Part shown: positions 1 to 64,000 of the stretch, in pieces | How positions within the stretch are numbered: position 1 is the first letter of the stretch | How the letters are laid out: each line of letters opens with the position of its first letter | NCBI RefSeq assembly: GCF_030450125.1 | Contig: NZ_CP123923.1 | Span: 4,526,001 to 4,590,000 of the forward strand | DNA: 64,000 bases | Direction: 5' to 3' | DNA from: Streptomyces sp. WP-1 | Lineage (GTDB): Bacteria; Actinomycetota; Actinomycetes; Streptomycetales; Streptomycetaceae | Position numbers and translations under genes: made by a program | The notes under the pieces: model-generated | What the model was told of the DNA's origin: nothing | Databases searched by the model: none | The model's input: only the letters and a program-made list of their open reading frames with translations

Positions 1-351
1 GGCGCACTTGGCGGCGTCCACGCTGTTGTTGTGGTCGTTGCAGGTCAGGACCTGGAGCTTGCGGCCGCCGACGCCGCCCTGGGAGTTGATCCACTTGGCG
101 TAGGCGAGGGCCATCGCCGGCATGCCCGGTTTGTTGGTGGCACCGGTGTCCTGCGGCGCCCAGGTCATGACCTTGACGGGGTCCGCGGAGCCGGTGACGG
201 ACGGGAGGACCCCGCAGCCGGCGGTGAGCGCGGCGCACACGGCGAGCGCGCCCAGGGACAGGGCGGACGCCCTGCCGGGGCGGCCGGAAGGGGCCGTGGA
301 AGAGGCGGAGGGGAGGGGGGACGTGCGGGTGGTGCGGGGCCTGCCGGTCAT
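1..351 (-). CDS. ABC transporter substrate-binding lipoprotein, N-terminal part
   Basis: The gene reads leftward from ATG at 351 and leaves the window after 117 codons, so the C-terminus is missing. An Arg/Pro/Ser-rich N-terminus is followed by a hydrophobic stretch and a lipobox, LTAGC, with the lipidated Cys at residue 46. This marks an exported, membrane-anchored lipoprotein. The mature part (VKVMTWAPQDTG..., then INSQGGVGGRKLQVLTCND) matches the start of periplasmic-binding-protein type I receptors of the branched-chain amino acid/amide ABC family, in which GGVNGRKL-like text is typical. The ligand cannot be told from this fragment, and no permease genes lie on the visible side. Confidence 0.8.
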   Translation of the reverse strand, partial: MTGRPRTTRTSPLPSASSTAPSGRPGRASALSLGALAVCAALTAGCGVLPSVTGSADPVKVMTWAPQDTGATNKPGMPAMALAYAKWINSQGGVGGRKLQVLTCNDHNNSVDAAKCA

Positions 352-453
352 GGTCCCGCACGATTCCCCCACACCGCTAACCCGCGAGTGATCCACGGTC
401 GACGGAAGGTGATCCCGGGGTGAATTACGGGGGTCGATGCGGCGCGCGGGCCG

Positions 454-969
454 ATGAACGTACGATCGGTGACCGTGCAAGGTTCGGAGAACTCTTCCCG
501 TCGCGGCCGTCGCTCCTCCACCATGGGCGGCATGCCTCTGAACGACATGCCGTGGTGGCGCTGGCGCACACATGTGCGGTCGGCTCTGCACATGCTCTCC
601 GACCCCGTCTTCCAGCGGGACGTCTGGCTGGCCGGCGTCGACGGCTACGGCGACGTCACCGACGCCGTGTACCGGCTGGTGGAGGACACCTGGCTGGACA
701 ACTGGTCCGCGGAGAAGTACGTCGGCACCATCTTCCGCGACTCGCAGGAGGCGGCGCTCGTGGACACCGCCGTACTGCGGGTGCTGCGGATCATGCACCA
801 GGTCGGCCCGGACGCGCCGGTCTCCGCCTACGTCGACCATCCGGGCTGGCCGGAGGCCGTGCGCGCGGCCCGGGACGCCCATGTGCGGATGGCGGCGAGC
901 GACGGCGAGGAGCCGGACACGCCGCCGAAGAGCCTGGAAGTGCTGCGGATCGTGACCCGGTCCGGGTGA
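454..969 (+). CDS. Conserved hypothetical protein, 171 aa
   Basis: A soluble protein of up to 171 residues with no signal peptide, membrane segment or catalytic motif that I can name. The body from MPLNDMPWWRWRTHVRSALHML onward is rich in Trp and acidic residues and looks like a compact alpha-helical domain. I recall closely similar proteins next to purU in other Streptomyces, but no function. The start is uncertain. ATG at 454 has little Shine-Dalgarno support, and ATG at 523 or 532 would remove a Ser/Arg-rich leader of 23-26 residues; 532 fits the conserved part best. The gene lies 66 bp upstream of purU on the same strand and could be co-transcribed with it. Confidence 0.7.
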   Translation: MNVRSVTVQGSENSSRRGRRSSTMGGMPLNDMPWWRWRTHVRSALHMLSDPVFQRDVWLAGVDGYGDVTDAVYRLVEDTWLDNWSAEKYVGTIFRDSQEAALVDTAVLRVLRIMHQVGPDAPVSAYVDHPGWPEAVRAARDAHVRMAASDGEEPDTPPKSLEVLRIVTRSG

Positions 970-1035
970 TCGTGGCCCGGTCCGCGTAGCGGACGCCGGC
1001 CCGTCGCCGGGGCGGCGTATGGGACCCTGAGACCC

Positions 1036-1917
1036 ATGAACGAGCAGTCCGCGCCCGCCGCCGCCCCGGCCGACCAGTACGTCCTCACCCTGTCCTGCCC
1101 GGACAAGAAGGGGATCGTGCACGCCGTGTCCAGCTATCTGTTCATGACCGGCTGCAACATCGAGGACAGCCAGCAGTTCGGCGACCACGACACGGGCCTG
1201 TTCTTCATGCGCGTCCACTTCACGGCCGAGGAGCCGGTCACCGTGGACAAGCTGCGCGCGAGCTTCGCCGCGATCGGCGACTCCTTCCGCATGGACTGGC
1301 AGATCCACCGGGCCGACCAGAAGATGCGCATCCTGCTGATGGTCAGCAAGTTCGGGCACTGCCTGAACGACCTGCTGTTCCGGTCCCGGATCGGCGCGCT
1401 GCCGGTGGAGATCGTCGGCGTGGTCTCCAACCACACGGAGTTCGAGGAGCTGGTCGGCTCCTACAACATTCCGTTCCACCACATCCCGGTCACCAAGGAC
1501 ACCAAGGCGGAGGGCGAGGGCCGGCTGCTCGACCTCGTCCGCGAGGAGCGGGTCGAGCTGGTGGTGCTCGCGCGCTACATGCAGGTGCTCTCGGACGACC
1601 TGTGCAAGCAGCTCAGCGGCCGGATCATCAACATCCACCACTCGTTCCTGCCGAGCTTCAAGGGCGCCAAGCCGTACCACCAGGCGCACGCCCGCGGCGT
1701 CAAGCTGATCGGCGCCACCGCGCACTATGTGACGGCCGACCTCGACGAGGGGCCGATCATCGAGCAGGAGGTCGAGCGGGTCGGGCACGGTGTGACCCCG
1801 GACCAGCTGGTGGCGATCGGCCGGGACGTGGAGTGCCAGGCGCTCGCGCGCGCGGTGCAGTGGCACGCGGAGCGCCGGATCCTGCTGAACGGCCGCCGTA
1901 CGGTGGTCTTCGCCTGA
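1036..1917 (+). CDS. purU: Formyltetrahydrofolate deformylase PurU
   Basis: Hydrolyses 10-formyltetrahydrofolate to tetrahydrofolate and formate, balancing the one-carbon pool and supplying formate for purine synthesis. The 293-residue length is normal for the family. An N-terminal ACT domain (about residues 14-90, beginning YVLTLSCPDKKGIVHAVS) is followed by a formyltransferase-like domain from about residue 95. The catalytic signature is present: INIHHSFLPSF with the active-site Asn near residue 199, then the His and Asp of TAHYVTADLDEGPIIEQ near residues 230-235. The start ATG at 1036 gives the complete ACT domain. The gene stands alone, convergent with the EF-hand gene. Confidence 0.97.
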   Translation: MNEQSAPAAAPADQYVLTLSCPDKKGIVHAVSSYLFMTGCNIEDSQQFGDHDTGLFFMRVHFTAEEPVTVDKLRASFAAIGDSFRMDWQIHRADQKMRILLMVSKFGHCLNDLLFRSRIGALPVEIVGVVSNHTEFEELVGSYNIPFHHIPVTKDTKAEGEGRLLDLVREERVELVVLARYMQVLSDDLCKQLSGRIINIHHSFLPSFKGAKPYHQAHARGVKLIGATAHYVTADLDEGPIIEQEVERVGHGVTPDQLVAIGRDVECQALARAVQWHAERRILLNGRRTVVFA

Positions 1918-1957
1918 GCCGCTGGCGGCTGGTCCGCCGCCCGCCGTCCTGCCCGCC

Positions 1958-2473
1958 TTACTGCTCGGCGATGGTGAAGTAGCGCGCGAACGCCGGTACG
2001 ACGTCCCGCTCGTCGATCTCCCCGTCGCCGTCGGTGTCCAGGGCCGCGGCGATGGGCCCGGCGATCTCCTGGGGCACCTGGCACACCCGCAGCAGCCGCG
2101 CGGTGTCCTCGACGCCGACCCGGCCGTCGTCGTCGCCGTCCGCGACGGCCAGTGCCGCGTGCAGGAAGGGGCGGGCGATCTCGGCGAACCGGTCGGGGTT
2201 GTCGCGCAGCCGCTTGACGGCGCCGCCGACGAACTCCTCGCGGGTGATGCGCTGATCGCCGTCACGGTCGGCGATCCCGGCCATGCCCTGCCAGAACGCC
2301 TCGGCACCGGCGTACAGCGCCTGCCCCTTGTCGGAGCGTGCGGTCACGGCGAACTCGGCGAGCAGCGCCTTGGCCACCGAGTTGAAGTCCTCGCGGGCGA
2401 TGAACCCGTTGCCGTCCTGGTCGAAGGTGGCGAACCGGGCGGCGATCCTGCGCTCGTACTCGGTGCTGACCAT
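1958..2473 (-). CDS. EF-hand calcium-binding protein
   Basis: A 171-residue soluble protein with four EF-hand-type loops: DQDGNGFIARED near residue 19, DRDGDQRITREE near 69, DGDDDGRVGVED near 115 and DTDGDGEIDERD near 145. The first, second and fourth keep acidic residues at positions 1, 3, 5 and 12 of a Ca-binding loop; the third starts out of the canonical spacing. Length and four-loop layout match the calerythrin/CabA-type sarcoplasmic calcium-binding proteins of actinomycetes, thought to act as calcium buffers or sensors. It stands alone, convergent with purU and 159 bp from the STAS gene. Which of the several Streptomyces Cab paralogues it is cannot be told here. Confidence 0.9.
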   Translation of the reverse strand: MVSTEYERRIAARFATFDQDGNGFIAREDFNSVAKALLAEFAVTARSDKGQALYAGAEAFWQGMAGIADRDGDQRITREEFVGGAVKRLRDNPDRFAEIARPFLHAALAVADGDDDGRVGVEDTARLLRVCQVPQEIAGPIAAALDTDGDGEIDERDVVPAFARYFTIAEQ

Positions 2474-2632
2474 GTCTGTTCGTGCCGCCTTACGTGCGTG
2501 GGGGGTGATCTCGTGTTACTCGCACGGAGCGTACGGCGTGGGTGACGGCAAAGTGACGGAAAACAGAGCGTTGTGCCAAGACCGGGGGAATTCCGCGACA
2601 CGGGCGACGCGTACGCGGTCGGGCACGGCGGC

Positions 2633-3007
2633 TCAGGCCGACAGGGGCCCCGCCTCGTCGGTCGTGGCGGCGTCGAGGTCCGGGTGGCAGTCGAAGAGGC
2701 GGCGCACGCCGAGCGCGCCGAGCACCCGGTTGACGTGCGAGCCGTCCTCGGCGCCCTGGTCCGGCAGGATCAGCCGCAGCTGCCCCTGACAGGAGCGGAT
2801 CAGCCGGCGGACGGCGATGAGCACGCCGACGCCGCTGGAGTCGCAGAAGAAGACGTCGGAGAGGTCGACGACCAGGCTGTGGTGGCCCTCGGCCACGACG
2901 TCGTGCACACGTTGGCGCAGCACCGGCGAGGTCATGAGGTCCAGTTCGCCGCGCACCTGGAGCACGGCCCATTCGCCTCTTTCGACGCCGGTCACATTGA
3001 ATGCCAC
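2633..3007 (-). CDS. STAS-domain anti-sigma factor antagonist
   Basis: A 124-residue single STAS domain of the SpoIIAA/RsbV/BldG type. It begins at GTG 3007 (VAFNVTGVERGEWAVLQVRGELDL) and carries the phosphorylation segment SDVFFCDSSGVGVL, in which one Ser is the expected kinase target. Such proteins bind and neutralise anti-sigma kinases when unphosphorylated. A short tail rich in Asp/Ala/Thr follows the domain. It is divergent from the sigma/anti-sigma pair at 3350-5187 across a 342-bp gap, so a role in that circuit is plausible. Its direct partner could equally be one of the HATPase proteins elsewhere, such as those at 6486 or 14320. Confidence 0.9.
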   Translation of the reverse strand: MAFNVTGVERGEWAVLQVRGELDLMTSPVLRQRVHDVVAEGHHSLVVDLSDVFFCDSSGVGVLIAVRRLIRSCQGQLRLILPDQGAEDGSHVNRVLGALGVRRLFDCHPDLDAATTDEAGPLSA

Positions 3008-3349
3008 GGCCCAGCCCCTCCGCTCGCGGGTTCTCCCGGAACCGCCCGGAACCGGAAGCCGTTCCTACGTTTCATTCCGCGCGGCTGCCCAGCCGCGTTT
3101 CCCTGAAACTCGATGCGGCAAACAGCACACGATCGTTTAGGGGCTTGTTTCAGTCACTAGCGATCCGCTTCGATCAGATATACACGTAGCGTCTGTGGGG
3201 AAAATGTGAAGAGGGCACTATCACCTGCGGCGCTTCCGCGACGGGCTTTGGCACAAAGAGTCGTGACCTGTCGGTGGTGCCCACTACATTCGGGACAACG
3301 GTCGCACGGACACCGGCGGGCCGGACGACGGGCGAGGGGAGGGGACCCC
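3008..3349. other. Divergent control region, no gene seen
   Basis: 342 bp between the STAS gene (leftward) and the sigma-factor gene (rightward). It is less GC-rich than its flanks, notably around 3120-3200, as expected for promoters. It contains a tight inverted repeat CGCGGCTG-CC-CAGCCGCG at 3080-3097. On the minus strand GTTT, a 16-base spacer and GGGAAA (about 3100-3125) loosely resembles the GTTT-N14/16-GGGTAT pattern of SigB-family promoters. I cannot place a start site with confidence. Confidence 0.45.
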
Positions 3350-3940
3350 ATGGCCAAGAAGGACGCGCCACCGCGCTGGGACCGCAAGATGCAGCAGCGG
3401 CTCGCCCGCGGTGAGGCGGCCGCGCTCGGCGAGGCCTACGACCGGTTCGCCTCCCTGGTGCACAGCCTGGCCCACCGTGTCCTCGGTGAGGAGAAGGCCG
3501 CCGACGCCGTCACCCGCGAGGTCTTCGCGCACATCTGGGAACACCCCGAGACGTACGACCCGAAGCAGGGCCCGCTGCGCACCTGGATCGCGGCGGTGAC
3601 GCACCGGCTGGCCGTCCAGCGCCTGCGGGACCGGGAGGAACGGGAGCGGGACGGGGCACCGGACGGCGTCGAGGACCTGGTGTGCGCCGAGGAGGACCTG
3701 GAGAGCAAGGTGCGCCGCGCCTCCGTGGCCGCCCGCGCCGACTACATCGTGCACTCCATGCCGGTCCCGCTGCGCCGCGCCCTCGAACTGGCGTACTTCC
3801 AGCGCCGTGACTACCGCCAGACCGCCGCCGACCTGGGCGTCACCGAGGACGAGGCCCGCCGCCGGCTCCGCCTCGGACTGCAACTGCTGTCCACCGCCCA
3901 CGACGTGGGGGCTCCCCCGGGGTACGGCGGTGCGGCATGA
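3350..3940 (+). CDS. RNA polymerase sigma factor, sigma-70 family (ECF-like)
   Basis: A 196-residue sigma factor with a region 2-like helix set (ALGEAYDRFASLVHSLAHRVLG, then VTREVFAHIWEHPETYDP, residues about 24-75) and a C-terminal region 4 helix-turn-helix (ALELAYFQRRDYRQTAADLGVTEDEARRRLRLGL, residues about 144-180). The start ATG 3350 is set by a strong purine-rich ribosome site (GAGGGGAGGGG) just upstream; an earlier in-frame start would add an unrelated Arg-rich leader. The stop overlaps the start of the next gene by four bases (ATGA), so sigma factor and zinc-finger anti-sigma candidate are translationally coupled. The signal it answers is not apparent. Confidence 0.9.
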   Translation: MAKKDAPPRWDRKMQQRLARGEAAALGEAYDRFASLVHSLAHRVLGEEKAADAVTREVFAHIWEHPETYDPKQGPLRTWIAAVTHRLAVQRLRDREERERDGAPDGVEDLVCAEEDLESKVRRASVAARADYIVHSMPVPLRRALELAYFQRRDYRQTAADLGVTEDEARRRLRLGLQLLSTAHDVGAPPGYGGAA

Positions 3941-5187
3941 GCGGAGCGGAGGAGTTCCGGGCGGAGTTCGGGGAACCCCGGGAGCGGCGGATACCGACGC
4001 CCCGCGTTCCCGTGGAGGACGGCGCCCGCCCGCTGCCCGGTCCCGTCGGCCGGGCCGAGGAGGTGCCGGTGCCGCTCGACCTGCCGCACGACGTGCTGAA
4101 GTCACTGCTCGGCGCGTGGGCGCTGGCCGCGTGCTCGGCGGCGGAGACGGAGGCGGTGGAGCACCACCTGGGCGACTGCGGCGGCTGCGCGGACGAGGCC
4201 CGCAGGCTGCGCGAGGCGGTCGGCCTGCTGCACCAGCCCGAGACCCTCGACCTGGACCCGGCGCTGCGCACCCGCGTCCTGGACTCCTGCCTCGACCGCA
4301 GGCCGCCGCGCATCCCGGTACCGGCGTGGGCCGCGCCGTACGACGCGGAGACCGCCCGCCTGGACGCGCTGCTCCAGGACTTCGGCGACGCGGAATGGCA
4401 CGCGCCGGTGCGGCTGCGGTGGTTCGAGGACGACGCCCAGACGACCCGTCGTACGACCGTCGCGGGCGTGATCGCGCACCTCCTGGCGGTGGACGGAGTG
4501 ATCGCGACGGCGCTCGGCCTGGACGACCCGCTCGGCGACGCGCCCGGGGCGACGGGCCCGTCCGCCCGCACGGAGGCGTACTGGCGGTCCACCCCCTTCC
4601 CGCAGACCCGCGCGGTCCACGCGCCCTGGCGCGAGCAGACCCACGCCCTGGTCCGCACGGTGTCCTTCACCGGAGGCGGCGCGCGCGGATTCACCGTCCC
4701 CTACGGCGGCTTCGAACTCCCCCTGCACGACGCGATGCTGGACCGCGCGTTCGGCTGCTGGGTGCACGCGGAGGACATCGCGGACGCGGTCGACTACCCC
4801 TACCGCCCGCCCTCCCCACGCCACCTGACCAAGATGATCGAGTTGGCTGTCCGCCTCCTCCCGACCGCCCTGGCCGCCCGCCGCCGCTCCGGCCTGTCCA
4901 CCCCGCCCCGCACCACCCGCCACCTGGCCCCCGCCGGCCAACCCGGCCGCACCCTCCGCCTGGAGATCGAGGGCCCCGCCGGCGGCAACTGGCTGATCCC
5001 CCTCGACTCCCCGTCCGCCACCCCCTCCACCGACCTGGAGGTCGCCCACGTCGCCCTGGACTCCGTCGAGTTCTGCCATCTGGCCGCGGGCCACCTCCTC
5101 CCGGAGGAAGCGGCGGCGGGCCAACTCGGCGACAAGGAGGCGATCAGGGATGTGCTGTACGCGACGGCGTCGTTGAGCAGGATGTGA
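3937..5187 (+). CDS. Putative anti-sigma factor: zinc-finger plus MDMPI-type domain
   Basis: A 416-residue protein. After a Pro/Arg-rich N-terminus comes a zinc-finger anti-sigma-like helix pair (LKSLLGAWALAACSAAE, then HHLGDCGGCADEARRLREA, residues about 48-88) holding the H-x3-C-x2-C signature. Residues from about 130 match the mycothiol-dependent maleylpyruvate isomerase N-domain fold (LDALLQDFGDAEWHAPVR, then TVAGVIAHLLAVDGVIATAL), followed by a C-terminal alpha/beta part. This fusion is common in Streptomyces directly downstream of a sigma gene, which is the arrangement here. I infer that it holds the upstream sigma factor and senses a redox or thiol signal; enzyme activity is uncertain. 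A terminator hairpin follows. Confidence 0.85.
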   Translation: MSGAEEFRAEFGEPRERRIPTPRVPVEDGARPLPGPVGRAEEVPVPLDLPHDVLKSLLGAWALAACSAAETEAVEHHLGDCGGCADEARRLREAVGLLHQPETLDLDPALRTRVLDSCLDRRPPRIPVPAWAAPYDAETARLDALLQDFGDAEWHAPVRLRWFEDDAQTTRRTTVAGVIAHLLAVDGVIATALGLDDPLGDAPGATGPSARTEAYWRSTPFPQTRAVHAPWREQTHALVRTVSFTGGGARGFTVPYGGFELPLHDAMLDRAFGCWVHAEDIADAVDYPYRPPSPRHLTKMIELAVRLLPTALAARRRSGLSTPPRTTRHLAPAGQPGRTLRLEIEGPAGGNWLIPLDSPSATPSTDLEVAHVALDSVEFCHLAAGHLLPEEAAAGQLGDKEAIRDVLYATASLSRM

Positions 5188-5194
5188 CACAGGA

Positions 5195-5232
5195 AAGGGC
5201 GCCCGGCGGAGTACGTGCCGCGGGGCGCCCTT
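5195..5232. terminator. Rho-independent-type hairpin between convergent genes
   Basis: AAGGGCGCCC at 5195-5204 pairs perfectly with GGGCGCCCTT at 5223-5232 around an 18-base loop. It begins 8 bp after the anti-sigma gene's stop and 17 bp before the DUF397 gene's stop, so it can serve both directions. There is no long T tract, as is usual in Streptomyces. Confidence 0.75.
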
Positions 5233-5248
5233 CGCTGTTCTGAGCGTC

Positions 5249-5428
5249 CTACGAGAACTGGCGCAGGAAGGCCGTCCAGGTCTCGCGGGAGACGGTGAGG
5301 AGGGGGCCGTTGTCCTGCTTGCTGTCACGGACGGCCCGGCCGGCGGGGGCCGTGTCGGCGACCTCGACGCAGTCGTCTAGCTGCGCCGAGTAAGAAGACT
5401 TCCGAAAGGGGCCCACAGCCTTGATCAC
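5249..5428 (-). CDS. DUF397 domain protein (WhiJ-cassette partner)
   Basis: A 59-residue protein that is essentially one DUF397 domain: FRKSSYSAQLDDCVEVADTA, then AVRDSKQDNGPLLTVSRETWTAFL. The GTG start at 5428 overlaps the stop of the XRE gene as GTGA, the usual coupling in these cassettes. In Streptomyces, DUF397 proteins pair with XRE/DUF5753 regulators of the WhiJ type, sometimes with a RsbW-like ATPase, and modulate development or antibiotic production. The biochemical activity of DUF397 is not established as far as I know. A longer reading from 5506 would only overlap the regulator gene. Confidence 0.85.
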   Translation of the reverse strand: MIKAVGPFRKSSYSAQLDDCVEVADTAPAGRAVRDSKQDNGPLLTVSRETWTAFLRQFS

Positions 5429-6294
5429 GACGCGCCTTCCTCGATGGTTTCCAGCTTGCTCCGGATGAGCTTCGCACTCGCCTCCGGGGACAATGCCGAT
5501 GAGCACAGTAGGGCGAATGAACTGGTGTACACCTCAAGGTCGTACGGGGATTCGAGGACCGACGTAGACATCACGTCGTTCATGGTCACGGCCTCGATCA
5601 CCGACTCAGAGTCGAAGCTGAAGGCGGCGAAGGCGTCGGCAGCAGCCACCAGCGAGCCGGCGCTGAACGGCAGAACCTGCACGGTGACGTTCTCTCGCTG
5701 CCCAACTTCAAGGAGGAACGACAACTGATCCCGGTGAGTCTCGATACTCGCCAGAGGATGCTCGATGACTGCTTCCCAGATGATGGCGGAGTGCTTGACC
5801 CCGCCTTCCGCGATCCTCTCTTGCCGCCGCCTCCTCACTTCCAGCAACCGCTCGATGCGCTCGGGGCTGAGGGTGGCGGGTCCGCCCGTGATAACTGCCC
5901 GGGCGTAAGCCTGAGTCTGTAGAAGCCCCGGAATCAGGACCGGATGCCACTGCCGGATATGACTCGCGTCGTCCTCCAGCATGATGTGATCGAGATAGCC
6001 CGGCCGTAGATGCGCGGCGTACTCATGCCACCAACCGCGCTTTTTGGAGAACTTCGCCAACTCCTCAAGCTTGGCGCACACTTTCGGGTCCTTGACGCCG
6101 TACGCATCCAGCAACAGTCGCACTTCGATGACACGAGCAGTGACGTTGCCGCTCTCAAGGCGACTGATCCTGGCCTGACTTGCGGCGATCACCTCGGCAG
6201 CCTGCGGCTGGTCCAGCTTGGCGGCCTGCCGATACTGCCTCAGTGCCGCACCCAGGCGCCTGCTGCGCACCGTCGGCCGTCCACCTGCGGGCAT
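5425..6294 (-). CDS. XRE-family regulator with DUF5753 domain (WhiJ-like)
   Basis: A 289-residue DNA-binding protein. An N-terminal XRE helix-turn-helix (RRLGAALRQYRQAAKLDQPQAAEVIAASQARISRLESG, residues about 10-50) is followed by the large DUF5753 domain (HIRQWHPVLIPGLLQTQAYARAVI, then FSFDSESVIEAVTMNDVM). I chose ATG 6294 because GGGGAGGG lies just upstream; ATG 6309 adds five residues without a ribosome site. It is coupled to a DUF397 gene downstream and faces an ATP-binding protein gene across two palindromes at 6352-6389, giving the classic three-part WhiJ-like module. The palindromes are its likely operators. Confidence 0.9.
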   Translation of the reverse strand: MPAGGRPTVRSRRLGAALRQYRQAAKLDQPQAAEVIAASQARISRLESGNVTARVIEVRLLLDAYGVKDPKVCAKLEELAKFSKKRGWWHEYAAHLRPGYLDHIMLEDDASHIRQWHPVLIPGLLQTQAYARAVITGGPATLSPERIERLLEVRRRRQERIAEGGVKHSAIIWEAVIEHPLASIETHRDQLSFLLEVGQRENVTVQVLPFSAGSLVAAADAFAAFSFDSESVIEAVTMNDVMSTSVLESPYDLEVYTSSFALLCSSALSPEASAKLIRSKLETIEEGAS

Positions 6295-6351
6295 GAACCC
6301 TCCCCTCATCTGTGGTCACGATGCCACACAGGCCACTCATCTCGGGCATGT

Positions 6352-6369
6352 TCCACTCGATCGAGTGGA
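6352..6369. promoter_or_regulatory. Perfect 18-bp palindrome, likely XRE operator
   Basis: TCCACTCGATCGAGTGGA is a perfect palindrome. It lies 57 bp upstream of the XRE gene start and directly abuts a second palindrome. Both share the half-site ACTCG/CGAGT, which suggests cooperative binding by the adjacent XRE regulator and control of both divergent genes. Confidence 0.65.
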
Positions 6370-6389
6370 CGAGTGAATGTATTCACTCG
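6370..6389. promoter_or_regulatory. Second palindrome with GAGTGAAT half-sites
   Basis: CGAGTGAATGTATTCACTCG has nine-base arms around GT and begins the base after the first palindrome ends. The GAGTGAAT half-site recurs at the other XRE/DUF397 locus (62611-62630), so it is a candidate class operator. It lies about 97 bp upstream of the ATP-binding protein start. Confidence 0.65.
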
Positions 6390-6485
6390 GCTCCATTGCG
6401 CAAATGTCAGACACGCCCGTAGCTTCAAAGCGGCGCCACGACAGAGCAGGTCTTGAACAAAGCGCTCAGGAGGTACGGCACCCCC

Positions 6486-6902
6486 ATGCCCGCAACTACG
6501 ACCTTCCGCACCCCCAAGCACAGACGGCATGTGTCAACCGCCCGCCAGCTCACCGCCAAAGCGCTGGCAGACTGGGGCATCACTGGCGAACTATCGGACG
6601 TAGTAGTCCTGTTGGCGAGTGAACTCGTCACCAACGCGGTGCGGCACTGCCGGGTCTCCTACGCCCTGGTCGAGGTCACGCTCACCCTCCAGGAACAAGA
6701 CCTGCGGCTGGAGGTCTCGGACCCGGACCGCGACCAGCTCCCCCAGCTCCGCGACTCCGCGCCGGACGAGGAGGGCGGACACGGACTCGCGCTCGTCGAC
6801 GCGCTGGCCGAGACGTGGGGCTACCGGCAGGGGCCGTACACCAAGTGCGTGTGGGCCACGTTCACGCTCGCGGAGAACGCCGTTGTTCCGTCGGCTTTAT
6901 GA
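6486..6902 (+). CDS. ATP-binding protein, RsbW-like HATPase
   Basis: A 138-residue GHKL-type ATP-binding domain of the anti-sigma regulatory kinase family. The N box is LLASELVTNAVRHC (residues about 45-58), followed by LRLEVSDPDRDQLP and the glycine-rich lid GGHGLALVDALAETWG. ATG 6486 is preferred because AGGAGG lies 12 bases upstream; the reading frame stays open to a TTG at 6453. It forms the third member of the XRE/DUF397/ATPase module to its left. Such orphan HATPases in Streptomyces are presumed protein kinases or binding partners rather than true anti-sigma factors. The downstream small gene overlaps its 3' end. Confidence 0.85.
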   Translation: MPATTTFRTPKHRRHVSTARQLTAKALADWGITGELSDVVVLLASELVTNAVRHCRVSYALVEVTLTLQEQDLRLEVSDPDRDQLPQLRDSAPDEEGGHGLALVDALAETWGYRQGPYTKCVWATFTLAENAVVPSAL

Positions 6903-7179
6903 CGCACTCGCGCGCCCGTTCACCAGGTCCCGCCGCCGTAACACCGGGGCGGCGGACCTGGAGATCGCGCGAGAGACGCGGACCCCGGACCCGTACGTAT
7001 GGCGCCTGCCGAACCCGTACGACTCCCGCTGGCGCCGCTGGGCCGAACGCAACCGCGCGGCCGGCCACCGGCTGCCGATGCTGTGCGACGAAGCATGCTG
7101 GCGGAGCCCCACGCCTCCCCACCGACCCCTTTGGGAAACCGCCGACGACGTGGTCCGGCCGTACGTGCTCAAGCACTGA
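6883..7179 (+). CDS. Small conserved-looking hypothetical protein, about 98 aa
   Basis: The frame encodes LFRRLYDALARPFTRSRRRN, an acidic segment, then YVWRLPNPYDSRWRRWAERNRAAGHRLPMLCDEACWRSP and a WETADDVVRPYVLKH end. It is basic and rich in Trp and Arg, with no signal or membrane segment. Codon use is Streptomyces-like and the frame overlaps the end of the ATPase gene by about 20 bp, suggesting coupling. No ATG or GTG is well placed; TTG 6883 is my best start and is uncertain. Similar small proteins follow RsbW-like genes in other Streptomyces as I recall, but I know of no function. Confidence 0.55.
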   Translation: MFRRLYDALARPFTRSRRRNTGAADLEIARETRTPDPYVWRLPNPYDSRWRRWAERNRAAGHRLPMLCDEACWRSPTPPHRPLWETADDVVRPYVLKH

Positions 7180-7321
7180 GGGCGTACGAACAGCACCGGC
7201 GTCAGCCCGGCGCGTCGATCGCCTTCACAATCACCGTAGGGCGTTGATTCAAGGTCTGTTCAGCCATGTCCCGAAGCTGAGAAGAACTCCGGGCTCAATA
7301 TGAAACGCAGGAATGCAATCC

Positions 7322-8551
7322 TCACCCGACGAGGTGGAACCGGTCCGACATGCGACGCAGCTTCTCCCGGGTCGTCGCCCGCTCGGCGTACACGATGCTG
7401 CGCAGGGTTGACCGGGCGATGGGATGGTTGCGGACGAGCTGGGGCGCGATGCGCTCGGCCGTCTCCAGTTCGGCCAGTGCCTTGCCGCGGTTCCCGTCCC
7501 ACAGCCAGGCACGCGCCAGGTCCATGTGGTGATGGCCGCGCCGGGAGTTGGGGAGCGAGCCGACCAGAGACGGGTTCGTACGGCGGTTTATCGTCAGCGC
7601 CTTGTGCTGCTCGTGCATCTCCAGTGCCACGCTGATCGCGTGAATCTGCACGTTGCCGGGGGAGAACGTCAGGCTGTGGCGGTCGTACACGGGAGGGCCG
7701 TCGTACTCCGCCAGCCGGTCGGCCGCGGTACGTGCGTGAGAGACGCGGTCCTCGGCTTCCGCGCTGTGGCCCGCTCGTGCGGCGGAGACAGCCGCGCGAA
7801 GCTGGAGGGAGCCCCAGGCGCGGAGGGCGAGAGGCTCACCCTGGTCGTATGCCTGCTGCACGGAGCGAATGGCCTTGTCCGACAGCGCGATGGCGTCGTC
7901 CCAGTCCGCTGTGGCCCACATGTCCCAGACGCGCATCCAGTCGGCGACGGCGGGCAGGACGGGGTCGGCGGACTGCCGGGCGGACCAGGCGGCCCGCTCA
8001 CATGCCATGGCGACCAGCTCAGGGTGTCCAAGAGCGTGCGCGGCGGTGTGGGCGAACTTGCAGCACACGGCGTAGATCGCGAACGCCTCTTCCCGCTCGT
8101 GTCCCGTGGCGACCTCGGCGAGGGCACGCGCCTCACGGAACAGATCGGGAAGCACTTCCATGATCGCCACGTTGGCGGCGGCGTCACGCAGCCGATGCAG
8201 CCGGGCGGTCTCCTGCCAGAGTCGGCGAGCGGGCCGGGGGGTTCCGTCGAAGACGGGGGCGAGGTCGTAGCGACGCAGTTCGCGCGTGATCGCAGCGGCC
8301 GCGACCTGCCATTGGTTCTCGGCCGGGGAACTGCTGTACGGCCGCCCGATCAGGTCGTTCGGGTGAATGTGCAGCTCCGACGCCAGCCGGTTGAGCAGAC
8401 CGACGCGGTCCAGTTCGATGAGCCCGCGTTCCATCTTGGACACCCAGCCCTGCGTCTTGCCCAGGGCGGCAGCGAGGTCGGCCTGCGTCATGCCGAGGCG
8501 AAGCCTCGCACGGCGTGCGCGACGGCCGATCTCTTCGGCTTCTTCCAGCAT
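7322..8551 (-). CDS. XRE-family transcriptional regulator with TPR-like C-terminus
   Basis: A 409-residue regulator. An XRE helix-turn-helix at residues about 10-65 (RARLRLGMTQADLAAALGKTQGWVSKMERGLIEL) is followed by a long Ala/Leu-rich alpha-helical region. Periodic helical pairs (EEAFAIYAVCCKFAHTAAHALG, then ALRAWGSLQLRAAVSAARAG, then MDLARAWLWDGNRGKALAELE) look like TPR-type repeats of the kind that sense peptides or proteins. It has the layout of the orphan XRE-TPR regulators common in Streptomyces. A perfect palindrome, TGGAGTACTCCA, lies 111 bp upstream of its start and could be its operator. Its target is unknown; the only close divergent gene is a decayed one. Confidence 0.85.
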   Translation of the reverse strand: MLEEAEEIGRRARRARLRLGMTQADLAAALGKTQGWVSKMERGLIELDRVGLLNRLASELHIHPNDLIGRPYSSSPAENQWQVAAAAITRELRRYDLAPVFDGTPRPARRLWQETARLHRLRDAAANVAIMEVLPDLFREARALAEVATGHEREEAFAIYAVCCKFAHTAAHALGHPELVAMACERAAWSARQSADPVLPAVADWMRVWDMWATADWDDAIALSDKAIRSVQQAYDQGEPLALRAWGSLQLRAAVSAARAGHSAEAEDRVSHARTAADRLAEYDGPPVYDRHSLTFSPGNVQIHAISVALEMHEQHKALTINRRTNPSLVGSLPNSRRGHHHMDLARAWLWDGNRGKALAELETAERIAPQLVRNHPIARSTLRSIVYAERATTREKLRRMSDRFHLVG

Positions 8552-8661
8552 CAGTGCGCCCCCCTATGGGTGGGGCGCCGGCGGTCCAGCGGGCGGCGAG
8601 GCATCGTGCTCCATCCGTCGGGGCTTCTACTCTCGACGGTACCGAGGCCGTGTGCCGCGTG

Positions 8662-8673
8662 TGGAGTACTCCA
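8662..8673. promoter_or_regulatory. 12-bp palindrome in divergent promoter
   Basis: TGGAGTACTCCA is perfectly palindromic. It sits between the XRE regulator (start 8551, leftward) and the decayed gene at 8745 (rightward). It is a candidate operator for the XRE protein, given its position and symmetry; no direct evidence. Confidence 0.45.
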
Positions 8674-8744
8674 GGTCACGGAAGTCCCCACCGCGCGGTT
8701 GAGCTGAGGGTGGAGATCGGTTCCTGAACACCGTGGTGAGAGGG

Positions 8745-8975
8745 ATGGGCATGTCGAATACCGAGGGTGCGCGGCTGGTTCGGGAGGCCTGGATCGGCGG
8801 GGTCCGCCGGTACTTTCCCGGGGAGCCGAAGGCCGGGTACGTCACGCCGTGGGAGGACACCCCGTAGTTGGGAGCGGGAGGCCGCGGGGGCGGTGTATGA
8901 GCAGGTCCGGCACTTCATCGAGGTCAGCTGGTGGGACCACGGCCCGGTCGGCAGCAGGAGACCGACGCGGATGTC
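8745..8975 (+). pseudogene. Frameshifted remnant of a small Streptomyces hypothetical gene
   Basis: The first frame reads from ATG 8745 for 40 codons (MGMSNTEGARLVREAWIGGV, then RRYFPGEPKAGYVTPWEDTP) and stops at TAG 8865. Dropping one base at that stop restores SWEREAAGAVYEQVRHFIEV in the next frame, the natural continuation. A third segment, QQETDADV at about 8952-8975, is again in the first frame. I recall intact relatives as two similar halves of the form REAWI..GVRR.FPGEPK...YV..W...P.WE...A..VYEQV, so both a frameshift and an internal deletion seem to have happened. The remnant runs into the 3' end of the acyl-CoA synthetase gene. The 40-residue product could still be made; whether it works is doubtful. 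Confidence 0.6.
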
Positions 8976-10503
8976 ACGACGGTCCGAACCGCTCGCGCAA
9001 TTTGTACTTGACGACCTTCCGCAGCGTCTCGTTACGTGGCAGCTCCTCCACCACCTCCAGCCGTTCGGGGAGCTTGTGCGTCGCCAACCCCCGGGTGCGG
9101 AGGAACGACATGACCTCGGGCAAGGTCAACTCCGCTGCGCCCGGACGCCGTTCCACCACCGCGCACACCAACTCCCCCCGCTCCACGTCCGGCAGGCCTA
9201 TCACCGCCACATCTCCCACCCCCGGATGCCCGTGCAGCAGGTCCTCGATCTCCTTCGCGGAGATGTTCTCGCCCTTGCGGATGATCACGTCCTTGAGGCG
9301 GCCGGTGAGGACGAGGTGGCCGGTGGGGGTGAGGTGGCCGAGGTCGCCGGTGGGGAGGTAGCCGTCGGGGGTGAAGGGTGAGTCGGAGGCGCCGAGGTAG
9401 CCGTGGCAGACGGCCTCGCCGCGCAGGTGGATCTCGCCGTCCACGATGCGGATGTCCATGCCCGCGGGTGGGCGGCCCTCCGTCGTCGCCAGGTTGGCCG
9501 GGGTGTCCGTCGGGTCGCCCATGGTGATCATCGGGGCCTCGGTCATGCCGTAGCCGTGGGTGAGCTGGACGCCCAGTTCGCGTACCACCTGGTGGTACAG
9601 CTCGGGTGGCTTGGGGGCGCCGCCGCCCGCCAGGAGGCGCAGGGTGGGGATCAGCCGGGTGCCGGGCCGCTTGCGCTGTTCCGTGAGGAAGAGGGAGTAG
9701 AAGGCCGTCGAGCCGCCGGCCACCGTCACACCGTGGCGGCGGTACTCCGGCAGGGAGTCCGGGAGCGCGAAGTGTTCCAGGAGCAGGGCCGGGACGCCGT
9801 ACAGCAGCAGCATCACCAGGTAGTCCGCGCCGCCCACGTGCGCGTAGGGGAAGGCGATCGAACCGACGTCGTCCGGGCGCAGCCGCAGCGCGTGGGCCAG
9901 GCAGGAGCCCGCCGCGATCAGGGAGCGGTCGCAGTGCAGGACGCCCTTGGGGGTGGAGGTGGTGCCCGAGGTCCAGTAGATCCAGCGGACCGGGGTGCCG
10001 GAGGGGGGCGGGGCGGGGAGGACGGCGGGGTCGCCGGTGGGGAGGGTGTCGTAGGCCGGGAAGACGCCGGGGGCGCCCAGGCGGTGGGCCATCGCCGTGT
10101 GGTCGTGGCTGCGCCACACGCCCGGGACCGCGAGGAACGACGCCTGCGACCGCCGTAGCGCGAAGGCCACCTCCCGGTCCCGGTAGAAGGGGATCAGGGG
10201 GGACTGGACGGCGCCGAGGCGGGCCAGGGCCAGGGACAGGACGGCCGTTTCGATACGGGTCGGCAGCTGCCAGGCCACCACCGTGCCGGGGCGCACCCCC
10301 ATGCCGTACAGGCCCGCCGCCACCCGGGCCGCCCACCCGCACAGCTCGCCGAAGGTCAGCGAGCGGGAGGACTGGAGGAAGACCGGGCGCCCGGGGGTGA
10401 GGGCGGCGCGGCGGGCGGCCAGCTCCCACAGGGTGCGGGAACAACTCAGGGACCGCGCGGTCTCGTTCGCGGATGCCAGAGGGGACGGGACCATGGTCGC
10501 CAC
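8974..10503 (-). CDS. AMP-dependent acyl-CoA synthetase
   Basis: A 509-residue ANL-superfamily ligase that activates a carboxylic acid to its CoA thioester through an acyl-adenylate. The ATP-binding P-loop IYWTSGTTSTPKGVLH is near residue 175. The adenylate motifs HGYGMTEAP and YLPTGDLGHL and the hinge GRLKDVIIRKGENISAKEIE follow, and the catalytic Lys of the ETLRKVVKYKLRE end is present. Overall it resembles FadD/cyclohexanecarboxylate-CoA ligase types. GTG 10503 is used; ATG 10494 is an alternative. It is divergent from the amidohydrolase/dehydrogenase operon, with a perfect CTGAC-N5-GTCAG palindrome 19 bp upstream, tying it to that regulon. The acid it activates is unknown. Confidence 0.92.
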   Translation of the reverse strand: MATMVPSPLASANETARSLSCSRTLWELAARRAALTPGRPVFLQSSRSLTFGELCGWAARVAAGLYGMGVRPGTVVAWQLPTRIETAVLSLALARLGAVQSPLIPFYRDREVAFALRRSQASFLAVPGVWRSHDHTAMAHRLGAPGVFPAYDTLPTGDPAVLPAPPPSGTPVRWIYWTSGTTSTPKGVLHCDRSLIAAGSCLAHALRLRPDDVGSIAFPYAHVGGADYLVMLLLYGVPALLLEHFALPDSLPEYRRHGVTVAGGSTAFYSLFLTEQRKRPGTRLIPTLRLLAGGGAPKPPELYHQVVRELGVQLTHGYGMTEAPMITMGDPTDTPANLATTEGRPPAGMDIRIVDGEIHLRGEAVCHGYLGASDSPFTPDGYLPTGDLGHLTPTGHLVLTGRLKDVIIRKGENISAKEIEDLLHGHPGVGDVAVIGLPDVERGELVCAVVERRPGAAELTLPEVMSFLRTRGLATHKLPERLEVVEELPRNETLRKVVKYKLRERFGPS

Positions 10504-10522
10504 CTGCCCGGGGGAAAGACTG

Positions 10523-10537
10523 CTGACGGTGCGTCAG
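10523..10537. promoter_or_regulatory. CTGAC-N5-GTCAG operator, perfect copy
   Basis: CTGACGGTGCGTCAG lies 19 bp upstream of the acyl-CoA synthetase start. A second copy lies 16 bp to the right, so this divergent promoter carries one site per gene. Confidence 0.8.
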
Positions 10538-10553
10538 GTATGTGGCATGCTAA

Positions 10554-10568
10554 CTGACGCTCCATCAG
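10554..10568. promoter_or_regulatory. CTGAC-N5-GTCAG operator, one mismatch
   Basis: CTGACGCTCCATCAG differs from the palindrome at one base of the right arm. It lies 27 bp upstream of the amidohydrolase ATG at 10596. Confidence 0.7.
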
Positions 10569-10595
10569 ATGAGTCCGGTCCGGCGGAGGGGAACC

Positions 10596-11792
10596 ATGGC
10601 GATCGAACTGCCCCGCATCATCAGCGTCGACGACCACGTGATCGAGCCCGCCCACCTCTTCGAGACCTGGCTGCCGGCGAAGTACCGGGAGCGGGGACCG
10701 CGGCCGCTCACCGCCGGGATCGGTGAACTCGCCTACGTGGGCGGGAAGTACCAGATCAGCATGGACCCGGAGGGGACCCCGACGGACTGGTGGATCTACG
10801 AGGACCTGAAGTTCCCGTACAAGCGCAACATCGCCGCCGTCGGCTTCGACCGCGACGAGATGACGCTGGAGGGGATCACCCGGGAGCAGATGCGGCGGGG
10901 GTGCTGGGACCCCAGGGCGCGGCTGGCGGACATGGACCTCAACCATGTCGAGGGGAGTCTGTGCTTCCCCACCTTTCCCCGCTTCTGCGGGCAGACCTTC
11001 GCCGAGGCGCACGACAAGGAAGTCGCCCTCGCCTGTGTGCGCGCCTACAACGACTGGATGGTGGAGGAGTGGTGCGGCGACAGCGGCGGCCGGCTCATCC
11101 CGCTGTGCCTGATCCCGTTGTGGGACGTGGGGCTGGCCGTCGAGGAGATACGGCGGAACGCGGCGCGCGGGGTGCGGGCCGTCACCTTCTCGGAGATCCC
11201 GACGCACCTCGGGCTGCCGTCCATCCACACCGGCTACTGGGACCCGTTCTTCGCCGTCTGCGAGGACACCGGCACGGTCGTCAACATGCACATCGGCAGC
11301 AGCTCCCAGATGCCCGCCGCCTCCCCGGACGCCCCGCCCGCCGTCCAGGCGTCCCTCAGCTTCAACAACGCGATGGCCTCGATGATGGACTACCTCTTCA
11401 GCGGGGTCCTGGTGCGGTTCCCGAGGCTCAAACTCGCGTACTCCGAGGGGCAGATGGGGTGGGTGCCGTACGCCCTGGAGCGCGCCGACGACGTGTGGGC
11501 CGAGCACCGGGCCTGGGGCGGGGTGCGGGATCTGGTGCCCGAGCCCCCGTCGACGTACTACTACCGCCAGATCTACTGCTGCTTCTTCCGCGACAAGCAC
11601 GGTGTCGCCTCGCTCGACGTCGTCGGCCGTGACAACGCCACCTTCGAGACCGACTACCCGCACGTCGACTCCACCTTCCCGCACACCGAGGAGATCGCCC
11701 TCGACCATGTGCGGGGCCTGGACGAGGAGACCGTGTACAAGCTGATGCGCGGCAACGCCATCCGCATGCTCGGGCTCGACCTGGACCGGTGA
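10596..11792 (+). CDS. Amidohydrolase family protein (PF04909 type)
   Basis: A 398-residue metal-dependent TIM-barrel hydrolase or decarboxylase of the amidohydrolase-2/ACMSD superfamily. The N-terminal strand IISVDDHVIEPAHLFE carries the first metal-site His. MHIGSSSQMP (near residue 232) and ETDYPHVDSTFPHT (near residue 352) carry the later His and Asp ligands. ATG 10596 follows a GGCGGAGGGG ribosome site. Its stop overlaps the start of the acyl-CoA dehydrogenase, so these genes form an operon. A close paralogue is at 47852, sharing blocks such as CFPTFPRFCGQTF and RAYNDWMVEEWCG. I infer action on a CoA-activated or free acid intermediate; the reaction is not known. Confidence 0.88.
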   Translation: MAIELPRIISVDDHVIEPAHLFETWLPAKYRERGPRPLTAGIGELAYVGGKYQISMDPEGTPTDWWIYEDLKFPYKRNIAAVGFDRDEMTLEGITREQMRRGCWDPRARLADMDLNHVEGSLCFPTFPRFCGQTFAEAHDKEVALACVRAYNDWMVEEWCGDSGGRLIPLCLIPLWDVGLAVEEIRRNAARGVRAVTFSEIPTHLGLPSIHTGYWDPFFAVCEDTGTVVNMHIGSSSQMPAASPDAPPAVQASLSFNNAMASMMDYLFSGVLVRFPRLKLAYSEGQMGWVPYALERADDVWAEHRAWGGVRDLVPEPPSTYYYRQIYCCFFRDKHGVASLDVVGRDNATFETDYPHVDSTFPHTEEIALDHVRGLDEETVYKLMRGNAIRMLGLDLDR

Positions 11793-12925
11793 TGGACCTC
11801 TGCGACACCCCGGAGGAGGCGGAGTTCCGGGCACGGCTGCGGGAGTGGCTCCATGAGGTGCTGCCCGGGCTGCCACCGAAGCCGGACCCCGCCGACTGGC
11901 CGGGGCGGCGGGCCTACGACCTCGGCTGGCAGCGGACGCTGTACGACGCCGGGTACGCCGATGTCCACCGGAACGCCTCCCCGGCGCTGCGGATGATCTT
12001 CCTGGAGGAGTCCGAGAAGGCGGGCGCGCCCTATGTGGGGGCGAACTTCGTCGGGCTGCTGCACGCGGGGCCGACCATCGCCGCCGAGGGCACCGACGCC
12101 CAGCGGGCGCGCTGGCTGCCGCCGATCCTGCGCGGTGAGGAGGTGTGGTGCCAGGGGTTCAGCGAGCCGGACGCCGGCTCCGACCTCGCGGCACTGCGCA
12201 CCCGGGCCCGCCGGGACGGCGACGACTACGTGGTCACCGGCGGCAAGATCTGGACCTCGCACGCGGAGGTCGCCGACTGGTGCGAACTCCTCGTCCGCAC
12301 CGACCCGGACGCGCCCCGCCACCACGGCATCACCTGGCTCGCGATGCCGATGGACGCCGAGGGGGTCACCGTACGGCCGCTGCGCACGCTCGCCGGGTCC
12401 GCCGAGTTCGCCGAGGTGTTCCTGGACGAGGTGCGGGTGCCGGCCGCCAACCGGGTCGGCGCGGAGAACGACGGCTGGCGGGTCACCATGGTCACCCTGT
12501 CCTTCGAACGCGGCACCGCCTTCGTGGGCGAGGTCGTCGCCTGCCGCCGCACCCTTCGCCAACTGGCGTGCGGGGCACGGGAGAACGGCCGCTGGGACGA
12601 CCCCGCGCTACGGCGCCGGCTCGGCCGCCTCGACGCCGAGTTCCGCGCGCTGTGGCGGCTGACCCAGTGGAACGTCAGCGCGGCGATGGCCGGCGGGGGC
12701 GTGCCGGGGGTCGGCGGGTCCGTCTTCAAGCTCCGGTACTCGGCCGCCCGTCAGGAGTTGTACGACACCGCCGCGGACGTCCTCGGCCCGGACGCCCTCG
12801 ACCTCGACCGGCCGTGGGTGCTGGACCGGCTGTCCTCGCTGTCGTACACGATCGCGGCCGGCACCTCGCAGATCCAGCGCAACATCGTGGCCGAGCGGAT
12901 GCTGGGGCTGCCGAAGGGGAGATGA
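11792..12925 (+). CDS. Acyl-CoA dehydrogenase, alpha-type partner
   Basis: A 377-residue flavin-dependent acyl-CoA dehydrogenase. Visible family motifs are EEVWCQGFSEPDAGSDLAAL (residues about 112-131), GGKIWTSHAEVADWCELLVRTD and the C-terminal TIAAGTSQIQRNIVAERMLG that binds FAD in this subfamily. The start (ATG 11792, or GTG 11789) overlaps the amidohydrolase stop, and its own stop overlaps the next dehydrogenase as ATGA. The second gene encodes the complementary GGMGFTWE-type subunit. Such adjacent unequal pairs form alpha2beta2 enzymes in actinobacterial sterol side-chain degradation (FadE26/27, FadE28/29), so I infer a heterotetramer. The substrate is unknown. Confidence 0.92.
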   Translation: MDLCDTPEEAEFRARLREWLHEVLPGLPPKPDPADWPGRRAYDLGWQRTLYDAGYADVHRNASPALRMIFLEESEKAGAPYVGANFVGLLHAGPTIAAEGTDAQRARWLPPILRGEEVWCQGFSEPDAGSDLAALRTRARRDGDDYVVTGGKIWTSHAEVADWCELLVRTDPDAPRHHGITWLAMPMDAEGVTVRPLRTLAGSAEFAEVFLDEVRVPAANRVGAENDGWRVTMVTLSFERGTAFVGEVVACRRTLRQLACGARENGRWDDPALRRRLGRLDAEFRALWRLTQWNVSAAMAGGGVPGVGGSVFKLRYSAARQELYDTAADVLGPDALDLDRPWVLDRLSSLSYTIAAGTSQIQRNIVAERMLGLPKGR

Positions 12926-13794
12926 GGGTGCGGTTCCAACTGAGCGAGGATCAGCGTGCGTTGAAGATGGGGGTACGGCGGCTGCTGGAGCGGCGGTTTC
13001 CCCGGGAGGCCCTGCGCGCGGCCGTCGACGCCCCCGGGCGGATCGACCGGGAGCTGTGGCGGGCGCTCGGGGAGGCCGGGTTCTTCGCGCTCACACTGCC
13101 GGAGGCGGAGGGCGGGGTGGGGCTCGGGCGCCCCGAGGCCGTGCTCGCCTTCGAGGAGGCCGGGCGGGCGCTGCTGCCGGGCCCGCTGGTGGCCACGCAT
13201 CTCGCGGCGGGTGCCGTACCGGGCGCGGCGGCGGGGGAGACGGTCGTGGCCGCCGTCGGCGGGGCCCTGGTGGAGTGGCTGGACGCGGCGGACGTCGTGC
13301 GGGGGGACACCTCCGGAGCCGTACCGCTGCGGTCGGTCGACCCGCTGACCCCCCTGCACCGGGTCCCGCGCCCGGCCGCCGCCGACCCTCTCGCCGTTCT
13401 CCTCACGGCGGCCGAACAACTGGGCGGTGCCGTACGGCTGAGCGAGCTGGCGGTGCAACACGCCCGGACCCGCCAGCAGTTCGGGCGGCCGATCGGGGCG
13501 TTCCAGGCCGTGCAGCATCTGTGCGCGGACCTCCTGGTGCGCGCCGAGACCGCGCGGGCCGCCGTCTACGCGGCCGCCGTCACCGGGGACCCGGGCGACA
13601 TCGCGGCCGCCCGGCTGCTCGCCGACGAGGCCGCCGTGCGCGGCGCCCGCGACTGCCTCCAGGTGCACGGCGGCATGGGCTTCACCTGGGAGGCGGACGT
13701 GCATCTGCATCTGAAGCGGGCGTGGGTGCGTGCGCAACGCAATGGGAGTGTCACGGATAGTGAGGAGCTGCTTGCCGCGGGGTTGGTCTCCTGA
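12922..13794 (+). CDS. Acyl-CoA dehydrogenase, short beta-type partner
   Basis: A 290-residue member of the acyl-CoA dehydrogenase family, about 90 residues shorter than a full enzyme. The middle beta-domain is reduced: it runs from LPEAEGGVGLGRPEAVLAFEEAG to the C-terminal helices with little between. The C-terminal motifs HARTRQQFGRPIGAFQAVQH (near residue 183) and CLQVHGGMGFTWEADVHLH (near residue 246) are intact. It is translationally coupled (ATGA) to the full-length dehydrogenase before it. A shortened subunit next to a full-length one fits the heterotetrameric FadE pairs in which each chain supplies part of the FAD and active site. It ends the operon that starts at 10596. Confidence 0.9.
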   Translation: MRVRFQLSEDQRALKMGVRRLLERRFPREALRAAVDAPGRIDRELWRALGEAGFFALTLPEAEGGVGLGRPEAVLAFEEAGRALLPGPLVATHLAAGAVPGAAAGETVVAAVGGALVEWLDAADVVRGDTSGAVPLRSVDPLTPLHRVPRPAAADPLAVLLTAAEQLGGAVRLSELAVQHARTRQQFGRPIGAFQAVQHLCADLLVRAETARAAVYAAAVTGDPGDIAAARLLADEAAVRGARDCLQVHGGMGFTWEADVHLHLKRAWVRAQRNGSVTDSEELLAAGLVS

Positions 13795-14319
13795 GCGTTG
13801 CTGCCCTGCGCCGGAGCAAAGCCATGGCCCAAGATGTCGCGGATCGTGGCGCCTCGGAATCACAGAGCGTCGATACCGGGTTGTGTCCTTCGGGAGGGCT
13901 CGTCACGGCCCGGAGTCGGTGGGTGCTCCGGTACCTTGTGTGGGATGCGAGTGGCTGCGAACGCGGGCGATGCCGGCGGTGCCCCTGAGGCGGCGCCGGG
14001 ACATGCGATGCGCGCCGCTACTCGCGGGGCGGACCGGGGCGAGGCCCCCGGCTGTTCGACTCCCCGGCGTAAGCGTCGCACAGTATCCCCTACGCGTACT
14101 CCTTCGCGAGGGAATATGCCCGAAGCGCTTGTTGGGGTGACTGTACGTCAACCATGCTGTGAGGCAAGGAGATCACGTTCCGTGACCCTTGCTCTGGCTG
14201 TTGTCCAGGCCATGCAGGAAATGGCTACGATCGTGGCCCTCGTGATCGTCGTCCCGGCTCGCGCCGGGGCGGTTCGGTGGCGCGGGGTCGCGGTCTCGCC
14301 GGTTCGGATGGTGTGAGCG
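13795..14319. other. 525-bp region without a firm gene
   Basis: Between the dehydrogenase and the ATP-binding protein. The composition is less coding-like and several short frames overlap. A frame from 13945 stays open to 14316 but its first half reads as low-complexity Ala/Arg with no recognisable fold. The only piece with a good ribosome site (AAGGAG) is a 44-codon frame at 14182-14316. The promoter of the ATP-binding protein must lie here; I see no clear -10/-35 pair. Confidence 0.5.
14182..14316 (+). CDS. Possible small ORF or leader peptide, 44 aa
   Basis: GTG 14182 is preceded at good spacing by AAGGAG. The frame reads VTLALAVVQAMQEMATIVAL, then VIVVPARAGAVRWRGVAVSP, ending at TGA 14314-14316, three bases before the GTG of the ATP-binding gene. 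The product would be hydrophobic with a basic C-terminal half, like a small membrane peptide. The tight junction suggests translational coupling if it is real. There is no family support. Confidence 0.25.
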   Translation: MTLALAVVQAMQEMATIVALVIVVPARAGAVRWRGVAVSPVRMV

Positions 14320-14808
14320 GTGCAGGTGCTTCAAGTGCAGCTGGAGATCCGGCCCGACCCCGCGGAGGTGGGGCGCGCCAGGAAGTGGGCCCGCTCGCGG
14401 CTCGACGGGCTGGGCATAGCGGCCGACGAGCCGGTGGCCGAGACGCTGGTCCTGCTCGTCTCCGAGCTGGTGACCAATGCCGTGGTGCACACCGGCCGCC
14501 CGGCGGTCCTCAGACTCTCCCTGCCGGGCGCCCAGCTCCCCACCGCCCCCTCGCCCACGGTGCGCGTGGAGGTCACCGACACCTGTACCCGGGCCCCTGT
14601 GCCGCGCTGTGTCGGCAGTGATGCCACCGGCGGCCGGGGCCTCGCCCTCGTGGACTGCCTCGCCGACCGCTGGGGCTGGAGCCGCGAGGGCGCCGGAAAG
14701 AGCATCTGGTGCGAGGTGGACGGCGGCGCGCGCCGCGAGGGGAGCGCGGCGGTGGCGTACGGAGGCGGTCCGTCCGCGTACGAGGATTTCGCCTTCGAGG
14801 CGGTGTAG
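14320..14808 (+). CDS. ATP-binding protein, RsbW-like HATPase
   Basis: A 162-residue GHKL ATP-binding domain. The N box is VLLVSELVTNAVVHTG (residues about 45-60), the D box region is VRVEVTDTCTRAP, and the lid is GGRGLALVDCLADRWGW. The start is GTG 14320, giving MQVLQVQLEIRPDPAEVGRARKW, typical of this family's N-terminus. It is longer than the HATPase at 6486 through a Gly/Tyr-rich acidic tail. No sigma factor or STAS gene is adjacent, so this is one of the many orphan anti-sigma-type ATPases of Streptomyces. Its partner cannot be inferred from position. Confidence 0.85.
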   Translation: MQVLQVQLEIRPDPAEVGRARKWARSRLDGLGIAADEPVAETLVLLVSELVTNAVVHTGRPAVLRLSLPGAQLPTAPSPTVRVEVTDTCTRAPVPRCVGSDATGGRGLALVDCLADRWGWSREGAGKSIWCEVDGGARREGSAAVAYGGGPSAYEDFAFEAV

Positions 14809-15074
14809 CCCCGGGGTGCCGCGGTGCGCCGGGGGATGCCTCCGTGCGCGGGCGTCATGAACCGGCCGCATGTCCTGAATCACCTCCCCGGCATTGACGA
14901 TCCGTGCCCGGCTGAACACGCTGGTGTGCGTCGATCCGCCGCGAGGGGACGGCGAGGGCCGGGCGGCGGCCAGGGGTCCTCGCCGAGAGCGGGTCGCACC
15001 GGAGGGTGGCGCGGGCGTGCGGTGCAGGGGGGCGACCGCGCCGCCAACCGGCCCCCGCCAGAGCGCGTTGATCA

Positions 15075-16001
15075 TCAGAGGACCGCCACCGGTGCCACCG
15101 GCGAACCCGTCGCGCCGACGAACGGTTCGGGCATCGCCGACAGCAGGAACGCGTACCGCCCGCATTCTCCACAGGCTGTGGACAACTTCTCCAGGTTCCA
15201 GTTCTGGCCCTGGAGCATCCCCATCTCCACCAGGTGCAGCGCATGCACCGGCAGCCATAGATTGTCGATCTCGGGCGGAAAGATCTCAAATGTGAGCGTG
15301 TCGTTGGCGACGGCGGCGACATCGCGGGCGTGGAACCACTCCGGCGTACGGACCGAGAGCCCGGGGGACGGGTGGCCGTACCCGTGCCGGTCCCCGCCGA
15401 GATACACCCGCACCTGGCCGGTGCGCACCAGCACGATGTCGCCGGCCCGCACCCGCACCCCGCCGAACTCCTCCGCCCGCTCCAGATCCTCCGGTGTGAC
15501 CGCGTGTCCCCCGGCCAGCCGCTCCACGCCCAGCGCCGCCGCCACGTCCAGCAGCACCCCGCGCGAGACGACCGGCCGCGCCGTGTCGATCCCGGAGAAC
15601 TCGGCGCCGCCGTGCGCGGTCACCGTGGCCGCCGGGCGGCCGTTGTAGAGCAGCCCGCCGTGCGAGACATGCGGCAGCGCGTCCCAGTGCGTGCCCGCCT
15701 GGAGGCCCAGGGTCACCACATCGTCGCTGCACGCCACCGTGCCGGGCCCGAACAACTCCTGGTTGAGCTGCGTCATCGCGTGCAGCGGATCGACCCGGCC
15801 CGGGATCACGCCCGTCTGCACCCCGTCGTGGGTGAGGGGCAGCGCGAGCGGGATACGACGGCCCGTGCGCACCTCCGCGACGGCGCCCCGCACCACCTCG
15901 TCGGTGATCAGGTTGAGCGTGCCGATCTCGTCCGCCGCGCCCCAGCGCCCCCAGTTGTTCACCCGCCCGGCGATCTCGTGGAACTCCTGCGGCAGTGTCA
16001 T
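15075..16001 (-). CDS. Cyclase family / kynurenine formamidase-like metal hydrolase
   Basis: A 308-residue protein of the PF04199 cyclase/formamidase family. It opens with a helix and WGRWGAADEIGTLNLIT. The metal-binding signature is VTLGLQAGTHWDALPHVSHG (residues about 95-114), with the H-x-D-x3-H ligands. The C-terminal EFSGIDTARPVVSRGVLLDV and IVLVRTGQVRVYLGG segments are typical. GGAGG lies upstream of ATG 16001. It is divergent from an SDR gene, with a regulon palindrome between them, so I place it in the catabolic pathway. Family members hydrolyse C-N or lactone-type bonds in aromatic or alicyclic substrates; the substrate here is unknown. Confidence 0.87.
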   Translation of the reverse strand: MTLPQEFHEIAGRVNNWGRWGAADEIGTLNLITDEVVRGAVAEVRTGRRIPLALPLTHDGVQTGVIPGRVDPLHAMTQLNQELFGPGTVACSDDVVTLGLQAGTHWDALPHVSHGGLLYNGRPAATVTAHGGAEFSGIDTARPVVSRGVLLDVAAALGVERLAGGHAVTPEDLERAEEFGGVRVRAGDIVLVRTGQVRVYLGGDRHGYGHPSPGLSVRTPEWFHARDVAAVANDTLTFEIFPPEIDNLWLPVHALHLVEMGMLQGQNWNLEKLSTACGECGRYAFLLSAMPEPFVGATGSPVAPVAVL

Positions 16002-16050
16002 CCGGTGCCTCCCCGGGGCTTGTGTCCGCGCGTGAGCCGGGTCATAAAAT

Positions 16051-16065
16051 CTAACGGTCCGTCAG
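16051..16065. promoter_or_regulatory. CTGAC-N5-GTCAG operator, one mismatch
   Basis: CTAACGGTCCGTCAG, with one changed base in the left arm, lies 49 bp from the cyclase start and 21 bp from the SDR start. It could control both divergent genes. Confidence 0.7.
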
Positions 16066-16086
16066 AAAGCGCGGGAAGGGGCCGGC

Positions 16087-17004
16087 ATGGGGAACTTCTT
16101 GGCAGGCAGGGTCATCGCCGTCACGGGCGCGGGGCGGGGCATCGGACGGGCGGTCGCGCTGGCGGCGGCGGGCGAGGGGGCGCGGGTCGTCGTCAACGAC
16201 TACGGCGTCGCGACGGACGGCACCGCGCCGAGCAGCGAGGTCGCCGCCGCCGTCGTGAAAGAGATCGAGGCGGCGGGCGGGGAGGCGGTCGCGGTCGCCG
16301 ACGACATCTCCACGATGGCGGGCGGACAGCGGGTCGTGGACACGGCGGTGGGCGCGTTCGGACGGCTCGACGGGGTGGTGTGCGTCGCCGGGATCCTGCG
16401 CGAGCGGATGCTGTTCAACATGACCGAGCAGGAGTGGGACCCGGTCGTCGCCACCCATCTCAAGGGCACGTTCACCGTCTTCCGGGCGGCAGCGGCGGTG
16501 ATGCGGCGGCAGCGGTCCGGGACGCTGATCGGGTTCACCAGCGGGAACCATCAGGGCTCCGTGTCCCAGGCGAACTACAGCGCGGCCAAGGGCGGGATCA
16601 TCTCGCTGGTGCGCAGCGCGGCGCTGGGGCTGCACAAGTACGGGGTGACGGCGAACGCGGTGGCGCCGGTGGCGCGGACGCGGATGTCGGCGGACGTGCC
16701 CATGGAGCTGGCCGGGATGGGGTCGGCGGAGGATGTGGCGGCGCTGGTGGTGTACCTGCTCTCGGACCGGGCGGCGCGGGAGGGGATCACCGGGCAGGTG
16801 TACTCGGTGGCGGGGGCGAAGATCGCGGTGTGGGCCCAGCCGCGTGAGCTGCGCTCGGCGTATGCCGAGGGTGGGTCGTGGACGCCGGAGCGGATAGCGG
16901 AGTTCTTGCCGGGGGCGGTGGGGGTGGATCCGATGCCGATGCTGTCCCGGCTTTCGGAGATGGAGGAGGCGGCGCGGTCGGGGGCTCGGCCGAACGCCCA
17001 GTAG
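16087..17004 (+). CDS. SDR oxidoreductase, 17-beta-HSD type 4-like
   Basis: A 305-residue short-chain dehydrogenase. The NAD-binding TGAGRGIGRAVAL is at residues about 13-25, VVNDYGV follows the second strand, and the catalytic Tyr/Lys lie in SQANYSAAKGGIISLVRSAA. Residues 255-305 form an extension past the usual SDR core (WTPERIAEFLPGAVGVDPMP...), as in the SDR part of multifunctional enzyme 2 and actinobacterial Hsd4-type proteins, which oxidise 3-hydroxyacyl-CoA esters. That fits a beta-oxidation role. It leads a rightward set with the dehydrogenase at 17117 and the ADH at 18259, under the palindrome at 16051. Confidence 0.9.
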   Translation: MGNFLAGRVIAVTGAGRGIGRAVALAAAGEGARVVVNDYGVATDGTAPSSEVAAAVVKEIEAAGGEAVAVADDISTMAGGQRVVDTAVGAFGRLDGVVCVAGILRERMLFNMTEQEWDPVVATHLKGTFTVFRAAAAVMRRQRSGTLIGFTSGNHQGSVSQANYSAAKGGIISLVRSAALGLHKYGVTANAVAPVARTRMSADVPMELAGMGSAEDVAALVVYLLSDRAAREGITGQVYSVAGAKIAVWAQPRELRSAYAEGGSWTPERIAEFLPGAVGVDPMPMLSRLSEMEEAARSGARPNAQ

Positions 17005-17051
17005 CTCGGGGGTGGTGGAGCGATTGCGGCTGCGGGTGAGGGGTGGTCGAT

Positions 17052-17072
17052 CGCGCAGTTCCCCGCGCCCCT
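17052..17072. repeat. Dispersed intergenic element, copy 1
   Basis: The element has core CAGTTCCCCGCGCCCCT and recurs inverted at 26693-26713 with one change. It has the look of the short GC-rich intergenic element scattered through many Streptomyces genomes. It lies between two co-directional catabolic genes. Confidence 0.55.
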
Positions 17073-17116
17073 GAGGGGGCGCTGCCGGTACCGCGGGCTG
17101 GATGGAGGCGGGGAGT

Positions 17117-18259
17117 ATGGATTTCGGGTTCAGCGACGAGGACGAAGGCTTTCGAGGCGAGGTGAGGGCGTGGCTCGCGGCTCACGCCGGTCAGGAGGTC
17201 GACCGGAGGGATTGGGAACGGGTCCTCGGTAAGGACGGTTGGATCGGGCTGGGTTGGGCGGAGGCCGGGTTCGGGAACCGGACCGGGTCGCTCACCGAGC
17301 AGGTCGTCTGGGCCGAGGAGTACGCCCGTTCCGGGGCGCCGGCCAGGGCGGGGCACATCGGGGAGAAGCTGTTCGCGCCGACGCTGATCAGGTACGGGAC
17401 CGAGGAGCAGAAGCGGCGCTTTTTGCCGGCCGTCGCCGCCGGTGCGGAACTCTGGTGCCAGGGGTACAGCGAACCGGGTGCCGGGTCCGATCTCGCGGCC
17501 GTGCGGACCAGGGCCGTACGCGAGGGCGGGCGGCACCGGGTCACCGGGCAGAAGATCTGGACCTCCCTCGCCCACGAGGCCGACTGGTGCTTCGTGCTGG
17601 CGCGGACCGAGGAGGGGTCGCGGCGGCACCACGGGCTCAGCTTCCTGCTCGTACCGATGGACCAGCCGGGCCGTATCGAGGTACGGCCGATCCGGCAGCT
17701 GACCGGGACCAGCGATTTCAACGAGGTCTTCTTCGACGGCGCGAGGGCGGAACACGTCGTCGGCGCGGAGGGCGACGGGTGGCGCGTGGCGATGAGCCTG
17801 CTCGGCTTCGAGCGGGGCGTGTCCACGCTGGCGCAGCAGATCGGGTTCGGGGAGGAGTTGCGGAGGGTCGTGGAGACGGCCGTACGCGGCGGGGCCGTGC
17901 GTGACCCGCTCCTGCGGGACCGGCTCGTGCGGCAGTGGGCCGAGCTGCGCACCATGCGCTGGCACGCCCTGCGCACCCTGGGCGGCGCGGACGAGCCCGC
18001 CGCGCCCAGCGTCGCCAAGCTGCTGTGGGCCGACTGGCATCAGAGGCTCGGCGAGCTGGCCGTACAGGTGCGGGGCGCGGAGGCGGGGGTGGGGCCCCGG
18101 GAGTGGTCGGCCGAGGAGCCGTACCGGATCGACGCGGACCAGCAGTTGTTCCTCTTCTCCCGGGCCGACACCATCTACGGCGGCTCGGACCAGATCCAGC
18201 GCACGATCATCGCCGAGCGCGCGCTCGGTCTGCCCAGGGAGCCGAAGGGGGTCCGGTGA
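17117..18259 (+). CDS. Acyl-CoA dehydrogenase, alpha-type
   Basis: A 380-residue FAD-dependent dehydrogenase of the same subtype as that at 11792: LPAVAAGAELWCQGYSEPGAG, VTGQKIWTSLAHEADWCFVLAR, LTGTSDFNEVFFDGARAEHV and the C-terminal SDQIQRTIIAERALGLPREP. ATG 17117 is chosen over 17102 because GGAGGCGGGGAG lies just upstream of it. Its stop overlaps the ADH start. No short partner is adjacent; the GGIGFTWE-type dehydrogenase at 31960 is under the same palindrome and is a possible partner. It probably introduces an alpha-beta double bond into a CoA thioester. Confidence 0.91.
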   Translation: MDFGFSDEDEGFRGEVRAWLAAHAGQEVDRRDWERVLGKDGWIGLGWAEAGFGNRTGSLTEQVVWAEEYARSGAPARAGHIGEKLFAPTLIRYGTEEQKRRFLPAVAAGAELWCQGYSEPGAGSDLAAVRTRAVREGGRHRVTGQKIWTSLAHEADWCFVLARTEEGSRRHHGLSFLLVPMDQPGRIEVRPIRQLTGTSDFNEVFFDGARAEHVVGAEGDGWRVAMSLLGFERGVSTLAQQIGFGEELRRVVETAVRGGAVRDPLLRDRLVRQWAELRTMRWHALRTLGGADEPAAPSVAKLLWADWHQRLGELAVQVRGAEAGVGPREWSAEEPYRIDADQQLFLFSRADTIYGGSDQIQRTIIAERALGLPREPKGVR

Positions 18260-19311
18260 TGCGGGGTGTGGTGTTCGACGGCCGGCGGGTACGGGTGGTG
18301 GACGATCTGGCGGTGCGCGCGCCGGGTCCTGGCGAGGTGCTGGTCGCGATCGCGGCGGCGGGGCTGTGCCACAGCGATCTGTCGGTGGTGGACGGCACCA
18401 TCCCGTTCCCGGTCCCGGTGGTGCTCGGGCACGAGGGCGCCGGAGTGGTGGCGGCGGTCGGCGCGGGCGTCACCCATGTCGTGCCCGGCGACCATGTGGC
18501 CCTGTCCACGCTCGCCAACTGCGGCACCTGCCCGGAGTGCGACCGGGGCCGCCCGACCATGTGCCGGGCGGCGACCGGGCGCCCGGAGCGGCCCTTCACC
18601 CTGGCGGGGGCGGAGCCCGTCCACCAGTTCGCCGCCAACTCCGCCTTCGCGGAACGCACCGTCGTCAAGGCCGTCCAGGCGGTCCGCGTCCCCGCTGACA
18701 TCCCCCTGGAGTCCGCCGCGCTGATCGGCTGCGGGGTGCTCACCGGGGTGGGCGCCGTACTGAACCGGGCCCGGGTGCGGTGCGGGGACAGCGTCGTCGT
18801 CATCGGCACCGGCGGCATCGGCCTGAACGTGCTCCAGGGGGCGCGGCTCGCGGGCGCCTCCCGGATCGTGGCCGTGGACGCCAACCCGGCGAAGGCGGGG
18901 ATGGCCCGGGAGTTCGGCGCGACCGACTTCCTCACCTCGGCGGACGCGGTGCGGGAGCTGCTGCCGACGGGGGCCGACCATGTCTTCGAGTGCGTCGGCC
19001 GGGTGGAGCTGATCCGGCAGGCCGTCGGCCTCCTCGACCGGCACGGCCAGGCGATCCTCCTCGGCGTGCCCCCGGCCGCCGCCGAGGCGTCCTTCCGCGT
19101 CTCCGCCCTCTACCTGGACAAGTCGATCCTGGGCTGCCGCTACGGCTCCGCCCGCCCCCAGCGCGACATCGCCCTGTACGCCGACCTGTACCGCCGAGGG
19201 CGCCTGCTGCTCGACGAGTTGGTGTCGGCGGTGTACCCGGTGGAGGACTTCGAGAAGGCGCGGGCGGACGCGGAGGCGGGGCGGGTGGCGCGGGCCGTGC
19301 TCACGTTCTGA
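18259..19311 (+). CDS. Zinc-dependent alcohol dehydrogenase
   Basis: A 350-residue medium-chain dehydrogenase. The catalytic-zinc region is AAGLCHSDLSVVDG with Cys near residue 37. VVLGHEGAGVVAAVG follows near residue 60, and the structural-zinc loop CGTCPECDRGRPTMC near residue 91 has all four Cys. The nucleotide fold is SVVVIGTGGIGLNVLQGA near residue 177. This is the class of NAD- or NDMA-dependent aliphatic/aryl alcohol dehydrogenases. The ATG overlaps the dehydrogenase stop, so it is the last gene of the 16087 operon. I infer oxidation of an alcohol intermediate to an aldehyde, with the aldehyde dehydrogenase at 53736 as a possible follow-on step. Confidence 0.93.
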   Translation: MRGVVFDGRRVRVVDDLAVRAPGPGEVLVAIAAAGLCHSDLSVVDGTIPFPVPVVLGHEGAGVVAAVGAGVTHVVPGDHVALSTLANCGTCPECDRGRPTMCRAATGRPERPFTLAGAEPVHQFAANSAFAERTVVKAVQAVRVPADIPLESAALIGCGVLTGVGAVLNRARVRCGDSVVVIGTGGIGLNVLQGARLAGASRIVAVDANPAKAGMAREFGATDFLTSADAVRELLPTGADHVFECVGRVELIRQAVGLLDRHGQAILLGVPPAAAEASFRVSALYLDKSILGCRYGSARPQRDIALYADLYRRGRLLLDELVSAVYPVEDFEKARADAEAGRVARAVLTF

Positions 19312-19317
19312 GCCACG

Positions 19318-20370
19318 TCACCCGGATTCGGTGAGCGCCCGGAAGGTCCGCCGGTAGGCCGTCGGCGTCACCCCCAGCGCCTGCTGCAGGTGCTGCCGCA
19401 TCGACTGCGCCGTGCCGAACCCCGACGTCTGCGCCACCTGGTCCATGGCGAGGTCGGTGGTCTCCAGCAACTGCCGGGCCCGCTCGACCCGTTGCCGGCT
19501 GAGCCACTGCCCGGGGCTGACGCCGACCTCCTCGCGGAAGCGGCGGGTGAAGGTGCGTACCGACATGGCCTCCTGCTCGGCCAGGTCGCGCAGCTGGATC
19601 GGCTCGTGCAGCCGGGCCAGCGCCCAGGCGCGGGCGCCGGTGGTGGTGGCGAGCTGGGGGTCGGGCACCGGGCGCTCTATGTACTGGGCCTGGCCGCCGT
19701 CGCGGTGCGGGGGTACGACCATCCGCCGGGCCACGTCGTTGGCGACGGCCGTGCCGAAGTCGCGGCGGACCATGTGCAGGCACAGGTCGATCCCGGCGGC
19801 CACCCCGGCCGAGGTCAGCACGTCCCCGTCGTCGATGAACAGCACGTCCGCGTCCACCCGGATCCGCGGGAACAGCCGCTGGAAGTGGTCCGCCTCGGCC
19901 CAGTGGGTGGTCGCCGGGCGGCCGTCGAGATATCCGGCGGCGGCGAGGACGTACACCCCGGTGCAGATGGAGGCGAGCCGGGTGCCGGGCCGGATCCGGG
20001 CGAGCGCGGCGGCCAGCTCCTTGGTCAGCCGGCCCTCCTCGAAGACCGGGCCCAGCTCGTACGACGCCGGGACGATCACCGTGTCGGCGCGGGCCAGCGC
20101 CTCCGGGCCGTGCGGCACGTGGACCGCGAAGTCGGCGTCCGTCTCCACCGGGCCCGGGGGCCGTACCGAGCAGGTGAAGACCTCGTACAGCGGCCGGCCC
20201 CGGGCGTCCCTGGGGCGGCCGAAGACGCGGTGCGGGATGCCCAGCTCGAAGGGGAGGAGCCCGTCGAGGGCGAGGACGGCGACCCGGTGCGGACGGGACT
20301 CCTCGGCGGCGTCCATGGCCCGATCGACATGCGGGGCCCGATCCACGCCAACGGCCCGGTCGACACTCAT
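19318..20370 (-). CDS. GlxA-type AraC-family transcriptional regulator
   Basis: A 350-residue regulator. An N-terminal DJ-1/PfpI-like domain (VAVLALDGLLPFELGIPHRVF, then the nucleophile-elbow-like LASICTGVYVLAAAGYLDGR near residue 135) is followed by a C-terminal AraC double helix-turn-helix (LHEPIQLRDLAEQEAMSVRTFTRRF, then MDQVAQTSGFGTAQSMRQHL, residues about 250-340). This is the GlxA/FtrA layout. The gene ends 7 bp from the ADH stop, convergent, and is divergent from an MFS transporter with only 53 bp between starts. It therefore most likely controls that transporter. None of the regulon palindromes lies at this promoter. Confidence 0.92.
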   Translation of the reverse strand: MSVDRAVGVDRAPHVDRAMDAAEESRPHRVAVLALDGLLPFELGIPHRVFGRPRDARGRPLYEVFTCSVRPPGPVETDADFAVHVPHGPEALARADTVIVPASYELGPVFEEGRLTKELAAALARIRPGTRLASICTGVYVLAAAGYLDGRPATTHWAEADHFQRLFPRIRVDADVLFIDDGDVLTSAGVAAGIDLCLHMVRRDFGTAVANDVARRMVVPPHRDGGQAQYIERPVPDPQLATTTGARAWALARLHEPIQLRDLAEQEAMSVRTFTRRFREEVGVSPGQWLSRQRVERARQLLETTDLAMDQVAQTSGFGTAQSMRQHLQQALGVTPTAYRRTFRALTESG

Positions 20371-20423
20371 GGCCCGATCCTAGCGAATGCTGTCCCTCGG
20401 GCCACTCGATGCGTGGGAAGGAA

Positions 20424-21761
20424 ATGCGGACGCTGTATGACGTGACTCAGACAAACCCCGCCGCCGTCCCCGCCGAGGCCGCCCCGCCCGGTCCGCGCCC
20501 GGCGCGCGCCCGCCTGCACCGCGCCTGGTTCGTCGCGGCCGTCACCTTCGTCACGATCACCGGCGCGGCGGCCTTCCGCTCCCTGCCCGGTCTGCTGATC
20601 GACCCGCTGCACCAGGAGTTCGGCTGGTCGCACGGCACGATCGGCGCGGCCGTCTCCCTCAATCTCGCGCTCTACGGGGTGACCGCGCCGTTCGCCGCCG
20701 CGCTGATGGACCGCTTCGGCATCCGGCGGGTGGTCGCAGCGGCGCTGACCGTGATCGCGGCCGGCTCCGGGCTGACCGTGTGGATGACGGCGGCGTGGCA
20801 GCTGTGGCTGTGCTGGGGGCTGCTCGTCGGGCTCGGCACGGGCTCGATGGCGCTGGCCTTCGCGGCGACGGTCACCAACCGCTGGTTCACGGCGCGCCGG
20901 GGCCTGGTCACCGGGATCCTGACCGCCGCGTCCGCCTCCGGGCAGCTGGTCTTCCTGCCGCTGCTGTCCTGGATGGTCGAGCACCACGGCTGGCGGCCCG
21001 CCGCCGTGACCGTCGCCCTCGCCGCCCTGGCGGTGGTGCCCTTCGTCTGGCTGCTGCTGCACGACCACCCGGCGGACGTCGGGCAGAACCCCTACGGGTC
21101 CGGGGAGTTCATACCGAAGCCGCCCCCGGCGACGGGCGCCGCCCGGCGCACCCTCAAGGTCCTGTCGACCGCCGTGCGCACCGGCACGTTCTGGCTCCTC
21201 GCCGGTACCTTCGCGATCTGCGGCGCCTCCACCAACGGCCTGATCCAGACCCACTTCGTGCCCGCCGAGCACGACCACGGCATGCCGGTGACCACGGCGG
21301 CCTCGCTGCTCGCGGTGATCGGGGTGTTCGACGTCGTCGGCACCATCGCCTCCGGCTGGTTCACCGACCGCTTCGAGCCCCGCCGCCTGCTGGCCGTCTA
21401 CTACGCCCTGCGCGGTCTGTCGCTGGTCTTCCTGCCGATGCTGCTGGCCCCCTCGGTCCACCCGCCGATGCTGTTCTTCATCGTCTTCTACGGCCTCGAC
21501 TGGGTGGCCACCGTCCCGCCCACCCTCGCCCTGTGCCGCGAGCAGTTCGGCGAGGACAGCGCGATCGTCTTCGGCTGGGTGCTGGCCTCCCACCAGATCG
21601 GCGCCGCGCTCGTGGCCTACCTCGGCGGGCTCGCCCGTGATGTCTTCGGCTCCTACGACCTCGTCTGGTACGCCTCGGGCACGCTGTGCGCGGCGGCGGC
21701 GCTGATGTCCCTGGTGATCCGCAGGGTCCGCCCGCCCGAGCCGGTCCTCGCCATGGGCTGA
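20424..21761 (+). CDS. MFS transporter
   Basis: A 445-residue integral membrane carrier with about 12 hydrophobic segments, beginning WFVAAVTFVTITGAAAFRSLPGLL near residue 27. The loop 2-3 signature is AALMDRFGIRRVVAAALTV, and the cytosolic central loop carries HDHPADVGQNPYG. The layout resembles oxalate/formate-antiporter-type and monocarboxylate carriers. The start ATG 20424 follows GGGAAGGAA; ATG 20409 lacks a ribosome site. Divergent from the GlxA-type regulator, its probable controller. Position inside the catabolic island suggests uptake or efflux of an organic acid; the substrate is unproven. Confidence 0.92.
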   Translation: MRTLYDVTQTNPAAVPAEAAPPGPRPARARLHRAWFVAAVTFVTITGAAAFRSLPGLLIDPLHQEFGWSHGTIGAAVSLNLALYGVTAPFAAALMDRFGIRRVVAAALTVIAAGSGLTVWMTAAWQLWLCWGLLVGLGTGSMALAFAATVTNRWFTARRGLVTGILTAASASGQLVFLPLLSWMVEHHGWRPAAVTVALAALAVVPFVWLLLHDHPADVGQNPYGSGEFIPKPPPATGAARRTLKVLSTAVRTGTFWLLAGTFAICGASTNGLIQTHFVPAEHDHGMPVTTAASLLAVIGVFDVVGTIASGWFTDRFEPRRLLAVYYALRGLSLVFLPMLLAPSVHPPMLFFIVFYGLDWVATVPPTLALCREQFGEDSAIVFGWVLASHQIGAALVAYLGGLARDVFGSYDLVWYASGTLCAAAALMSLVIRRVRPPEPVLAMG

Positions 21762-21863
21762 CGGTGGGGCCGGAACTCCTCCCGGATCGCTCAAGCGGAC
21801 GGAATCGTTCGCCTGCGGCACTGCGCCGGTGTCCCAGCGCACCCTCTACGCGCACGACGACCT

Positions 21864-21898
21864 GACCGGCCCCGCCGGGCTGCCCGGCGGGGCCGGTC
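21864..21898. terminator. Perfect 16-bp stem hairpin
   Basis: GACCGGCCCCGCCGGG and its exact complement are separated by CTG. The hairpin lies 103 bp past the MFS gene stop and 63 bp before the TetR gene stop, so it can end both convergent transcripts. No T tract. Confidence 0.8.
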
Positions 21899-21960
21899 AC
21901 TGAGCGATCTTCGTACGCCCCCAGGGCCGCGGGCCGGAGCGCGGCCGGGGGATCACGGGG

Positions 21961-22677
21961 TCAGTGGGGCAGGCCGATGTACTGGCCCATGGCGGTGGCC
22001 GCGTGGGTGAAGAAGGCGGCCGGGTCGGCGGCGACGCCCGCGATATGGCCGTTGACCTCGAAGCCGACCATGCCGTGCAGCTGGGTCCAGACGATCAGCA
22101 TGCGGGTGATGACCGGGGTGGGCAGGCCGCTCAGCATGCCCTGGGCCAGCGGCTCGATCGTGCGGGCCATGCCCTCGGACAGCTCGGGCGCGGGCACATG
22201 GTCCACGGCGAGTTCGCCGGCCGCCAACGCCTCGCGGACCAGGCCGAGCAGGACCAGGACCGTGCGGGCGCCCGCGGCCATCGTCTCCGGTGGGGCGTCG
22301 TAACCGGGCACCGGGCGGCCCCAGATCAGCACGTACTCCTCGGGGTGGGCGAGCGCCCATGTGCGGACGCCCTCGCAGCACGCGACCCAGCGGCTCAGCA
22401 GCTCGGCCCCGGCCTTCTGCGCCTCGGCCGCGGCCCGCTCCGCGCTGTCGCCCATCGCGTTGTAGGCGGCCAGCACCAGGTCGGTCAGCAGGGCGTCCCG
22501 GTCCGGGAACCGCTCCTCGATCAGGGCCGGGTCGACGCCGGCCGCGCGGGCCAGCTCGGCCGGGTCCAGGTCGGCGCGGTGCCGGGCCGCGAGGCGTCCG
22601 CCCGCCTCGGCCTTCAGCCGGGAGACGGCCGCGTCGAGGCTGTCCTGGCGGGGGTCATGGGCTTCGGAAGTCGTCAT
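21961..22677 (-). CDS. TetR/AcrR-family regulator (WHG-type C-domain)
   Basis: A 238-residue regulator. The helix-turn-helix is at residues about 28-68 (RADLDPAELARAAGVDPALIEERFPDRDALLTDLVLAAY), with FPDRDAL in place of the usual YFxNKEDL. The C-terminal ligand domain (WALAHPEEYVLIWGRPVPGYDAPPE, then MARTIEPLAQGML, then LIVWTQLHGMVGFEVNG) matches the WHG/TetR_C_33 type. A short palindrome ATTAC-N7-GTAAT lies 36 bp upstream of its start. That differs from the CTGAC palindrome of the catabolic operons, so it is probably not their regulator. The flavin reductase gene lies upstream on the same strand. Confidence 0.88.
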   Translation of the reverse strand: MTTSEAHDPRQDSLDAAVSRLKAEAGGRLAARHRADLDPAELARAAGVDPALIEERFPDRDALLTDLVLAAYNAMGDSAERAAAEAQKAGAELLSRWVACCEGVRTWALAHPEEYVLIWGRPVPGYDAPPETMAAGARTVLVLLGLVREALAAGELAVDHVPAPELSEGMARTIEPLAQGMLSGLPTPVITRMLIVWTQLHGMVGFEVNGHIAGVAADPAAFFTHAATAMGQYIGLPH

Positions 22678-22712
22678 GATCCCGACCCTGTCAGAGGTCC
22701 CGCAGCGCGTCG

Positions 22713-22729
22713 ATTACATGGCGGGTAAT
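22713..22729. promoter_or_regulatory. Candidate TetR autoregulatory operator
   Basis: ATTAC, seven bases, GTAAT: a perfect five-base inverted repeat in an AT-richer patch, 36 bp upstream of the TetR start codon. Position and symmetry fit autoregulation; the short arms keep this tentative. Confidence 0.4.
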
Positions 22730-22884
22730 ACGGCGTGTATGCGGCTGGTTTTGGCCAAGTGGTCCGGTCGCACGTCCGGTTGGCGCGGAACGGCGGCCGG
22801 GCGGGCTCCGGCCTTGTGGCGGGCGGCGAGTCCGCCGGAGGGGCGCCGAGGCCCACGGCCACCACGAGGTCCGCCGGGCAGGCC

Positions 22885-23481
22885 CTAGTCGGCGAGCCGG
22901 CCGAACCGGCCGCGGTGGAAGAGGAGGGGGGCCGGGGGGTCGTCGGTGGCGCCGAGGGCGTCGACGCGGCCGGTCACGATCAGGTGGTCGCCGCCGGGGT
23001 GGACCGCGTGGACGGTGCAGTCGATCCAGGCGGCGGCGCCCAGGAGCCTGGGGGAACCCGTACGGGGTGCGGGGGTGTGCGGGACGCCCGCGAACTTGTC
23101 GGCGCCGCGCACCGCGAAGGCCCGGCACAGCCCGGCCTGGTCGGCGCCGAGGATGTTGACGCAGAAGACGCCGGCGCGGGCGATGCGGGGCCAGGTGGTG
23201 GACGTACGCACCACCATGAAGCAGACCAGGGGCGGGTCGAGGGAGAGCGAGGAGAAGGACTGGCAGGCGAATCCGGCCGGGCCGCTCTCGCCCTCGGCGG
23301 CCGGTGCCGTGATCACCGTGACCCCGCTCGCGAAGGTGCCGAGGACGCGGCGGAACTCGCCCCGGTCCACCGGCGCCCGCTCGTCCTCCCGCACACAGCG
23401 CAGCTCCGGGCGCGGCAGCGGTTCCACCGGGTTCAGGCCCAGGTAGCGGACGGCTGCGGCGGCGGCTCCTGCGTGTCCCAT
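22885..23481 (-). CDS. Flavin reductase family protein
   Basis: A 198-residue FMN-binding split-barrel reductase of the HpaC/NtaB type. FRRVLGTFASGVTVITAPAAE, GFACQSFSSLSLDPPLVCFM and FCVNILGADQAGLCRAFAVRGADKF are the family core, and IDCTVHAVHPGGDHLIVTGRV follows. Such enzymes supply reduced flavin to a partner monooxygenase or act as stand-alone reductases. ATG 23481 follows GGAGG. A perfect regulon palindrome is 16 bp upstream. The obvious flavin users under the same control are the two LLM proteins at 49084 and 50875, if those use FMN rather than F420. Confidence 0.9.
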   Translation of the reverse strand: MGHAGAAAAAVRYLGLNPVEPLPRPELRCVREDERAPVDRGEFRRVLGTFASGVTVITAPAAEGESGPAGFACQSFSSLSLDPPLVCFMVVRTSTTWPRIARAGVFCVNILGADQAGLCRAFAVRGADKFAGVPHTPAPRTGSPRLLGAAAWIDCTVHAVHPGGDHLIVTGRVDALGATDDPPAPLLFHRGRFGRLAD

Positions 23482-23497
23482 CACCCCTCCATTGAAG

Positions 23498-23512
23498 CTG
23501 ACAGGGCGTCAG
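23498..23512. promoter_or_regulatory. CTGAC-N5-GTCAG operator, perfect copy
   Basis: CTGACAGGGCGTCAG lies 16 bp upstream of the flavin reductase start and 36 bp past the end of the enoyl-CoA hydratase gene on the same strand, so it probably governs the reductase alone. Confidence 0.8.
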
Positions 23513-23548
23513 GCCGGAAGGGGCGCGAAGGGTCGGGCCGGGGCGGTC

Positions 23549-24337
23549 TCAGCGTCCCTGGAACGCGGGTCCCCTTCGCTCCGTGAACGCCCGCAGTCCC
23601 TCCCCGGCGTCCTCCGTCGTCAGGTTGATCTCCTGCGCCCACGCCTCCGCCGCGAAGGCGGACGCGCGGTCGCTGTCGAGGGAGGCGTTGAGAAGGTGCT
23701 TGGTGAGGGCGAGGGCGCGGGTCGGGCCGGTGGCGAGACGGGCGGCCCAGTCACGGGCCGTCTTCGCCAGCTCCCCGTCCGGGAGCACCCGGTTGACGAG
23801 GCCCAGCCGCTCCGCCTCCGGCGCGGACAGCGCGTCGCCGAAGAACATCAGCTCCTTCGCCCGCTGGAGGCCGGTCAGCCGGGGCAGGAGGTAGGCGCCG
23901 CCCGCGTCCGGTACGAGTCCGCGCCGTACGAAGACCTCGATGAAGCGGGCCGACTCGGCGGCCAGGACCAGATCGCAGGCGAGGGCGAGATGCGCGCCGA
24001 GACCCGCCGCCGTGCCGTTCACCGCCGCGATCACCGGCTTCTCGCAGTCGAGGACGGCGGCGATCAGGCGCTGGGCGCCGGTGCGCAGGGTGCGGGCGAC
24101 ATCGCCGGGGATCCGGGGCGCGGGGGAGTCCGTCCCGGGGCGCAGGTCGGCGCCCGCGCAGAAGCCCCGGCCGGTCCCGGTGAGGACCACCGCGCGCACG
24201 GACGGGTCGGCGGACGCCTCGGTCAGCAGGCCGACGAGGCGGTCGCGCAGCGCGGGGGTGAGGGCGTTCAGGGTCTCGGGGCGGTTCAGGGTGAGGTGGG
24301 AGACGTGGTCGCGCACCTCGTGCCCGACCCCGGTCAT
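23549..24337 (-). CDS. Enoyl-CoA hydratase/isomerase family protein
   Basis: A 262-residue crotonase-fold enzyme. HLTLNRPETLNALTPALRDRL, then AVVLTGTGRGFCAGADLRPG, then KPVIAAVNGTAAGLGAHLAL form the oxyanion-hole strands (residues about 58-118). RRGLVPDAGGAYLLPRLTG has an Asp where hydratases often carry a catalytic Glu, so hydratase versus isomerase is open. The ATG at 24337 overlaps the stop of the NDP-forming synthetase (ATGA), making a two-gene operon under the palindrome at 26600. Expected role: hydration or isomerisation of an unsaturated acyl-CoA. Confidence 0.91.
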   Translation of the reverse strand: MTGVGHEVRDHVSHLTLNRPETLNALTPALRDRLVGLLTEASADPSVRAVVLTGTGRGFCAGADLRPGTDSPAPRIPGDVARTLRTGAQRLIAAVLDCEKPVIAAVNGTAAGLGAHLALACDLVLAAESARFIEVFVRRGLVPDAGGAYLLPRLTGLQRAKELMFFGDALSAPEAERLGLVNRVLPDGELAKTARDWAARLATGPTRALALTKHLLNASLDSDRASAFAAEAWAQEINLTTEDAGEGLRAFTERRGPAFQGR

Positions 24338-26553
24338 CGGCACACCACCAGCGCGTCCAGCGCCACCGCGCCCTGCCCCCGGGGCAGCACCATCAGCGGG
24401 TTGACGTCCAACTCGGCGAGGTGATCGCCCAGTTCGAGGGCCATCCGCTGGACCCGCAGGATCACCTCCACCAGGGCGTCCACATCGGCGGGCGGCCGTC
24501 CCCGGACCCCGTCCAGGAGGGCCCGGCCGCGCAGGTCCCCGAGCAGGGCATGGGCCTGGTCCTCACCGAACGGCGGCACGCGTACGGCGGTGTCGCGCAG
24601 CACCTCGACCAGGACGCCCCCGAGCCCGGCGGTCACGGTCGGCCCGAACAGCTCGTCATGGGTGACCCCGACGACCATCTCCACGCCCCGCTCGACCATC
24701 TGGCAGACCAGGACGCCGTCCAGCGGGACGCCCTCGTAGCGCGCGATGTCGTTCAACCCGCGGTATGCGTCGCGTACTTGGCTGGCCGAGGTGAGGCCGA
24801 TCTTCACCAGGCCCAGCTCGGTCTTGTGGGCGAGCCGGTCGCCGGAGGCCTTCATCACCACCGGGTAGCCGATCTGGGCCGCCGCGCGCACGGCCGCCGC
24901 GGCGCTGGTCACCAGCTGTTCGCGCGGCACCCGGATGCCGTAGGCGCGCAGCAGCTGCTTGGCCGCGTGCTCGCTGAGCTGCCGCCCGGGGCTCATCAGC
25001 GCCGCCGCCTTGCGGAAGGAGGGGGAGGGGGTGCGCGGGGCCTCGTCGAAGGGGGAGCGGTAGGAGGCGGTGAAGCGGTGGTGGCCGAGCCAGGCGCGCA
25101 CCGCCCGCAGGCAGTTGCCGACGGTACGGAAGGTGGCGACCCGGGAGGAGCCGAGCAGGACGTCCCGGTACGCCGGCTCGGTGCCCACCGGTGACCCCCA
25201 GACCACGCAGACCAGCTTGTCCGTCTCCTCCGCCGCGTCCACCAGATCGCGCACCAGCCTGTCGCTGAGCGGCGGGAAGGGGCCGGTGACCGGGCAGACC
25301 AGGACGCCGATCGAGGGGTCGGCGAGCAGCGCGTCGATGATCTTCCGGCCGCGCGCGTCGCCGACCGGGTGGCCGCCGTTGTCCACGGGGTTGGCGACGC
25401 CGAGGTACTCCGGTATCCACTGGTGCAGCTCGGCCTGCTTCGCCGCGGAGAGGACCGGCAGGTGCAGCCCGGCCGCTGCGGCGAGGTCGGCCACATGGGC
25501 GCCGGTGCCGCCCGAGATGGAGCAGACGGCGACACCCTCGGCGAGCGGGGGCCTGGCCCGCGCCAACAGGGCGGCGGTGTCCTGGAGTTCGTCCAGGGCG
25601 TCGACGCGGATCACGCCGTACTGGCGCATCGCCGCGTCCACCACGTCGTCGGCGCCGGTGAGCTTGCCGGTGTGCGAGGCGGCCGTGCGGGCGCCGGCCT
25701 CGGTGCGGCCCACCTTCACCGCGACCACCGGCACGCCCCGGCGGGCGGCGCGGTCGGCGGCCAGCAGGAAGGCGCGGCCGTCCTTGAGGCCCTCCAGGTA
25801 CGCGGCGATGGCGCCGACCTCGGGCTGCTCGGCGAACCAGGAGAGGAAGTCGGCGCTCTCCAGATCGGCCTCGTTGCCGGTCGGGGCCCAGTGGGACAGG
25901 CGGATGCCCAGGTCCTGGAGGGCGAAGACCGGGCGGCCCTGGTGACCGGACTGGGTGATCAGGGCGATCGCCGGTCCGGTGAGGTCGTCGCGGAAGCGCT
26001 CGAAGGCGTTCAGGTTGGTGTTGGGGCCGAGCAGCCGCAGCCCGGAGCGGCGTACGGCCTCCGTGAGCCGCCGCTGGGCCGCGGCGCCCGCCTCGCCGGT
26101 CTCCGCGAAGCCGGACGCGAAGGCGACGGCGAACGTCACCTTGGCCTCGGCGAGTTCCCCGATCACCGGGAGCGGGTCGGCGATCAACAGGACGGCGAGA
26201 TCGACCTGTTCGGGCAGCGCGGCGACACAGGGGACGCAGGGGAGGCCGAAGACGGCCGGGCGGGTCGGGTGCACGGGGTGCACCCGGGCGCCGACCCGCC
26301 CGGCCCAGGCCAGCAGTTGCCGGGTCATGCCGGTGTTGGGGCGGCCCTCCGTGTCCGAGGCGCCGATCACGGCGACGGACCGCGGGCGGAAGAAGCGGCT
26401 CAGGTCCGGCACGTCCGCGTGCAGCGGGCGCCCGCCGACGTCGAGATCGTCCACCCGGCCGTGCACGGCGGGTCCGGTCCGCCGCTCGCCGCAGGCGATG
26501 ATCCGGGCGCGGCGGGAGTCGGTGGTGAGTGTCCCGTGGGTTGATCCAAGCAT
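24334..26553 (-). CDS. NDP-forming acyl-CoA synthetase (acetate-CoA ligase family)
   Basis: A 739-residue fusion of the alpha and beta modules of ADP-forming acyl-CoA synthetases. The CoA-binding Rossmann domain (FFRPRSVAVIGASDTEGRPN) starts near residue 55. The ligase-CoA domains follow (LITQSGHQGRPVFALQDLG, ICSISGGTGAHVADLAAA region), and the C-terminal ATP-grasp domain (IGYPVVMKASGDRLAHKTELG, then GVEMVVGVTHDELFGPTVTAG) is near residues 560-640. ATG 26553 is favoured by its upstream purine-rich stretch. The unusual extra N-terminus of about 50 residues is basic. Translationally coupled to the hydratase; a palindrome lies 46 bp upstream. It would make or use a CoA thioester reversibly with ADP/ATP. 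Confidence 0.9.
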   Translation of the reverse strand: MLGSTHGTLTTDSRRARIIACGERRTGPAVHGRVDDLDVGGRPLHADVPDLSRFFRPRSVAVIGASDTEGRPNTGMTRQLLAWAGRVGARVHPVHPTRPAVFGLPCVPCVAALPEQVDLAVLLIADPLPVIGELAEAKVTFAVAFASGFAETGEAGAAAQRRLTEAVRRSGLRLLGPNTNLNAFERFRDDLTGPAIALITQSGHQGRPVFALQDLGIRLSHWAPTGNEADLESADFLSWFAEQPEVGAIAAYLEGLKDGRAFLLAADRAARRGVPVVAVKVGRTEAGARTAASHTGKLTGADDVVDAAMRQYGVIRVDALDELQDTAALLARARPPLAEGVAVCSISGGTGAHVADLAAAAGLHLPVLSAAKQAELHQWIPEYLGVANPVDNGGHPVGDARGRKIIDALLADPSIGVLVCPVTGPFPPLSDRLVRDLVDAAEETDKLVCVVWGSPVGTEPAYRDVLLGSSRVATFRTVGNCLRAVRAWLGHHRFTASYRSPFDEAPRTPSPSFRKAAALMSPGRQLSEHAAKQLLRAYGIRVPREQLVTSAAAAVRAAAQIGYPVVMKASGDRLAHKTELGLVKIGLTSASQVRDAYRGLNDIARYEGVPLDGVLVCQMVERGVEMVVGVTHDELFGPTVTAGLGGVLVEVLRDTAVRVPPFGEDQAHALLGDLRGRALLDGVRGRPPADVDALVEVILRVQRMALELGDHLAELDVNPLMVLPRGQGAVALDALVVCR

Positions 26554-26599
26554 CGGTCCGCCCCGCTCCTGTGAGACAGCATGAGACAGCACGTGTGAA

Positions 26600-26614
26600 C
26601 TGACGCTCTGTCAG
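26600..26614. promoter_or_regulatory. CTGAC-N5-GTCAG operator, perfect copy
   Basis: CTGACGCTCTGTCAG is 46 bp upstream of the NDP-forming synthetase start and followed by AT-rich sequence suitable for a promoter. Confidence 0.8.
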
Positions 26615-26692
26615 ATTAACGAACCGGGCGGATGTCAGGAATGGGGCGGAGAGGGAAAGTTACCGACGGGTGAGGCGAGTACGTGCCCCGTA

Positions 26693-26713
26693 AGGGGCGC
26701 GGGGAACCGCGCG
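26693..26713. repeat. Dispersed intergenic element, inverted copy 2
   Basis: AGGGGCGCGGGGAACCGCGC and one further base: the reverse complement of the element at 17052-17072 with one change. It lies between the synthetase promoter and the 3' end of the monooxygenase gene. Confidence 0.5.
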
Positions 26714-26790
26714 GCAGCGCCACGACGGACCGCACCCGGCACGACGAACCGCAGCCGGCATGCCGGATGGGCGCCCCCAGGACCCCCGCA

Positions 26791-27978
26791 CTACCGGCGC
26801 AGCCCCCCACGCCCCGCCACCCTCTTCGCGATCCGTCCCGCGTCCCGCGCCAGCTCCCGCAGCATCCCGCTGATCGGGTTGGTGTACCCGGTGAAGTACA
26901 GCCCGGGCGCGGACTTCGGCGTCCGGCCGCCCCGCACCACCGGCTTCCCGTCCGCGCCGAGCACCTCCAGATGCCCGACCAGCCCCTCCAGGCCGCGCGC
27001 GTACCCCGTCGCCGCGATCACCGCCTCCGGCTCTATCCGGGAGCCGTCCGCCAGGACCACCTTCCCGCCCTCGAAGGACTCCACGGCCGCGACGATCTCC
27101 ACCTTCCCGCGCCGCACGGCGTCCAGCAGGCCCACGTCCTGCACCGGGATCGCGCCCTGCTTCACCCTGCTGTACAGGCCGGTGCCGGGCCGGGGCAGCC
27201 CCTGCGCGGACAGGTCGGGCAGCGCCAGCCTGGCCTGCTGCCGGGACAGCCCGTCCACCAGGCGCACCGGCAGCCGCCGTACCAGCACGCCCGTGTACTG
27301 CGCGGGCCAGCCGAGGGTGGAGCGGCGCACGATGTGCGGGACGGTGCGCACCGCGAGCCGGACCCGCGCGGCCCCGCCCTCCACCAGGTCCACGGCTATC
27401 TCCGCACCCGTGTTGCCGGCCCCGACCACCAGCACGTCCCGCCCGGCGTACGGCTCCGCGTCGCGGTACGCGCCGGCGTGCAGCAGCTCGCCGTCGTACG
27501 ACCGACGGCCCGGCCAGTCCGGGATGCGCGGGGTGTGGTTGTAGCCGGTGGCGACGACCACCGCGCTGCCGGTCAGCTCCCGGCCGCCGGACCCGCGCAG
27601 CAGCCAGCCGGTGCCGTCCTCGGCCCGCTCGACGCGGTGCACCTCGACGCCGGTGACGATCTCCAGCTCATGGTGCTCGGCGTACTTCTCCAGGTAGCGC
27701 ACCAGGTCGTCGCGGGACACCCAGCGGCCGAACCGGCGCGGGATCTTCAGGCCGGGCAGCGCGGACAGCCGGCGGGTGGTGTGCAGATGGAGCCGGTCGT
27801 AGTGGCGCCGCCAGGACGCGCCGACCGCGTCGGACTTCTCCAGCACCACCGCCCGTATGCCGCGCGCCCGCAGCGCGTACGCGGCGGCGAGACCGCCGGG
27901 ACCTGCGCCGATGACGTACACCGGGTGCTCGGCGGGGGTCGATGAGGGGGGCGTGGGGGTGGGGCGGGAGACGGCCAT
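26791..27978 (-). CDS. Flavin-containing monooxygenase-like FAD/NAD(P) oxidoreductase
   Basis: A 395-residue two-dinucleotide-fold flavoprotein. FAD-binding VYVIGAGPGGLAAAYALRARG is near residue 19, GASWRRHYDRLHLHTTRRLS follows, and the NADP fold is DVLVVGAGNTGAEIAVDLVEGG near residue 183. A late ATGY motif is in AVIAATGYARGLEGLVG, and LYFTGYTNPISGMLREL is near the end. It resembles the YUC/FMO-like group N oxygenases. Start choice is weak: ATG 27978 leaves a short leader, ATG 27996 adds six residues, and neither has a clear ribosome site. It shares a divergent region with the DUF35 gene but lies 128 bp from the palindrome, so regulon membership is uncertain. Confidence 0.9.
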   Translation of the reverse strand: MAVSRPTPTPPSSTPAEHPVYVIGAGPGGLAAAYALRARGIRAVVLEKSDAVGASWRRHYDRLHLHTTRRLSALPGLKIPRRFGRWVSRDDLVRYLEKYAEHHELEIVTGVEVHRVERAEDGTGWLLRGSGGRELTGSAVVVATGYNHTPRIPDWPGRRSYDGELLHAGAYRDAEPYAGRDVLVVGAGNTGAEIAVDLVEGGAARVRLAVRTVPHIVRRSTLGWPAQYTGVLVRRLPVRLVDGLSRQQARLALPDLSAQGLPRPGTGLYSRVKQGAIPVQDVGLLDAVRRGKVEIVAAVESFEGGKVVLADGSRIEPEAVIAATGYARGLEGLVGHLEVLGADGKPVVRGGRTPKSAPGLYFTGYTNPISGMLRELARDAGRIAKRVAGRGGLRR

Positions 27979-28105
27979 GAGCGGGAGCGTAATCATCCAC
28001 CCGCTTGATGGGTCTCGGTCAAGACCGGAATTGGTTCCGGATTGATCACGGATGTGCGGGGTGTGTACGCGGATGGCGGGTGAAGGGGTCGGCAAGGGAG
28101 CTGTT

Positions 28106-28120
28106 CTGACGTAGCGTCAG
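28106..28120. promoter_or_regulatory. CTGAC-N5-GTCAG operator, perfect copy next to start codon
   Basis: CTGACGTAGCGTCAG ends four bases before ATG 28125 of the DUF35 gene. At this position a bound repressor would block the start region itself. Confidence 0.8.
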
Positions 28121-28124
28121 GTGC

Positions 28125-28532
28125 ATGGAGCCGATGAGCGATGGTCCGCGCCACGACCTCCCCGAGGCCGACGCCTTCACCCGTCCCTACTGGGCGGCCG
28201 CCGCCGACGGCCGTCTCCTGATCCGCCGGTGTGCCGCCTGCGGCCGGGCGCACCACTATCCGCGCGAGTTCTGCCCCCACTGCTGGAGCGAGGACGTCGC
28301 CTGGGAGCAGGCCACCGGCCGCGCCACCCTCTACACCTGGTCCACGGTCCACCACAACGACCTGCCGCCCTTCTCCGCCCGCACCCCGTACATCGCCGCC
28401 GTGGTCGACCTCGCGGAGGGGCCGAGGATGATGACGCGGCTCGTGGACGCCGTGGCGGCGGAGCTGTCGGCGGGGATGCCGCTGCGGGTGGCGTTCGCGG
28501 ACGGTAAACCGGTTTTCCGGCCGGGGAGTTGA
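28125..28532 (+). CDS. DUF35 / Zn-ribbon OB-fold acyl-CoA-associated protein
   Basis: A 135-residue protein with a zinc ribbon (RRCAACGRAHHYPREFCPHC, two CxxC knuckles at residues about 35-54) and an OB-fold (YTWSTVHHNDLPPFSARTPYIAAVVDL). In actinobacterial sterol and fatty acyl degradation, DUF35 proteins or domains bind thiolase-like Ltp proteins and act as scaffold for retro-aldol or thiolytic cleavage. The thiolase-like gene at 30695 is close by and under the same palindrome, a likely partner. ATG 28134 is an alternative start. The GNAT gene follows after 15 bp and may be read through. Confidence 0.9.
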   Translation: MEPMSDGPRHDLPEADAFTRPYWAAAADGRLLIRRCAACGRAHHYPREFCPHCWSEDVAWEQATGRATLYTWSTVHHNDLPPFSARTPYIAAVVDLAEGPRMMTRLVDAVAAELSAGMPLRVAFADGKPVFRPGS

Positions 28533-28547
28533 CCCGATCATGAGCCC

Positions 28548-29411
28548 ATGCAACCCGAGTCCTGGCAGCTGACCGACGACCTCGACGACTTCCTCGCCCG
28601 CGCGGGCGGCTTCCTGCGCTCCCGCCCGGCCCCGCACACCGTGCCGCTGACCGTGACCGACACGCTCCGCAGACACGGGCTCCATTACTACGGCCGCGAC
28701 GCCCCCCTCTTCGGCACCCTCACGGCGGCGGACGGCACGGTGCTCGCGGCGCTGACCCATACGCCGCCCCACGGCCTCTACCTCACTCCCGTCACCCCGG
28801 AGCAGGCCGAGGCGCTGGCCGAGCGGCTGGCCGGTCTCGGCCAGCGGTTCTCGGAGGCGACCGCCGAGCACGGCCCGGCGGCGGCCTTCGCGGCGGCCTG
28901 GACACGGCGGACCGGCCGGGAGGCGGCCGTGCACCGCCGCCAACGCCTGTATCGGCTGGGCGAGCTGACCGCCCCGGAACCGGCCCCCGAAGGCCGCCCG
29001 AGAATCGCCGGACCGGCCGACCGGGCGCTGCTGATGCGCTGGTTCGGGGAGTTCGCCCAGGCCATGGGCGAAGGCGCCGGGCGGGACGCGGGGCCGTGGG
29101 CGGACGCCCGTATCTCCTACGGCGGCATCACCCTGTGGGAGGCCGCCGACGGCACTGCGCTGGCCATGGCCGGGGTGACCGAGGAGATCGCCGGACAGGT
29201 CCGCGTCGCCCCCGTCTACACCCCGGCCGCGCTGCGGGGCCGCGGATACGCCGGCGCGGTCACCGCCGAGGTGAGCCGGGCCGCGCGCGCCGCCGGGGCG
29301 GCCGAGGTGCTCCTCTTCACCGACCTGGCCAACCCCACGAGCAACGGCCTGTACCAGCGGCTCGGCTACGAGGGGGTCGCGGACTTCACGGTATGGGGGT
29401 TCGGGGCGTGA
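28548..29411 (+). CDS. GNAT-family N-acetyltransferase
   Basis: A 287-residue protein whose C-terminal half is a GNAT domain: QVRVAPVYTPAALRGRGYAG (motif A, acetyl-CoA pyrophosphate loop RGRGYA near residue 233), then VLLFTDLANPTSNGLYQRLGYE. The N-terminal half is a degenerate GNAT-like or helical domain typical of the long GNAT group in Streptomyces. The acceptor is unknown; this group often has no assigned substrate. It lies 15 bp after the DUF35 gene and is followed by a 14-bp tandem repeat and a convergent PNPOx gene. Confidence 0.88.
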   Translation: MQPESWQLTDDLDDFLARAGGFLRSRPAPHTVPLTVTDTLRRHGLHYYGRDAPLFGTLTAADGTVLAALTHTPPHGLYLTPVTPEQAEALAERLAGLGQRFSEATAEHGPAAAFAAAWTRRTGREAAVHRRQRLYRLGELTAPEPAPEGRPRIAGPADRALLMRWFGEFAQAMGEGAGRDAGPWADARISYGGITLWEAADGTALAMAGVTEEIAGQVRVAPVYTPAALRGRGYAGAVTAEVSRAARAAGAAEVLLFTDLANPTSNGLYQRLGYEGVADFTVWGFGA

Positions 29412-29449
29412 CCGCGCCCGGGGGCATCACCGCGCCCCGGAGCATCGCC

Positions 29450-29697
29450 GGACCCCGGAACCCGGACCCCGGAACCCGGACCCCGGAACCCGGACCCCGG
29501 AACCCGGACCCCGGAACCCGGACCCCGGAACCCGGACCCCGGAACCCGGACCCCGGAACCCGGACCCCGGAACCCGGACCCCGGACCCCGGAACCCGGAC
29601 CCCGGAACCCGGACCCCGGAACCCGGACCCCGGAACCCGGAACCCGGACCCCGGAACCCGGACCCCGGAACCCGGACCCCGGAACCCGGACCCGGGG
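29450..29697. repeat. 14-bp tandem repeat, about 17 units
   Basis: Alternating GGACCCC and GGAACCC heptamers make a 14-bp unit repeated over roughly 248 bp, with a few heptamer slips. It lies wholly between the stops of the convergent GNAT and PNPOx genes. Both strands stay open through it, giving Pro/Gly/Arg-rich frames with a 14-residue period, which I regard as a by-product of the unit. It is a likely length-variable locus. Confidence 0.9.
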
Positions 29698-29715
29698 CCC
29701 GATCGCCCGCCGCCC

Positions 29716-30384
29716 TCACGGCCACAGCAGCCCCCTGCTCCACCCGAACCCCGTGCTGCGGTACTCCAGCCGGACATGCGCCCGGTCGGCGGCGCCCTGG
29801 AAGAACTCGACCGTGTCCGGGCGCAGCCGGTACAGGGCCCAGGTGGGCGCGGGCAGGGCAGGGTTCTCGCGGGCCTCGTCCCACGCGGCCCGAGAGGCCC
29901 GGCGCAGCTCCTCCGCGGAGTCCAGCTCCTCGCTCTGGTGCCCGGTCAGCGCCGCCGCGAGGGCACCCGTGGAGCGGGCGTGCAGATCCGCCTGGCTCTC
30001 CTCGGACGGCGCCACCGCGACCGGCCCGCGCACCCGCACCTGGCGGCCCAGCACCGGCCAGTAGAAGGTCAGGGCGGCGTACGGGTGGGCGTCGAGGGCG
30101 CGGCCCTTGCGGCTCGTGGTGTGGGTGGCGAAGGACCAGCCGTCGGGGTCGGCGCCGTGCAGCATCACGATCCGGGCGTCCGGCCGCCCTTCCTCGTCCA
30201 CCGTGGCCAGCGTCATCGTGTGCGGCTCCGGCTGCCCGGCGTCCACCGCCTCGGCGAACCAGCTCGTGAACAGCGGCAGCGGGGTCGGCGGCGCCGTGTG
30301 CGGATCGAACGGCGGCAGCCGGGTCACCTCGGGCGACCAGACGCGCTGGGTCAGGAGCAGGGCGTGGAGATCGTTCTGTGCCAT
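29716..30384 (-). CDS. Pyridoxine/pyridoxamine 5'-phosphate oxidase family protein
   Basis: A 222-residue FMN-dependent oxidase fold. PHTMTLATVDEEGRPDARIVML (residues about 53-74), then SFATHTTSRKGRALDAHPYAALTFYWPVLGRQVRVRG, then the PNPOx C-terminal dimerisation segment (LYRLRPDTVEFFQGAADRAHVRLEYRS). This is the PdxH architecture, which oxidises PNP/PMP to PLP. The second Streptomyces group of such proteins acts elsewhere, so I do not assign a symbol. ATG 30384 is used; an upstream frame adds Arg-rich text without homology. The product is isolated from the catabolic operons in function as far as can be seen. Confidence 0.88.
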   Translation of the reverse strand: MAQNDLHALLLTQRVWSPEVTRLPPFDPHTAPPTPLPLFTSWFAEAVDAGQPEPHTMTLATVDEEGRPDARIVMLHGADPDGWSFATHTTSRKGRALDAHPYAALTFYWPVLGRQVRVRGPVAVAPSEESQADLHARSTGALAAALTGHQSEELDSAEELRRASRAAWDEARENPALPAPTWALYRLRPDTVEFFQGAADRAHVRLEYRSTGFGWSRGLLWP

Positions 30385-30536
30385 GGGGCCGAGTATCCAA
30401 GGCCGCCGGAGCGTGCCCGCCCCCGGCCTGCGCCCGCGCTCACCCGTTCGGTCCGCCCGGCGGCGCACCGGAGGGCATCCGGGTGCGCGGGCGCCGGGGC
30501 CCGCCCAGGCTGGGAGCGGAGCCGAGCGGGAGGGCG

Positions 30537-31004
30537 ATGACCGTAACGGTGGTGGCGATGCCGGAGGGCACCATCGTGCGCACCGACCTGGCGGAGGCCC
30601 GGCGCAGGCTCGCCGCCACCCGCTGTCTCCTGGTGGACGTGGAGCTGACGGAGACCGGCCCGGGGGAGGGACGAGGACCAGCGGATCCGGGAGGCTATCG
30701 TCCGAGCACCACCGTGCCGGACGAGCAGAACCAGCCCCCGGTGCCGGACGCCACCGCGAGGGCGGGCCATGTCCCGTCGGCGCGGCGCACCTGGCGTTCC
30801 CCGGCCTCGCCGCGCAGCTGTCGTACGGCTTCCACCAGCAGGAACAGGCCGCGCATGCCCGGGTGTTGGGCGGACAGGCCGCCGCCGTCCGTGTTCACCG
30901 GCAGCCCGCCGCCGCGCACCAGCAGCCGGCCCTTCTGGACGAACGCCCCGCCCTCGCCCTTGGCGCAGAAGCCCAGGTCCTCCAGCGTCACCAGGGTCAT
31001 ATAG
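30537..31004 (+). CDS. Doubtful ORF antisense to thiolase 3' end
   Basis: ATG 30537 has a good ribosome site (GGGAGGG) and starts MTVTVVAMPEGTIVRTDLAE, then ARRRLAATRCLLVDVELTET, which reads like a plausible small protein. The frame then runs 310 bp antisense into the thiolase gene with unstructured text. Either a short gene has lost its stop, or this is chance. It is listed because of the ribosome site and the clean first 50 residues. Confidence 0.2.
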   Translation: MTVTVVAMPEGTIVRTDLAEARRRLAATRCLLVDVELTETGPGEGRGPADPGGYRPSTTVPDEQNQPPVPDATARAGHVPSARRTWRSPASPRSCRTASTSRNRPRMPGCWADRPPPSVFTGSPPPRTSSRPFWTNAPPSPLAQKPRSSSVTRVI

Positions 31005-31864
31005 GTGAAGGCGTCGTAGATCTCGGCGAGGTCGATCTCGGCGGGGCGCACCCCGGCCCGCCCGAAGGCGAGCCGGCCGCTGACCGCCGCCGGGGAGACG
31101 GTGAAGTCGGGCCACTCGGACATCGCCGCGTGCGAGACGTGCTCACCGGTGCCGAGCACCCAGACGGGGGCCGTACGGCAGTCCCGTACGACCTCCTCGG
31201 CGGCCAGCAGCACCGCCGCGCCGCCGTCCGAGCGCGGGCAGCAGTGCAGCCTGGTGAAGGGGTCGGCGATCAGCGGGCCCGCCAGCACCTCGTCCACCGT
31301 GACCGGCGCCCGGAACATCGCCTCCGGGTTCAGCGCCGCGTTCGCCCGCGCCTGCACCGCGACCTCGGCCAGCTGCTCGATCGTCGTGCCGTACTCGATC
31401 ATGTGCCGCCGCGCCGCCATCGCGTACTTGGCGATCAGGGTGTGCCCGTACGGCGCCTCGAACTGGAGCGGGCCGCGCGTTCCGAAGGACAACTCCCCCG
31501 TGCGGCGGCCCGCCTTGATGTCCGAGCGCGCGGTCGAGCCGTAGACCAGCAGCACCGCCTTCGCGTGCCCCGCGGTGATCGCGTCCGCCGCGTGCGCCGC
31601 CATCACCTCCCAGGTGGAGCCGCCCACGGAGGTGGAGTCCACCCAGGTGGGGCGCAGGCCCAGGTACTCGGCGACCTCCACCGGGGCCAGCGTGCCGAGG
31701 CCCGCGGAGGCGAAGCCGTCCACCACGGACCGGTCCAGACCGGCGTCCGCGAGCGCGCGCCGGGCCGCCTGGGCGCCCAGCGCGTACGGCGTCGCGTCCG
31801 GGACCCGTCCGCAGTCGGAGAGCGCCACACCGGCCACGGCGACGTTGCGGCTCACACGGGTCAT
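30695..31864 (-). CDS. Thiolase-like lipid-transfer protein (Ltp type)
   Basis: A 389-residue thiolase-superfamily protein of the SCP-X/Ltp group. It begins RVSRNVAVAGVALSDCGRVP. The usual nucleophile segment reads STSVGGSTWEVMAAHAADAI with no Cys, and the C-terminal half holds DLAEIYDAFTYMTLVTLEDLGF and LPVNTDGGGLSAQHPG, with the expected Tyr and Gly-rich loop. A missing catalytic Cys is typical of Ltp2-like retro-aldolases, which act with a DUF35 partner. Start ATG 31864 follows GGAGG. It shares a divergent promoter and palindrome with the dehydrogenase at 31960. I infer C-C bond cleavage of a beta-hydroxy or beta-keto acyl-CoA. Confidence 0.87.
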   Translation of the reverse strand: MTRVSRNVAVAGVALSDCGRVPDATPYALGAQAARRALADAGLDRSVVDGFASAGLGTLAPVEVAEYLGLRPTWVDSTSVGGSTWEVMAAHAADAITAGHAKAVLLVYGSTARSDIKAGRRTGELSFGTRGPLQFEAPYGHTLIAKYAMAARRHMIEYGTTIEQLAEVAVQARANAALNPEAMFRAPVTVDEVLAGPLIADPFTRLHCCPRSDGGAAVLLAAEEVVRDCRTAPVWVLGTGEHVSHAAMSEWPDFTVSPAAVSGRLAFGRAGVRPAEIDLAEIYDAFTYMTLVTLEDLGFCAKGEGGAFVQKGRLLVRGGGLPVNTDGGGLSAQHPGMRGLFLLVEAVRQLRGEAGERQVRRADGTWPALAVASGTGGWFCSSGTVVLGR

Positions 31865-31908
31865 GGGAGACCTCCTGCCCCTGGGCATATCGCGTCGGCC
31901 CTCCTAAT

Positions 31909-31923
31909 ATGACGGCCCGTCAG
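31909..31923. promoter_or_regulatory. CTGAC-N5-GTCAG operator, one mismatch
   Basis: ATGACGGCCCGTCAG differs at the first base. It lies 44 bp from the thiolase start and 36 bp from the dehydrogenase start, one site for two divergent genes. Confidence 0.75.
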
Positions 31924-31959
31924 TTCCCGAGGGAAGAGCCGGATCCGGAAGGGCTGCCC

Positions 31960-33183
31960 ATGGACACCCGTCTCACCGCCGAGCAGGACGAGATCCGCCG
32001 GTCCCTGCGCGAGCTGCTCCGAGCCCGGTGCGGCTCGGGCGAGTCGCGGGCCGCCGTCGACACCCCGGCCGGGTACGACCCGCTGCTGTGGGCCGCGCTG
32101 GCCGAGCGGCTCGGGCTGCCGGGCCTCGCGCTGCCCGAGCGGTACGGCGGGGTCGGCTGCTCGGTCACCGAACTGGCCCTCGCCTGCGAGGAGACGGGCC
32201 GCGCCCTCGCCCCCTCCCCGCTGCTCGCCACCTGCGTGCTCGCCGCCCCGCTGATCCTCGCCCTCGGCACCGAGACCCAGCGCGCGCGGCTGCTGCCCCG
32301 GATCGCCGCGGGCACTCTCACCGCGGCGCTCGCCGTACCGGGCCCGGACCTGGCCGGCGCGCTGGCCCTGACCGGCGCGAACGGCGGGTACACCGCCGGG
32401 GGCGGCCGGGCGGGCGGGGTGCAGGCCGGGCGCGGCCCCGACGGATGGCGGCTGTACGGGCAGGTGGACCAGGTCCTCGACGGGCACAGCGCCGGACTGC
32501 TGCTGGTCGCCGCGCACACCGGGGGGTACGCCCGCGCGCGGACACGGCTGTTCCTGGTCGAGGGGGATGCCGTGGGCGTCGTACGGATCCGGCGGACGGC
32601 GCTGGACGCGACGCGGCCGCAGGGGCGGGTGCAACTGCGAGAGGTCAGGGGGGAGTTGCTGGGGCCCGAGGAGGGGGCGGAGGCGCGGGAGGCGTTCGCG
32701 GCGCTCGGGGATCCGGTCGCCGCCGTCCTCGCCGCCGAGGCCGTGGGGGCGGCGGACCGGGTGCTGGAGCGGACGGTGGAGTACGTCGGGCGGCGCGAGC
32801 AGTTCGGGCGGCCCGTGGGGTCCTTCCAGGCGGTCAAGCACCGGCTGGCGGAGGTCTACGCGGGGGTGCGGGCGGCACGGTCGGCCGCGTACTACGCCGC
32901 ATGGGCGACGGCGGGCGGAGCGGGCGAGGGGTTCGGGGGACCGGCGCTCGCACAGGCGCTGGAGGCGCTGCGGACGGCGGCGGCCGAGGGGATCCAGCTG
33001 CACGGGGGGATCGGGTTCACCTGGGAGCACGACGCGCACCTGTACTTCAAGCGGGCGGCCGGTGACGAACTGCTGTTCGGGCCGGGGCACCGGCTGCGGG
33101 GGCGGGCGGCGGAGCGGGCCGGGCTGTTCGGGGCGGCGGGGGAGACCGGGCTGTTCGGGGCGGCGGGGAAGGTGGGGGCGTGA
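31960..33183 (+). CDS. Acyl-CoA dehydrogenase, beta-type with GGIGFTWE motif
   Basis: A 407-residue acyl-CoA dehydrogenase. GLPGLALPERYGGVGCSVTE, ALACEETGRALAPSPLLATCVLA, then VEYVGRREQFGRPVGSFQAVKH (near residue 285) and IQLHGGIGFTWEHDAHLYFKRA (near residue 345) define it. This C-terminal motif matches the FadE27/29-type subunit. It ends with an unusual degenerate Gly/Ala tail containing a doubled GLFGAAG. ATG 31960 follows GGAAGGG. Its stop overlaps the next gene as GTGA. A potential partner is the alpha-type dehydrogenase at 17117, which lacks an adjacent partner. Confidence 0.91.
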   Translation: MDTRLTAEQDEIRRSLRELLRARCGSGESRAAVDTPAGYDPLLWAALAERLGLPGLALPERYGGVGCSVTELALACEETGRALAPSPLLATCVLAAPLILALGTETQRARLLPRIAAGTLTAALAVPGPDLAGALALTGANGGYTAGGGRAGGVQAGRGPDGWRLYGQVDQVLDGHSAGLLLVAAHTGGYARARTRLFLVEGDAVGVVRIRRTALDATRPQGRVQLREVRGELLGPEEGAEAREAFAALGDPVAAVLAAEAVGAADRVLERTVEYVGRREQFGRPVGSFQAVKHRLAEVYAGVRAARSAAYYAAWATAGGAGEGFGGPALAQALEALRTAAAEGIQLHGGIGFTWEHDAHLYFKRAAGDELLFGPGHRLRGRAAERAGLFGAAGETGLFGAAGKVGA

Positions 33184-33743
33184 GGGGCGCGGGGCGCGAA
33201 GACGGTCCCGGTGCGCAGGCGCAGGCGCAGGCGCGGGCGCGGGCGCGGGCCGGGTTCGGGGTGCGGGTGGTGCGGAAGGTGTCCGCAAGCCGGGGGTTCG
33301 CCCGGGTCGCCCCCTACGTGATCCCGGCACTCGACCGGGGCGTGCACCGGCTCACCCGGGGGCGCAGGCTGCTCAGCACGGCGATGCTGCCCGGGGTGGT
33401 CCTCACCTCCGAGGGCGCCCGCAGCGGGCTGCCGCGCAGGACACCGCTGGCCTGCATACCGGAGGAGGGGAGGGAGGGCGGGCGGAGCTGGATCCTGGTC
33501 GGGTCCAACTTCGGGCGGCCCGGGCATCCCGCCTGGACCCACAATCTGCTCGCCCGGCCCCGGGCGTCGATCAGCTGGCGGGGCGCGGACGTGACCGTCA
33601 CCGCCGTACTCCTGGAGGGGGAGGAGCGGGCCGTGGTGTGGGCGGCGGCCCTCGCGTTCTGGCCGCCGTACGCCGCGTACCAGAGGCGGATCAGCCGTCA
33701 GATCAGGCTCTTCCGGCTGACCGAGCACGTGTCCGGCCGCTGA
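33180..33743 (+). CDS. Deazaflavin (F420)-dependent nitroreductase-family oxidoreductase
   Basis: A 187-residue member of the DDN/FDOR-A family: a split beta-barrel with LPGVVLTSEGARSGLPRRTPLACIP near residue 71, then SWILVGSNFGRPGHPAWTHNLLARPRASI and a Trp-rich end. These proteins use F420H2 for quinone, nitro or enone reduction, mostly in actinobacteria. GTG 33180 overlaps the dehydrogenase stop. The N-terminus contains a hexamer-repeat-encoded QAQAQARARARA stretch, so the functional start may lie further in. The pairing with an acyl-CoA dehydrogenase operon suggests reductive chemistry in the same pathway. Confidence 0.87.
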   Translation: MRGAGREDGPGAQAQAQARARARAGFGVRVVRKVSASRGFARVAPYVIPALDRGVHRLTRGRRLLSTAMLPGVVLTSEGARSGLPRRTPLACIPEEGREGGRSWILVGSNFGRPGHPAWTHNLLARPRASISWRGADVTVTAVLLEGEERAVVWAAALAFWPPYAAYQRRISRQIRLFRLTEHVSGR

Positions 33744-33755
33744 GCGCCCCCGCGG

Positions 33756-34373
33756 TCAGAGCGTCGCCAGCCGCTCCACCAGCAGGAACGCGCCGATGCC
33801 GAGCATCGCCGCGCCCGAGGTGCGGGTCACCGCGCGGGCCGCGGCCGGGCGGGCAGCGAGCAGGGCGCGGGCGAGGACGCCGACCGTGAGGTAGACGGCC
33901 GCGCAGCACGCCATGTGCAGCAGGCCGAGGGCCGCGGTCTGCGCGGGGACGGGCAGACGGGCGCCGCGCAGGGTGAGGAACTGGGGGAGCACGGAGAGGT
34001 AGAGCAGCAGGCCCTTGGGGTTCAGGCCGCTGATCGTGGCCCCGCGCAGGAAGAGGCGGCCCTGGGCGGTCTCCGCCGGGCCCGCCTGCGGGGCGGCCGG
34101 GCGGCGCAGGACGCCCCAGCCCAGCCACAGCAGATAGCCGGCGCCCGCCACGGTCAGCGCCGTCAGCAGCCGGGGCGAGCCCGCGACCAGCACCGCGAGG
34201 CCGGCCGCCGCCAGGGCCGTGTGCAGGGCGTATCCGCAGACCAGGCCCGCCACCGCGCGCGGGACCCGGGCGCCGCGCAGGGCGGTCGCGATGACGTACG
34301 CCCAGTCGGCGCCCGGCACGCACACCAGCAGCAGGTCCACGACGAGGAAGGAGAAGAGCAGTCCCGAGTCCAT
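33756..34373 (-). CDS. LysE/RhtB-family amino-acid exporter
   Basis: A 205-residue membrane protein with about six hydrophobic helices. It starts MDSGLLFSFLVVDLLLVCVPGADWAYVIATALRG, contains the conserved GYALHTALAAAGLAVLV and GLNPKGLLLYLSVLPQFLTL (near residue 113), and ends with further helices. It is divergent from an Lrp regulator, the classic lysE/lysG-like or rht/lrp arrangement in which amino acid excess induces export. ATG 34373 has no clear ribosome site and may be leaderless; an upstream frame from 34457 would overlap the lrp gene start. Confidence 0.9.
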   Translation of the reverse strand: MDSGLLFSFLVVDLLLVCVPGADWAYVIATALRGARVPRAVAGLVCGYALHTALAAAGLAVLVAGSPRLLTALTVAGAGYLLWLGWGVLRRPAAPQAGPAETAQGRLFLRGATISGLNPKGLLLYLSVLPQFLTLRGARLPVPAQTAALGLLHMACCAAVYLTVGVLARALLAARPAAARAVTRTSGAAMLGIGAFLLVERLATL

Positions 34374-34434
34374 GAAGGGGACATTAGGCGCGATCGCCCC
34401 GAAAGTGTTCCCGAAAATTGCGCATGATCCGGGC

Positions 34435-34446
34435 CTTTGCGCAAAG
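34435..34446. promoter_or_regulatory. Palindrome CTTTGCGCAAAG, likely Lrp site
   Basis: A perfect 12-bp palindrome, nine bases before the lrp start and 61 bp from the exporter start. The short AT-rich arms fit Lrp/AsnC operators; position suggests self-repression and activation of the exporter. Confidence 0.6.
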
Positions 34447-34455
34447 ATCTGCTCC

Positions 34456-34908
34456 ATGGACGACGTGGACCGGAAGATCCTTGCCGAGCTTCAGCAGGAC
34501 GGGCGGCTGACCGTGACCGAGCTGGCCGCGCGGGTGCGACTCAGCGTCTCGCCGTGCCACCGCCGGCTGCGTGAGCTGGAGCGCTCCGGTGCGATCCAGG
34601 GCTACCGGGCGGTGGTGGACGCGACGGCGCTCGGGCTGAACTTCGAGGCGCTGGTCTTCGTGTCCATGCGGCAGGAGGACCGGGACACGGTGGCCGAGTT
34701 CGAGCGGGCGGTCGGCGAGCTGGACCATGTGCTGGACGCGCAGCGGCTGTTCGGGGAGCCGGACTACCTCCTGCGGGTGGCAACGGCCGACCTCGCGGCG
34801 TTCCAGCGGCTGTACGACGAGCGGCTCGCGACGCTGCCGGGGGTGCAGCGGCTGACGTCCACCCTGGTGATGAAGCACGTCGTACGGGACCGGCCGCTCC
34901 CGGCGTGA
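34456..34908 (+). CDS. Lrp/AsnC-family transcriptional regulator
   Basis: A 150-residue regulator. AsnC-type helix-turn-helix at residues 1-60 (MDDVDRKILAELQQDGRLTVTELAARVRLS, then CHRRLRELERSGAIQGYRAV), then the RAM/effector domain (LGLNFEALVFVSMRQEDRDT, then FGEPDYLLRVATADLAAFQRLYDERLA). Length is normal for a single-unit Lrp. Divergent from a LysE-type exporter, its likely target. A palindrome and a shared divergent promoter lie between them. A hairpin follows its stop. Confidence 0.93.
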   Translation: MDDVDRKILAELQQDGRLTVTELAARVRLSVSPCHRRLRELERSGAIQGYRAVVDATALGLNFEALVFVSMRQEDRDTVAEFERAVGELDHVLDAQRLFGEPDYLLRVATADLAAFQRLYDERLATLPGVQRLTSTLVMKHVVRDRPLPA

Positions 34909-34931
34909 GCCCCTTGCCCCCGGACAGCGCG

Positions 34932-34967
34932 GCAGGCGGCGGCTCACGTCGGTGAACCACCGCCTGC
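34932..34967. terminator. Hairpin between convergent lrp and TetR genes
   Basis: GCAGGCGG at 34932-34939 pairs with CCGCCTGC at 34960-34967 around a 20-base loop, positioned in the 105 bp between the two stops. It is likely a shared terminator, without a T tract. Confidence 0.55.
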
Positions 34968-35013
34968 AAGACAGGACTTGGCTGCTAACGGGACGTACTC
35001 GCCCCTATCGGTG

Positions 35014-35661
35014 CTATTTCGACGGCTTGCGCCCCGTGACGCCCAGGTGGATCAACAGGGCCAGATTGGGCTTGAGTTCTGCCTGCTTGACGCCCCAGGA
35101 GGTGAAGCCCTTCTGGTGGGCGGCGACCGCGGCGAGCATGGCGACGAGGGAGCCGGCCACCGCGGAGGGGTTCACGTCCTTGTCCACGCGGCCCTTGGAC
35201 TGGAGTTCCGCGATCGAGTCGGCGAGCGAGTTGTTCACCGAGTTCAGGATCTTCATACGGATCTTGTAGAACCGTTTGTCCCCTTCGGCGGCGCCGAGGT
35301 CGACCACGCGCAGGATCGCGTCGTGCCTCTTCCAGAAGTCCAGGAAGCCGTCCACGAGTTCCTGCGAGGTCTGCCAGCCGGACTTGCCGGCCCAGGAGCG
35401 TCCCTCGACCAGCTCGGTCAATCCGGCGCCCTCGGCGGCCATTTGGTCGGCGATCTCCAGGACGGCACCCTCGACGTCCGGGAAGTACTGGTAGAAGGTC
35501 GCGGGCGAAGTTCCCGCCTTCCGGGCGACATCGATGACCTTGACGTCCCGGTACGGGGAGGAGCTGAGCATCTCGCTGAGGCAGTCGAGCAGCTTCTGCC
35601 GGGTCGCCTGCCCACGCCTACCGGCCACGCGGCCGTCGACGGTACGCACTTGTCCTGTCAT
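35014..35661 (-). CDS. TetR-family regulator, candidate master regulator of the catabolic island
   Basis: A 215-residue TetR. A basic N-terminus leads to the helix-turn-helix (RQKLLDCLSEMLSSSPYRDVKVIDVARKAGTSPATFYQYFPDVEGAVLEI, residues about 20-70), well conserved with TFYQYFPD. The ligand domain follows (VDGFLDFWKRHDAILRVVDLGAAEGDKRFYKIRMKILNSV), ending in SAVAGSLVAMLAAVAAHQKGF. This is the layout of regulators of lipid or sterol-type catabolism. A degenerate CTGAC-N5-GTCAG copy overlaps its ATG, so autorepression is likely. It is inside the island, and the other TetR (21961) has a different palindrome. Assignment is inference. Confidence 0.9.
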   Translation of the reverse strand: MTGQVRTVDGRVAGRRGQATRQKLLDCLSEMLSSSPYRDVKVIDVARKAGTSPATFYQYFPDVEGAVLEIADQMAAEGAGLTELVEGRSWAGKSGWQTSQELVDGFLDFWKRHDAILRVVDLGAAEGDKRFYKIRMKILNSVNNSLADSIAELQSKGRVDKDVNPSAVAGSLVAMLAAVAAHQKGFTSWGVKQAELKPNLALLIHLGVTGRKPSK

Positions 35662-35669
35662 GCCGTCAG
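35655..35669. promoter_or_regulatory. Degenerate CTGAC-N5-GTCAG copy over the TetR start codon
   Basis: CTGTCATGCCGTCAG, one changed base, contains the TetR start codon on the minus strand. If bound, it would stop initiation and repress the regulator itself. Confidence 0.5.
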
Positions 35670-35783
35670 CTTACCGAGGGGTGATGGGAGCGCGATTCGG
35701 CCGACTGCAAATGGGGTGCGCGGGCCCATCGAGCCTGGTGTGCCTGGTCTGCGCGCTGCGCGACACCCGGTTACTTTGACGAC

Positions 35784-36704
35784 ATGGCCGAAAACAGGGC
35801 ATCCATGAACGAAGAGCCACACGAGGGTGGCAAACCGGCCTCGGCCCCGCACCCAGCCCCCACCGAGGACCCGTCCCCCACCGCATCCCCTACCGAATCC
35901 ACCACCGCATCCCCTACCGAATCCGCCGCCGAGGCTTCCGCCGAACCCACCCCCGAAACTCCTGCCGGATCCGCCGCCGATTCCCCCGCCGGGGAGCCGG
36001 GCCCCTACCCCGAAGGCACCCCCTGCTGGCTCGACGCCCAGCTGTCCGACGTCGAGGGCGGCAAGCGGTTCTACGGGGACCTCTTCGGCTGGAGCTTCCA
36101 GGAGGGGGAGGCCGGGTCCGTGTGGGCCACGCTGGACGGGCGGCCGGTGGCGCAGCTGGGGCGGAAGGCGGACGGGCGGATGCCCACCGTCTGGACCGTG
36201 TACTTCGCGACGCCGGACATCCAGACGCTCGGCCGCAGGATCACCGCGACCGGCGGCCGGCTGGTCGTGACCCCGTACCCGGTCGCCGAACTCGGCCGGG
36301 CCGCCCTCGCCGCCGACCCCGAGGGCGCGGTGTTCGGGCTGTGGCAGGCGCGCCGCCACCCCGGATTCGGGGTGCGCCACGAGCCCGGCACCTTCGTCTG
36401 GGCCGAGCTGTACACCCGCGACACCACCGGCGCGAACACCTTCTACGGCGGCCTGTTCCACCACGCCCTGTTCGCCCCCGGCGCCGACCCCGACTTCGGC
36501 CGCGCCGACGTCACCGACGTCTTTCCCGCCGAGATGCCCCCGCACATCCTCGCCCACTTCCGCGTCACCGGCCTCGACGAGGCGCTCGGCACCGTCCGGC
36601 GGCTCGGCGGCCGGGTGCAGGCGCCCCCGTTCGAGGCGTCGTACGGACGGGTGGCCGTCGTCACCGACAATCAAGGGGCGTCGTTCGCACTACTGGAGCG
36701 GTAG
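35784..36704 (+). CDS. VOC-family protein, two glyoxalase-like domains
   Basis: A 306-residue protein. A low-complexity acidic Pro/Ser/Thr leader of about 70 residues (TPTEST-like repeats) is followed by two vicinal-oxygen-chelate domains: GTPCWLDAQLSDVEGGKRFY...GLWQARRHPGFG, then GTFVWAELYTRDTTGANTFYGGLFHHALF...RVAVVTDNQGASFALL. Repeats of FYGDLFGW/FYGGLFHH mark each unit. Such two-domain proteins include glyoxalases, resistance proteins and hydroxylase-like proteins; metal ligands cannot be assigned here. The leader makes the true start uncertain, with ATG 35805 possible. In S. coelicolor, from memory, a similar gene lies beside afsK. Confidence 0.8.
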   Translation: MAENRASMNEEPHEGGKPASAPHPAPTEDPSPTASPTESTTASPTESAAEASAEPTPETPAGSAADSPAGEPGPYPEGTPCWLDAQLSDVEGGKRFYGDLFGWSFQEGEAGSVWATLDGRPVAQLGRKADGRMPTVWTVYFATPDIQTLGRRITATGGRLVVTPYPVAELGRAALAADPEGAVFGLWQARRHPGFGVRHEPGTFVWAELYTRDTTGANTFYGGLFHHALFAPGADPDFGRADVTDVFPAEMPPHILAHFRVTGLDEALGTVRRLGGRVQAPPFEASYGRVAVVTDNQGASFALLER

Positions 36705-36852
36705 GACATCCCGATTTGTCCTCGGGTTCGCAACCGGCCGCCCGGCCAGGAAGAATCGGGGTGCGTGCCGCCATGGCGGTGCGGTGGTGAGACGCTGCAC
36801 TTTGGTCGCGTAAAAAGGGCCGGCGCGGCCGGTACGGGGAGGTGGCAGGCAA

Positions 36853-39228
36853 GTGGATCAGCTGACGCAGCACGATCCGCGGCGGATCGGGCCGTTCGAG
36901 GTGCTGGGCCGGCTGGGTGCCGGCGGCATGGGGCTGGTCTATCTCGCGCGCTCGGCGTCCGGCCGGCGCGTGGCGATCAAGACGGTGCGCACGGAACTGG
37001 CCGAGGACCAGCTCTTCCGGGTCCGCTTCACCCGCGAGGTGGAGGCGGCCCGCGCGGTCTCCGGCTTCTACACGGCCGCCGTGGTCGACGCCGACCCGCG
37101 CGCCGCCGTGCCGTGGCTGGCCACCGCCTATGTGCCCGCGCCCTCTCTCGAGGAGATAGTGAACGAGTGCGGGCCGCTGCCGGCGCAGGCCGTGCGCTGG
37201 CTCGCCGCGGGCGTCGCCGAGGCCCTCCAGTCCATCCACGGCGCGGGCCTGGTCCACCGCGACCTCAAGCCGTCCAATGTGCTCGTGGTCGAGGACGGCC
37301 CCCGGGTGATCGACTTCGGCATCGCGTCCGGCGTCTCGAACACCCGTCTGACGATGACGAACGTCGCCGTCGGCACCCCCGCCTACATGTCCCCGGAGCA
37401 GGCCAAGGACTCCCGCAGCGTCACCGGCGCCAGCGATGTCTTCTCGCTCGGCTCCATGCTGGTCTTCGCGGCCACCGGGCACCCGCCCTTCCACGGCGCC
37501 AACCCGGTCGAGACCGTGTTCATGCTGCTGCGCGAGGGCCCCGACCTCACCGGTCTGCCGGACGAGCTGCGCCCGCTCATCGAGGTCTGTATGCAGATGG
37601 AGGCTCCCGGCCGTCCGTCGCCCGCCGACCTCCAGGCCCAGCTCGCGCCGCATCTCTTCGGTTCCGGCTCGGACGACAGCGGCACCGCCTCCGCCTGGCT
37701 GCCCGATCACGCGGTGGCCCTGATCGAGTCCCGCCGCGGCGGCCGCCCGGCCCCCAAGCCCGCCCCGGCGACGACCGCTCACGGCCCGCGCCCCACCGGA
37801 CCCGGGCCGCGCCCCACCGCGGGCCCGGTCGTCCCGCCGCCGCCCCCGTACGACCCGCCGGTCCCGTCGGCCTCCTTCGCGGCCCCGGCCGCCGCCCCCG
37901 ACACCGGCCCGGTCCGGCTGGCCGGCGCCCCGGTCCCGATCGGCCCCGGCCCGCGCGTCGCCGACGCCCGCGCCGCCGCCGTCAAGGCGCCCCCGCCGGA
38001 GGCCGGACTGGTCGCCAACTGGTCCCGCCCGCGCCCCGGGGTGGCCGGCGCCGACCCCGCCGTACCGTCCGCCCCGCCCGGTCCCCCGGAGCCGGCGAGC
38101 GGCTGGCGCCCCTGGCGTTTCCGCATGTCGAACGACGTCTGGGGCACCCCCTCCGTCGACGGCGACCTCGTCTACGTCACCTCCTTCGAGGTGCACGCCC
38201 TCGATGTGGGCACCGGCCGGCGCCGCTTCAAGACGCGGGACGTGGCCTGGTCCATGGCGGTCGCGGACGGGCGGGTGCACGCCTCCGACGGCCCCACCCT
38301 GTTCGCCCTCGACGCCCGCGAGGGCACCGATCTGTGGCGGCTGTCCACGGACGCCTGGGTGTACTCCCTCAAGGCCGACCACGGCACGGTCGTCACCGGC
38401 ACCCGGGGCGGCGGCGTCCAGGCGTGGGAGGCGTCGAGCGGGCAGCGGCTGTGGGAGATCAGCGGCTGCCAGACCGACTTCGAGACCCCCGAGGCGGGCC
38501 CGCACGTCCACGACGGCACGGTCTACGTCTGGCAGGACGCCCGGCTGCGCGCGCTGGACGCCCGTACCGGCGACGAGCGCTGGGCGTACCCGATCGGCGA
38601 CGCGGCCTCCTGCGGCGGCGTCCCGGTCCGGATCACCCCGGCCCCCGACGGCTATGTGTACATCTGCGCCGGCAGCCGCGTCCTCGCCGTCGAGGCGGTC
38701 AGCGGAATGGTGCGCTGGCACTTCGAGGCCCCGGCGGTCTTCCTCGGCCCGCCCGCCTTCGCGCCCGGCCCCGCCGTCACCGGCGGCGGTGTCTACCTCG
38801 CCGACTACCTCGGCACGGTCTACGCCCTCGACGCCACCGACGGCCGCGACCGCTGGCGTATCGCCACCGAGGCCCGCTCCTCCATCGAGCCGGTCCTGGT
38901 GGCCGCGGGGCACGTCCATGTCGGCAGCGGCAAGGGCCTGTACACCCTGGACGCGGTCACCGGCACCCCCAAGTGGCGCTTCCAGGCGGGCGGGGACGTG
39001 GTGGGCGCCCCGGCGGTCGCGGAGGGCCGGATCCACTTCGGCTCCACCGACCACCTCCTGTACACCCTCAAGGCCGACGACGGCCGGCTCCGCTGGAAGC
39101 TGGCCACCGGCGGCGAGATCACCGGCTCCCCGGTGGTCAGGGACGGGGTGGTGTACGCGTGCAGCAAGGACCGCTGCGTGTACGCGCTGGACGCGGAGAA
39201 GGGCACGGGGACGGCTCGTACGGCCTGA
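36853..39228 (+). CDS. afsK: Serine/threonine protein kinase AfsK
   Basis: A 791-residue kinase. The N-terminal kinase domain holds the P-loop [16 protein letters not shown], the Lys of [10 protein letters not shown], the catalytic loop [11 protein letters not shown], the DFGIASG loop and SPEQAK (residues about 12-265). A Pro/Ala-rich linker follows, then from about residue 425 a beta-propeller of PQQ-like repeats ([58 protein letters not shown] and others). This matches AfsK, the membrane-associated kinase that phosphorylates AfsR and controls antibiotic production and hyphal growth. GTG 36853 gives [19 protein letters not shown]. Here a catabolic block separates it from higA-like, afsS and afsR. 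Confidence 0.95.
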
Positions 39229-39360
39229 CGCGCCGGGGCCGCTCCGGCCTCGGACGCGACGGCCGTCGTACCGGTTCACGGAAAAGGCTCCGGACGGCGG
39301 CCGTCCCGGGCCCGACGCCACCCGGCGTGCCCGGACCCCGCCACGCGGTGCGGGCCCCTT

Positions 39361-40134
39361 TCACCGCACCCGGAAACCCCGCCGCCGCGCCGCGAACAGC
39401 TCCGCCTGCCGGGCGGGCGGGAGGTTGCCGAGGGCGATGAGGTGCGGGGCCTGCGCGAAGGCCTGCGCGCGGGCGGCCTCGCGCGCCGCCCACAGGGCCC
39501 GCACGGTCCCCTGCACCCCCGCCGTCGGATACCCGGCGACCACCTCCGCGCAGCGCACCGCCGCCGCCAACGGGTCACCGTCCACCGTGAGTTCGGACAC
39601 CAGACCGATCGCGTGGGCCCGCTCGGCGGAGATCCGCTCGGCCGTCCCCATGAGCATCATCCGGGCCGCCTCCCCGTACGGCATCCGCTCGGCCATGAGC
39701 ACGGACTCGTACGCGCTGACCATGCCGTACGTGGTGTGCGGATCGAAGAACTCCGCCGTGCGGTCCGCGACCACGAACTCGCACTCGCCCAGCAGATAGA
39801 AGGCCCCGCCGCACACCATCCCGCGCACCGCCGCGACGACCGGCTTCCACAGCCCGTTCGCCTTCGGCCCGACGCCCAGCAGCGGATCGTCCTGCGCGTA
39901 CGGCGACGACGGCTGCGGTACGACGGTGTCCCGGTCGATCCCCGTGCAGAACGCCCGCTCCCCGGCCCCGGTGAGCACGACGGCCCGCACGGCGTCGTCG
40001 GACCTCAACCGGCCCCACACCGCCCGGAGTTCCCGCACCATCTCCGCGTCGATGGCGTTGAGCCGCTCGGGCCGGTCCAGGGTGACGACGGCGACCCCGG
40101 TGCCCTCGCCGGCCGTCAGGCGCACGGTGTTCAC
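39361..40134 (-). CDS. Enoyl-CoA hydratase/isomerase family protein
   Basis: A 257-residue crotonase-fold enzyme: VAVVTLDRPERLNAIDAEMVRELRAVWG, AVVLTGAGERAFCTGIDRDT (residues about 55-72), KPVVAAVRGMVCGGAFYLLGECEFVVA, then SAERAHAIGLVSELTV. The second oxyanion strand is GGAFYLLGE; the usual catalytic Glu positions are not obvious, so activity could be isomerase or C-C hydrolase-like. GTG 40134 overlaps the DUF35 stop (GTGA). It is the last gene of a three-gene leftward operon (thiolase, DUF35, hydratase) controlled from 41722, inserted downstream of afsK and convergent with it. Confidence 0.9.
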   Translation of the reverse strand: MNTVRLTAGEGTGVAVVTLDRPERLNAIDAEMVRELRAVWGRLRSDDAVRAVVLTGAGERAFCTGIDRDTVVPQPSSPYAQDDPLLGVGPKANGLWKPVVAAVRGMVCGGAFYLLGECEFVVADRTAEFFDPHTTYGMVSAYESVLMAERMPYGEAARMMLMGTAERISAERAHAIGLVSELTVDGDPLAAAVRCAEVVAGYPTAGVQGTVRALWAAREAARAQAFAQAPHLIALGNLPPARQAELFAARRRGFRVR

Positions 40135-40541
40135 GCGAGCACCCACTGCGGCAGCCCCTCGTGGAAGACCGCCCGCACCCGGGCGCCGATCCGGATGCGC
40201 CCCGGATCGAGGGAGCCGAGCGGCGCGCCCGCCCCGGTGACCAGATTGCCGACCAGCCGGATCCGGGGGGCGTCCGCCAGCTCCACCACGACCACGTTGT
40301 ACGGCGCCTGTTCCGCGTACGCGGGCAGCAGCGGCGGGTGCGGGACGACGTACGACCACACGCGCCCGCGCCCCGACATCGGCTGCCACCCGCTCGCGAA
40401 GGACCGGCAGTGCGGGCAGCAGGGCCGGGGCGGGAAGCGGGGCTCGCCGCACCCCGAGCAGGTCTGTACGCGCAGTTCGCCGCGGGCCGCGTACTCCCAG
40501 AAGGGCGCGCCGTCGGCGTCGGTGACCGGCTTCAGCATCAT
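40131..40541 (-). CDS. DUF35 / Zn-ribbon OB-fold protein
   Basis: A 136-residue zinc-ribbon/OB-fold protein: RVQTCSGCGEPRFPPRPCCPHC (CxxC...CxxC, residues about 26-45), then RVWSYVVPHPPLLPAYAEQAPYNVVVVELADAPRIRLVGNL. The same family as the product at 28125. It sits between a thiolase-like gene (3-bp gap) and the hydratase (GTGA overlap). That order, thiolase then DUF35, is the strongest evidence that the two gene products form a complex, as Ltp/DUF35 pairs do in sterol side-chain degradation. No catalytic residue of its own is expected. Confidence 0.92.
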   Translation of the reverse strand: MMLKPVTDADGAPFWEYAARGELRVQTCSGCGEPRFPPRPCCPHCRSFASGWQPMSGRGRVWSYVVPHPPLLPAYAEQAPYNVVVVELADAPRIRLVGNLVTGAGAPLGSLDPGRIRIGARVRAVFHEGLPQWVLA

Positions 40542-40544
40542 GGC

Positions 40545-41699
40545 TCAACTCCTCAGCAGCAGCGCGGAGGTGGGGACGCTCTCGCCCGCGGTGACCAGGC
40601 AGGTGGCGGCGCCGGGGACCTGCGCGGTGCTGGTGCCGCGCAGCTGCCGCACCCCTTCGGTGATGAGGTTGAAGCCATGCACATAGCCCTCGGAGAGCCC
40701 GCCGCCCCCGGTGTTGAGGGGCAGCCGCCCGCCGGTCTCCAGGGCGCCCTGCTCGGTGAAGGCGCCGCCCTCCCCTCGTCCGCAGAAGCCGTAGCCCTCC
40801 AGGGAGAGCGGGACGAGGATGCTGAACCCGTCGTAGATCTGGGCCACGTCCACGTCGTCGGGGGTGAGGTCGGCGTGCTTCCACAGCTGCCGGGCGGTGG
40901 TCCAGGAGGGGCCGGTGAGGGGGTCGTCGTTCCAGTAGTTGACCATGCCGTGGTGCTGGGCGGGCAGGCCCTGCGCGGCGGCGTGGACGTACACGGGCCT
41001 GCGACGGCAGTCCCGGGCCCGTTCCCGCCCGACGACGACACACGCCGACGCCCCGTCGGTCTCCAGGCAGTTGTCGAAGAGGCAGAGGGGTTCGCTGATC
41101 CAGCGGGAGGTCATGTACATCTCGCGGGTGAGCGGGCGGTCGTACATCACGGCGGCCGGGTTCTGGTTGGCCCGGTTGCGACAGGCGAGGGCGACGTTGA
41201 AGAGATGGTCGCGGGTGGCGCCGTACTCGTGCATGTACCGCCGGGCCAGCATGGCCGTCTCGTCCACGGGCCGCAGCACCCCGAACGGCCGGGTCCACTG
41301 GGCCGGGGTGGGGAGTTGGCCGGTGGCGCCGGTCCACGGCCGGGGTCCGCTGCCGCGCTTGCGGGACCGCCAGGCGACGCCCACGGTGGCCTGCCCGGCG
41401 GCGATGGCGGTGGCGAGGTGCGCGACGGTGGCGCACGAACCCCCGCCGCCGAAACCGACCTTGCCGAAGTAGGTGAGATCCCCGAACCCCACTGCCTTCG
41501 CCAGCTCCACCTCGTCCGTCTCCTCCATCGTGTAGGAGGCCACGGCGTCGACCTCGCCGGGCGCGATCCCGGCGTCGTCCAGCGCGGCGAGCACGGCCCG
41601 GCAGGCAAGGGTCTTCTCGTCCTCCGGGAGGTGCTTGGCGAACGCGGTCTGCCCGATCCCGACGATGGCCGTGGCGTCCTTGAGCCCCGTCCCTGCCAT
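40545..41699 (-). CDS. Thiolase-like lipid-transfer protein with DUF35 partner
   Basis: A 384-residue thiolase-superfamily protein: GLKDATAIVGIGQTAFAKHL at the N-terminus, a helix with GFGGGGSCATVAHLATAIAAG that keeps a Cys near the nucleophile position (unlike the product at 30695), and C-terminal DVDVAQIYDGFSILVPLSLE, GFCGRGEGGAFTEQ and LPLNTGGGGLSEGYVHGFNLI. It begins a leftward operon with DUF35 and enoyl-CoA hydratase. Divergent from an acyl-CoA synthetase, with two perfect palindromes between them. Reaction: thiolysis or retro-aldol cleavage of an acyl-CoA, inferred only. Confidence 0.9.
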   Translation of the reverse strand: MAGTGLKDATAIVGIGQTAFAKHLPEDEKTLACRAVLAALDDAGIAPGEVDAVASYTMEETDEVELAKAVGFGDLTYFGKVGFGGGGSCATVAHLATAIAAGQATVGVAWRSRKRGSGPRPWTGATGQLPTPAQWTRPFGVLRPVDETAMLARRYMHEYGATRDHLFNVALACRNRANQNPAAVMYDRPLTREMYMTSRWISEPLCLFDNCLETDGASACVVVGRERARDCRRRPVYVHAAAQGLPAQHHGMVNYWNDDPLTGPSWTTARQLWKHADLTPDDVDVAQIYDGFSILVPLSLEGYGFCGRGEGGAFTEQGALETGGRLPLNTGGGGLSEGYVHGFNLITEGVRQLRGTSTAQVPGAATCLVTAGESVPTSALLLRS

Positions 41700-41721
41700 G
41701 GCTGCGGCCCCCTTCCCGTGG

Positions 41722-41736
41722 CTGACAGCCCGTCAG
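41722..41736. promoter_or_regulatory. CTGAC-N5-GTCAG operator, perfect copy
   Basis: CTGACAGCCCGTCAG, 22 bp upstream of the thiolase start. With the copy at 41749-41763 it forms a double site, 27 bp centre to centre, in the divergent promoter. Confidence 0.85.
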
Positions 41737-41748
41737 GTTACAGCTAAT

Positions 41749-41763
41749 CTGACGGTTAGTCAG
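41749..41763. promoter_or_regulatory. CTGAC-N5-GTCAG operator, second perfect copy
   Basis: CTGACGGTTAGTCAG, 32 bp upstream of the acyl-CoA synthetase start at 41796. Confidence 0.85.
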
Positions 41764-41795
41764 CTACGGGGAGCACGCGGTCGGGGAGGCCGATC

Positions 41796-43406
41796 ATGGG
41801 TGAGTGGCACACCATCCCGGCCCTGGTGCGGTGGTCGGCCGCGCGGTTCGCGGACCACGAGGCGGTGGTGGAGGGCCGTACCCGCATCAGCTACGCCGAG
41901 TTGGGCGCCCGGATCGAACGCGCCGCTGCCGCGTGCCTGGCGAGCGGGGTGGCGACGGGCGACCGGGTGGCCGTGTGGGCCCCCAACTCCCTGGACTGGA
42001 TCGTCGCGGCGCTGGGCGCGGTGTCGGCGGGCGCGGTCCTGGTGCCGCTGAACACCCGCTTCAAGGGCGGCGAGGCGGTGGACGTGCTGCGCGGCAGCGG
42101 GGCGCGGCTGCTGTTCGTGACGGGGCCGTTCCTGGGCACGTCGTACGTGGCGGCGCTGCGCCGCGCGGCGGGTTCCGGCGCCGGGCCGGGGCCGTTGCCG
42201 GGGGTGCCGTCGCTGCGGGAGGTGGTGGTGCTGTCGGGGGAGGCGCCGCCGGAGTTCGGGACGTGGCGGGAGTTCCTGGCGGCGGGGGCGGCCGTCGGGG
42301 CGGCCGAAGTCCGCGCCCGTGCGGCCTCGTTGACCGGGGAGGCGGTGTCGGACATCGTCTTCACCTCGGGTACGACGGGCCGTCCCAAGGGTGCGGTGAT
42401 CACGCACGGCCAGACGCTGCGGGCGTACGAGACGTGGGCGGACCTCGCGGGGTTGCGGTCGGCGGACCGCTACCTGATCATCAACCCCTTCTTCCACACG
42501 TTCGGTTACAAGGCCGGGGTGCTCGCGTGCCTGATGCGCGGGGCGACGATGATCCCGCAGCCGGTGTTCGACGTGGACACGACGCTGGCCCATATGACGG
42601 CGGAACGCGTCTCCGTCCTCCCCGGACCGCCCACCCTGCACCAGACCCTCCTGGACCACCCCGCCCGCGCCGCGCACGACCTGTCCGCCCTGCGCCTGGT
42701 GGTGACCGGCGCGGCGGTGATCCCGCTGCGGCTGGTGGAACGCCTGCGCACGGAGCTGGGCGTCGGTACGGTCCTCACCGCGTACGGCCTCTCGGAGGCG
42801 TCCGGGGTGGTCACGATGTGCCGGCGCGGCGACGATCCGTCGGTGATCGCGGCGACGTCGGGACGGGCGATCCCGGGGGTGGAGGTGCGGGTGGTGTCAC
42901 CGGCCGGTACGACGGTCCCCGCCGGATCGCCGGGCGAGATCTGGGTCCGGGGCTTCAACGTCATGCGGGGGTACGACGCGGACGGGCCGGCCACGGCGGA
43001 GGCGATCACGCCGGAGGGGTGGCTGCGTACGGGCGACGTCGGGGTGCTGGACGGGGCGGGCAATCTGCGGGTGACGGACCGGCTGAAGGACATGTTCACC
43101 GTCGGCGGCTTCAACGCCTACCCCGCCGAGATAGAGCGCCTGCTCTCCACCCACCCCGAGGTCGCCGACGCCGCGGTGGTGGGCATCCCCCACCCCCGCC
43201 TCGGCGAAGTCCCCAAGGCCTACATCGTCCGCCGCCCCACCTCCCACCTCACCGCGAACGCCCTGATCACCTGGTCCCGCCACGCGATGGCGAACTACAA
43301 GGTGCCGAGGGAGGTGGAATTCCTCCAGGAACTCCCGAGAAACGCGAACGGCAAGGTGCTGAAGGGGGCACTGCGGGGGCGGGGGAGGGGCGACTCGTTC
43401 GGGTGA
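41796..43406 (+). CDS. AMP-dependent acyl-CoA synthetase, FadD3-like
   Basis: A 536-residue ANL ligase. Core motifs are DIVFTSGTTGRPKGAVITHG (P-loop, near residue 187), NPFFHTFGYKAGVLACLMRG, TAYGLSEASGVVTMCRRGDD, GWLRTGDVGVLDGAGNLRVTDRLKDMFTVGGFNAYPAEIE and the catalytic Lys of LPRNANGKVLKGALRG near the C-terminus. The overall text resembles actinobacterial FadD3/long-chain fatty acid-CoA ligases that activate ring- or side-chain-derived acids. It is divergent from the thiolase operon under two perfect palindromes. A broken toxin gene end follows it directly. Confidence 0.93.
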   Translation: MGEWHTIPALVRWSAARFADHEAVVEGRTRISYAELGARIERAAAACLASGVATGDRVAVWAPNSLDWIVAALGAVSAGAVLVPLNTRFKGGEAVDVLRGSGARLLFVTGPFLGTSYVAALRRAAGSGAGPGPLPGVPSLREVVVLSGEAPPEFGTWREFLAAGAAVGAAEVRARAASLTGEAVSDIVFTSGTTGRPKGAVITHGQTLRAYETWADLAGLRSADRYLIINPFFHTFGYKAGVLACLMRGATMIPQPVFDVDTTLAHMTAERVSVLPGPPTLHQTLLDHPARAAHDLSALRLVVTGAAVIPLRLVERLRTELGVGTVLTAYGLSEASGVVTMCRRGDDPSVIAATSGRAIPGVEVRVVSPAGTTVPAGSPGEIWVRGFNVMRGYDADGPATAEAITPEGWLRTGDVGVLDGAGNLRVTDRLKDMFTVGGFNAYPAEIERLLSTHPEVADAAVVGIPHPRLGEVPKAYIVRRPTSHLTANALITWSRHAMANYKVPREVEFLQELPRNANGKVLKGALRGRGRGDSFG

Positions 43407-43434
43407 CGAGTCTGCGATCGCACCCCCGCGCGTT

Positions 43435-43551
43435 AACGCTTCCGGTGACAAGGCCGGTAGCTGGAGCAACTGGTACGACACCAACATCCCGATCGCCGAG
43501 AAGCGTTATCGGGAGCACATCGCCGAGCTGGACACGAGGGAGTACGAATGA
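43435..43551 (+). pseudogene. Truncated HigB/Gp49-like toxin, C-terminal part only
   Basis: About 38 codons in a frame ending at TGA 43549-43551 read NASGDKAGSWSNWYDTNIPI, then AEKRYREHIAELDTREYE. This is the end of HigB/phage Gp49-type toxins, where GDKAG-W--WY---IP-AE-R--EH is characteristic. The catalytic body is gone: upstream sequence is the tail of the acyl-CoA synthetase and 28 bp of unrelated sequence. The stop still overlaps the antitoxin ATG (ATGA), the normal higBA junction. It is direct evidence that a toxin gene was cut away at this junction, perhaps when the catabolic block came in. Confidence 0.7.
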
Positions 43552-43886
43552 GCACCGTCCGCTGGGAGGATGTCAAGCGTCGGGTGCACGAGCAGCAGCG
43601 GGCCGCTGGGATTCCGGTGCTGACGCCTGAGGAGAAAGAGGAAGCCAAGGAACGCCTCCTCGCCGAGGTGCGGGCTCACCGGCTTGCCGAGATTCGTCGG
43701 GAGCAGGAGCTCACCCAGCGGGAGATCGCCGACTCGATGGGTGTGTCGACCCCCCGGATCTCCGCCATCGAGCACGGTGACATCGATCGCACCGAGGTAG
43801 CGACCCTGCGTTCCTACGTGCGGGCGCTCGGTGGGCAGTTGCGTGTGGTCGCGGACTTCGGGGACACGCAGTACACGGTGGCCTGA
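43548..43886 (+). CDS. XRE-family DNA-binding protein, orphan HigA-like antitoxin
   Basis: A 112-residue protein: an N-terminal helical, Lys/Glu-rich segment (EKEEAKERLLAEVRAHRLAEIRREQ), then an XRE helix-turn-helix (LTQREIADSMGVSTPRISAIEHGDIDRTEVATLRSYVRALGG, residues about 58-100) and DFGDTQYTVA at the end. It matches HigA-type antitoxins of the HigBA/Gp49 family. The toxin partner is reduced to its last 38 codons, so the antitoxin is orphaned. From memory an XRE-type gene (SCO4424) lies beside afsS in S. coelicolor, so this is probably an ancestral part of the afs locus. Confidence 0.88.
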   Translation: MSTVRWEDVKRRVHEQQRAAGIPVLTPEEKEEAKERLLAEVRAHRLAEIRREQELTQREIADSMGVSTPRISAIEHGDIDRTEVATLRSYVRALGGQLRVVADFGDTQYTVA

Positions 43887-43894
43887 CCCCCGCC

Positions 43895-43990
43895 CCCCGA
43901 AGGGCCTCGTCCCCGAAGGGCCTCGTCCCCGAAGGGCCTCGTCCCCGAAGGGCCTCGTCCCCGAAGGGCCTCGTCCCCGAAAGGCCCCGC
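43895..43990. repeat. Six tandem 16-bp repeats
   Basis: CCCCGAAGGGCCTCGT is present five times exactly and a sixth time as CCCCGAAAGGCCCCGC, with no spacers. The array starts nine bases after the stop of the antitoxin-like gene. Contiguous units without spacers rule out a CRISPR. Confidence 0.95.
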
Positions 43991-44053
43991 CCCCGGACAC
44001 ACCTCGGCCGCGACGGCTCCCCCTCCGCGCCGCCGCGGCCGATCCCCCGTTGT

Positions 44054-44268
44054 GGTCCCCTTGGACCGCCCCCCGGTACGGCCCCCGTCGGGCCGTACCC
44101 CCCCCGTTGCGATCTCCTGGACCGTTCCCCCCTTTTTTTGGTCCCCCCGGACCATTCCCCCGTTGCGGTCCCCCCCCCAGGACCGTCCCCCCGGTTCGCG
44201 GTCCCCCCGGACCGCTCCCCCTTTGTGGTCCCCCCGGACCGTCCCCCCCGCTGCGGTCCCCCCGGACC
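44054..44268. repeat. Array of GGTCC-loop-GGACC hairpins
   Basis: Small hairpins follow each other: GGTCCCCTTGGACC at 44054, a 10-bp-stem hairpin GGTACGGCCC/GGGCCGTACC at 44075-44099, then GGTCCCCCCGGACC at 44140, 44200, 44227 and 44255, with a variant at 44167. Each is separated by C-rich spacers. It lies between convergent higA-like and afsS and may act as a two-way transcription block. A T run occurs at 44133-44139. Confidence 0.85.
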
Positions 44269-44288
44269 GCCCCCGTCGGGGGAAGGGC

Positions 44289-44495
44289 CTACGCCTTTTC
44301 GGAACCGGCGTGGTTCTCCAGCGGCTTCACGATGTCCTCGGCCACGAGGCCCGCGTGGTTCTCCAGCGGCTTGATGGTGCCGTTGCCCGTCGCGGCGCCG
44401 GCGTGGTTCTCCAGCGGCTTGACGGTGGCGCCGGAGTCCGGGCTGCCGGCGTGGTTCTCCATGGTGCTGATCTTCTTCTTCGCGGTCTCGCTCAT
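44289..44495 (-). CDS. afsS: AfsS, sigma-factor-like small regulatory protein
   Basis: A 68-residue protein starting at ATG 44495 with AGGAAG nine bases upstream; a TTG at 44504 would add three residues. It begins MSETAKKKIST and carries four copies of an ENHAG unit at residues about 13-17, 29-33, 45-49 and 60-64, three of them as KPLENHAG. This is the repeat layout of AfsS, the small protein immediately downstream of afsR that raises antibiotic production and is activated by phosphorylated AfsR. In the S. coelicolor protein I recall the repeats as a DNHMP-like text, so this version diverges. It lies 205 bp after afsR on the same strand. Confidence 0.85.
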   Translation of the reverse strand: MSETAKKKISTMENHAGSPDSGATVKPLENHAGAATGNGTIKPLENHAGLVAEDIVKPLENHAGSEKA

Positions 44496-44605
44496 CGTCG
44501 GCAACTTCCTGTCGGCGTCCTGAAAGGGCGATTGATCCGTCCGGCGGCTCCCCCGGGTGCCGCCGGACGGATTTCGAGGCCGTCACCCTAACGGTGAGAC
44601 CAAGC

Positions 44606-44641
44606 GCCGGTTCGTCTGGCCCCCCGCCGCGACGAACCGGC
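44606..44641. promoter_or_regulatory. 11-bp inverted repeat in afsR-afsS gap
   Basis: GCCGGTTCGTC and GACGAACCGGC are exact complements around 14 bases, about 110 bp upstream of the afsS start. On the minus strand TAGGGT, a good -10, lies at 44586-44591 and a 17-bp spacer puts the -35 on the left arm of the repeat. Known AfsR control overlaps the -35 of afsS, so this is a candidate control region; it could also be the afsR terminator. A second AT-rich element (44663-44684; minus strand GTTCATTGTTTGTTTATC) resembles a PhoP/AfsR direct repeat. Confidence 0.5.
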
Positions 44642-44699
44642 ACTCATGAGGATGGCGTGCGGCGATAAACAAACAATGAACGCCGAACCCGGGCCGCCG

Positions 44700-47663
44700 T
44701 CAGGCCGCCGCGGTGGGCCGGAGGAACGCCCGCACCTGTTCGGCCTCGGCCGCGCCCGACCGCTCGTGCTCGGCCAGCGCCTCCCGCCAGCACGCCCGCG
44801 CCCGGTCCGTCTGGCCGAGGCGGTCGAGCGTCTGCCCCAGCGCCGTCAGGACGTTGGCCCGCATCCAATCACCTCCGATGACGCGCAGCGCAAGAGCTTG
44901 CTCGGCATGGCGCGCCGCCAGCGCGTACTGGCCACGCGCGAAGTGCGCCTCCGCGATACGGAAGTTGGCCGTTCCCTCCCACAGGCGCTGCCGGTTCTCC
45001 TGGAACAGCCGCAACGCCTCGTGCAGTTGATCCAGCGCCTCACCGCCCCGGTCCGCCGCGTTCAGCGCGATGCCCAGGGCGAGCCGCGCGTTGGCCACGC
45101 GCAGCGTCATCCCGAGCTGGTCGTAGACGGCCAGGCCCTGCCGCGCCAGCTCGACCGCGCTGTCCAGCCGACCGAGCTTGACGTGGATCCGGGAGAGGTT
45201 GCACAGGGCGCTCGCCTCGCCGGGGAGGTTGCCGTCGGCCCGGTAGTTGGCGATCGCCTCCCGCAGATGCCGGGCGCCGTCGTCGTTGCGGCCCTGGTAG
45301 AGGGCGATGATCCCGCGGTCGTTGGGCACCCAGCAGCACGGTGCGAGATCGTTCGCCGCCTGGGCCAGCTGGATGGCCAGCCGCGCCTCCTCGTCGGCCT
45401 GGTTGAACCGGTCGGACACCAGCAGCGCGTTGGTCAGCGCGGTGCGGGCACGGCCCTCCGCCCGCTGGTCGCCCGCGTCACGCGCCATGTCCCGCACGGC
45501 CACGGCGGTCGTCTCGTACTGGTAGGCGTTGGCACCCGACTCGGCCAGGTCCTTGGCCACCCACAGCAGGTCGACGGACCGTCTGAGCATGCCCTGGCCC
45601 GCGCTCTGCCGGACACAGGCCAGCAGGCAGTCCCCCTCGGCGTGCAGCCAGTCGATGGCGCTCTTGGAATCGCCGAAGGACAGCCCCGGATGCCGCGTCG
45701 GCTCCAGATGATCCACCAACCGGTCCCCCGGCCGCTCGATCGCGTACACCCCCGCGGCCGTCGCCAGATAGAAGTCCAGCAGCCTCGACATCGCCGCCCC
45801 CCGCTCGCTCGGCGGCTGTTCGTCGCGTTCCGCGCAGGCGCGGGCGTAGAGGCGGACCAGGTCGTGGAAGCGGTAGCGGCCGGGGGCGGCGGATTCCAGG
45901 AGGGAGGTGTCGACGAGGGATTCGAGGAGGTCTTCCGTGGACTCCGGGGGGAGGTCGAGGACCGCGGCCGCGGCGGCCAGGGAGATGTCGGGGCCGTCGG
46001 CGAGGCCGAGCAGGCGGAAGGCGCGGGCCTGGGCGCGGTCGAGCTGGCCGTAGCCGAGCTCGAAGGTCGCCTTCACCGCGAGATCGCCCGCCTGCAGCTC
46101 GTCGAGGCGGCGCCGCTCGTCCGCGAGCTTCGCGGCGAGCACCGAGACCGTCCAGGTGCGCCGCGCCGCGAGACGGGACGCGGCGATGCGGATGGCGAGG
46201 GGCAGGAAACCGCACGCGGCGACCACATCGAGCGCGGCGTCCCGCTCCGGGCCCACCCGCTCCGCGCCGACGATCCGGTTGAACAGCGCCAGCGCCTCGT
46301 CGGGGGACATGACATCGAGGTCCACCAGATGCGCCCCGGCCAGCCCCACCATCCGCATCCGGGAGGTGACCAGCGCCGCACACCCCTCCGTGCCGGGCAG
46401 CAGCGGCCGTACCTGCGCCGCGTCCTTCGCGTTGTCGAGCAGCACGAGGACCCGGCGGCCGTCGAGGACGGAGCGGTACAGCGCCGCCCGCTCCTCCAGG
46501 GAGTCCGGGATCGCCGAGTCCGCCGTGCCGAGGGCGCGCAGGAAGGAGCCGAGGACCGTCTCCGGTTCGGCGGGGCGGGGTCCCGCGCCCTGGAGGTCGA
46601 CGTAGAGCTGGCCGTCCGGGAAGGAGGGCCGGGCCCGGTGCGCCACATGCACCGCGAGCGTCGTCTTGCCGACGCCCCCGATGCCCGCCATCGCGGAGAC
46701 CGCCATCACGCTGCCCTCCGCCTCCCCGGCCGACGCCAGCACCGCGCTCAGCTCGTCCACGAAGGCCGAGCGGCCGGTGAAGTCCGGTACGGACGCGGGC
46801 AGCTGGGCCGGGCGCACCGGCGCCGCGGGCGGCTCCGCGACCGGCGCGGAGGGCTCCGCGAGGGCCGGGTCGGCCCGCAGGATGCGCTGCTGGAGCTCGC
46901 GCAGCCCGGGACGCGGGTCGACGCCCAGCTCCTCGGCGAGCAGCCGGCGGGTGTCCGCGTACACGGCCAGCGCCTCCGCCTGCCGTCCGCTGCGGTACAG
47001 CGCCAGCATCAGCAGCTCGCGCAGCCGCTCCCGCAGGGGATGCGCGGCGGTGAGCGCCGTCAGCTCGGACACCGCCTCCGCGTGGCAGCCCTGCTCCAGG
47101 TCCATGTCCAGGCGGGACTCCAGCAGGCCGAGCCGCCACTCCTCCAGGCGCACCCGCTGCGTCTCCGCGTAGGGGCCGGGCACACCGGCCAGGGGCTCGC
47201 CGTCCCAGAGGTCCAGCGCCTCGTTGAGCAGCGCGCGGGCCCGGGTCAGATCCCCGGTGCCGCGCGCCTTCTCCGCCTCCGCGCCGAGGTCCTGCGCCCG
47301 TACGAGGTCCAGCGCGCCCTCCCCGAGCCCGCGCACCGCGTACCCGCCGGACTCGCTCACCAGCACACCGAAGCCCAGGACCTTGCGCAGCCGGGACGCG
47401 TACGTGCGCACGGCCGCCAGCGCCTGCGACGGCGGCTCGGGCCCCCACAGCGCGTCGATCAGCTCCGCCGCCGTGGCCGTACGGCCCTCGCGCAGCAGCA
47501 GGGCGGCCAGCAGGGCCCGCTGCTGGGGGGAGCCCGTGTTCAGGACTTCCTCGCCGCGCCAGGCCCGCACCGGACCGAGCACGCCGAACCGCAGCGCCTC
47601 CGGTTCCGCGTTTCTCGCGGAGCCGGGACGCCGCTGCTCAGGCACTCGCGGCCGACCGTCCAT
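44700..47663 (-). CDS. afsR: AfsR, SARP-family pleiotropic regulator
   Basis: A 987-residue regulator, close to the 993 residues of S. coelicolor AfsR. N-terminal SARP part: winged HTH (SPQQRALLAALLLREGRTATAAELIDALWG, residues about 45-75) and bacterial transcriptional activator domain to about 275. NB-ARC ATPase with P-loop GIGGVGKTTLAVHVAHRA near residue 340 and LVLLDNAKDAAQVRPL. C-terminal TPR-like helices from about residue 650. AfsK-type kinases phosphorylate AfsR, raising its affinity for the afsS promoter. ATG 47663 is followed by MDGRPRVPEQRRPG. afsS follows downstream. The catabolic amidohydrolase is divergent upstream. Confidence 0.97.
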   Translation of the reverse strand: MDGRPRVPEQRRPGSARNAEPEALRFGVLGPVRAWRGEEVLNTGSPQQRALLAALLLREGRTATAAELIDALWGPEPPSQALAAVRTYASRLRKVLGFGVLVSESGGYAVRGLGEGALDLVRAQDLGAEAEKARGTGDLTRARALLNEALDLWDGEPLAGVPGPYAETQRVRLEEWRLGLLESRLDMDLEQGCHAEAVSELTALTAAHPLRERLRELLMLALYRSGRQAEALAVYADTRRLLAEELGVDPRPGLRELQQRILRADPALAEPSAPVAEPPAAPVRPAQLPASVPDFTGRSAFVDELSAVLASAGEAEGSVMAVSAMAGIGGVGKTTLAVHVAHRARPSFPDGQLYVDLQGAGPRPAEPETVLGSFLRALGTADSAIPDSLEERAALYRSVLDGRRVLVLLDNAKDAAQVRPLLPGTEGCAALVTSRMRMVGLAGAHLVDLDVMSPDEALALFNRIVGAERVGPERDAALDVVAACGFLPLAIRIAASRLAARRTWTVSVLAAKLADERRRLDELQAGDLAVKATFELGYGQLDRAQARAFRLLGLADGPDISLAAAAAVLDLPPESTEDLLESLVDTSLLESAAPGRYRFHDLVRLYARACAERDEQPPSERGAAMSRLLDFYLATAAGVYAIERPGDRLVDHLEPTRHPGLSFGDSKSAIDWLHAEGDCLLACVRQSAGQGMLRRSVDLLWVAKDLAESGANAYQYETTAVAVRDMARDAGDQRAEGRARTALTNALLVSDRFNQADEEARLAIQLAQAANDLAPCCWVPNDRGIIALYQGRNDDGARHLREAIANYRADGNLPGEASALCNLSRIHVKLGRLDSAVELARQGLAVYDQLGMTLRVANARLALGIALNAADRGGEALDQLHEALRLFQENRQRLWEGTANFRIAEAHFARGQYALAARHAEQALALRVIGGDWMRANVLTALGQTLDRLGQTDRARACWREALAEHERSGAAEAEQVRAFLRPTAAA

Positions 47664-47815
47664 GCGTTCGCCCCCTAGGCATCACAGACAACCCCGTCAG
47701 TTTGCCTTGTTCCGGGTGGTTGCGTCAGCCGTGCGAGACGCCGATCACAGACCGCCGGGCGGCAGTCCACAAACCCCTCACACGCTCTTCGCACCCGAAG
47801 GGGGCCTCCCGACAG

Positions 47816-47830
47816 CTGACGGTCCGTCAG
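47816..47830. promoter_or_regulatory. CTGAC-N5-GTCAG operator, perfect copy
   Basis: CTGACGGTCCGTCAG, 21 bp upstream of the amidohydrolase ATG at 47852. The afsR start lies 153 bp away in the other direction, so afsR is probably not governed by it. Confidence 0.85.
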
Positions 47831-47851
47831 ATCAGCGCTACGGTGGGCGCC

Positions 47852-49087
47852 ATGGACACCCACGCGAGCACGTTTCCGCTGATCATCTCCGTGGACGACC
47901 ACACCGTGGAGCCCGCGGGCGTCTGGCTGGACCGGCTGCCGGCGCGCCACCGGGACACCGCCCCCCGTATCGTGCGCGCCCCGCTCAAGGAGATGAGCTT
48001 CCTCGGCGGGCGCTTCCGGCCGGTCATGGGCGAGCCCGGCGACGCGGGCCCGCTCGGCGACTGGTGGGTCTACGAGGACCTGCGCCGCCCCCTGACCCGC
48101 CTCGACACCGCCGTCGGCGTCGACCGCGACGAGGTCAGGCTGGAGGTCATCACGTACGAGCAGATGCGCCCGGGTTCGTACGACGTCCCCGCGCGCCTCG
48201 CCGACATGGACCTCAACCATGTGCAGTCGGCGCTGTGTTTCCCCACCTTCCCCCGCTTCTGCGGCCAGACCTTCACGGAGGCCCGCGACCGCGAGCTGGC
48301 CCTGCTCTGCGTGCGCGCCTACAACGACTGGATGGTGGAGGAGTGGTGCGGGCCGCAGGCGCACGGCCGGCTGATACCGCTCACCCTCATCCCCCTGTGG
48401 GACGCGGAGCTGGCCGCCGCCGAGGTGCGGCGGAACGCGGCGCGCGGGGTGCGGGCCGTCGCCTTCTCCGAGATCCCCCCGCACCTCGGCCTGCCCTCCG
48501 TGCACACCGACGCCTGGGACCCCTTCCTCGCCGCCTGCGACGAGACCGGCACGGTCGTGGCCATGCACATCGGCTCCAGCAGCCGGATGCCGTCCACCTC
48601 CGCCGACGCCCCGCCCGCCGTCGGCTCCGTCATCACCTTCGCCAACTGCTGCTTCTCCATGGTGGACTGGCTGCTGAGCGGCAAGTTCGAACGCTTTTCG
48701 AACCTCAGGGTGATGTACGCCGAGGGCCAGATCGGCTGGATCCCGTACATCCTGGAGCGCGCCGACGTGGTGTGGGAGGAGAACCGCGGCTGGGGCGGGG
48801 TCGCCGGCAAGGTCACCCGGCCGCCGTCCGAGCTGTTCGCCGAGCATGTGTACGGCTGCTTCTTCGACGACGCCTTCGGCCTGCGCAACCTCGACTCCAT
48901 CGGCCTCGGCAACGTCCTGTACGAGACCGACTACCCGCACTCCGACTCCACCTGGCCGAAGTCCCGCGAGGTCGGCGAGGCCCAGATGGGGCACCTCCCG
49001 GCGGAGGTGGTGGCACGGATCGTGCGGGGCAACGCGATCGAGCTGCTGGAGCTGACCCCGGACGGCCTGTGGCAGGGGCCCGCGTGA
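47852..49087 (+). CDS. Amidohydrolase family protein (PF04909 type), paralogue
   Basis: A 411-residue metal-dependent TIM-barrel hydrolase, paralogous to the product at 10596. It shares LIISVDDHTVEPAGVW, ARLADMDLNHVQSALCFPTFPRFCGQTF, RAYNDWMVEEWCG, MHIGSSSRMPSTSADAPPA and ETDYPHSDSTWPKS in the same order. The first His (DDH), the middle His (MHIG) and a late Asp/His are conserved, consistent with a metal site. ATG 47852 lies 21 bp after a perfect palindrome. Its stop overlaps the LLM start (GTGA), and the SDR follows, making a three-gene operon. The two amidohydrolases probably act on different intermediates of one pathway, or on different substrates. Confidence 0.88.
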   Translation: MDTHASTFPLIISVDDHTVEPAGVWLDRLPARHRDTAPRIVRAPLKEMSFLGGRFRPVMGEPGDAGPLGDWWVYEDLRRPLTRLDTAVGVDRDEVRLEVITYEQMRPGSYDVPARLADMDLNHVQSALCFPTFPRFCGQTFTEARDRELALLCVRAYNDWMVEEWCGPQAHGRLIPLTLIPLWDAELAAAEVRRNAARGVRAVAFSEIPPHLGLPSVHTDAWDPFLAACDETGTVVAMHIGSSSRMPSTSADAPPAVGSVITFANCCFSMVDWLLSGKFERFSNLRVMYAEGQIGWIPYILERADVVWEENRGWGGVAGKVTRPPSELFAEHVYGCFFDDAFGLRNLDSIGLGNVLYETDYPHSDSTWPKSREVGEAQMGHLPAEVVARIVRGNAIELLELTPDGLWQGPA

Positions 49088-50010
49088 GTCTCGCCTACGG
49101 CATCCAGCTGCCCGTGCAGTCGCAGAGCACCCGGTACGCGCAGGAGTGGGAGGCCGGGGCCGGGACCGCCGACCTGGTGGCGGTCGCCCGGGCCGCCGAC
49201 CGCGCCGGATTCGCCTATCTGGCCTGCTGCGACCATGTGGCGATCCCGCGCCGCCTCGCCCCGGCCATGGGCACGGTCTGGTACGACCCCGTCGCCACCC
49301 TCGCCCACCTCGCCGCCGTCACCGCGCGCGTCCGGCTGCTCAGCCATGTCGCCGTGGTGGGCCTGCGCCACCCCCTGCTCACCGCCAAGCAGTACGCCAC
49401 CCTCGACCACCTCAGCGGCGGCCGGCTGATCCTCGGGGTGGGCGCCGGACACGTACGCGAGGAATTCGAGGCCCTGGGCGCCGAGTTCGAGCGGCGGGGC
49501 GCGGTCCTGGACGAGACGATCGACGCGCTGCGGGCCGCGCTCGGACCCGAGGAGTACCCCGAACACCACGGGAAACGGTACGACTTCGCCGACCTCGGCC
49601 AGCTTCCCCGCCCGGCCCGGCGGCACGTCCCCCTCTGGGTCGGCGGCTCGTCCCCCGCCGCCGTACGCCGGGCCGCGCTGAAGGCGGACGGCTGGCTGCC
49701 GCAGGGGGATCCGCGCGGACGGCTGCCCGGACAGCTCGCCCGGATCCGCAGGCTGCGCGAAGCGGCCGCCCTGGACGGGGACTTCACCGTCGGCGCGATC
49801 ACCGAGGCGCTGTACGTGGGCGAGCCGGGCTGGGAGGTCGGCCCGCGCACCCTCACCGGGGCACCCGAGGAGATCGCCGGGTCGCTGCGGGCGTACCCGG
49901 CGATGGGCGTCGACCAGATCCAGGTGCGGTTCCGCAGCCGCAGCCGCGCCGAACTCATCGACCAGATGGACGCGTTCGGGGCCACCGTCGCGCCGCTGCT
50001 CACCGGCTGA
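49084..50010 (+). CDS. LLM-class (luciferase-like) oxidoreductase, F420-type
   Basis: A 308-residue TIM-barrel enzyme of the bacterial luciferase-like superfamily: LVAVARAADRAGFAYLACCDHVAIPRRL (residues about 30-57), TARVRLLSHVAVVGLRHPLLTAKQYATLDHLSGGRLILGVGAGHVREEFEALG and PLWVGGSSPAAVRRAALKADGWLP. This is the TIGR03619-type group that often uses coenzyme F420. GTG 49084 overlaps the amidohydrolase stop. The cofactor cannot be proven from sequence; the fbiC gene nearby (57407) makes F420 available. Reaction on the pathway: dehydrogenation or monooxygenation of an intermediate, inferred. Confidence 0.87.
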   Translation: MSLAYGIQLPVQSQSTRYAQEWEAGAGTADLVAVARAADRAGFAYLACCDHVAIPRRLAPAMGTVWYDPVATLAHLAAVTARVRLLSHVAVVGLRHPLLTAKQYATLDHLSGGRLILGVGAGHVREEFEALGAEFERRGAVLDETIDALRAALGPEEYPEHHGKRYDFADLGQLPRPARRHVPLWVGGSSPAAVRRAALKADGWLPQGDPRGRLPGQLARIRRLREAAALDGDFTVGAITEALYVGEPGWEVGPRTLTGAPEEIAGSLRAYPAMGVDQIQVRFRSRSRAELIDQMDAFGATVAPLLTG

Positions 50011-50021
50011 CGAGGAGCGTC

Positions 50022-50789
50022 ATGGGCAAACTGGACGGGCGGGTCGTCGTCGTCACCGGCGCGGCGCGCGGACAGGGCGAGCAGGAGGCGCGGCTCTTCC
50101 GGGCGGAGGGCGCGCGGGTGGTCGTCACGGATGTGTTGGACGACCGGGGGGAGGCGCTGGCCGAGGAGATCGGGGCGCGCTACGTCCACCTGGACGTCGG
50201 CTCCGAGGAGGGCTGGCGGGCGGCCGTCGCGGCGGCCAAGGAGGCGTACGGGCGGATCGACGGGCTGGTCAACAACGCGGGCGTCCTGCGCTTCAACGCC
50301 CTCGTGGACACCCCGCTGGAGGAGTTCACGCAGGTGGTGCGGGTCAACCAGGTCGGCTGCTTCCTGGGCGTCAAGACGGTGGCACCGGAGCTTGCGGAGG
50401 GCGGCACGATCGTCAACACCGCGTCCTGCACGGCGCTCACCGGCATGCCGGCCGTGGGCGCGTACGCGGCGACCAAGCACGCCGTCCTGGGGCTGACCCG
50501 AGTGGCCGCGCTGGAGCTGGCCGCCCGGCGGATACGGGTCAACGCCATCTGTCCGGGCGCCATCGACACCCCCATGTCCAACCCGGCCCGCCTGGATACG
50601 GACGCCGACCCGGAGGAGCCGGACCGGGCGCTGGACGAGCTGTACCGCAAGCTCGTGCCGCTCGGCCGGGTGGGCAGGCCCGAGGAGGTGGCCCGCCTCG
50701 CGCTCTTCCTCACCTCGGACGACTCCTCGTACATCACCGGACAGCCCTTCGTGATCGACGGCTGCTGGCTGGCGGGCGTCGGCTATTGA
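50022..50789 (+). CDS. SDR-family oxidoreductase (3-alpha/20-beta-HSD-like)
   Basis: A 255-residue classical SDR. NAD-binding VVVVTGAARGQGEQEARLF at residues 8-26, with the unusual Gln in RGQGEQEARLF, which is typical of 3-alpha/20-beta-hydroxysteroid-type SDRs; NNAG as LVNNAGVLRF; catalytic SCTALTGMPAVGAYAATKHAVLG; then GRVGRPEEVARLALFLTSDDSSYITGQPFVIDG. GAGG precedes ATG 50022. It closes the amidohydrolase-LLM-SDR operon. The similarity to hydroxysteroid dehydrogenases agrees with a polycyclic or branched substrate but does not prove it. Confidence 0.92.
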   Translation: MGKLDGRVVVVTGAARGQGEQEARLFRAEGARVVVTDVLDDRGEALAEEIGARYVHLDVGSEEGWRAAVAAAKEAYGRIDGLVNNAGVLRFNALVDTPLEEFTQVVRVNQVGCFLGVKTVAPELAEGGTIVNTASCTALTGMPAVGAYAATKHAVLGLTRVAALELAARRIRVNAICPGAIDTPMSNPARLDTDADPEEPDRALDELYRKLVPLGRVGRPEEVARLALFLTSDDSSYITGQPFVIDGCWLAGVGY

Positions 50790-50824
50790 CGGTCGCGGTG
50801 GCCGGTGCGACAGTCGGCCTCGAT

Positions 50825-50839
50825 CTGACGGAGCGTCAG
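50825..50839. promoter_or_regulatory. CTGAC-N5-GTCAG operator, perfect copy
   Basis: CTGACGGAGCGTCAG, 35 bp upstream of the GTG at 50875 and 35 bp past the SDR stop. It starts a separate rightward operon. Confidence 0.85.
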
Positions 50840-50874
50840 GTAACGTCACTCAACCTCTGGGACGGTGAACCGCC

Positions 50875-51993
50875 GTGGAATTCGGGCTCTTTGTACAGGG
50901 ATACGTCGGCAAGCGCGCCGAGACCGACCCGCTCGCCGAGCACAAGGCACTGATGGAGGAGACCGAGTACGTCATCCAGGCGGACCGGTCCGGCTTCAAG
51001 TACGCGTGGGCCTCCGAGCACCACTTCCTGGAGGAGTACTCCCATCTGTCCGCCAACGACGTGTTCCTCGGCTACCTGGCGCACGCCACCGACCGCATCC
51101 ACCTCGGCTCCGGGATCTTCAACCCGCTCGCGCCGGTCAACCACCCGGTGAAGGTCGCCGAGAAGGTCGCCATGCTCGACCATCTCACCGGGGGCCGCTT
51201 CGAGTTCGGCAGCGGGCGGGGCGCCGGAAGCCACGAGATCCTCGGGTTCCTGCCGGGCATCACCGACATGAACCACACCAAGGAGATCTGGGAGGAGACG
51301 ATCGCCGAATTCCCGAAGATGTGGCTCCAGGACGAGTACGAGGGCTTCCAGGGCAAGCACTGGCAGCTCCCGCCGCGCAAGGTCCTGCCGAAGCCGTACG
51401 GGAAGTCCCACCCGGCGATGTGGTACGCGGCCGGGTCCCCGGCGTCGTACGCCATGGCCGCGAAGAAGGGGCTCGGCGTGCTCGGCTTCAGCATCCAGAA
51501 GGTCGCCGACATGGAGTGGGTGCTGGAGCAGTACAAGACGGCGGTCGTGGACGCCGAGCCGGTGGGGGAGTTCGTCAACGACAACGTGATGGTGACGACG
51601 ACGGCGATCTGCGCGCCCACCCACGCGGAGGCGATCGAGATCGCGGTGAACGGGGGGCTGCACTATCTGCCCTCGCTGGTCTTCCGCTACCACGACACGT
51701 TCCCCCGGCCCGAGGGCTTCCCGGTGTGGCCCGAGACGCTGCCCCCGTACACCCCGGAGTTCGTGGAGCTGCTGATCGAGGAGGAGCTGCTGATCTGCGG
51801 CGATCCCTCGGAGGTGCGTCGGCAGTGCGCGCGCTGGGAGCAGGCGGGCGCGGACCAGCTCAGCTTCGGGCTGCCGGTGGGGGTGCCGAAGGAGGAGACG
51901 CTCCGGACGATCAGGCTGATCGGGGAGCACGTGATCCCGGAGATCGACACGGATCCGGTGCACCGGACGTCGCGGTTCCGGCAGGCGGTCTGA
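50875..51993 (+). CDS. LLM-class flavin/F420-dependent oxidoreductase
   Basis: A 372-residue luciferase-like monooxygenase-family protein: MEFGLFVQGYVGKRAETDP, YVIQADRSGFKYAWASEHHF, GYLAHATDRIHLGSGIFNPL, KVAMLDHLTGGRFEFGSGRGAGSHEILG, then AMWYAAGSPASYAMAAKKG. The EHHF and GSGRGAGSHE motifs are typical of luciferase-like oxygenases. GTG 50875 begins the conserved first strand. First gene of the operon with the D-aminoacylase-like hydrolase and aldehyde dehydrogenase. An oxygenase producing an aldehyde would give a chain with the ALDH at 53736; inference only. Confidence 0.9.
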   Translation: MEFGLFVQGYVGKRAETDPLAEHKALMEETEYVIQADRSGFKYAWASEHHFLEEYSHLSANDVFLGYLAHATDRIHLGSGIFNPLAPVNHPVKVAEKVAMLDHLTGGRFEFGSGRGAGSHEILGFLPGITDMNHTKEIWEETIAEFPKMWLQDEYEGFQGKHWQLPPRKVLPKPYGKSHPAMWYAAGSPASYAMAAKKGLGVLGFSIQKVADMEWVLEQYKTAVVDAEPVGEFVNDNVMVTTTAICAPTHAEAIEIAVNGGLHYLPSLVFRYHDTFPRPEGFPVWPETLPPYTPEFVELLIEEELLICGDPSEVRRQCARWEQAGADQLSFGLPVGVPKEETLRTIRLIGEHVIPEIDTDPVHRTSRFRQAV

Positions 51994-52008
51994 GGGGGGC
52001 CCGGGAAC

Positions 52009-53739
52009 ATGCTCGATCACCTCATCAAGGACGCCACCGTCGTCGACGGCACCGGCAACCCCGCCTACGTCGCCGACGTCGGCCTCCGTGACGGCCGGAT
52101 CGCCGCCCTCGGCCGGATCGACGCCGAGGCCCGCACCAGCGAGGACGCCCGGGGGCTCGTACTCACCCCGGGGTTCGTCGATCCGCACACGCACTACGAC
52201 GCCCAGCTGTTCTGGGACCCGTACGCCACGCCCTCCCTCCAGCACGGGGTGACGACCGTGGCCGCCGGGAACTGCGGGTTCACGCTCGCGCCGCTGCACC
52301 CCGGCCGCCCCGAGGACGCCGACTACACCCGGCGGATGATGTCCAAGGTGGAGGGCATGTCCCTGGCCGCCCTGGAGCAGGGGGCGCCCTGGAACTGGCA
52401 CACCTTCGGGGACTACCTCGACGCCCTGGAGGGGCGCACGGCGGTCAACGTCGGCTTCATGGTGGGGCATTGCGCGCTGCGCCGGTACGTCATGGGCCCG
52501 GATGCCGTCGGCGGCCGGCCGGACGAAGCGCAACTGGCGGCGATGGTAAGGCTGTTGCGCGACGCCATGGACGCCGGTGCCTGGGGACTGTCGACCACCC
52601 AGTCCCGTACGCACTCCGACGGGGACGGCCGCCCCGTCGCCTCCCGGCACGCCGGACCCGCCGAGCTGATCGCGCTGTCCCGGGCCGTCGGCGAGCACGA
52701 GGGCACCCAGATCGAGGCGATCGTCGCCGGCTGCCTCGACCAGTTCAGCGACGCCGAGATCGACCTGCTGACCGAGATGAGCGCCGCCGCCGGACGCCCC
52801 CTGAACTGGAACGTCCTCACCGTCGACGCCGCCGTGCCCGAACGCGTGCCCCGGCAGCTCGGCGCGAGCGAACGGGCCCGGAAGGCGGGCGGCCGGATCG
52901 TCGCCCTCACCATGCCGATCCTCACCCCGATGAACATGTCCCTCGGCACCTTCTGCGCCCTCAACCTCATCCCCGGCTGGGGCGGGATCCTCGGGCTCCC
53001 GGTCCCCGAACGCATCGAGCGGCTGCGGGACCCCGGCGTCCGGGCCGAACTGCTGCGCCGGGCCCGCTCCAAGGAGGCGGGCGTCTTCCGGCGGCTGGCC
53101 GACTTCGGGCGCTACGTCATCGGCGACACCTACAGCGAGGCCAACCGGGGGCTCGGCGGCCGGGCCGTCCGCGACATCGCGGCGGAACGCGGGCAGGACC
53201 CCTTCCACTGCCTGGTGGAGATCTGCGCCGACGACCGGCTGCGTACGGTCCTGTGGCCGATGCCCACCGACAACGACCCCGCCTCCTGGGCCCTGCGCGC
53301 CGAGACCTGGCGGCACGAGGACGTCCTGCTCGGCGGCTCCGACGCGGGCGCCCATCTGGACCGGATGTGCGGGGCGCCGTACACCACCCGCTTCCTCGGG
53401 GACTGCCTGCGCGGACGGAAACTGGTCGGGCTTGAGCAGGCGGTGAAGATGCTGACCGACGACCCGGCGCGGCTGTTCGGGCTGCGCGAGCGCGGGCGGA
53501 TCCAGCGGGGCTGGCACGCCGACCTGGTCCTCCTCGACCCCGAGCGGATCGACGCCGGGCAGGCCCGCCTGGTGCACGACCTGCCGGGGGACAGCCCCCG
53601 CCTGGACGCGCGGGCGATCGGGGTGCGGGCCGTATGGGTCGGCGGGGTGGAGACGATCCGGGACGACGTGGTGAGCGGGGCCGTACCGGGCAAGGTGCTG
53701 CGCTCGGGGCGGGACACCCGGACGGTGGGCACCCGGTGA
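52009..53739 (+). CDS. N-acyl-D-amino-acid deacylase-like amidohydrolase
   Basis: A 576-residue amidohydrolase: LDHLIKDATVVDGTGNPAYV, LTPGFVDPHTHYDAQLFWDPYATPSLQHGVTTVAAGNCGF (metal ligands HTH near residue 61, and the Cys of GNCG), MVGHCALRRYVMG, RTHSDGDGRPVASRHA, VLLGGSDAGAHLDRMCGAPY (late Asp near residue 445) and LVLLDPERIDAGQ. It matches the D-aminoacylase/N-acyl-D-glutamate deacylase group in the metal-dependent hydrolase superfamily, which in catabolic operons often acts on other amide or carbamate bonds. It follows the LLM gene after 15 bp and overlaps the ALDH start. Confidence 0.92.
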   Translation: MLDHLIKDATVVDGTGNPAYVADVGLRDGRIAALGRIDAEARTSEDARGLVLTPGFVDPHTHYDAQLFWDPYATPSLQHGVTTVAAGNCGFTLAPLHPGRPEDADYTRRMMSKVEGMSLAALEQGAPWNWHTFGDYLDALEGRTAVNVGFMVGHCALRRYVMGPDAVGGRPDEAQLAAMVRLLRDAMDAGAWGLSTTQSRTHSDGDGRPVASRHAGPAELIALSRAVGEHEGTQIEAIVAGCLDQFSDAEIDLLTEMSAAAGRPLNWNVLTVDAAVPERVPRQLGASERARKAGGRIVALTMPILTPMNMSLGTFCALNLIPGWGGILGLPVPERIERLRDPGVRAELLRRARSKEAGVFRRLADFGRYVIGDTYSEANRGLGGRAVRDIAAERGQDPFHCLVEICADDRLRTVLWPMPTDNDPASWALRAETWRHEDVLLGGSDAGAHLDRMCGAPYTTRFLGDCLRGRKLVGLEQAVKMLTDDPARLFGLRERGRIQRGWHADLVLLDPERIDAGQARLVHDLPGDSPRLDARAIGVRAVWVGGVETIRDDVVSGAVPGKVLRSGRDTRTVGTR

Positions 53740-55223
53740 GCGAGCGGCCCCGCACGGGCCGGCGGCCCTTCACCGGACCAGGCCAGCGGCTCTTCGTCGC
53801 GGGGGAGTGGGCCGAGCCGGACCTCGGCCACTACCCGGTCACCGACCCCGCCACCGAGGAGACCGTCGGCCTCGCCCCCGAAGCCTCGCCCGAGCAGGTC
53901 CGGGCGGCCTGCGCGGCGGCCCGCGACGCGTTCGGCCCCTGGTCGCGGACCCGCCCCGAGGAACGGGCCGCGCTGCTCGGCCGGGCGGCGGAGATCATCC
54001 GGGCGCGCCTGGTGCCCTACGCCGACCTCGCCCGCGCCGAGACGGGGGCCACCACGGCCACCGCCCGCGCCCTCCAGGTCCAGGTGGCCGCCGCCCGCTT
54101 CCGCCGCTACGCCCGGGTGGAGCCCGCCGAATGGCCCGTGCCGCCGCAGCTCAACGAGGCCGGGCCGATGGGCGGGGCGGCCGTCGTGAGCGCGCTGGCG
54201 GTACGGCAGCCCGTGGGCGTCGTCACCTGCGTCACCTCCTACAACAACCCCTGGGCCAACCCGGCGGGCAAGATCGCGCCCGCGCTCGCCATGGGCAACA
54301 CCGTCGTGGTGAAACCCGCCCCGCAGGACCCGCTGTCCGTCTACCGGATGGCCGAGGCGCTGGCGGAGGCCGGGGTGCCGCGCGGTGTGGTGAACGTCGT
54401 CTCGGGCCGGGCCGCCGCGGTCGGCGAGGCGGCGGTGGCCTCGCCCGACGTCGACATGGTCAGCTTCACCGGCTCCACCGCCGTCGGCCGGCGCATCGCG
54501 GAGGTGTGCGGCCGGGACATGAAGCGGCAGCTGATGGAGCTGGGCGGCAAGGGCGCCGCGCTGGTGTTCGCCGACGCCGACCTCCCGGCCGCCGTCGCGG
54601 GCATCGGCACCACCTTCTCCTTCTACAGCGGCCAGATCTGTACGGCACCCACCCGGGTCCTGGCCCAGCGCCCGGTGTACGACCGGCTGGTCGAGCAACT
54701 GGCCGCCTACGCGGGCCGCTTGCCGATCGGCGACCCCCGCGACCCGGCCACGGTCGTCGGCCCGCTCATCTCGGCCGAGCACCGGGCACGCGTGGAGTCG
54801 TACGTCGAACTGGGCCGGAAAGAGGGCGCGGTGATGGTGACCGGTGGTGAACGCCCCGCCACGGAAAGGGGGTTCTACGTGCGGCCCACCCTCCTCGCGG
54901 ACTGCACGAGCGACATGCGGGTGGCCCGGGAGGAGATCTTCGGCCCGGTGGTCTGCGTGCTCCCCTTCGACGACGAGGACGAGGGCGTCGCCCTGGCCGA
55001 CGACTGCGACTACGGGCTCATCGACTACGTCTGGTCCGCCGACATCGCCCGCGCCTTCCGCGTCGCCCGCCGCCTGCGCGCCGGAGGCGTCGGCATCAAC
55101 ACCGTCGCCCGGAACATGGAGGCCCCCTTCGGCGGCTTCAAACGGAGCGGGGTGGGCCGTGACGTGGGGGTGTACGCCCTGCACGCGTACAGCGAGGTGC
55201 AGTCGATCGTCTGGCCGGGGTGA
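53736..55223 (+). CDS. Aldehyde dehydrogenase (NAD(P)-dependent)
   Basis: A 495-residue ALDH: NPWANPAGKIAPALAMGNTVVVKPA, VSFTGSTAVGRRIAEVCGRD, the catalytic-Glu segment LMELGGKGAALVFADAD (near residue 269), and the catalytic Cys of FYSGQICTAPTRVLAQRP (near residue 304). Ends EAPFGGFKRSGVGRDVGVYAL. GTG 53736 overlaps the hydrolase stop (GTGA). It is the last gene of the 50875 operon. It would oxidise an aldehyde intermediate to an acid that the acyl-CoA synthetases can activate. Confidence 0.94.
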   Translation: MSERPRTGRRPFTGPGQRLFVAGEWAEPDLGHYPVTDPATEETVGLAPEASPEQVRAACAAARDAFGPWSRTRPEERAALLGRAAEIIRARLVPYADLARAETGATTATARALQVQVAAARFRRYARVEPAEWPVPPQLNEAGPMGGAAVVSALAVRQPVGVVTCVTSYNNPWANPAGKIAPALAMGNTVVVKPAPQDPLSVYRMAEALAEAGVPRGVVNVVSGRAAAVGEAAVASPDVDMVSFTGSTAVGRRIAEVCGRDMKRQLMELGGKGAALVFADADLPAAVAGIGTTFSFYSGQICTAPTRVLAQRPVYDRLVEQLAAYAGRLPIGDPRDPATVVGPLISAEHRARVESYVELGRKEGAVMVTGGERPATERGFYVRPTLLADCTSDMRVAREEIFGPVVCVLPFDDEDEGVALADDCDYGLIDYVWSADIARAFRVARRLRAGGVGINTVARNMEAPFGGFKRSGVGRDVGVYALHAYSEVQSIVWPG

Positions 55224-55264
55224 GACACCCCCCGGCCCACCAGGTCCGCCCGGCGGGCCCGCCG

Positions 55265-55657
55265 TCAGTCCGCCAGGTCCACCCGGATCGTCAGCAGGTC
55301 CGTGCCGAGGGCCCGTACCGCCGTGCTGTTGAGCCGGGGCAGGCGCCGCAGCCGGGCGCGGGGGTCGTCGTCCGGCAGCAGACGGGCGGTGCCGTGGTGC
55401 CACCGGCCCGCGATCCGCACCCGCACCCTGGGGTCCGCCTCGATGTTGCGCACGTACTGCGACCTGCGCCCGAACTCCGACACCAGCCAGAACGCCCCGC
55501 CGACCCGCCGCCCGCCCACCGGCGTCCGGCGCGGCACCCCGGACACCCGCCCGGTCGTCTCCAGCACGGTCTGCGACGGGAGCCGCCGGATCAGCGGATT
55601 CAGCCGGCGCTGGAAACCGGTCACGATGCGGTGCTTGCGGTCTGCTCGGCCGGTCAT
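55265..55657 (-). CDS. Deazaflavin (F420)-dependent nitroreductase-family protein
   Basis: A 130-residue FDOR/DDN-family protein: RLNPLIRRLPSQTVLETTGRVSGVPRRTPVGGRRVGGAFWLVSEFG (residues about 19-64), then QYVRNIEADPRVRVRIAGRWHHGTARLLPDDDPRARL. The ETTGRxSGxPRxTPV signature is that of F420H2-dependent DDN-like enzymes. A longer frame to 56311 is antisense text of the adjacent gene. ATG 55657 has AGAAGG upstream. Convergent with the ALDH operon; no palindrome at its promoter, so its link to the pathway is only the shared cofactor type. Confidence 0.88.
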   Translation of the reverse strand: MTGRADRKHRIVTGFQRRLNPLIRRLPSQTVLETTGRVSGVPRRTPVGGRRVGGAFWLVSEFGRRSQYVRNIEADPRVRVRIAGRWHHGTARLLPDDDPRARLRRLPRLNSTAVRALGTDLLTIRVDLAD

Positions 55658-55749
55658 GGCTGCCACAACCTTCTGCGGGATCTGCGGGGCGGCGGTCGCC
55701 CGGCCCAGGATGCCGCAGCCGGCCGCCCGCCTCCACGGGAAGCGCCGCC

Positions 55750-57291
55750 TCAGGAAGCCCCGAGGAAGACCGGGTTGGTGAACGCGGCCAGCGCCCCCGG
55801 CACCGGCCCCGCCGCCGTCTCGTGGCGGACCTCGGCACGCACGTACGCCGCGTAGGAGGGGGTCGTACGCCATTCCACCGTGCCCGCGCCCGACACCGGC
55901 AGGGGGTCGCTCGTGCACAGGGTGCCCTCGTCGGTGACGAGGTGGAGGGTGCAGCGGGGCGCGCCGGTGACGGCGAGCCGGACGGTCACCGGGGCGTCGG
56001 CGGGCAGCGCCAGCCGCTCCCCGATGCCCGCCTGCCGCCCCCGCCCGCCCGTGGCGGTGAGGGAGACGGTGATGTGCCGGGACTCGGCGACGTAGGAGCG
56101 GCCCGCGCGGATGCCCTCCTGGACGGCCCGGCGGGTCAGATCGTCGGCGAGGACGACGGTCTGGGGGAGGCCGACCGCGTCCGGGTCGCGGTGGGCGTCG
56201 CTGTTGCCCATCGCCGGGAGCCAGGGGCGGCCCTGCCGCACCGAGGCGACCAGGAGGTTGTCCCACTCGGCGAGGGTCACCTCGTCGTCGGGCGTGTAGG
56301 GGCCGTTCCACACCTCCACGGCGTCCGCCTCGGCGAAGCCGAACTTCCAGCCGCAGCCGACACAGGTGGCGTGCGGATGGGCCGGTACGACCAGGCCCCC
56401 GGCGCGCCGGATGTCGCGGGCGAAGCGGGCCCAGCGGTTGTCGCGGGCACGGTAGCGCCAGTCCACGAAGGTGCCGGGCTCGGTGCCGAGCGCCACCACG
56501 TGCCCGTTGCGGGTGGTGATCTCCTCGCCGAGCATGATCAGCAGATCGTCACCGGCCTCGTCCGCCCAATGGGGGTGGGACGTATGGGTGTTGTGGTCCG
56601 AGGAGTTGATGAAGTCCAGGCCCGCCGCCCGCGCGAGGGCCGCGATCTCGGCGGGGGTGCGGCGGCCGTCGGAGTACCAGGAGTGCAGATGGCAGTCGCC
56701 CCGGTACCAGGCCCGCCCCCGCCCCCTGGCCCGGGACGGCGGGTACACCGGGCGGGGGGTCTCGCCGGGCTCGCCATAGGTCAGGGTGATCGTCAGCTCG
56801 TACGGCAGTCCTTGTGGCGCCACCGTGTAGGGGCCCAGCGCGATGTGCCAGGTGCCCGCGCGCACCGGTCCCGGTACGTAGCCCGGGGTCGCGTCGTCGG
56901 CCCGTACGAAGAACTCCGTGCGGGCGCCGCCCGACCAGCCCCGGAAGCCCTTGCCGCCCAGCTCGGTGCCGTGCTGGTCGAAGAGGCCGATGTCGAGCGC
57001 GTTGCCCTGGGTGCCGGCCGGGACCGAGGGCCGGTCGTAGGTGTAGGAGACCTTGAACTCCCGTACCCCGGAGGGCACTTCGACCGGTACGTACACGAAG
57101 TCGGGGGCGCCGGGCGGCAGGGTGCCCCGCACCGTCCGCGTCTGCTGACCCTGGCCCTCCTGGCCCTGGCCGTCCGCCGCCGCGAAGTTCACGGTTCCCC
57201 ACGTAAGGGCAGTGGCGGCGCCGCTCACGAACAGCGCGCGCCTGGCGATTCCCCGGGCGTGATCGTGCGTGTCGTCACACATGGGCCTCAT
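55750..57291 (-). CDS. CehA/McbA-family PHP metallohydrolase, Tat-exported
   Basis: A 513-residue protein. An N-terminal twin-Arg signal (GIARRALFVSGAATALTWGTV, Ala-rich cleavage site near residue 40) marks export through Tat. A jelly-roll domain (residues about 60-170) precedes the PHP domain: AWYRGDCHLHSWYSDGRRTPAE (HLHS-D-G near residue 200), FINSSDHNTHTSHPHW, LIMLGEEITTRNGHVVALG, VPAHPHA and NSDAHRDPD near residue 395. This is CehA/McbA-like, a group containing carbaryl hydrolases and phosphatase-like enzymes. ATG 57291 is used; 57282 also fits. It acts outside the cytoplasm and may feed the pathway with a released aglycone; not proven. Confidence 0.88.
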   Translation of the reverse strand: MRPMCDDTHDHARGIARRALFVSGAATALTWGTVNFAAADGQGQEGQGQQTRTVRGTLPPGAPDFVYVPVEVPSGVREFKVSYTYDRPSVPAGTQGNALDIGLFDQHGTELGGKGFRGWSGGARTEFFVRADDATPGYVPGPVRAGTWHIALGPYTVAPQGLPYELTITLTYGEPGETPRPVYPPSRARGRGRAWYRGDCHLHSWYSDGRRTPAEIAALARAAGLDFINSSDHNTHTSHPHWADEAGDDLLIMLGEEITTRNGHVVALGTEPGTFVDWRYRARDNRWARFARDIRRAGGLVVPAHPHATCVGCGWKFGFAEADAVEVWNGPYTPDDEVTLAEWDNLLVASVRQGRPWLPAMGNSDAHRDPDAVGLPQTVVLADDLTRRAVQEGIRAGRSYVAESRHITVSLTATGGRGRQAGIGERLALPADAPVTVRLAVTGAPRCTLHLVTDEGTLCTSDPLPVSGAGTVEWRTTPSYAAYVRAEVRHETAAGPVPGALAAFTNPVFLGAS

Positions 57292-57406
57292 GGTGCGCGC
57301 CGTACATGAACTCCCCCGGAAGAAAAGGAGACCGGGCCCCCGCCGTCCCGCGGCGCCGCTCCTCGTCCCCCGTCCGTCCTGATCATCCCCTACGTATCGT
57401 GGAGCC

Positions 57407-59995
57407 ATGACGACTTCCGCGACCCCCGGACCCGGCCGTCCCACCGAGAACTCCATGCGTCGCGCCCTCAAACGCGCCCGTGACGGCGTCGCCCTCGACG
57501 TCGCCGAGGCCGCGGTGCTGCTCCAGGCCCGGGGCGAGGACCTGACCGACCTCGCCGCCTCCGCGGCCCGGGTGCGTGACGCGGGCCTCGGACAGGCGGG
57601 CCGTCCCGGCGTCATCACCTACTCGAAGAGCGTCTTCGTCCCGCTGACCCGGCTGTGCCGGGACAAGTGCCACTACTGCACCTTCGTCACCGTCCCCGGC
57701 AAGCTCCGCCGCGCCGGTCACGGCATGTTCATGTCCCCCGACGAGGTGCTCGACATCGCCCGCAAGGGCGCCGCGCTCGGCTGCAAGGAAGCCCTGATCA
57801 CCCTCGGCGACAAGCCCGAGGACCGCTGGCCCGAGGCCCGCGAGTGGCTCGACGCGCACGGCTACGACGACACCATCGCCTACGTCCGCGCCATCTCCAT
57901 CCGCATCCTGGAGGAGACCGGCCTGCTGCCCCACCTCAACCCGGGCGTCATGAGCTGGACCGACTTCCAGCGCCTGAAGCCGGTCGCGCCGAGCATGGGC
58001 ATGATGCTGGAGACCACGGCCACCCGCCTGTGGTCCGAGCCCGGCGGCCCCCACCACGGCTCCCCGGACAAGGAACCGGCCGTACGGCTGCGGGTGCTGG
58101 AGGACGCGGGCCGCTCCTCCGTCCCCTTCACCTCGGGGCTGCTGATCGGCATCGGCGAGACGTACGAGGAGCGCGCCGAGTCCCTCTTCGCGCTGCGCAA
58201 GGTCTCCCGCGCCTACCACGGCATCCAGGAACTGATCATCCAGAACTTCCGCGCCAAGCCGGACACCGCGATGCGCGGCATGCCGGACGCCGAACTGGAC
58301 GAACTGGTCGCTGCCATCGCCGTCGCCCGGCACATCATGGGCCCCGCCGGCTGCCTCCAGGCCCCGCCGAACCTGGTCGAGGGCGAGTACGAGCGGCTGA
58401 TCGGCGCGGGCATCGACGACTGGGGCGGGGTGTCGCCCCTGACCATCGACCACGTCAACCCCGAACGCCCCTGGCCGCAGATCGAAGAGCTGGCGCGGCG
58501 CTCCCGCACCGCCGGTTTCGAGCTGCGCGAACGCCTCTGCGTCTACCCGGAGTTCGTCCGGCGCGGCGAGCCCTGGCTGGACCCCCGGCTGCGTCCGCAC
58601 GTCGCCGCGCTCGCCGACCCGGAGACCGGCCTGGCCCGCCCCGACGCCCTGCCCACCGGCCTGCCCTGGCAGGAGCCCGAGGACACCTTCACGCCCACCG
58701 GCCGCACCGATCTGCACCGCACCATCGACACGGAGGGCCGTACGACCGACCGCCGTGACGACTACGACGAGGTGTACGGCGACTGGGACGCCCTGCGCGA
58801 GGCGGCCGCTCCCGGGATGGCGCCGCAGCGCATCGACACCGATGTGCGCGAGGCCCTGCGCACCGCGGCCGACGACCCCACCCGGCTGACCGACGCCGAG
58901 GCCCTCGCCCTCCTGCACGCGGACGGCCCGGCGCTGGACGCGCTGTGCCGGATCGCCGACGACGTGCGCAGGTCGGTGGTGGGCGACGAGGTGACGTACA
59001 TCGTCACCCGGAACATCAACTTCACCAATGTCTGCTACACCGGCTGCCGCTTCTGCGCCTTCGCCCAGCGCCGTACCGACGCCGACGCCTACACCCTCTC
59101 CCTGTCCCAGGTCGCCGACCGCGCCCAGCAGGCGTGGGACGTCGGCGCGGTCGAGGTGTGCATGCAGGGCGGCATCCACCCCGACCTGCCCGGCACCGCC
59201 TACTTCGACATCGCGAAGGCGGTCAAGGAGCGCGTCCCCGGCATGCATGTGCACGCCTTCTCCCCGATGGAGGTCGTGAACGGCGCCACCCGCACCGGCA
59301 TGTCCATCCGCGAGTGGCTGACGGCCGCGAAGGAGGCGGGCCTCGACACCATCCCCGGCACGGCCGCGGAGATCCTGGACGACGAGGTCCGCTGGATCCT
59401 CACCAAGGGCAAGCTGCCCGCGGCCACCTGGATCGAGGTCGTGAAGACCGCCCACGAGCTGGGCATCCGCTCCTCCTCCACGATGATGTACGGCCATGTC
59501 GACCAGCCCCGCCACTGGCTCGGCCATCTGCGCACCCTGGCCGGGATCCAGCGGGAGACCGGCGGCTTCACCGAGTTCGTCACCCTGCCCTTCATCCACA
59601 CCAACGCGCCGGTCTACCTCGCCGGGATCGCCCGCCCCGGCCCGACCACCCGCGACAACCGCGCGGTGACGGCCATGGCCCGCCTCCTCCTGCACCCCTG
59701 GATCCCCAACATCCAGACCAGCTGGGTCAAGCTCGGCACCGAGGGCGCGGCGGAGATGCTCCGCTCCGGCGCGAACGACCTGGGCGGCACCCTGATGGAG
59801 GAGACGATCTCCCGGATGGCGGGCTCGTCGTACGGCTCGTACAAGTCCGTCCGCGACCTGGTGGCCGTCGCGGAGGCGGCCGGGCGCCCGGCGAAACCGC
59901 GGACGACGCTCTACGGCGAGGTGCCGGACGAGCGGCGGCACGCGGCGGCGGCCTCCGACGGCCACCTCCCCGAGCTGCTGCCGGTGCTCGACTGA
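57407..59995 (+). CDS. fbiC: FO synthase FbiC (CofG-CofH fusion)
   Basis: An 862-residue two-domain radical SAM enzyme that makes FO, the deazaflavin chromophore of coenzyme F420, from 5-amino-6-ribitylaminouracil and tyrosine. The N-terminal CofG-like domain carries [10 protein letters not shown] (C-x3-C-x2-C near residue 83) and [11 protein letters not shown]; the C-terminal CofH-like domain carries [10 protein letters not shown] near residue 542 and [16 protein letters not shown] fused gene is usual in actinobacteria. ATG 57407 gives a complete N-terminus. It lies next to a Tat hydrolase gene in the opposite direction. In the vicinity of two LLM and two DDN-type genes it may reflect local demand for F420. 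Confidence 0.97.
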
Positions 59996-60119
59996 GCACC
60001 GGGCCCGTGGTGCCGGGGCACGGGGCGGGGGCGACCGGTACGGGGCGCGGGGGCGACTGAGTACGATGATCCGACCCCCGGACCGTGTGGGGGACCCATA
60101 GCGGAGGAGATGCGTACCC

Positions 60120-60686
60120 GTGGCTGCCCGACTGCCCTCCTGGGCCTGGGTCTCCGGTCTGACGGTGGGGGCGACCGTGGCCGTCGTCGCCCTCGCCGTG
60201 CAGGCGGAGCACGGGCCGCATCCCACGGCCGCCAGCGTGAAGCCGAGCACGTCCGCGTCGGCGAGCACACACGGCTCGGCCGAGCCGAAGCCGCCGGCGG
60301 GGCCGCCCGCGCTGCCGGCGGACTCGGGGGACGGCCGCCGGATCGTGTACTCGCTCGCGGCCAAGCGGCTGTGGCTGGTCGACGCGACCGGCAAGGAGAT
60401 CAGGACGTTCGAGGTGTGGCCGGGCACGGTGCCCCCCGCCCCCGGTCGCTACTCGATCACGCTCCGCACCCAGTCCCTCAAGGGCTCGGACGGCGTGGAG
60501 ATCGAGCACGTCATGTACTTCACGAAGGTGGACGGCGTGAACGTGGCCTTCTCCAACGCCCTGGACGGCGCCTCGCCGCCCCCGGCGGAGGGCAAGAAAC
60601 TGGGCGGCATCCGCATGCGCAAGCAGGACGGCGCCGCCCTGTGGTCCTTCGGTGATCAGGGCACGAACGTGACGGTGGTCAAGTAG
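60120..60686 (+). CDS. Exported L,D-transpeptidase-like protein lacking the catalytic motif
   Basis: A 188-residue protein starting at GTG 60120 after GGAGGAGA. One N-terminal membrane or signal helix (WVSGLTVGATVAVVALAVQA) is followed by a Ser/Pro-rich linker and a YkuD-like beta domain (RRIVYSLAAKRLWLVDATGKEIRTFEVWPGTVPPAPGRYSITLRT). The YkuD active-site signature, HGxxxxx...SHGChR, is missing; there is no Cys in the mature part and only one His, in EIEHVMYF. So it probably does not cross-link peptidoglycan and may bind it instead. I recall a similar gene beside fbiC in other Streptomyces. It overlaps the next gene's 3' end by 8 bp. Confidence 0.75.
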   Translation: MAARLPSWAWVSGLTVGATVAVVALAVQAEHGPHPTAASVKPSTSASASTHGSAEPKPPAGPPALPADSGDGRRIVYSLAAKRLWLVDATGKEIRTFEVWPGTVPPAPGRYSITLRTQSLKGSDGVEIEHVMYFTKVDGVNVAFSNALDGASPPPAEGKKLGGIRMRKQDGAALWSFGDQGTNVTVVK

Positions 60687-61206
60687 TAGGGGCTTCCTTG
60701 CCGTTGCCCGGCAGGTGATTGACGATCAACGCCACCCCGCTGAGCAGGAAGACGCGGGTGGCGGAGTCCTCGCCGTTCCACGCCTTCGCCTGCCACATCG
60801 CGAACCACTCACCGCCGATCGCGATGAACCCGGCGCCGAACAGCAGCAGGAGCATCAGCAGCCCATAGGTGGAAACGCGCCGCGCGAACGCCTCGTCCCG
60901 GCGCGCCACCCACAGGTACGTGCCCCAGATCAGGACCAGCGCGGCCACCGTCTCCCACGCGATGATCAGGACGTAGGCGGTGTCCTGGAGCGCGGTGCTG
61001 GTGATCGCCCGCCACATCAGATCGTGGTCCTTGAAGGTGCTGTCCATCGCCAGCACATGCCGTACGAACTGCTGGTTCGTCCCGAAGTCCGTGATGTTGC
61101 CGAACGCGACGAGGGCGATGTACAGCGCGAGTATCCCGGTGAGTACACCGGCGGCCAGCCCGTGACTGGAGAGTCTGGAGCGCCGCGTGGGGTCGGTGGT
61201 GGTCAT
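60679..61206 (-). CDS. DUF2165-family membrane protein
   Basis: A 175-residue membrane protein with four hydrophobic segments: GVLTGILALYIALVAFGNIT, TAYVLIIAWETVAALVLIWG, YGLLMLLLLFGAGFIAIGGEWF and VFLLSGVALIVNHL. FGTNQQFVRHVLAMDSTF and AMWQAKAWNG are typical DUF2165 text. The function of the family is unknown as far as I am aware. Its stop region overlaps the neighbouring YkuD-like gene, convergent. No signal beyond the helices. Confidence 0.88.
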   Translation of the reverse strand: MTTTDPTRRSRLSSHGLAAGVLTGILALYIALVAFGNITDFGTNQQFVRHVLAMDSTFKDHDLMWRAITSTALQDTAYVLIIAWETVAALVLIWGTYLWVARRDEAFARRVSTYGLLMLLLLFGAGFIAIGGEWFAMWQAKAWNGEDSATRVFLLSGVALIVNHLPGNGKEAPTT

Positions 61207-61344
61207 GGCTGGATTCTCCCCTGGCGACAGACCGAATGACGCACTGCCATTGCGCCATCATGGAGAGGGGGTCCACACCGCCCCCGGAACCGACCGCCTC
61301 CGCCTGGCGGTTGTGGAGTCGGCCCGGGACGCGATCCAGGCGTG

Positions 61345-61533
61345 TTACGCGGAGTGAGCCGCGAACTCCACGAACTCCGCCCAGCTGGCCTCGCCGACGG
61401 TGAGCCGGGCGCGGTCCTTGTCCTTGGAGTCGCGGACGTGCACGGTGGCGGGGGCGACGGCCACCTCGACGCAGTCGGGGCCCTCGTTGTTGCTGTAGCT
61501 GCTCTTGAACCACATCAGAGTGGGGGTGCTCAC
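61345..61533 (-). CDS. DUF397 domain protein
   Basis: A 62-residue DUF397 protein: MWFKSSYSNNEGPDCVEVAVA, then VHVRDSKDKDRARLTVGEASWAEFVEFAAHS. GTG 61533 overlaps the upstream XRE gene's stop (GTGA), as at 5249-5428. It is the second such cassette in the window. The pair differs enough in sequence to be separate members of the large Streptomyces WhiJ-like family rather than a recent duplicate. Confidence 0.88.
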   Translation of the reverse strand: MSTPTLMWFKSSYSNNEGPDCVEVAVAPATVHVRDSKDKDRARLTVGEASWAEFVEFAAHSA

Positions 61534-62342
61534 GTCTCTTCTCCCAGTACCTTCTCGATGAACGTCAGCGACTCCCGGGGCGGGAGAGCCTGCGCTCGGA
61601 TGATTCCATAGCGGATCTCAAGGAGCTGAACTTCCTTGGGATCGCTGAGCAATCGACTGTAAGCCTGCCCTTCCTCGTGGGCCACCGTCGTGCCGTCCTG
61701 GAGCTTCAACAGGCGGAACGACCCACTCATGCCCGCGTGGTCTTCTCGATCAGTTGGCATCACCTGGATCTCTACGTGCCTCAACTGGGCCATTTCCAAG
61801 AGGTGTTCCAGTTGCTGCCGCAGTACCGCACGACCGCCGATGGGGCGCCGCAGGGTCACCTCTTCTTGTACGAAGGTGATCGACGGCCTCGGCACCCGAT
61901 CGAAGACTTCCTGTCGTGCCAGGCGGGCACCGACGCGGCTGTCGATCTCCTCTTCTGTGTACGACGGGCGCCGAGTGTTGTACATGGCCCTCGCATAGGC
62001 GGGGGTCTGCAACAGGCCGTGCACATAGTGGTTGGCGTAGGCGCTCAGCTCGACCGACTCGTCCTCCAGCTTCTTCAGATCCCGGACGCTCTTCGGGTAC
62101 CGGGCCTTCTCCACGTCCTCCTTCGTCGCGGACAACTTCCCGCCCGCGCCGACCGCTTCGTCGGTCGCGTCCAGGAACTCGGGCTTGGGAGCTCGTCGTC
62201 CGCGTTCCACGGACGAGACCATCTCCTCGCTGTACCCGATGAGCGCGCCCAACTCCCCTTGCCTCAGCCCGGCTGCCTCGCGCCACAGCTTGATCTGCCG
62301 CCCGACCGTCTTGAGTACGGCCGCGGCCTCCTCATCCTCCAT
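61530..62342 (-). CDS. XRE-family regulator with DUF5753 domain (WhiJ-like)
   Basis: A 270-residue regulator: XRE helix-turn-helix (VGRQIKLWREAAGLRQGELGALIGYSEEMVSSVERGRRAP, residues about 13-52), then DUF5753 (LSAYANHYVHGLLQTPAYARAMYNTRRPSYTEEEIDSRVGARLARQEVF, then EHLLEMAQLRHVEIQVMPTDREDHAGMSGSFRLLKLQ). ATG 62342 follows GGAGG; a longer frame to 62393 lacks support. It is coupled to DUF397 downstream. Upstream at 62611-62630 is an ACTC/GAGTGAAT inverted repeat like that of the 6.3-kb locus. Confidence 0.9.
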   Translation of the reverse strand: MEDEEAAAVLKTVGRQIKLWREAAGLRQGELGALIGYSEEMVSSVERGRRAPKPEFLDATDEAVGAGGKLSATKEDVEKARYPKSVRDLKKLEDESVELSAYANHYVHGLLQTPAYARAMYNTRRPSYTEEEIDSRVGARLARQEVFDRVPRPSITFVQEEVTLRRPIGGRAVLRQQLEHLLEMAQLRHVEIQVMPTDREDHAGMSGSFRLLKLQDGTTVAHEEGQAYSRLLSDPKEVQLLEIRYGIIRAQALPPRESLTFIEKVLGEET

Positions 62343-62610
62343 GCTCACCCTCCGTGTGTCCCATGTCACGCCCAGGCTAGGGAGAGTCAGCAAGCCGGAT
62401 GGCCGGATCGGAAGAAATCACCTTCGGGAGACCACCCCCCATCTGACCGGGACCTCGGGCTCCGCGATCCGGTGGGCAGGGAGGCGGCGGCCAGGGTTGC
62501 CTTCGGGTGCGGCTCGTGCCGGGACGCGGTGGTCCATGACCCGGTGGGGCGCGATCCCAGAAGACCAAAGAACCGGGGAAAGAACCGAACCCGCCCCCAC
62601 CGCCCCCGTC

Positions 62611-62630
62611 ACTCACTCGGCGGAGTGAAT
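62611..62630. promoter_or_regulatory. Inverted repeat with GAGTGAAT half-site
   Basis: ACTCACTC-GGCG-GAGTGAAT: arms match with one mismatch over eight bases, and the inner six bases (TCACTC/GAGTGA) exactly. The GAGTGAAT half-site is the one at 6371-6378. Likely operator of the WhiJ-like regulator at 61530. Confidence 0.55.
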
Positions 62631-62702
62631 ATGCCGGACGAAACTGGCGCGGCGGGGCATTTGTGGTGCAGCGTCAGCGATGCCAACCCGTAGACATGCA
62701 TC

Positions 62703-62738
62703 GGCCCTCGCCGGGACTGGCATCCCAATGCGAGGGCC
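62703..62738. promoter_or_regulatory. 9-bp inverted repeat upstream of the HTH gene
   Basis: GGCCCTCGC and GCGAGGGCC are exact complements around an 18-base loop, 30 bp before GTG 62769. It could be a leader hairpin, attenuator or operator. Confidence 0.5.
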
Positions 62739-62768
62739 TGATCACCAAGGAAGAACACAGGCTTCCCC

Positions 62769-63617
62769 GTGACTGACAAGCAGCGTAACGCGCCTTCGCG
62801 CCCCACGCCCCGGCATTCGTCGGGCGTCACCCATGTGAACGAGCCGCATCACGACAACTTCACCGTCGTCGGCAATCACCTGGCCCAGCACCCGGAACTG
62901 TCGCTGACGGCGATCGGCCTGGCCACGCACATCCAGTCGTTGCCCGAGGGCACCCCGATCGGCATCAAGGCGCTGGCGGCGAAGTTCCGCGAGGGCGAGA
63001 TCCGGATCGCGGCGGCGCTGCGGGAGCTGGAAGAACACGGATATCTCGCGCGTCCCAGGGAGCGTCTTCAATCGGGACAAGTGAGGACCCGGGCGATCTC
63101 GTACAACAAGCCCCGCAGCGCGCTGCGAGCGGCGGCGCCGCCCCTCGCCGAGCCCGAGGCCGACCCCGGGTCGGCGCCCGCGTCCGCGCCCCCGCCCACC
63201 CCCGCGGCCGTACCGGCGTCCGCACCCGGTCCGCCCCCGGCCCCGGATCGGCGCACGCCCGCGGTCGACCTCCTCGCAGGGCTGCGTGCCCACGACCCAC
63301 GGCTTCTGCTGGCGGAACGAGACGTGCACCGACTGGCTCCGGCCGTCACCGAGTGGCTGGAGCGTGGTGTGCCGCCGACGGCGGTCACCCACCTGCTGAC
63401 GTCCGGCCTGCCCCAGGACCCGATCAAACACCCGGCGGCCCTCCTCTCCCACCGCCTTGCCACCCAGCTCCCCCCGCACCTCCCCGCCCCACCCCCTCGC
63501 GCCGCCACGGCACCTCGTCCAACTCCCCTCCAGACCTGCGACGGCTGCGAACGTGCCTTCCGCGCACCCGAACCGGGCCGCTGCCGCGACTGCCGTACGT
63601 CCGTGGCGGTGGCATGA
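62769..63617 (+). CDS. Helix-turn-helix protein with C-terminal zinc-knuckle
   Basis: A 282-residue protein. Winged-helix-like region at residues about 25-105 (DNFTVVGNHLAQHPELSLTAIGLATHIQSLPEGTPIGIKALAAKF, then ALRELEEHGYLARPRERL), then a Pro/Ala-rich linker, a helical segment (LLAERDVHRLAPAVTEWLERGVPPTAVTHLL) and CDGCERAFRAPEPGRCRDC at the end, two CxxC pairs. This is a Streptomyces family of replication/partition-like or plasmid-derived HTH proteins; its function is not settled. GTG 62769 is used; GAAGAA lies upstream. Followed by broken genes. Confidence 0.82.
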   Translation: MTDKQRNAPSRPTPRHSSGVTHVNEPHHDNFTVVGNHLAQHPELSLTAIGLATHIQSLPEGTPIGIKALAAKFREGEIRIAAALRELEEHGYLARPRERLQSGQVRTRAISYNKPRSALRAAAPPLAEPEADPGSAPASAPPPTPAAVPASAPGPPPAPDRRTPAVDLLAGLRAHDPRLLLAERDVHRLAPAVTEWLERGVPPTAVTHLLTSGLPQDPIKHPAALLSHRLATQLPPHLPAPPPRAATAPRPTPLQTCDGCERAFRAPEPGRCRDCRTSVAVA

Positions 63618-63660
63618 GGGCGGGAGCGGAACCGACGACGAGCGCCGGGTCACCGTCGTA

Positions 63661-63848
63661 CTGTCGGCTCCGCCGGTGCTGATCCCCATGCCCGAACTGA
63701 CCCCGGACGCGCTGCGGGCGGCGGTGGCGCGTATGGCCCCGAGCCGGCTCCCCGTGCCCACCCAGCACCTCTTCGAAGCCACGACCAACGCTCAGCAACC
63801 GAGATCCGGGCGATCCGCGATGCGGCCGAGGCGGAGGCCGGACGGTGA
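63661..63848 (+). pseudogene. Remnant of a DUF6247-like protein gene, internally deleted
   Basis: The frame reads LSAPPVLIPMPELTPDALRA, AVARMAPSRLPVPTQHLFEA and TTNAQQ, a typical start of the DUF6247-like family (from memory). Then the frame changes: EIRAIRDAAEAEAGR in another frame ends at TGA 63846-63848 and reads like the normal C-terminus. Roughly 60-70 codons expected between the halves are missing. GTG 63676 or ATG 63688 would be the start. An internal deletion with frameshift explains it. Confidence 0.6.
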
Positions 63849-63988
63849 CGGACTGGGCTTGGGACTACGACCCGAGCGCGGAGTACATCACCGGCGGGCC
63901 GCCTCCCGGGGCCGGACGGTGTCGATCCGCTCGAATTCGGGCTGGATCGCATTCTGGATGGTGTCGAAGCGGTCATCGGTGGACGTGA
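63845..63988 (+). pseudogene. Truncated small gene starting MTDWAWDYDPS
   Basis: GTG 63845 overlaps the previous remnant's stop (GTGA) and reads VTDWAWDYDPSAEYITGGPP. This start is typical of a short Streptomyces protein usually encoded after DUF6247-like genes. After about 22 codons the text becomes Arg/Ser/His-rich (RCRSARIRAGSHSGWCRSGH), unlike any family I know, because the frame now runs out of phase through the next remnant. It therefore keeps only its N-terminus. Confidence 0.55.
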
Positions 63989-63992
63989 ATGA
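63915..63992 (+). pseudogene. C-terminal tail of a TetR-family regulator gene
   Basis: In a third frame 25 codons read DGVDPLEFGLDRILDGVEAV, then IGGRE and stop TGA 63990-63992. FEFGLDRILDGVEALI-like text is the hallmark end of many actinobacterial TetR proteins. Nothing of the helix-turn-helix part is present; the fragment begins where the preceding remnant loses its own text. Confidence 0.55.
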
Positions 63993-64000
63993 CCCGTGAG

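Follow-up and report, generated by a model that had tools for sequence, protein, structure and literature searches.

The window analysed here is a stretch of 64,000 nucleotides of Streptomyces sp. WP-1, in which the following genes accompany the palindromic sites described below:

8974-10503 (-), AMP-binding acyl-CoA synthetase
10596-11792 (+), Amidohydro_2 (PF04909) protein, scanned as ORF 10569-11792
11789-12925 (+), acyl-CoA dehydrogenase with three domains
12928-13794 (+), short acyl-CoA dehydrogenase, with no match to the middle domain
15075-16001 (-), putative cyclase (PF04199)
16087-17004 (+), SDR
22885-23481 (-), flavin reductase
23549-24337 (-), enoyl-CoA hydratase
24334-26466 (-), ADP-forming acyl-CoA ligase
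26791-27921 (-), flavin monooxygenase-like protein (FMO-like)
28134-28532 (+), DUF35/ChsH2-like OB-fold protein
30695-31864 (-), thiolase-like protein
31960-33183 (+), acyl-CoA dehydrogenase, then an F420H2 quinone-reductase-like gene (33180-33743)
35014-35661 (-), TetR-family regulator (PF00440 HTH and PF19352 TetR_C_38), proposed to bind the palindrome
39361-40134 (-), enoyl-CoA hydratase
40131-40541 (-), DUF35/ChsH2-like protein
40545-41699 (-), thiolase-fold "lipid-transfer protein" (Ltp; NF005892, 561.7 bits, cut-off 469)
41796-43406 (+), FadD3-family acyl-CoA ligase (NF005801, 767 bits, cut-off 657)
47843-49087 (+), Amidohydro_2 protein, closest solved chains DitZ and PtmU3
50875-51993 (+), LLM-class oxidoreductase, then Amidohydro_3 (52009-53739) and aldehyde dehydrogenase (53736-55223)

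The SDR gene likely heads an operon with an acyl-CoA dehydrogenase (17117-18259) and a Zn-ADH (18256-19311), and the short acyl-CoA dehydrogenase together with its neighbour would resemble a heteromeric pair. Genes of the sterol side-chain type comprise FadD, EchA19, Ltp, ChsH2 and a heteromeric acyl-CoA dehydrogenase; we take the gene types of the window (FadD, acyl-CoA dehydrogenase, hydratase, lipid-transfer protein, DUF35) to be similar to these, and the protein at 40545-41699 to be comparable to Ltp2.

Palindromic sites of the window

The initial annotation had listed eight exact copies of CTGAC-N5-GTCAG and three copies with one changed base (10554, 16051 and 31909), all at correct coordinates; a fourth one-mismatch copy (35655-35669), missing from that list, lies across the TetR start codon, so that the window holds eight exact and four one-mismatch copies. 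Against these 12 matches with at most one mismatch, 100 shuffles of the window averaged 2.55 and never exceeded 7. The core is often extended to CTGACG-N3-CGTCAG. The proposed operators are the following (no strand assigned; fractions are orthologues keeping the site):

10523-10537, operator 1, exact, in the divergent promoter of 8974-10503 (-) and 10596-11792 (+), 6/6 and 8/8
10554-10568, operator 1b, one mismatch, 31 bp from operator 1
16051-16065, operator 2, one mismatch, in the divergent promoter of 15075-16001 (-) and 16087-17004 (+), one-mismatch in 6/6
23498-23512, operator 3, exact, before the flavin reductase 22885-23481 (-), 7/8
26600-26614, operator 4, exact, before the ADP-forming acyl-CoA ligase 24334-26466 (-), 8/8
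28106-28120, operator 5, exact, flanked by FMO-like 26791-27921 (-) and DUF35 28134-28532 (+), kept in few orthologues (3/10 and 2/8)
31909-31923, operator 6, one mismatch, in the divergent promoter of thiolase 30695-31864 (-) and acyl-CoA dehydrogenase 31960-33183 (+), 8/8 for both
35655-35669, proposed autoregulatory operator, one mismatch, CTGACGGCATGACAG on the gene strand, overlapping the TetR start codon
41722-41736, operator 7a, exact, in the divergent promoter between the thiolase/DUF35/hydratase genes and the FadD3-family ligase, 8/8 for both genes
41749-41763, operator 7b, exact, 27 bp from operator 7a
47816-47830, operator 8, exact, before the Amidohydro_2 gene 47843-49087 (+), 8/8
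50825-50839, operator 9, exact, before the LLM gene 50875-51993 (+), 7/7

Each of the eight exact copies is upstream of a gene, clear of stop codons. Whether every site is within about 50 bp of a gene start, as had been proposed, depends for two genes on the choice of start codon: with the gene calls used, the sites at 26600 and 28106 are ~134 and ~185 bp before the minus-strand genes 24334-26466 and 26791-27921, and if both frames are instead read from their longer ORFs (24334-26592 and 26791-28095), the starts are ~10 bp away. As the initial annotation had remarked, the window's afsK, afsR, fbiC and Lrp-type gene have no site with at most one mismatch between -250 and +30; the afsR orthologue has a site within the scanned upstream region in 2 of 10 other species.

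Conservation and distribution of the palindrome

The comparison of orthologous promoters, set beforehand as a test of the palindrome, bears it out: in ten species of the same genus a site is found in 103 of 117 upstream regions orthologous to those of the site-bearing genes (62 exact), versus 7 of 210 (3 exact) for the other genes of the window, the 117 regions not being independent because they derive from 15 genes, ten of which form five divergent pairs sharing a site. Twelve control palindromes were present in 0-9 of the 117 and 0-14 of the 210 regions. Two genomes of the genus (G044 and G027) are without most of the catabolic cluster and have no exact site in 80 kb; they retain the TetR gene and its one-mismatch site.

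The initial description of a 40-kb regulon was too narrow as far as the palindrome is concerned, since 27 of the 35 exact copies in the 7.62-Mb genome (one for a reversed-pattern control) lie outside the window, and the regulon appears to extend past the 40 kb. An even spread would place ~0.3 copies in the window (35 x 64000/7618767), where there are 8. Although the exact copies of the window are all upstream of genes, 6 of the 27 outside it are within coding sequence. A further 5 of the 27 overlap a gene's stop codon; consequently, not all genomic copies are operators. Some exact copies elsewhere in the genome adjoin genes without an evident link.

The palindrome has another use besides its proposed role as operator, as indicated by its positions in family f13 and in two examined genomes from other genera of the Streptomyces family (G505 and G441), where the copies inspected mostly sit within genes or across stop codons. 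Totals reach 218 copies in G181 (f13), 127 in G505 (g139), 96 in G441 (g129) and 77 in G443 (g131); in f13, 23 of the 218 copies of G181 were inspected, and 2 of the 135 of G112, both of them over stop codons. The bare copy count was rejected as evidence of a regulon, most examined copies of G181, G505 and G441 being coding or over stop codons. Of 18 copies examined in each of G505 and G441, 11 and 6, respectively, enclose a stop codon, as expected of hairpins at 3' ends, and the palindromes could be RNA hairpins (terminators or attenuators) rather than DNA operators. For the window this is very improbable, given the upstream position of its eight exact sites, clear of stop codons, and the conservation of many window sites in divergent promoters.

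The TetR-family protein and its rivals

TetR-family proteins bind palindromic operators as dimers, and a site at their own promoter is common, if not universal. The protein encoded at 35014-35661 has the architecture of the family, an N-terminal TetR_N helix-turn-helix (PF00440, 26.7 bits, cut-off 24) followed by an all-helical C-terminal domain (PF19352, 241.3 bits, cut-off 23.9); its predicted structure is essentially all-helical (mean pLDDT 87.7). A search of NCBIfam returned no TetR name above cut-off, and in its own genome the protein has one full-length match and five weak ones (21-26 bits). It also has the site at its own promoter: 55 of 56 loci of the genus carry CTGACGNCATGACAG, with one mismatch, over the start codon, a conservation that could derive partly from coding constraint because the site overlaps codons. 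Beyond the genus, 5/5 loci of Frankiales MAGs have a site with at most one mismatch no more than 60 bp from the TetR start as aligned, and 0/5 Frankia-type loci have one within 150 bp of it. Of 10 aligned TetRs with ~50% overall identity to the window protein, 9 share the helix GTSPATFYQYF without change.

The TetR gene is present in 101/101 genomes of the genus, 121/121 of the family and 61/345 of the class. The 101 genus genomes have 2-32 strict copies of the palindrome each (reversed control 0-3); a separate table gives few or none for three TetR-positive genomes of the genus (G371 0, G247 1, G328 1). Outside the genus, and with f13 left out, the TetR is found in 11 of the 12 genomes with at least six strict copies. 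In the class sample at least six copies, a threshold picked after the table had been seen, occur in 11 of 23 TetR-positive versus 1 of 284 TetR-negative genomes (Fisher p 3e-13; counts transcribed by eye, 33 same-genus and five f13 genomes left out), a p value that overstates the independent evidence because the cross-family association comes from two lineages (f14 and f18). The five f13 genomes (109-218 copies) were omitted although they have a TetR relative; their inclusion would strengthen the association for an apparently wrong reason. The other 12 of the 23 TetR-positive genomes have 0-4 strict copies (for example none in G121 and G130), and the genome with 10 copies in which the TetR was not detected (G244) is 68% complete. 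Copies are upstream of genes in 14/14 cases in G203 and 9/9 in G292, in 8/8 and 6/7 of those examined in G113 (14 in total) and G418 (9 in total), and in 2/3 in G111, one of these 685 bp off. Several target genes outside the genus match those of the window with 49-72% identity.

Other regulators could read the operators, the TetR at 35014-35661 being incidental: within the window, which the comparison covered, an AraC-type protein (19318-20316), an Lrp/AsnC-type protein (34456-34908) or a second TetR (21961-22677), or else a trans-acting protein encoded elsewhere. Orthologues of the AraC-type gene occur in 8 of the 10 species regions, but those of the Lrp-type gene in 3 and those of the second TetR in none, and these three genes have no upstream site in the window. 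A copy of the motif marks the start of the TetR gene at 35014-35661 itself, and in distant families this TetR and the palindrome occur together; we therefore regard control by another regulator as quite unlikely. Its presence in all genomes of the genus and family, its own-start site and that co-occurrence make it the best fit in the cluster, as had initially been suggested.

Proposed regulation and its meaning

It is highly probable that the palindrome is the operator of the TetR at 35014-35661, which would repress a dispersed acyl-CoA regulon; the earlier idea of a single TetR-like repressor for a dispersed pathway is thus supported, with binding and the sign of control inferred from computed sites, positions, conservation and co-occurrence. 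In the window, the protein most likely occupies ten promoter regions in dimeric form, covering ~15 transcription units, and it would also bind further units elsewhere in the genome, repressing all of them and curbing its own synthesis through the weaker site over its start codon. Release would most likely be caused by a CoA thioester or acid of the pathway. The same TetR and sites could alternatively form an activator or dual system, since sequence alone does not give the sign of control and certain TetR proteins act as activators (PMC12093943); this is unlikely, because most sites are near start codons and the TetR site is over its own, positions that fit repression.

The steps encoded by the repressor's predicted targets would be CoA activation, acyl-CoA dehydrogenation, hydration, cleavage by thiolase-fold/DUF35 proteins and oxidative steps, from which we infer a pathway similar to one that degrades a polycyclic isoprenoid (sterol-side-chain-like) acid. 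Near distant sites, a PRK07799 hydratase and the PRK07937 and PRK07855 lipid-transfer proteins score above cut-off. Among solved structures, the FadD3-family ligase best matches a fatty-acyl-CoA synthase as well as feruloyl-CoA/4-coumarate ligases, and the EchA19 model at L043 reaches 367.9 bits, below its cut-off of 400; both were counted against a sterol-like substrate.

CTGAC-N5-GTCAG presumably differs from the operator motifs of KstR and KstR2. A PDB sequence search with the TetR gave 21 sequences at E<=0.01, EthR first and none named KstR, although several have just generic names; the protein may well be a TetR other than KstR. The predicted regulon is similar to those of KstR and KstR2, which are described as TetR-like repressors of dispersed cholesterol catabolism genes in mycobacteria, KstR2 being released by HIP-CoA (PMC6678751), in that a TetR-type regulator would govern dispersed catabolic genes, with repression predicted here.

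The protein is probably the orthologue of SCO4421 of Streptomyces coelicolor, judged by position, as both genes are near afsK and very likely the same. In the portion of PMC3878966 at hand, SCO4421 is whiA-dependent, is expressed in spore chains and gave no detected deletion phenotype, and no targets are reported. Another Streptomyces TetR, Sco4385, is found with SCO4383/SCO4384, a CoA ligase and an enoyl-CoA hydratase (PMC12093943); it is like the protein at 35014-35661 in this gene neighbourhood and has a separate locus tag, and the word "palindrome" is absent from the main text. Among the literature matches listed, partly titles or abstract openings, no description of a CTGAC-N5-GTCAG operator was found.

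Possibly, though on balance doubtfully, the pairing of this TetR with its operator is ancient, conserved in Streptomycetaceae, Frankiales and perhaps Acidimicrobiia to control the breakdown of polycyclic isoprenoid acids; such a switch would be KstR-like in function and not in descent, and in Streptomyces would be tied to sporulation. If so, that tie means that the inducer could be a compound made or recycled by the cell itself, and the switch would account for the retention of the TetR where the catabolic cluster is lost. A regulator universal in the family genomes searched (121/121), and for which the papers found report no target, gains a predicted operator, gene set and inducer class, and a putative sterol-side-chain-like catabolic regulon, whose regulator is not evidently KstR, is added to Streptomyces and the relatives of Frankia.

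Palindromic sites and the genes that carry them

A pattern search of the window for the palindrome CTGAC-N5-GTCAG found 8 exact and 4 one-mismatch sites, and these 12 compare with a mean of 2.55 and a maximum of 7 in shuffled sequence. The initial annotation had listed 11 sites as the mark of a catabolic regulon; all of them were found again, and the twelfth (35655-35669) shares bases with the ATG of the TetR-family regulator gene 35014-35661, minus strand (hereafter the TetR). The complete genome (7.62 Mb) holds 35 exact copies versus 1 of the pattern read backwards, or 309 versus 126 when one mismatch is allowed, and 8 of the 35 exact copies fall inside the 64-kb window. Gene calls came from a codon model trained on the window, and names from Pfam, plus NCBIfam for ten proteins.

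Site-bearing units of the window (genes by first coordinate)
acyl-CoA synthetase (8974) / Amidohydro_2 (10596) + two acyl-CoA dehydrogenases
cyclase (15075) / SDR (16087) + acyl-CoA dehydrogenase + ADH
flavin reductase (22885)
ADP-forming acyl-CoA ligase (24334) + enoyl-CoA hydratase
FMO-like (26791) / DUF35 (28134)
thiolase (30695) / acyl-CoA dehydrogenase (31960)
TetR (35014)
thiolase-fold lipid-transfer protein, DUF35, hydratase (40545, 40131, 39361) / FadD3-family ligase (41796)
Amidohydro_2 (47843) + LLM + SDR
LLM (50875) + Amidohydro_3 + aldehyde dehydrogenase

The FadD3-family and lipid-transfer-protein assignments lie above their NCBIfam cut-offs (767 bits, cut-off 657, and 561.7 bits, cut-off 469, respectively); ligase 8974 exceeded none of the cut-offs among those listed. 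Solved relatives include the lipid-transfer protein 6ok1 for 40545-41699, a fatty-acyl-CoA synthase, a feruloyl-CoA synthetase and 4-coumarate ligases for 41796-43406, and the acyl-CoA dehydrogenases Tcur3483 and 4x28 for 11789-12925. The best solved matches of 47843-49087 are DitZ and PtmU3, the latter counted among the dinuclear oxygenases of PF04909 in PMC10811679. The Amidohydro_2 proteins 10596-11792 and 47843-49087 may be dinuclear oxygenases of the PtmU3 type instead of hydrolases.

Conservation of the sites and of the TetR within the genus

We analyzed 80 kb around the TetR in ten same-genus species. A tblastn match counted as an orthologue if it reached 50% identity and covered more than 60% of the protein, and positions -250 to +30 were scanned. 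The palindrome proposed by the initial annotation is indeed kept at orthologous promoters: 103 of 117 upstream regions (62 exact) for the 15 site-bearing genes have a site with one mismatch or none, versus 7 of 210 (3 exact) for the other window genes, counts that are not independent because 10 of the site-bearing genes are arranged as five divergent pairs with a common site. Those seven belong to 49084 (4), afsR (2) and 11789 (1), and twelve control palindromes gave 0-9 of 117 and 0-14 of 210. Sites 16051 and 31909, each with one mismatch, are kept as one-mismatch sites in 6/6 and 8/8 cases, and site 28106 is the least conserved (3/10 and 2/8). In two genomes (G044 and G027) the 80 kb contain no orthologues of site-bearing genes except the TetR and 26791, and no exact site, yet the TetR and its own site are kept.

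Protein searches found a single full-length match to the TetR in its own genome and matches in all 101 genus and all 121 family genomes (as three pieces in G500). The strict motif CTGACG-N3-CGTCAG is present in 120 of the 121 family genomes; the 101 genus genomes each have 2-32 copies (reversed control, 0-3). G044, where most of the cluster near the TetR is missing, still has 31 copies.

At the TetR start, 55 of 56 genus loci have CTGACGNCATGACAG, and in the remaining one the spacing is off by one base. The start-codon site leads us to infer TetR autoregulation, with the caution that site, start codon and codon 2 have bases in common. A -10-like TAAGCT six bases ahead of the ATG suggests a leaderless transcript. 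About 50 bp upstream of the start (window 35661-35730) are near-identical across the genus loci read (L044-L098), beyond the proposed operator.

The TetR and the motif beyond the genus

Of 345 genomes sampled from the class, 176 contain the strict motif and 61 the TetR (E<=1e-20). With 33 same-genus and 5 f13 genomes left out, six or more copies occur in 11 of 23 TetR-positive versus 1 of 284 TetR-negative genomes (Fisher p 3e-13), where the threshold of six was chosen after the table had been seen, counts were transcribed by eye and the 11 genomes represent only two families; the other 12 TetR-positive genomes have 0-4 copies. In f14, probably a family of Frankiales MAGs, the seven TetR-positive genomes have 6-14 copies, and the five genomes lacking a TetR match have 0, 0, 0, 1 and 10, the last being 68% complete.

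The sites of f14 and of f18 (probably Frankia/Pseudofrankia-type genomes) lie upstream of genes in 14/14 (G203), 8/8 examined of 14 copies (G113), 9/9 (G292) and 6/7 examined of 9 copies (G418), as do 2/3 in G111 (f12). Neighbouring genes match the window Amidohydro_2 (65-72%), Amidohydro_3 (64-65%), aldehyde dehydrogenase (best 60-64%), LLM (49-56%), acyl-CoA dehydrogenase (58-61%), SDR (65%) and AMP ligase (51-56%); many others have weaker window matches or none. Of 10 aligned TetRs, 9 share the helix GTSPATFYQYF unchanged, and the other has a single residue difference. A copy with no more than one mismatch falls inside 150 bp of the aligned TetR start in 5/5 Frankiales MAG loci and in 0/5 Frankia-type loci; in two of the Frankia-type loci an exact copy lies farther upstream, at 292 and 375 bp. 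Six remoter relatives share 32-34% identity and mostly carry the label Acidimicrobiia; in two of them a one-mismatch match lies 115-118 bp upstream, and four, three of them apparently closely related, have exact copies within 10 kb.

Copy number alone was rejected as proof, the examined copies of the high-count genomes G181 (f13), G505 and G441 being mostly coding or over stop codons. At the loci examined (L135-L154, L232-L267), 15 of 23 copies in G181 (218 in total) are coding and 6 have a stop codon inside; the stop-codon and coding copies are 11 and 2 of 18 in G505 (127 in total) and 6 and 5 of 18 in G441 (96 in total). The palindrome therefore has at least one further use, and its role in these genomes may be that of a 3' hairpin at the ends of genes.

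Reach of the regulon and proposed mechanism

Of the genome's 9 strict copies outside the window, 7 precede a gene by no more than 300 bp and 2 are coding. Promoter-side sites outside the window stand ahead of a gene for a MaoC-type/DUF35 protein, downstream of which comes a lipid-transfer-protein gene (L032), between DUF35 and NUDIX genes (L040), ahead of an LLM gene and between ABC and MaoC genes (L038), and ahead of a nitronate-monooxygenase-like gene. At L043, close to a lipid-transfer-protein gene, acyl-CoA synthetase and enoyl-CoA hydratase genes flank such a site. The L043 hydratase passed PRK07799 (406.7, cut-off 316) and scored below the cut-off of the EchA19 model (367.9, cut-off 400). 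Further sites have neighbouring genes that show no obvious connection, among them those for DUF2470, CobA-type, methyltransferase and glycosyl-hydrolase proteins.

A literature search, with most subscription journals outside its coverage, found no paper describing this operator. By position, the orthologue of the TetR in S. coelicolor is probably SCO4421, beside afsK, which PMC3878966 describes as whiA-dependent and expressed in spore chains, with no deletion phenotype detected.

The gene set at the outside sites resembles that of sterol side-chain catabolism. The TetR would best be read as a repressor, released by a CoA thioester of the pathway; although sequence kinship to KstR/KstR2 is not evident, it would work as these regulators do (PMC6678751).
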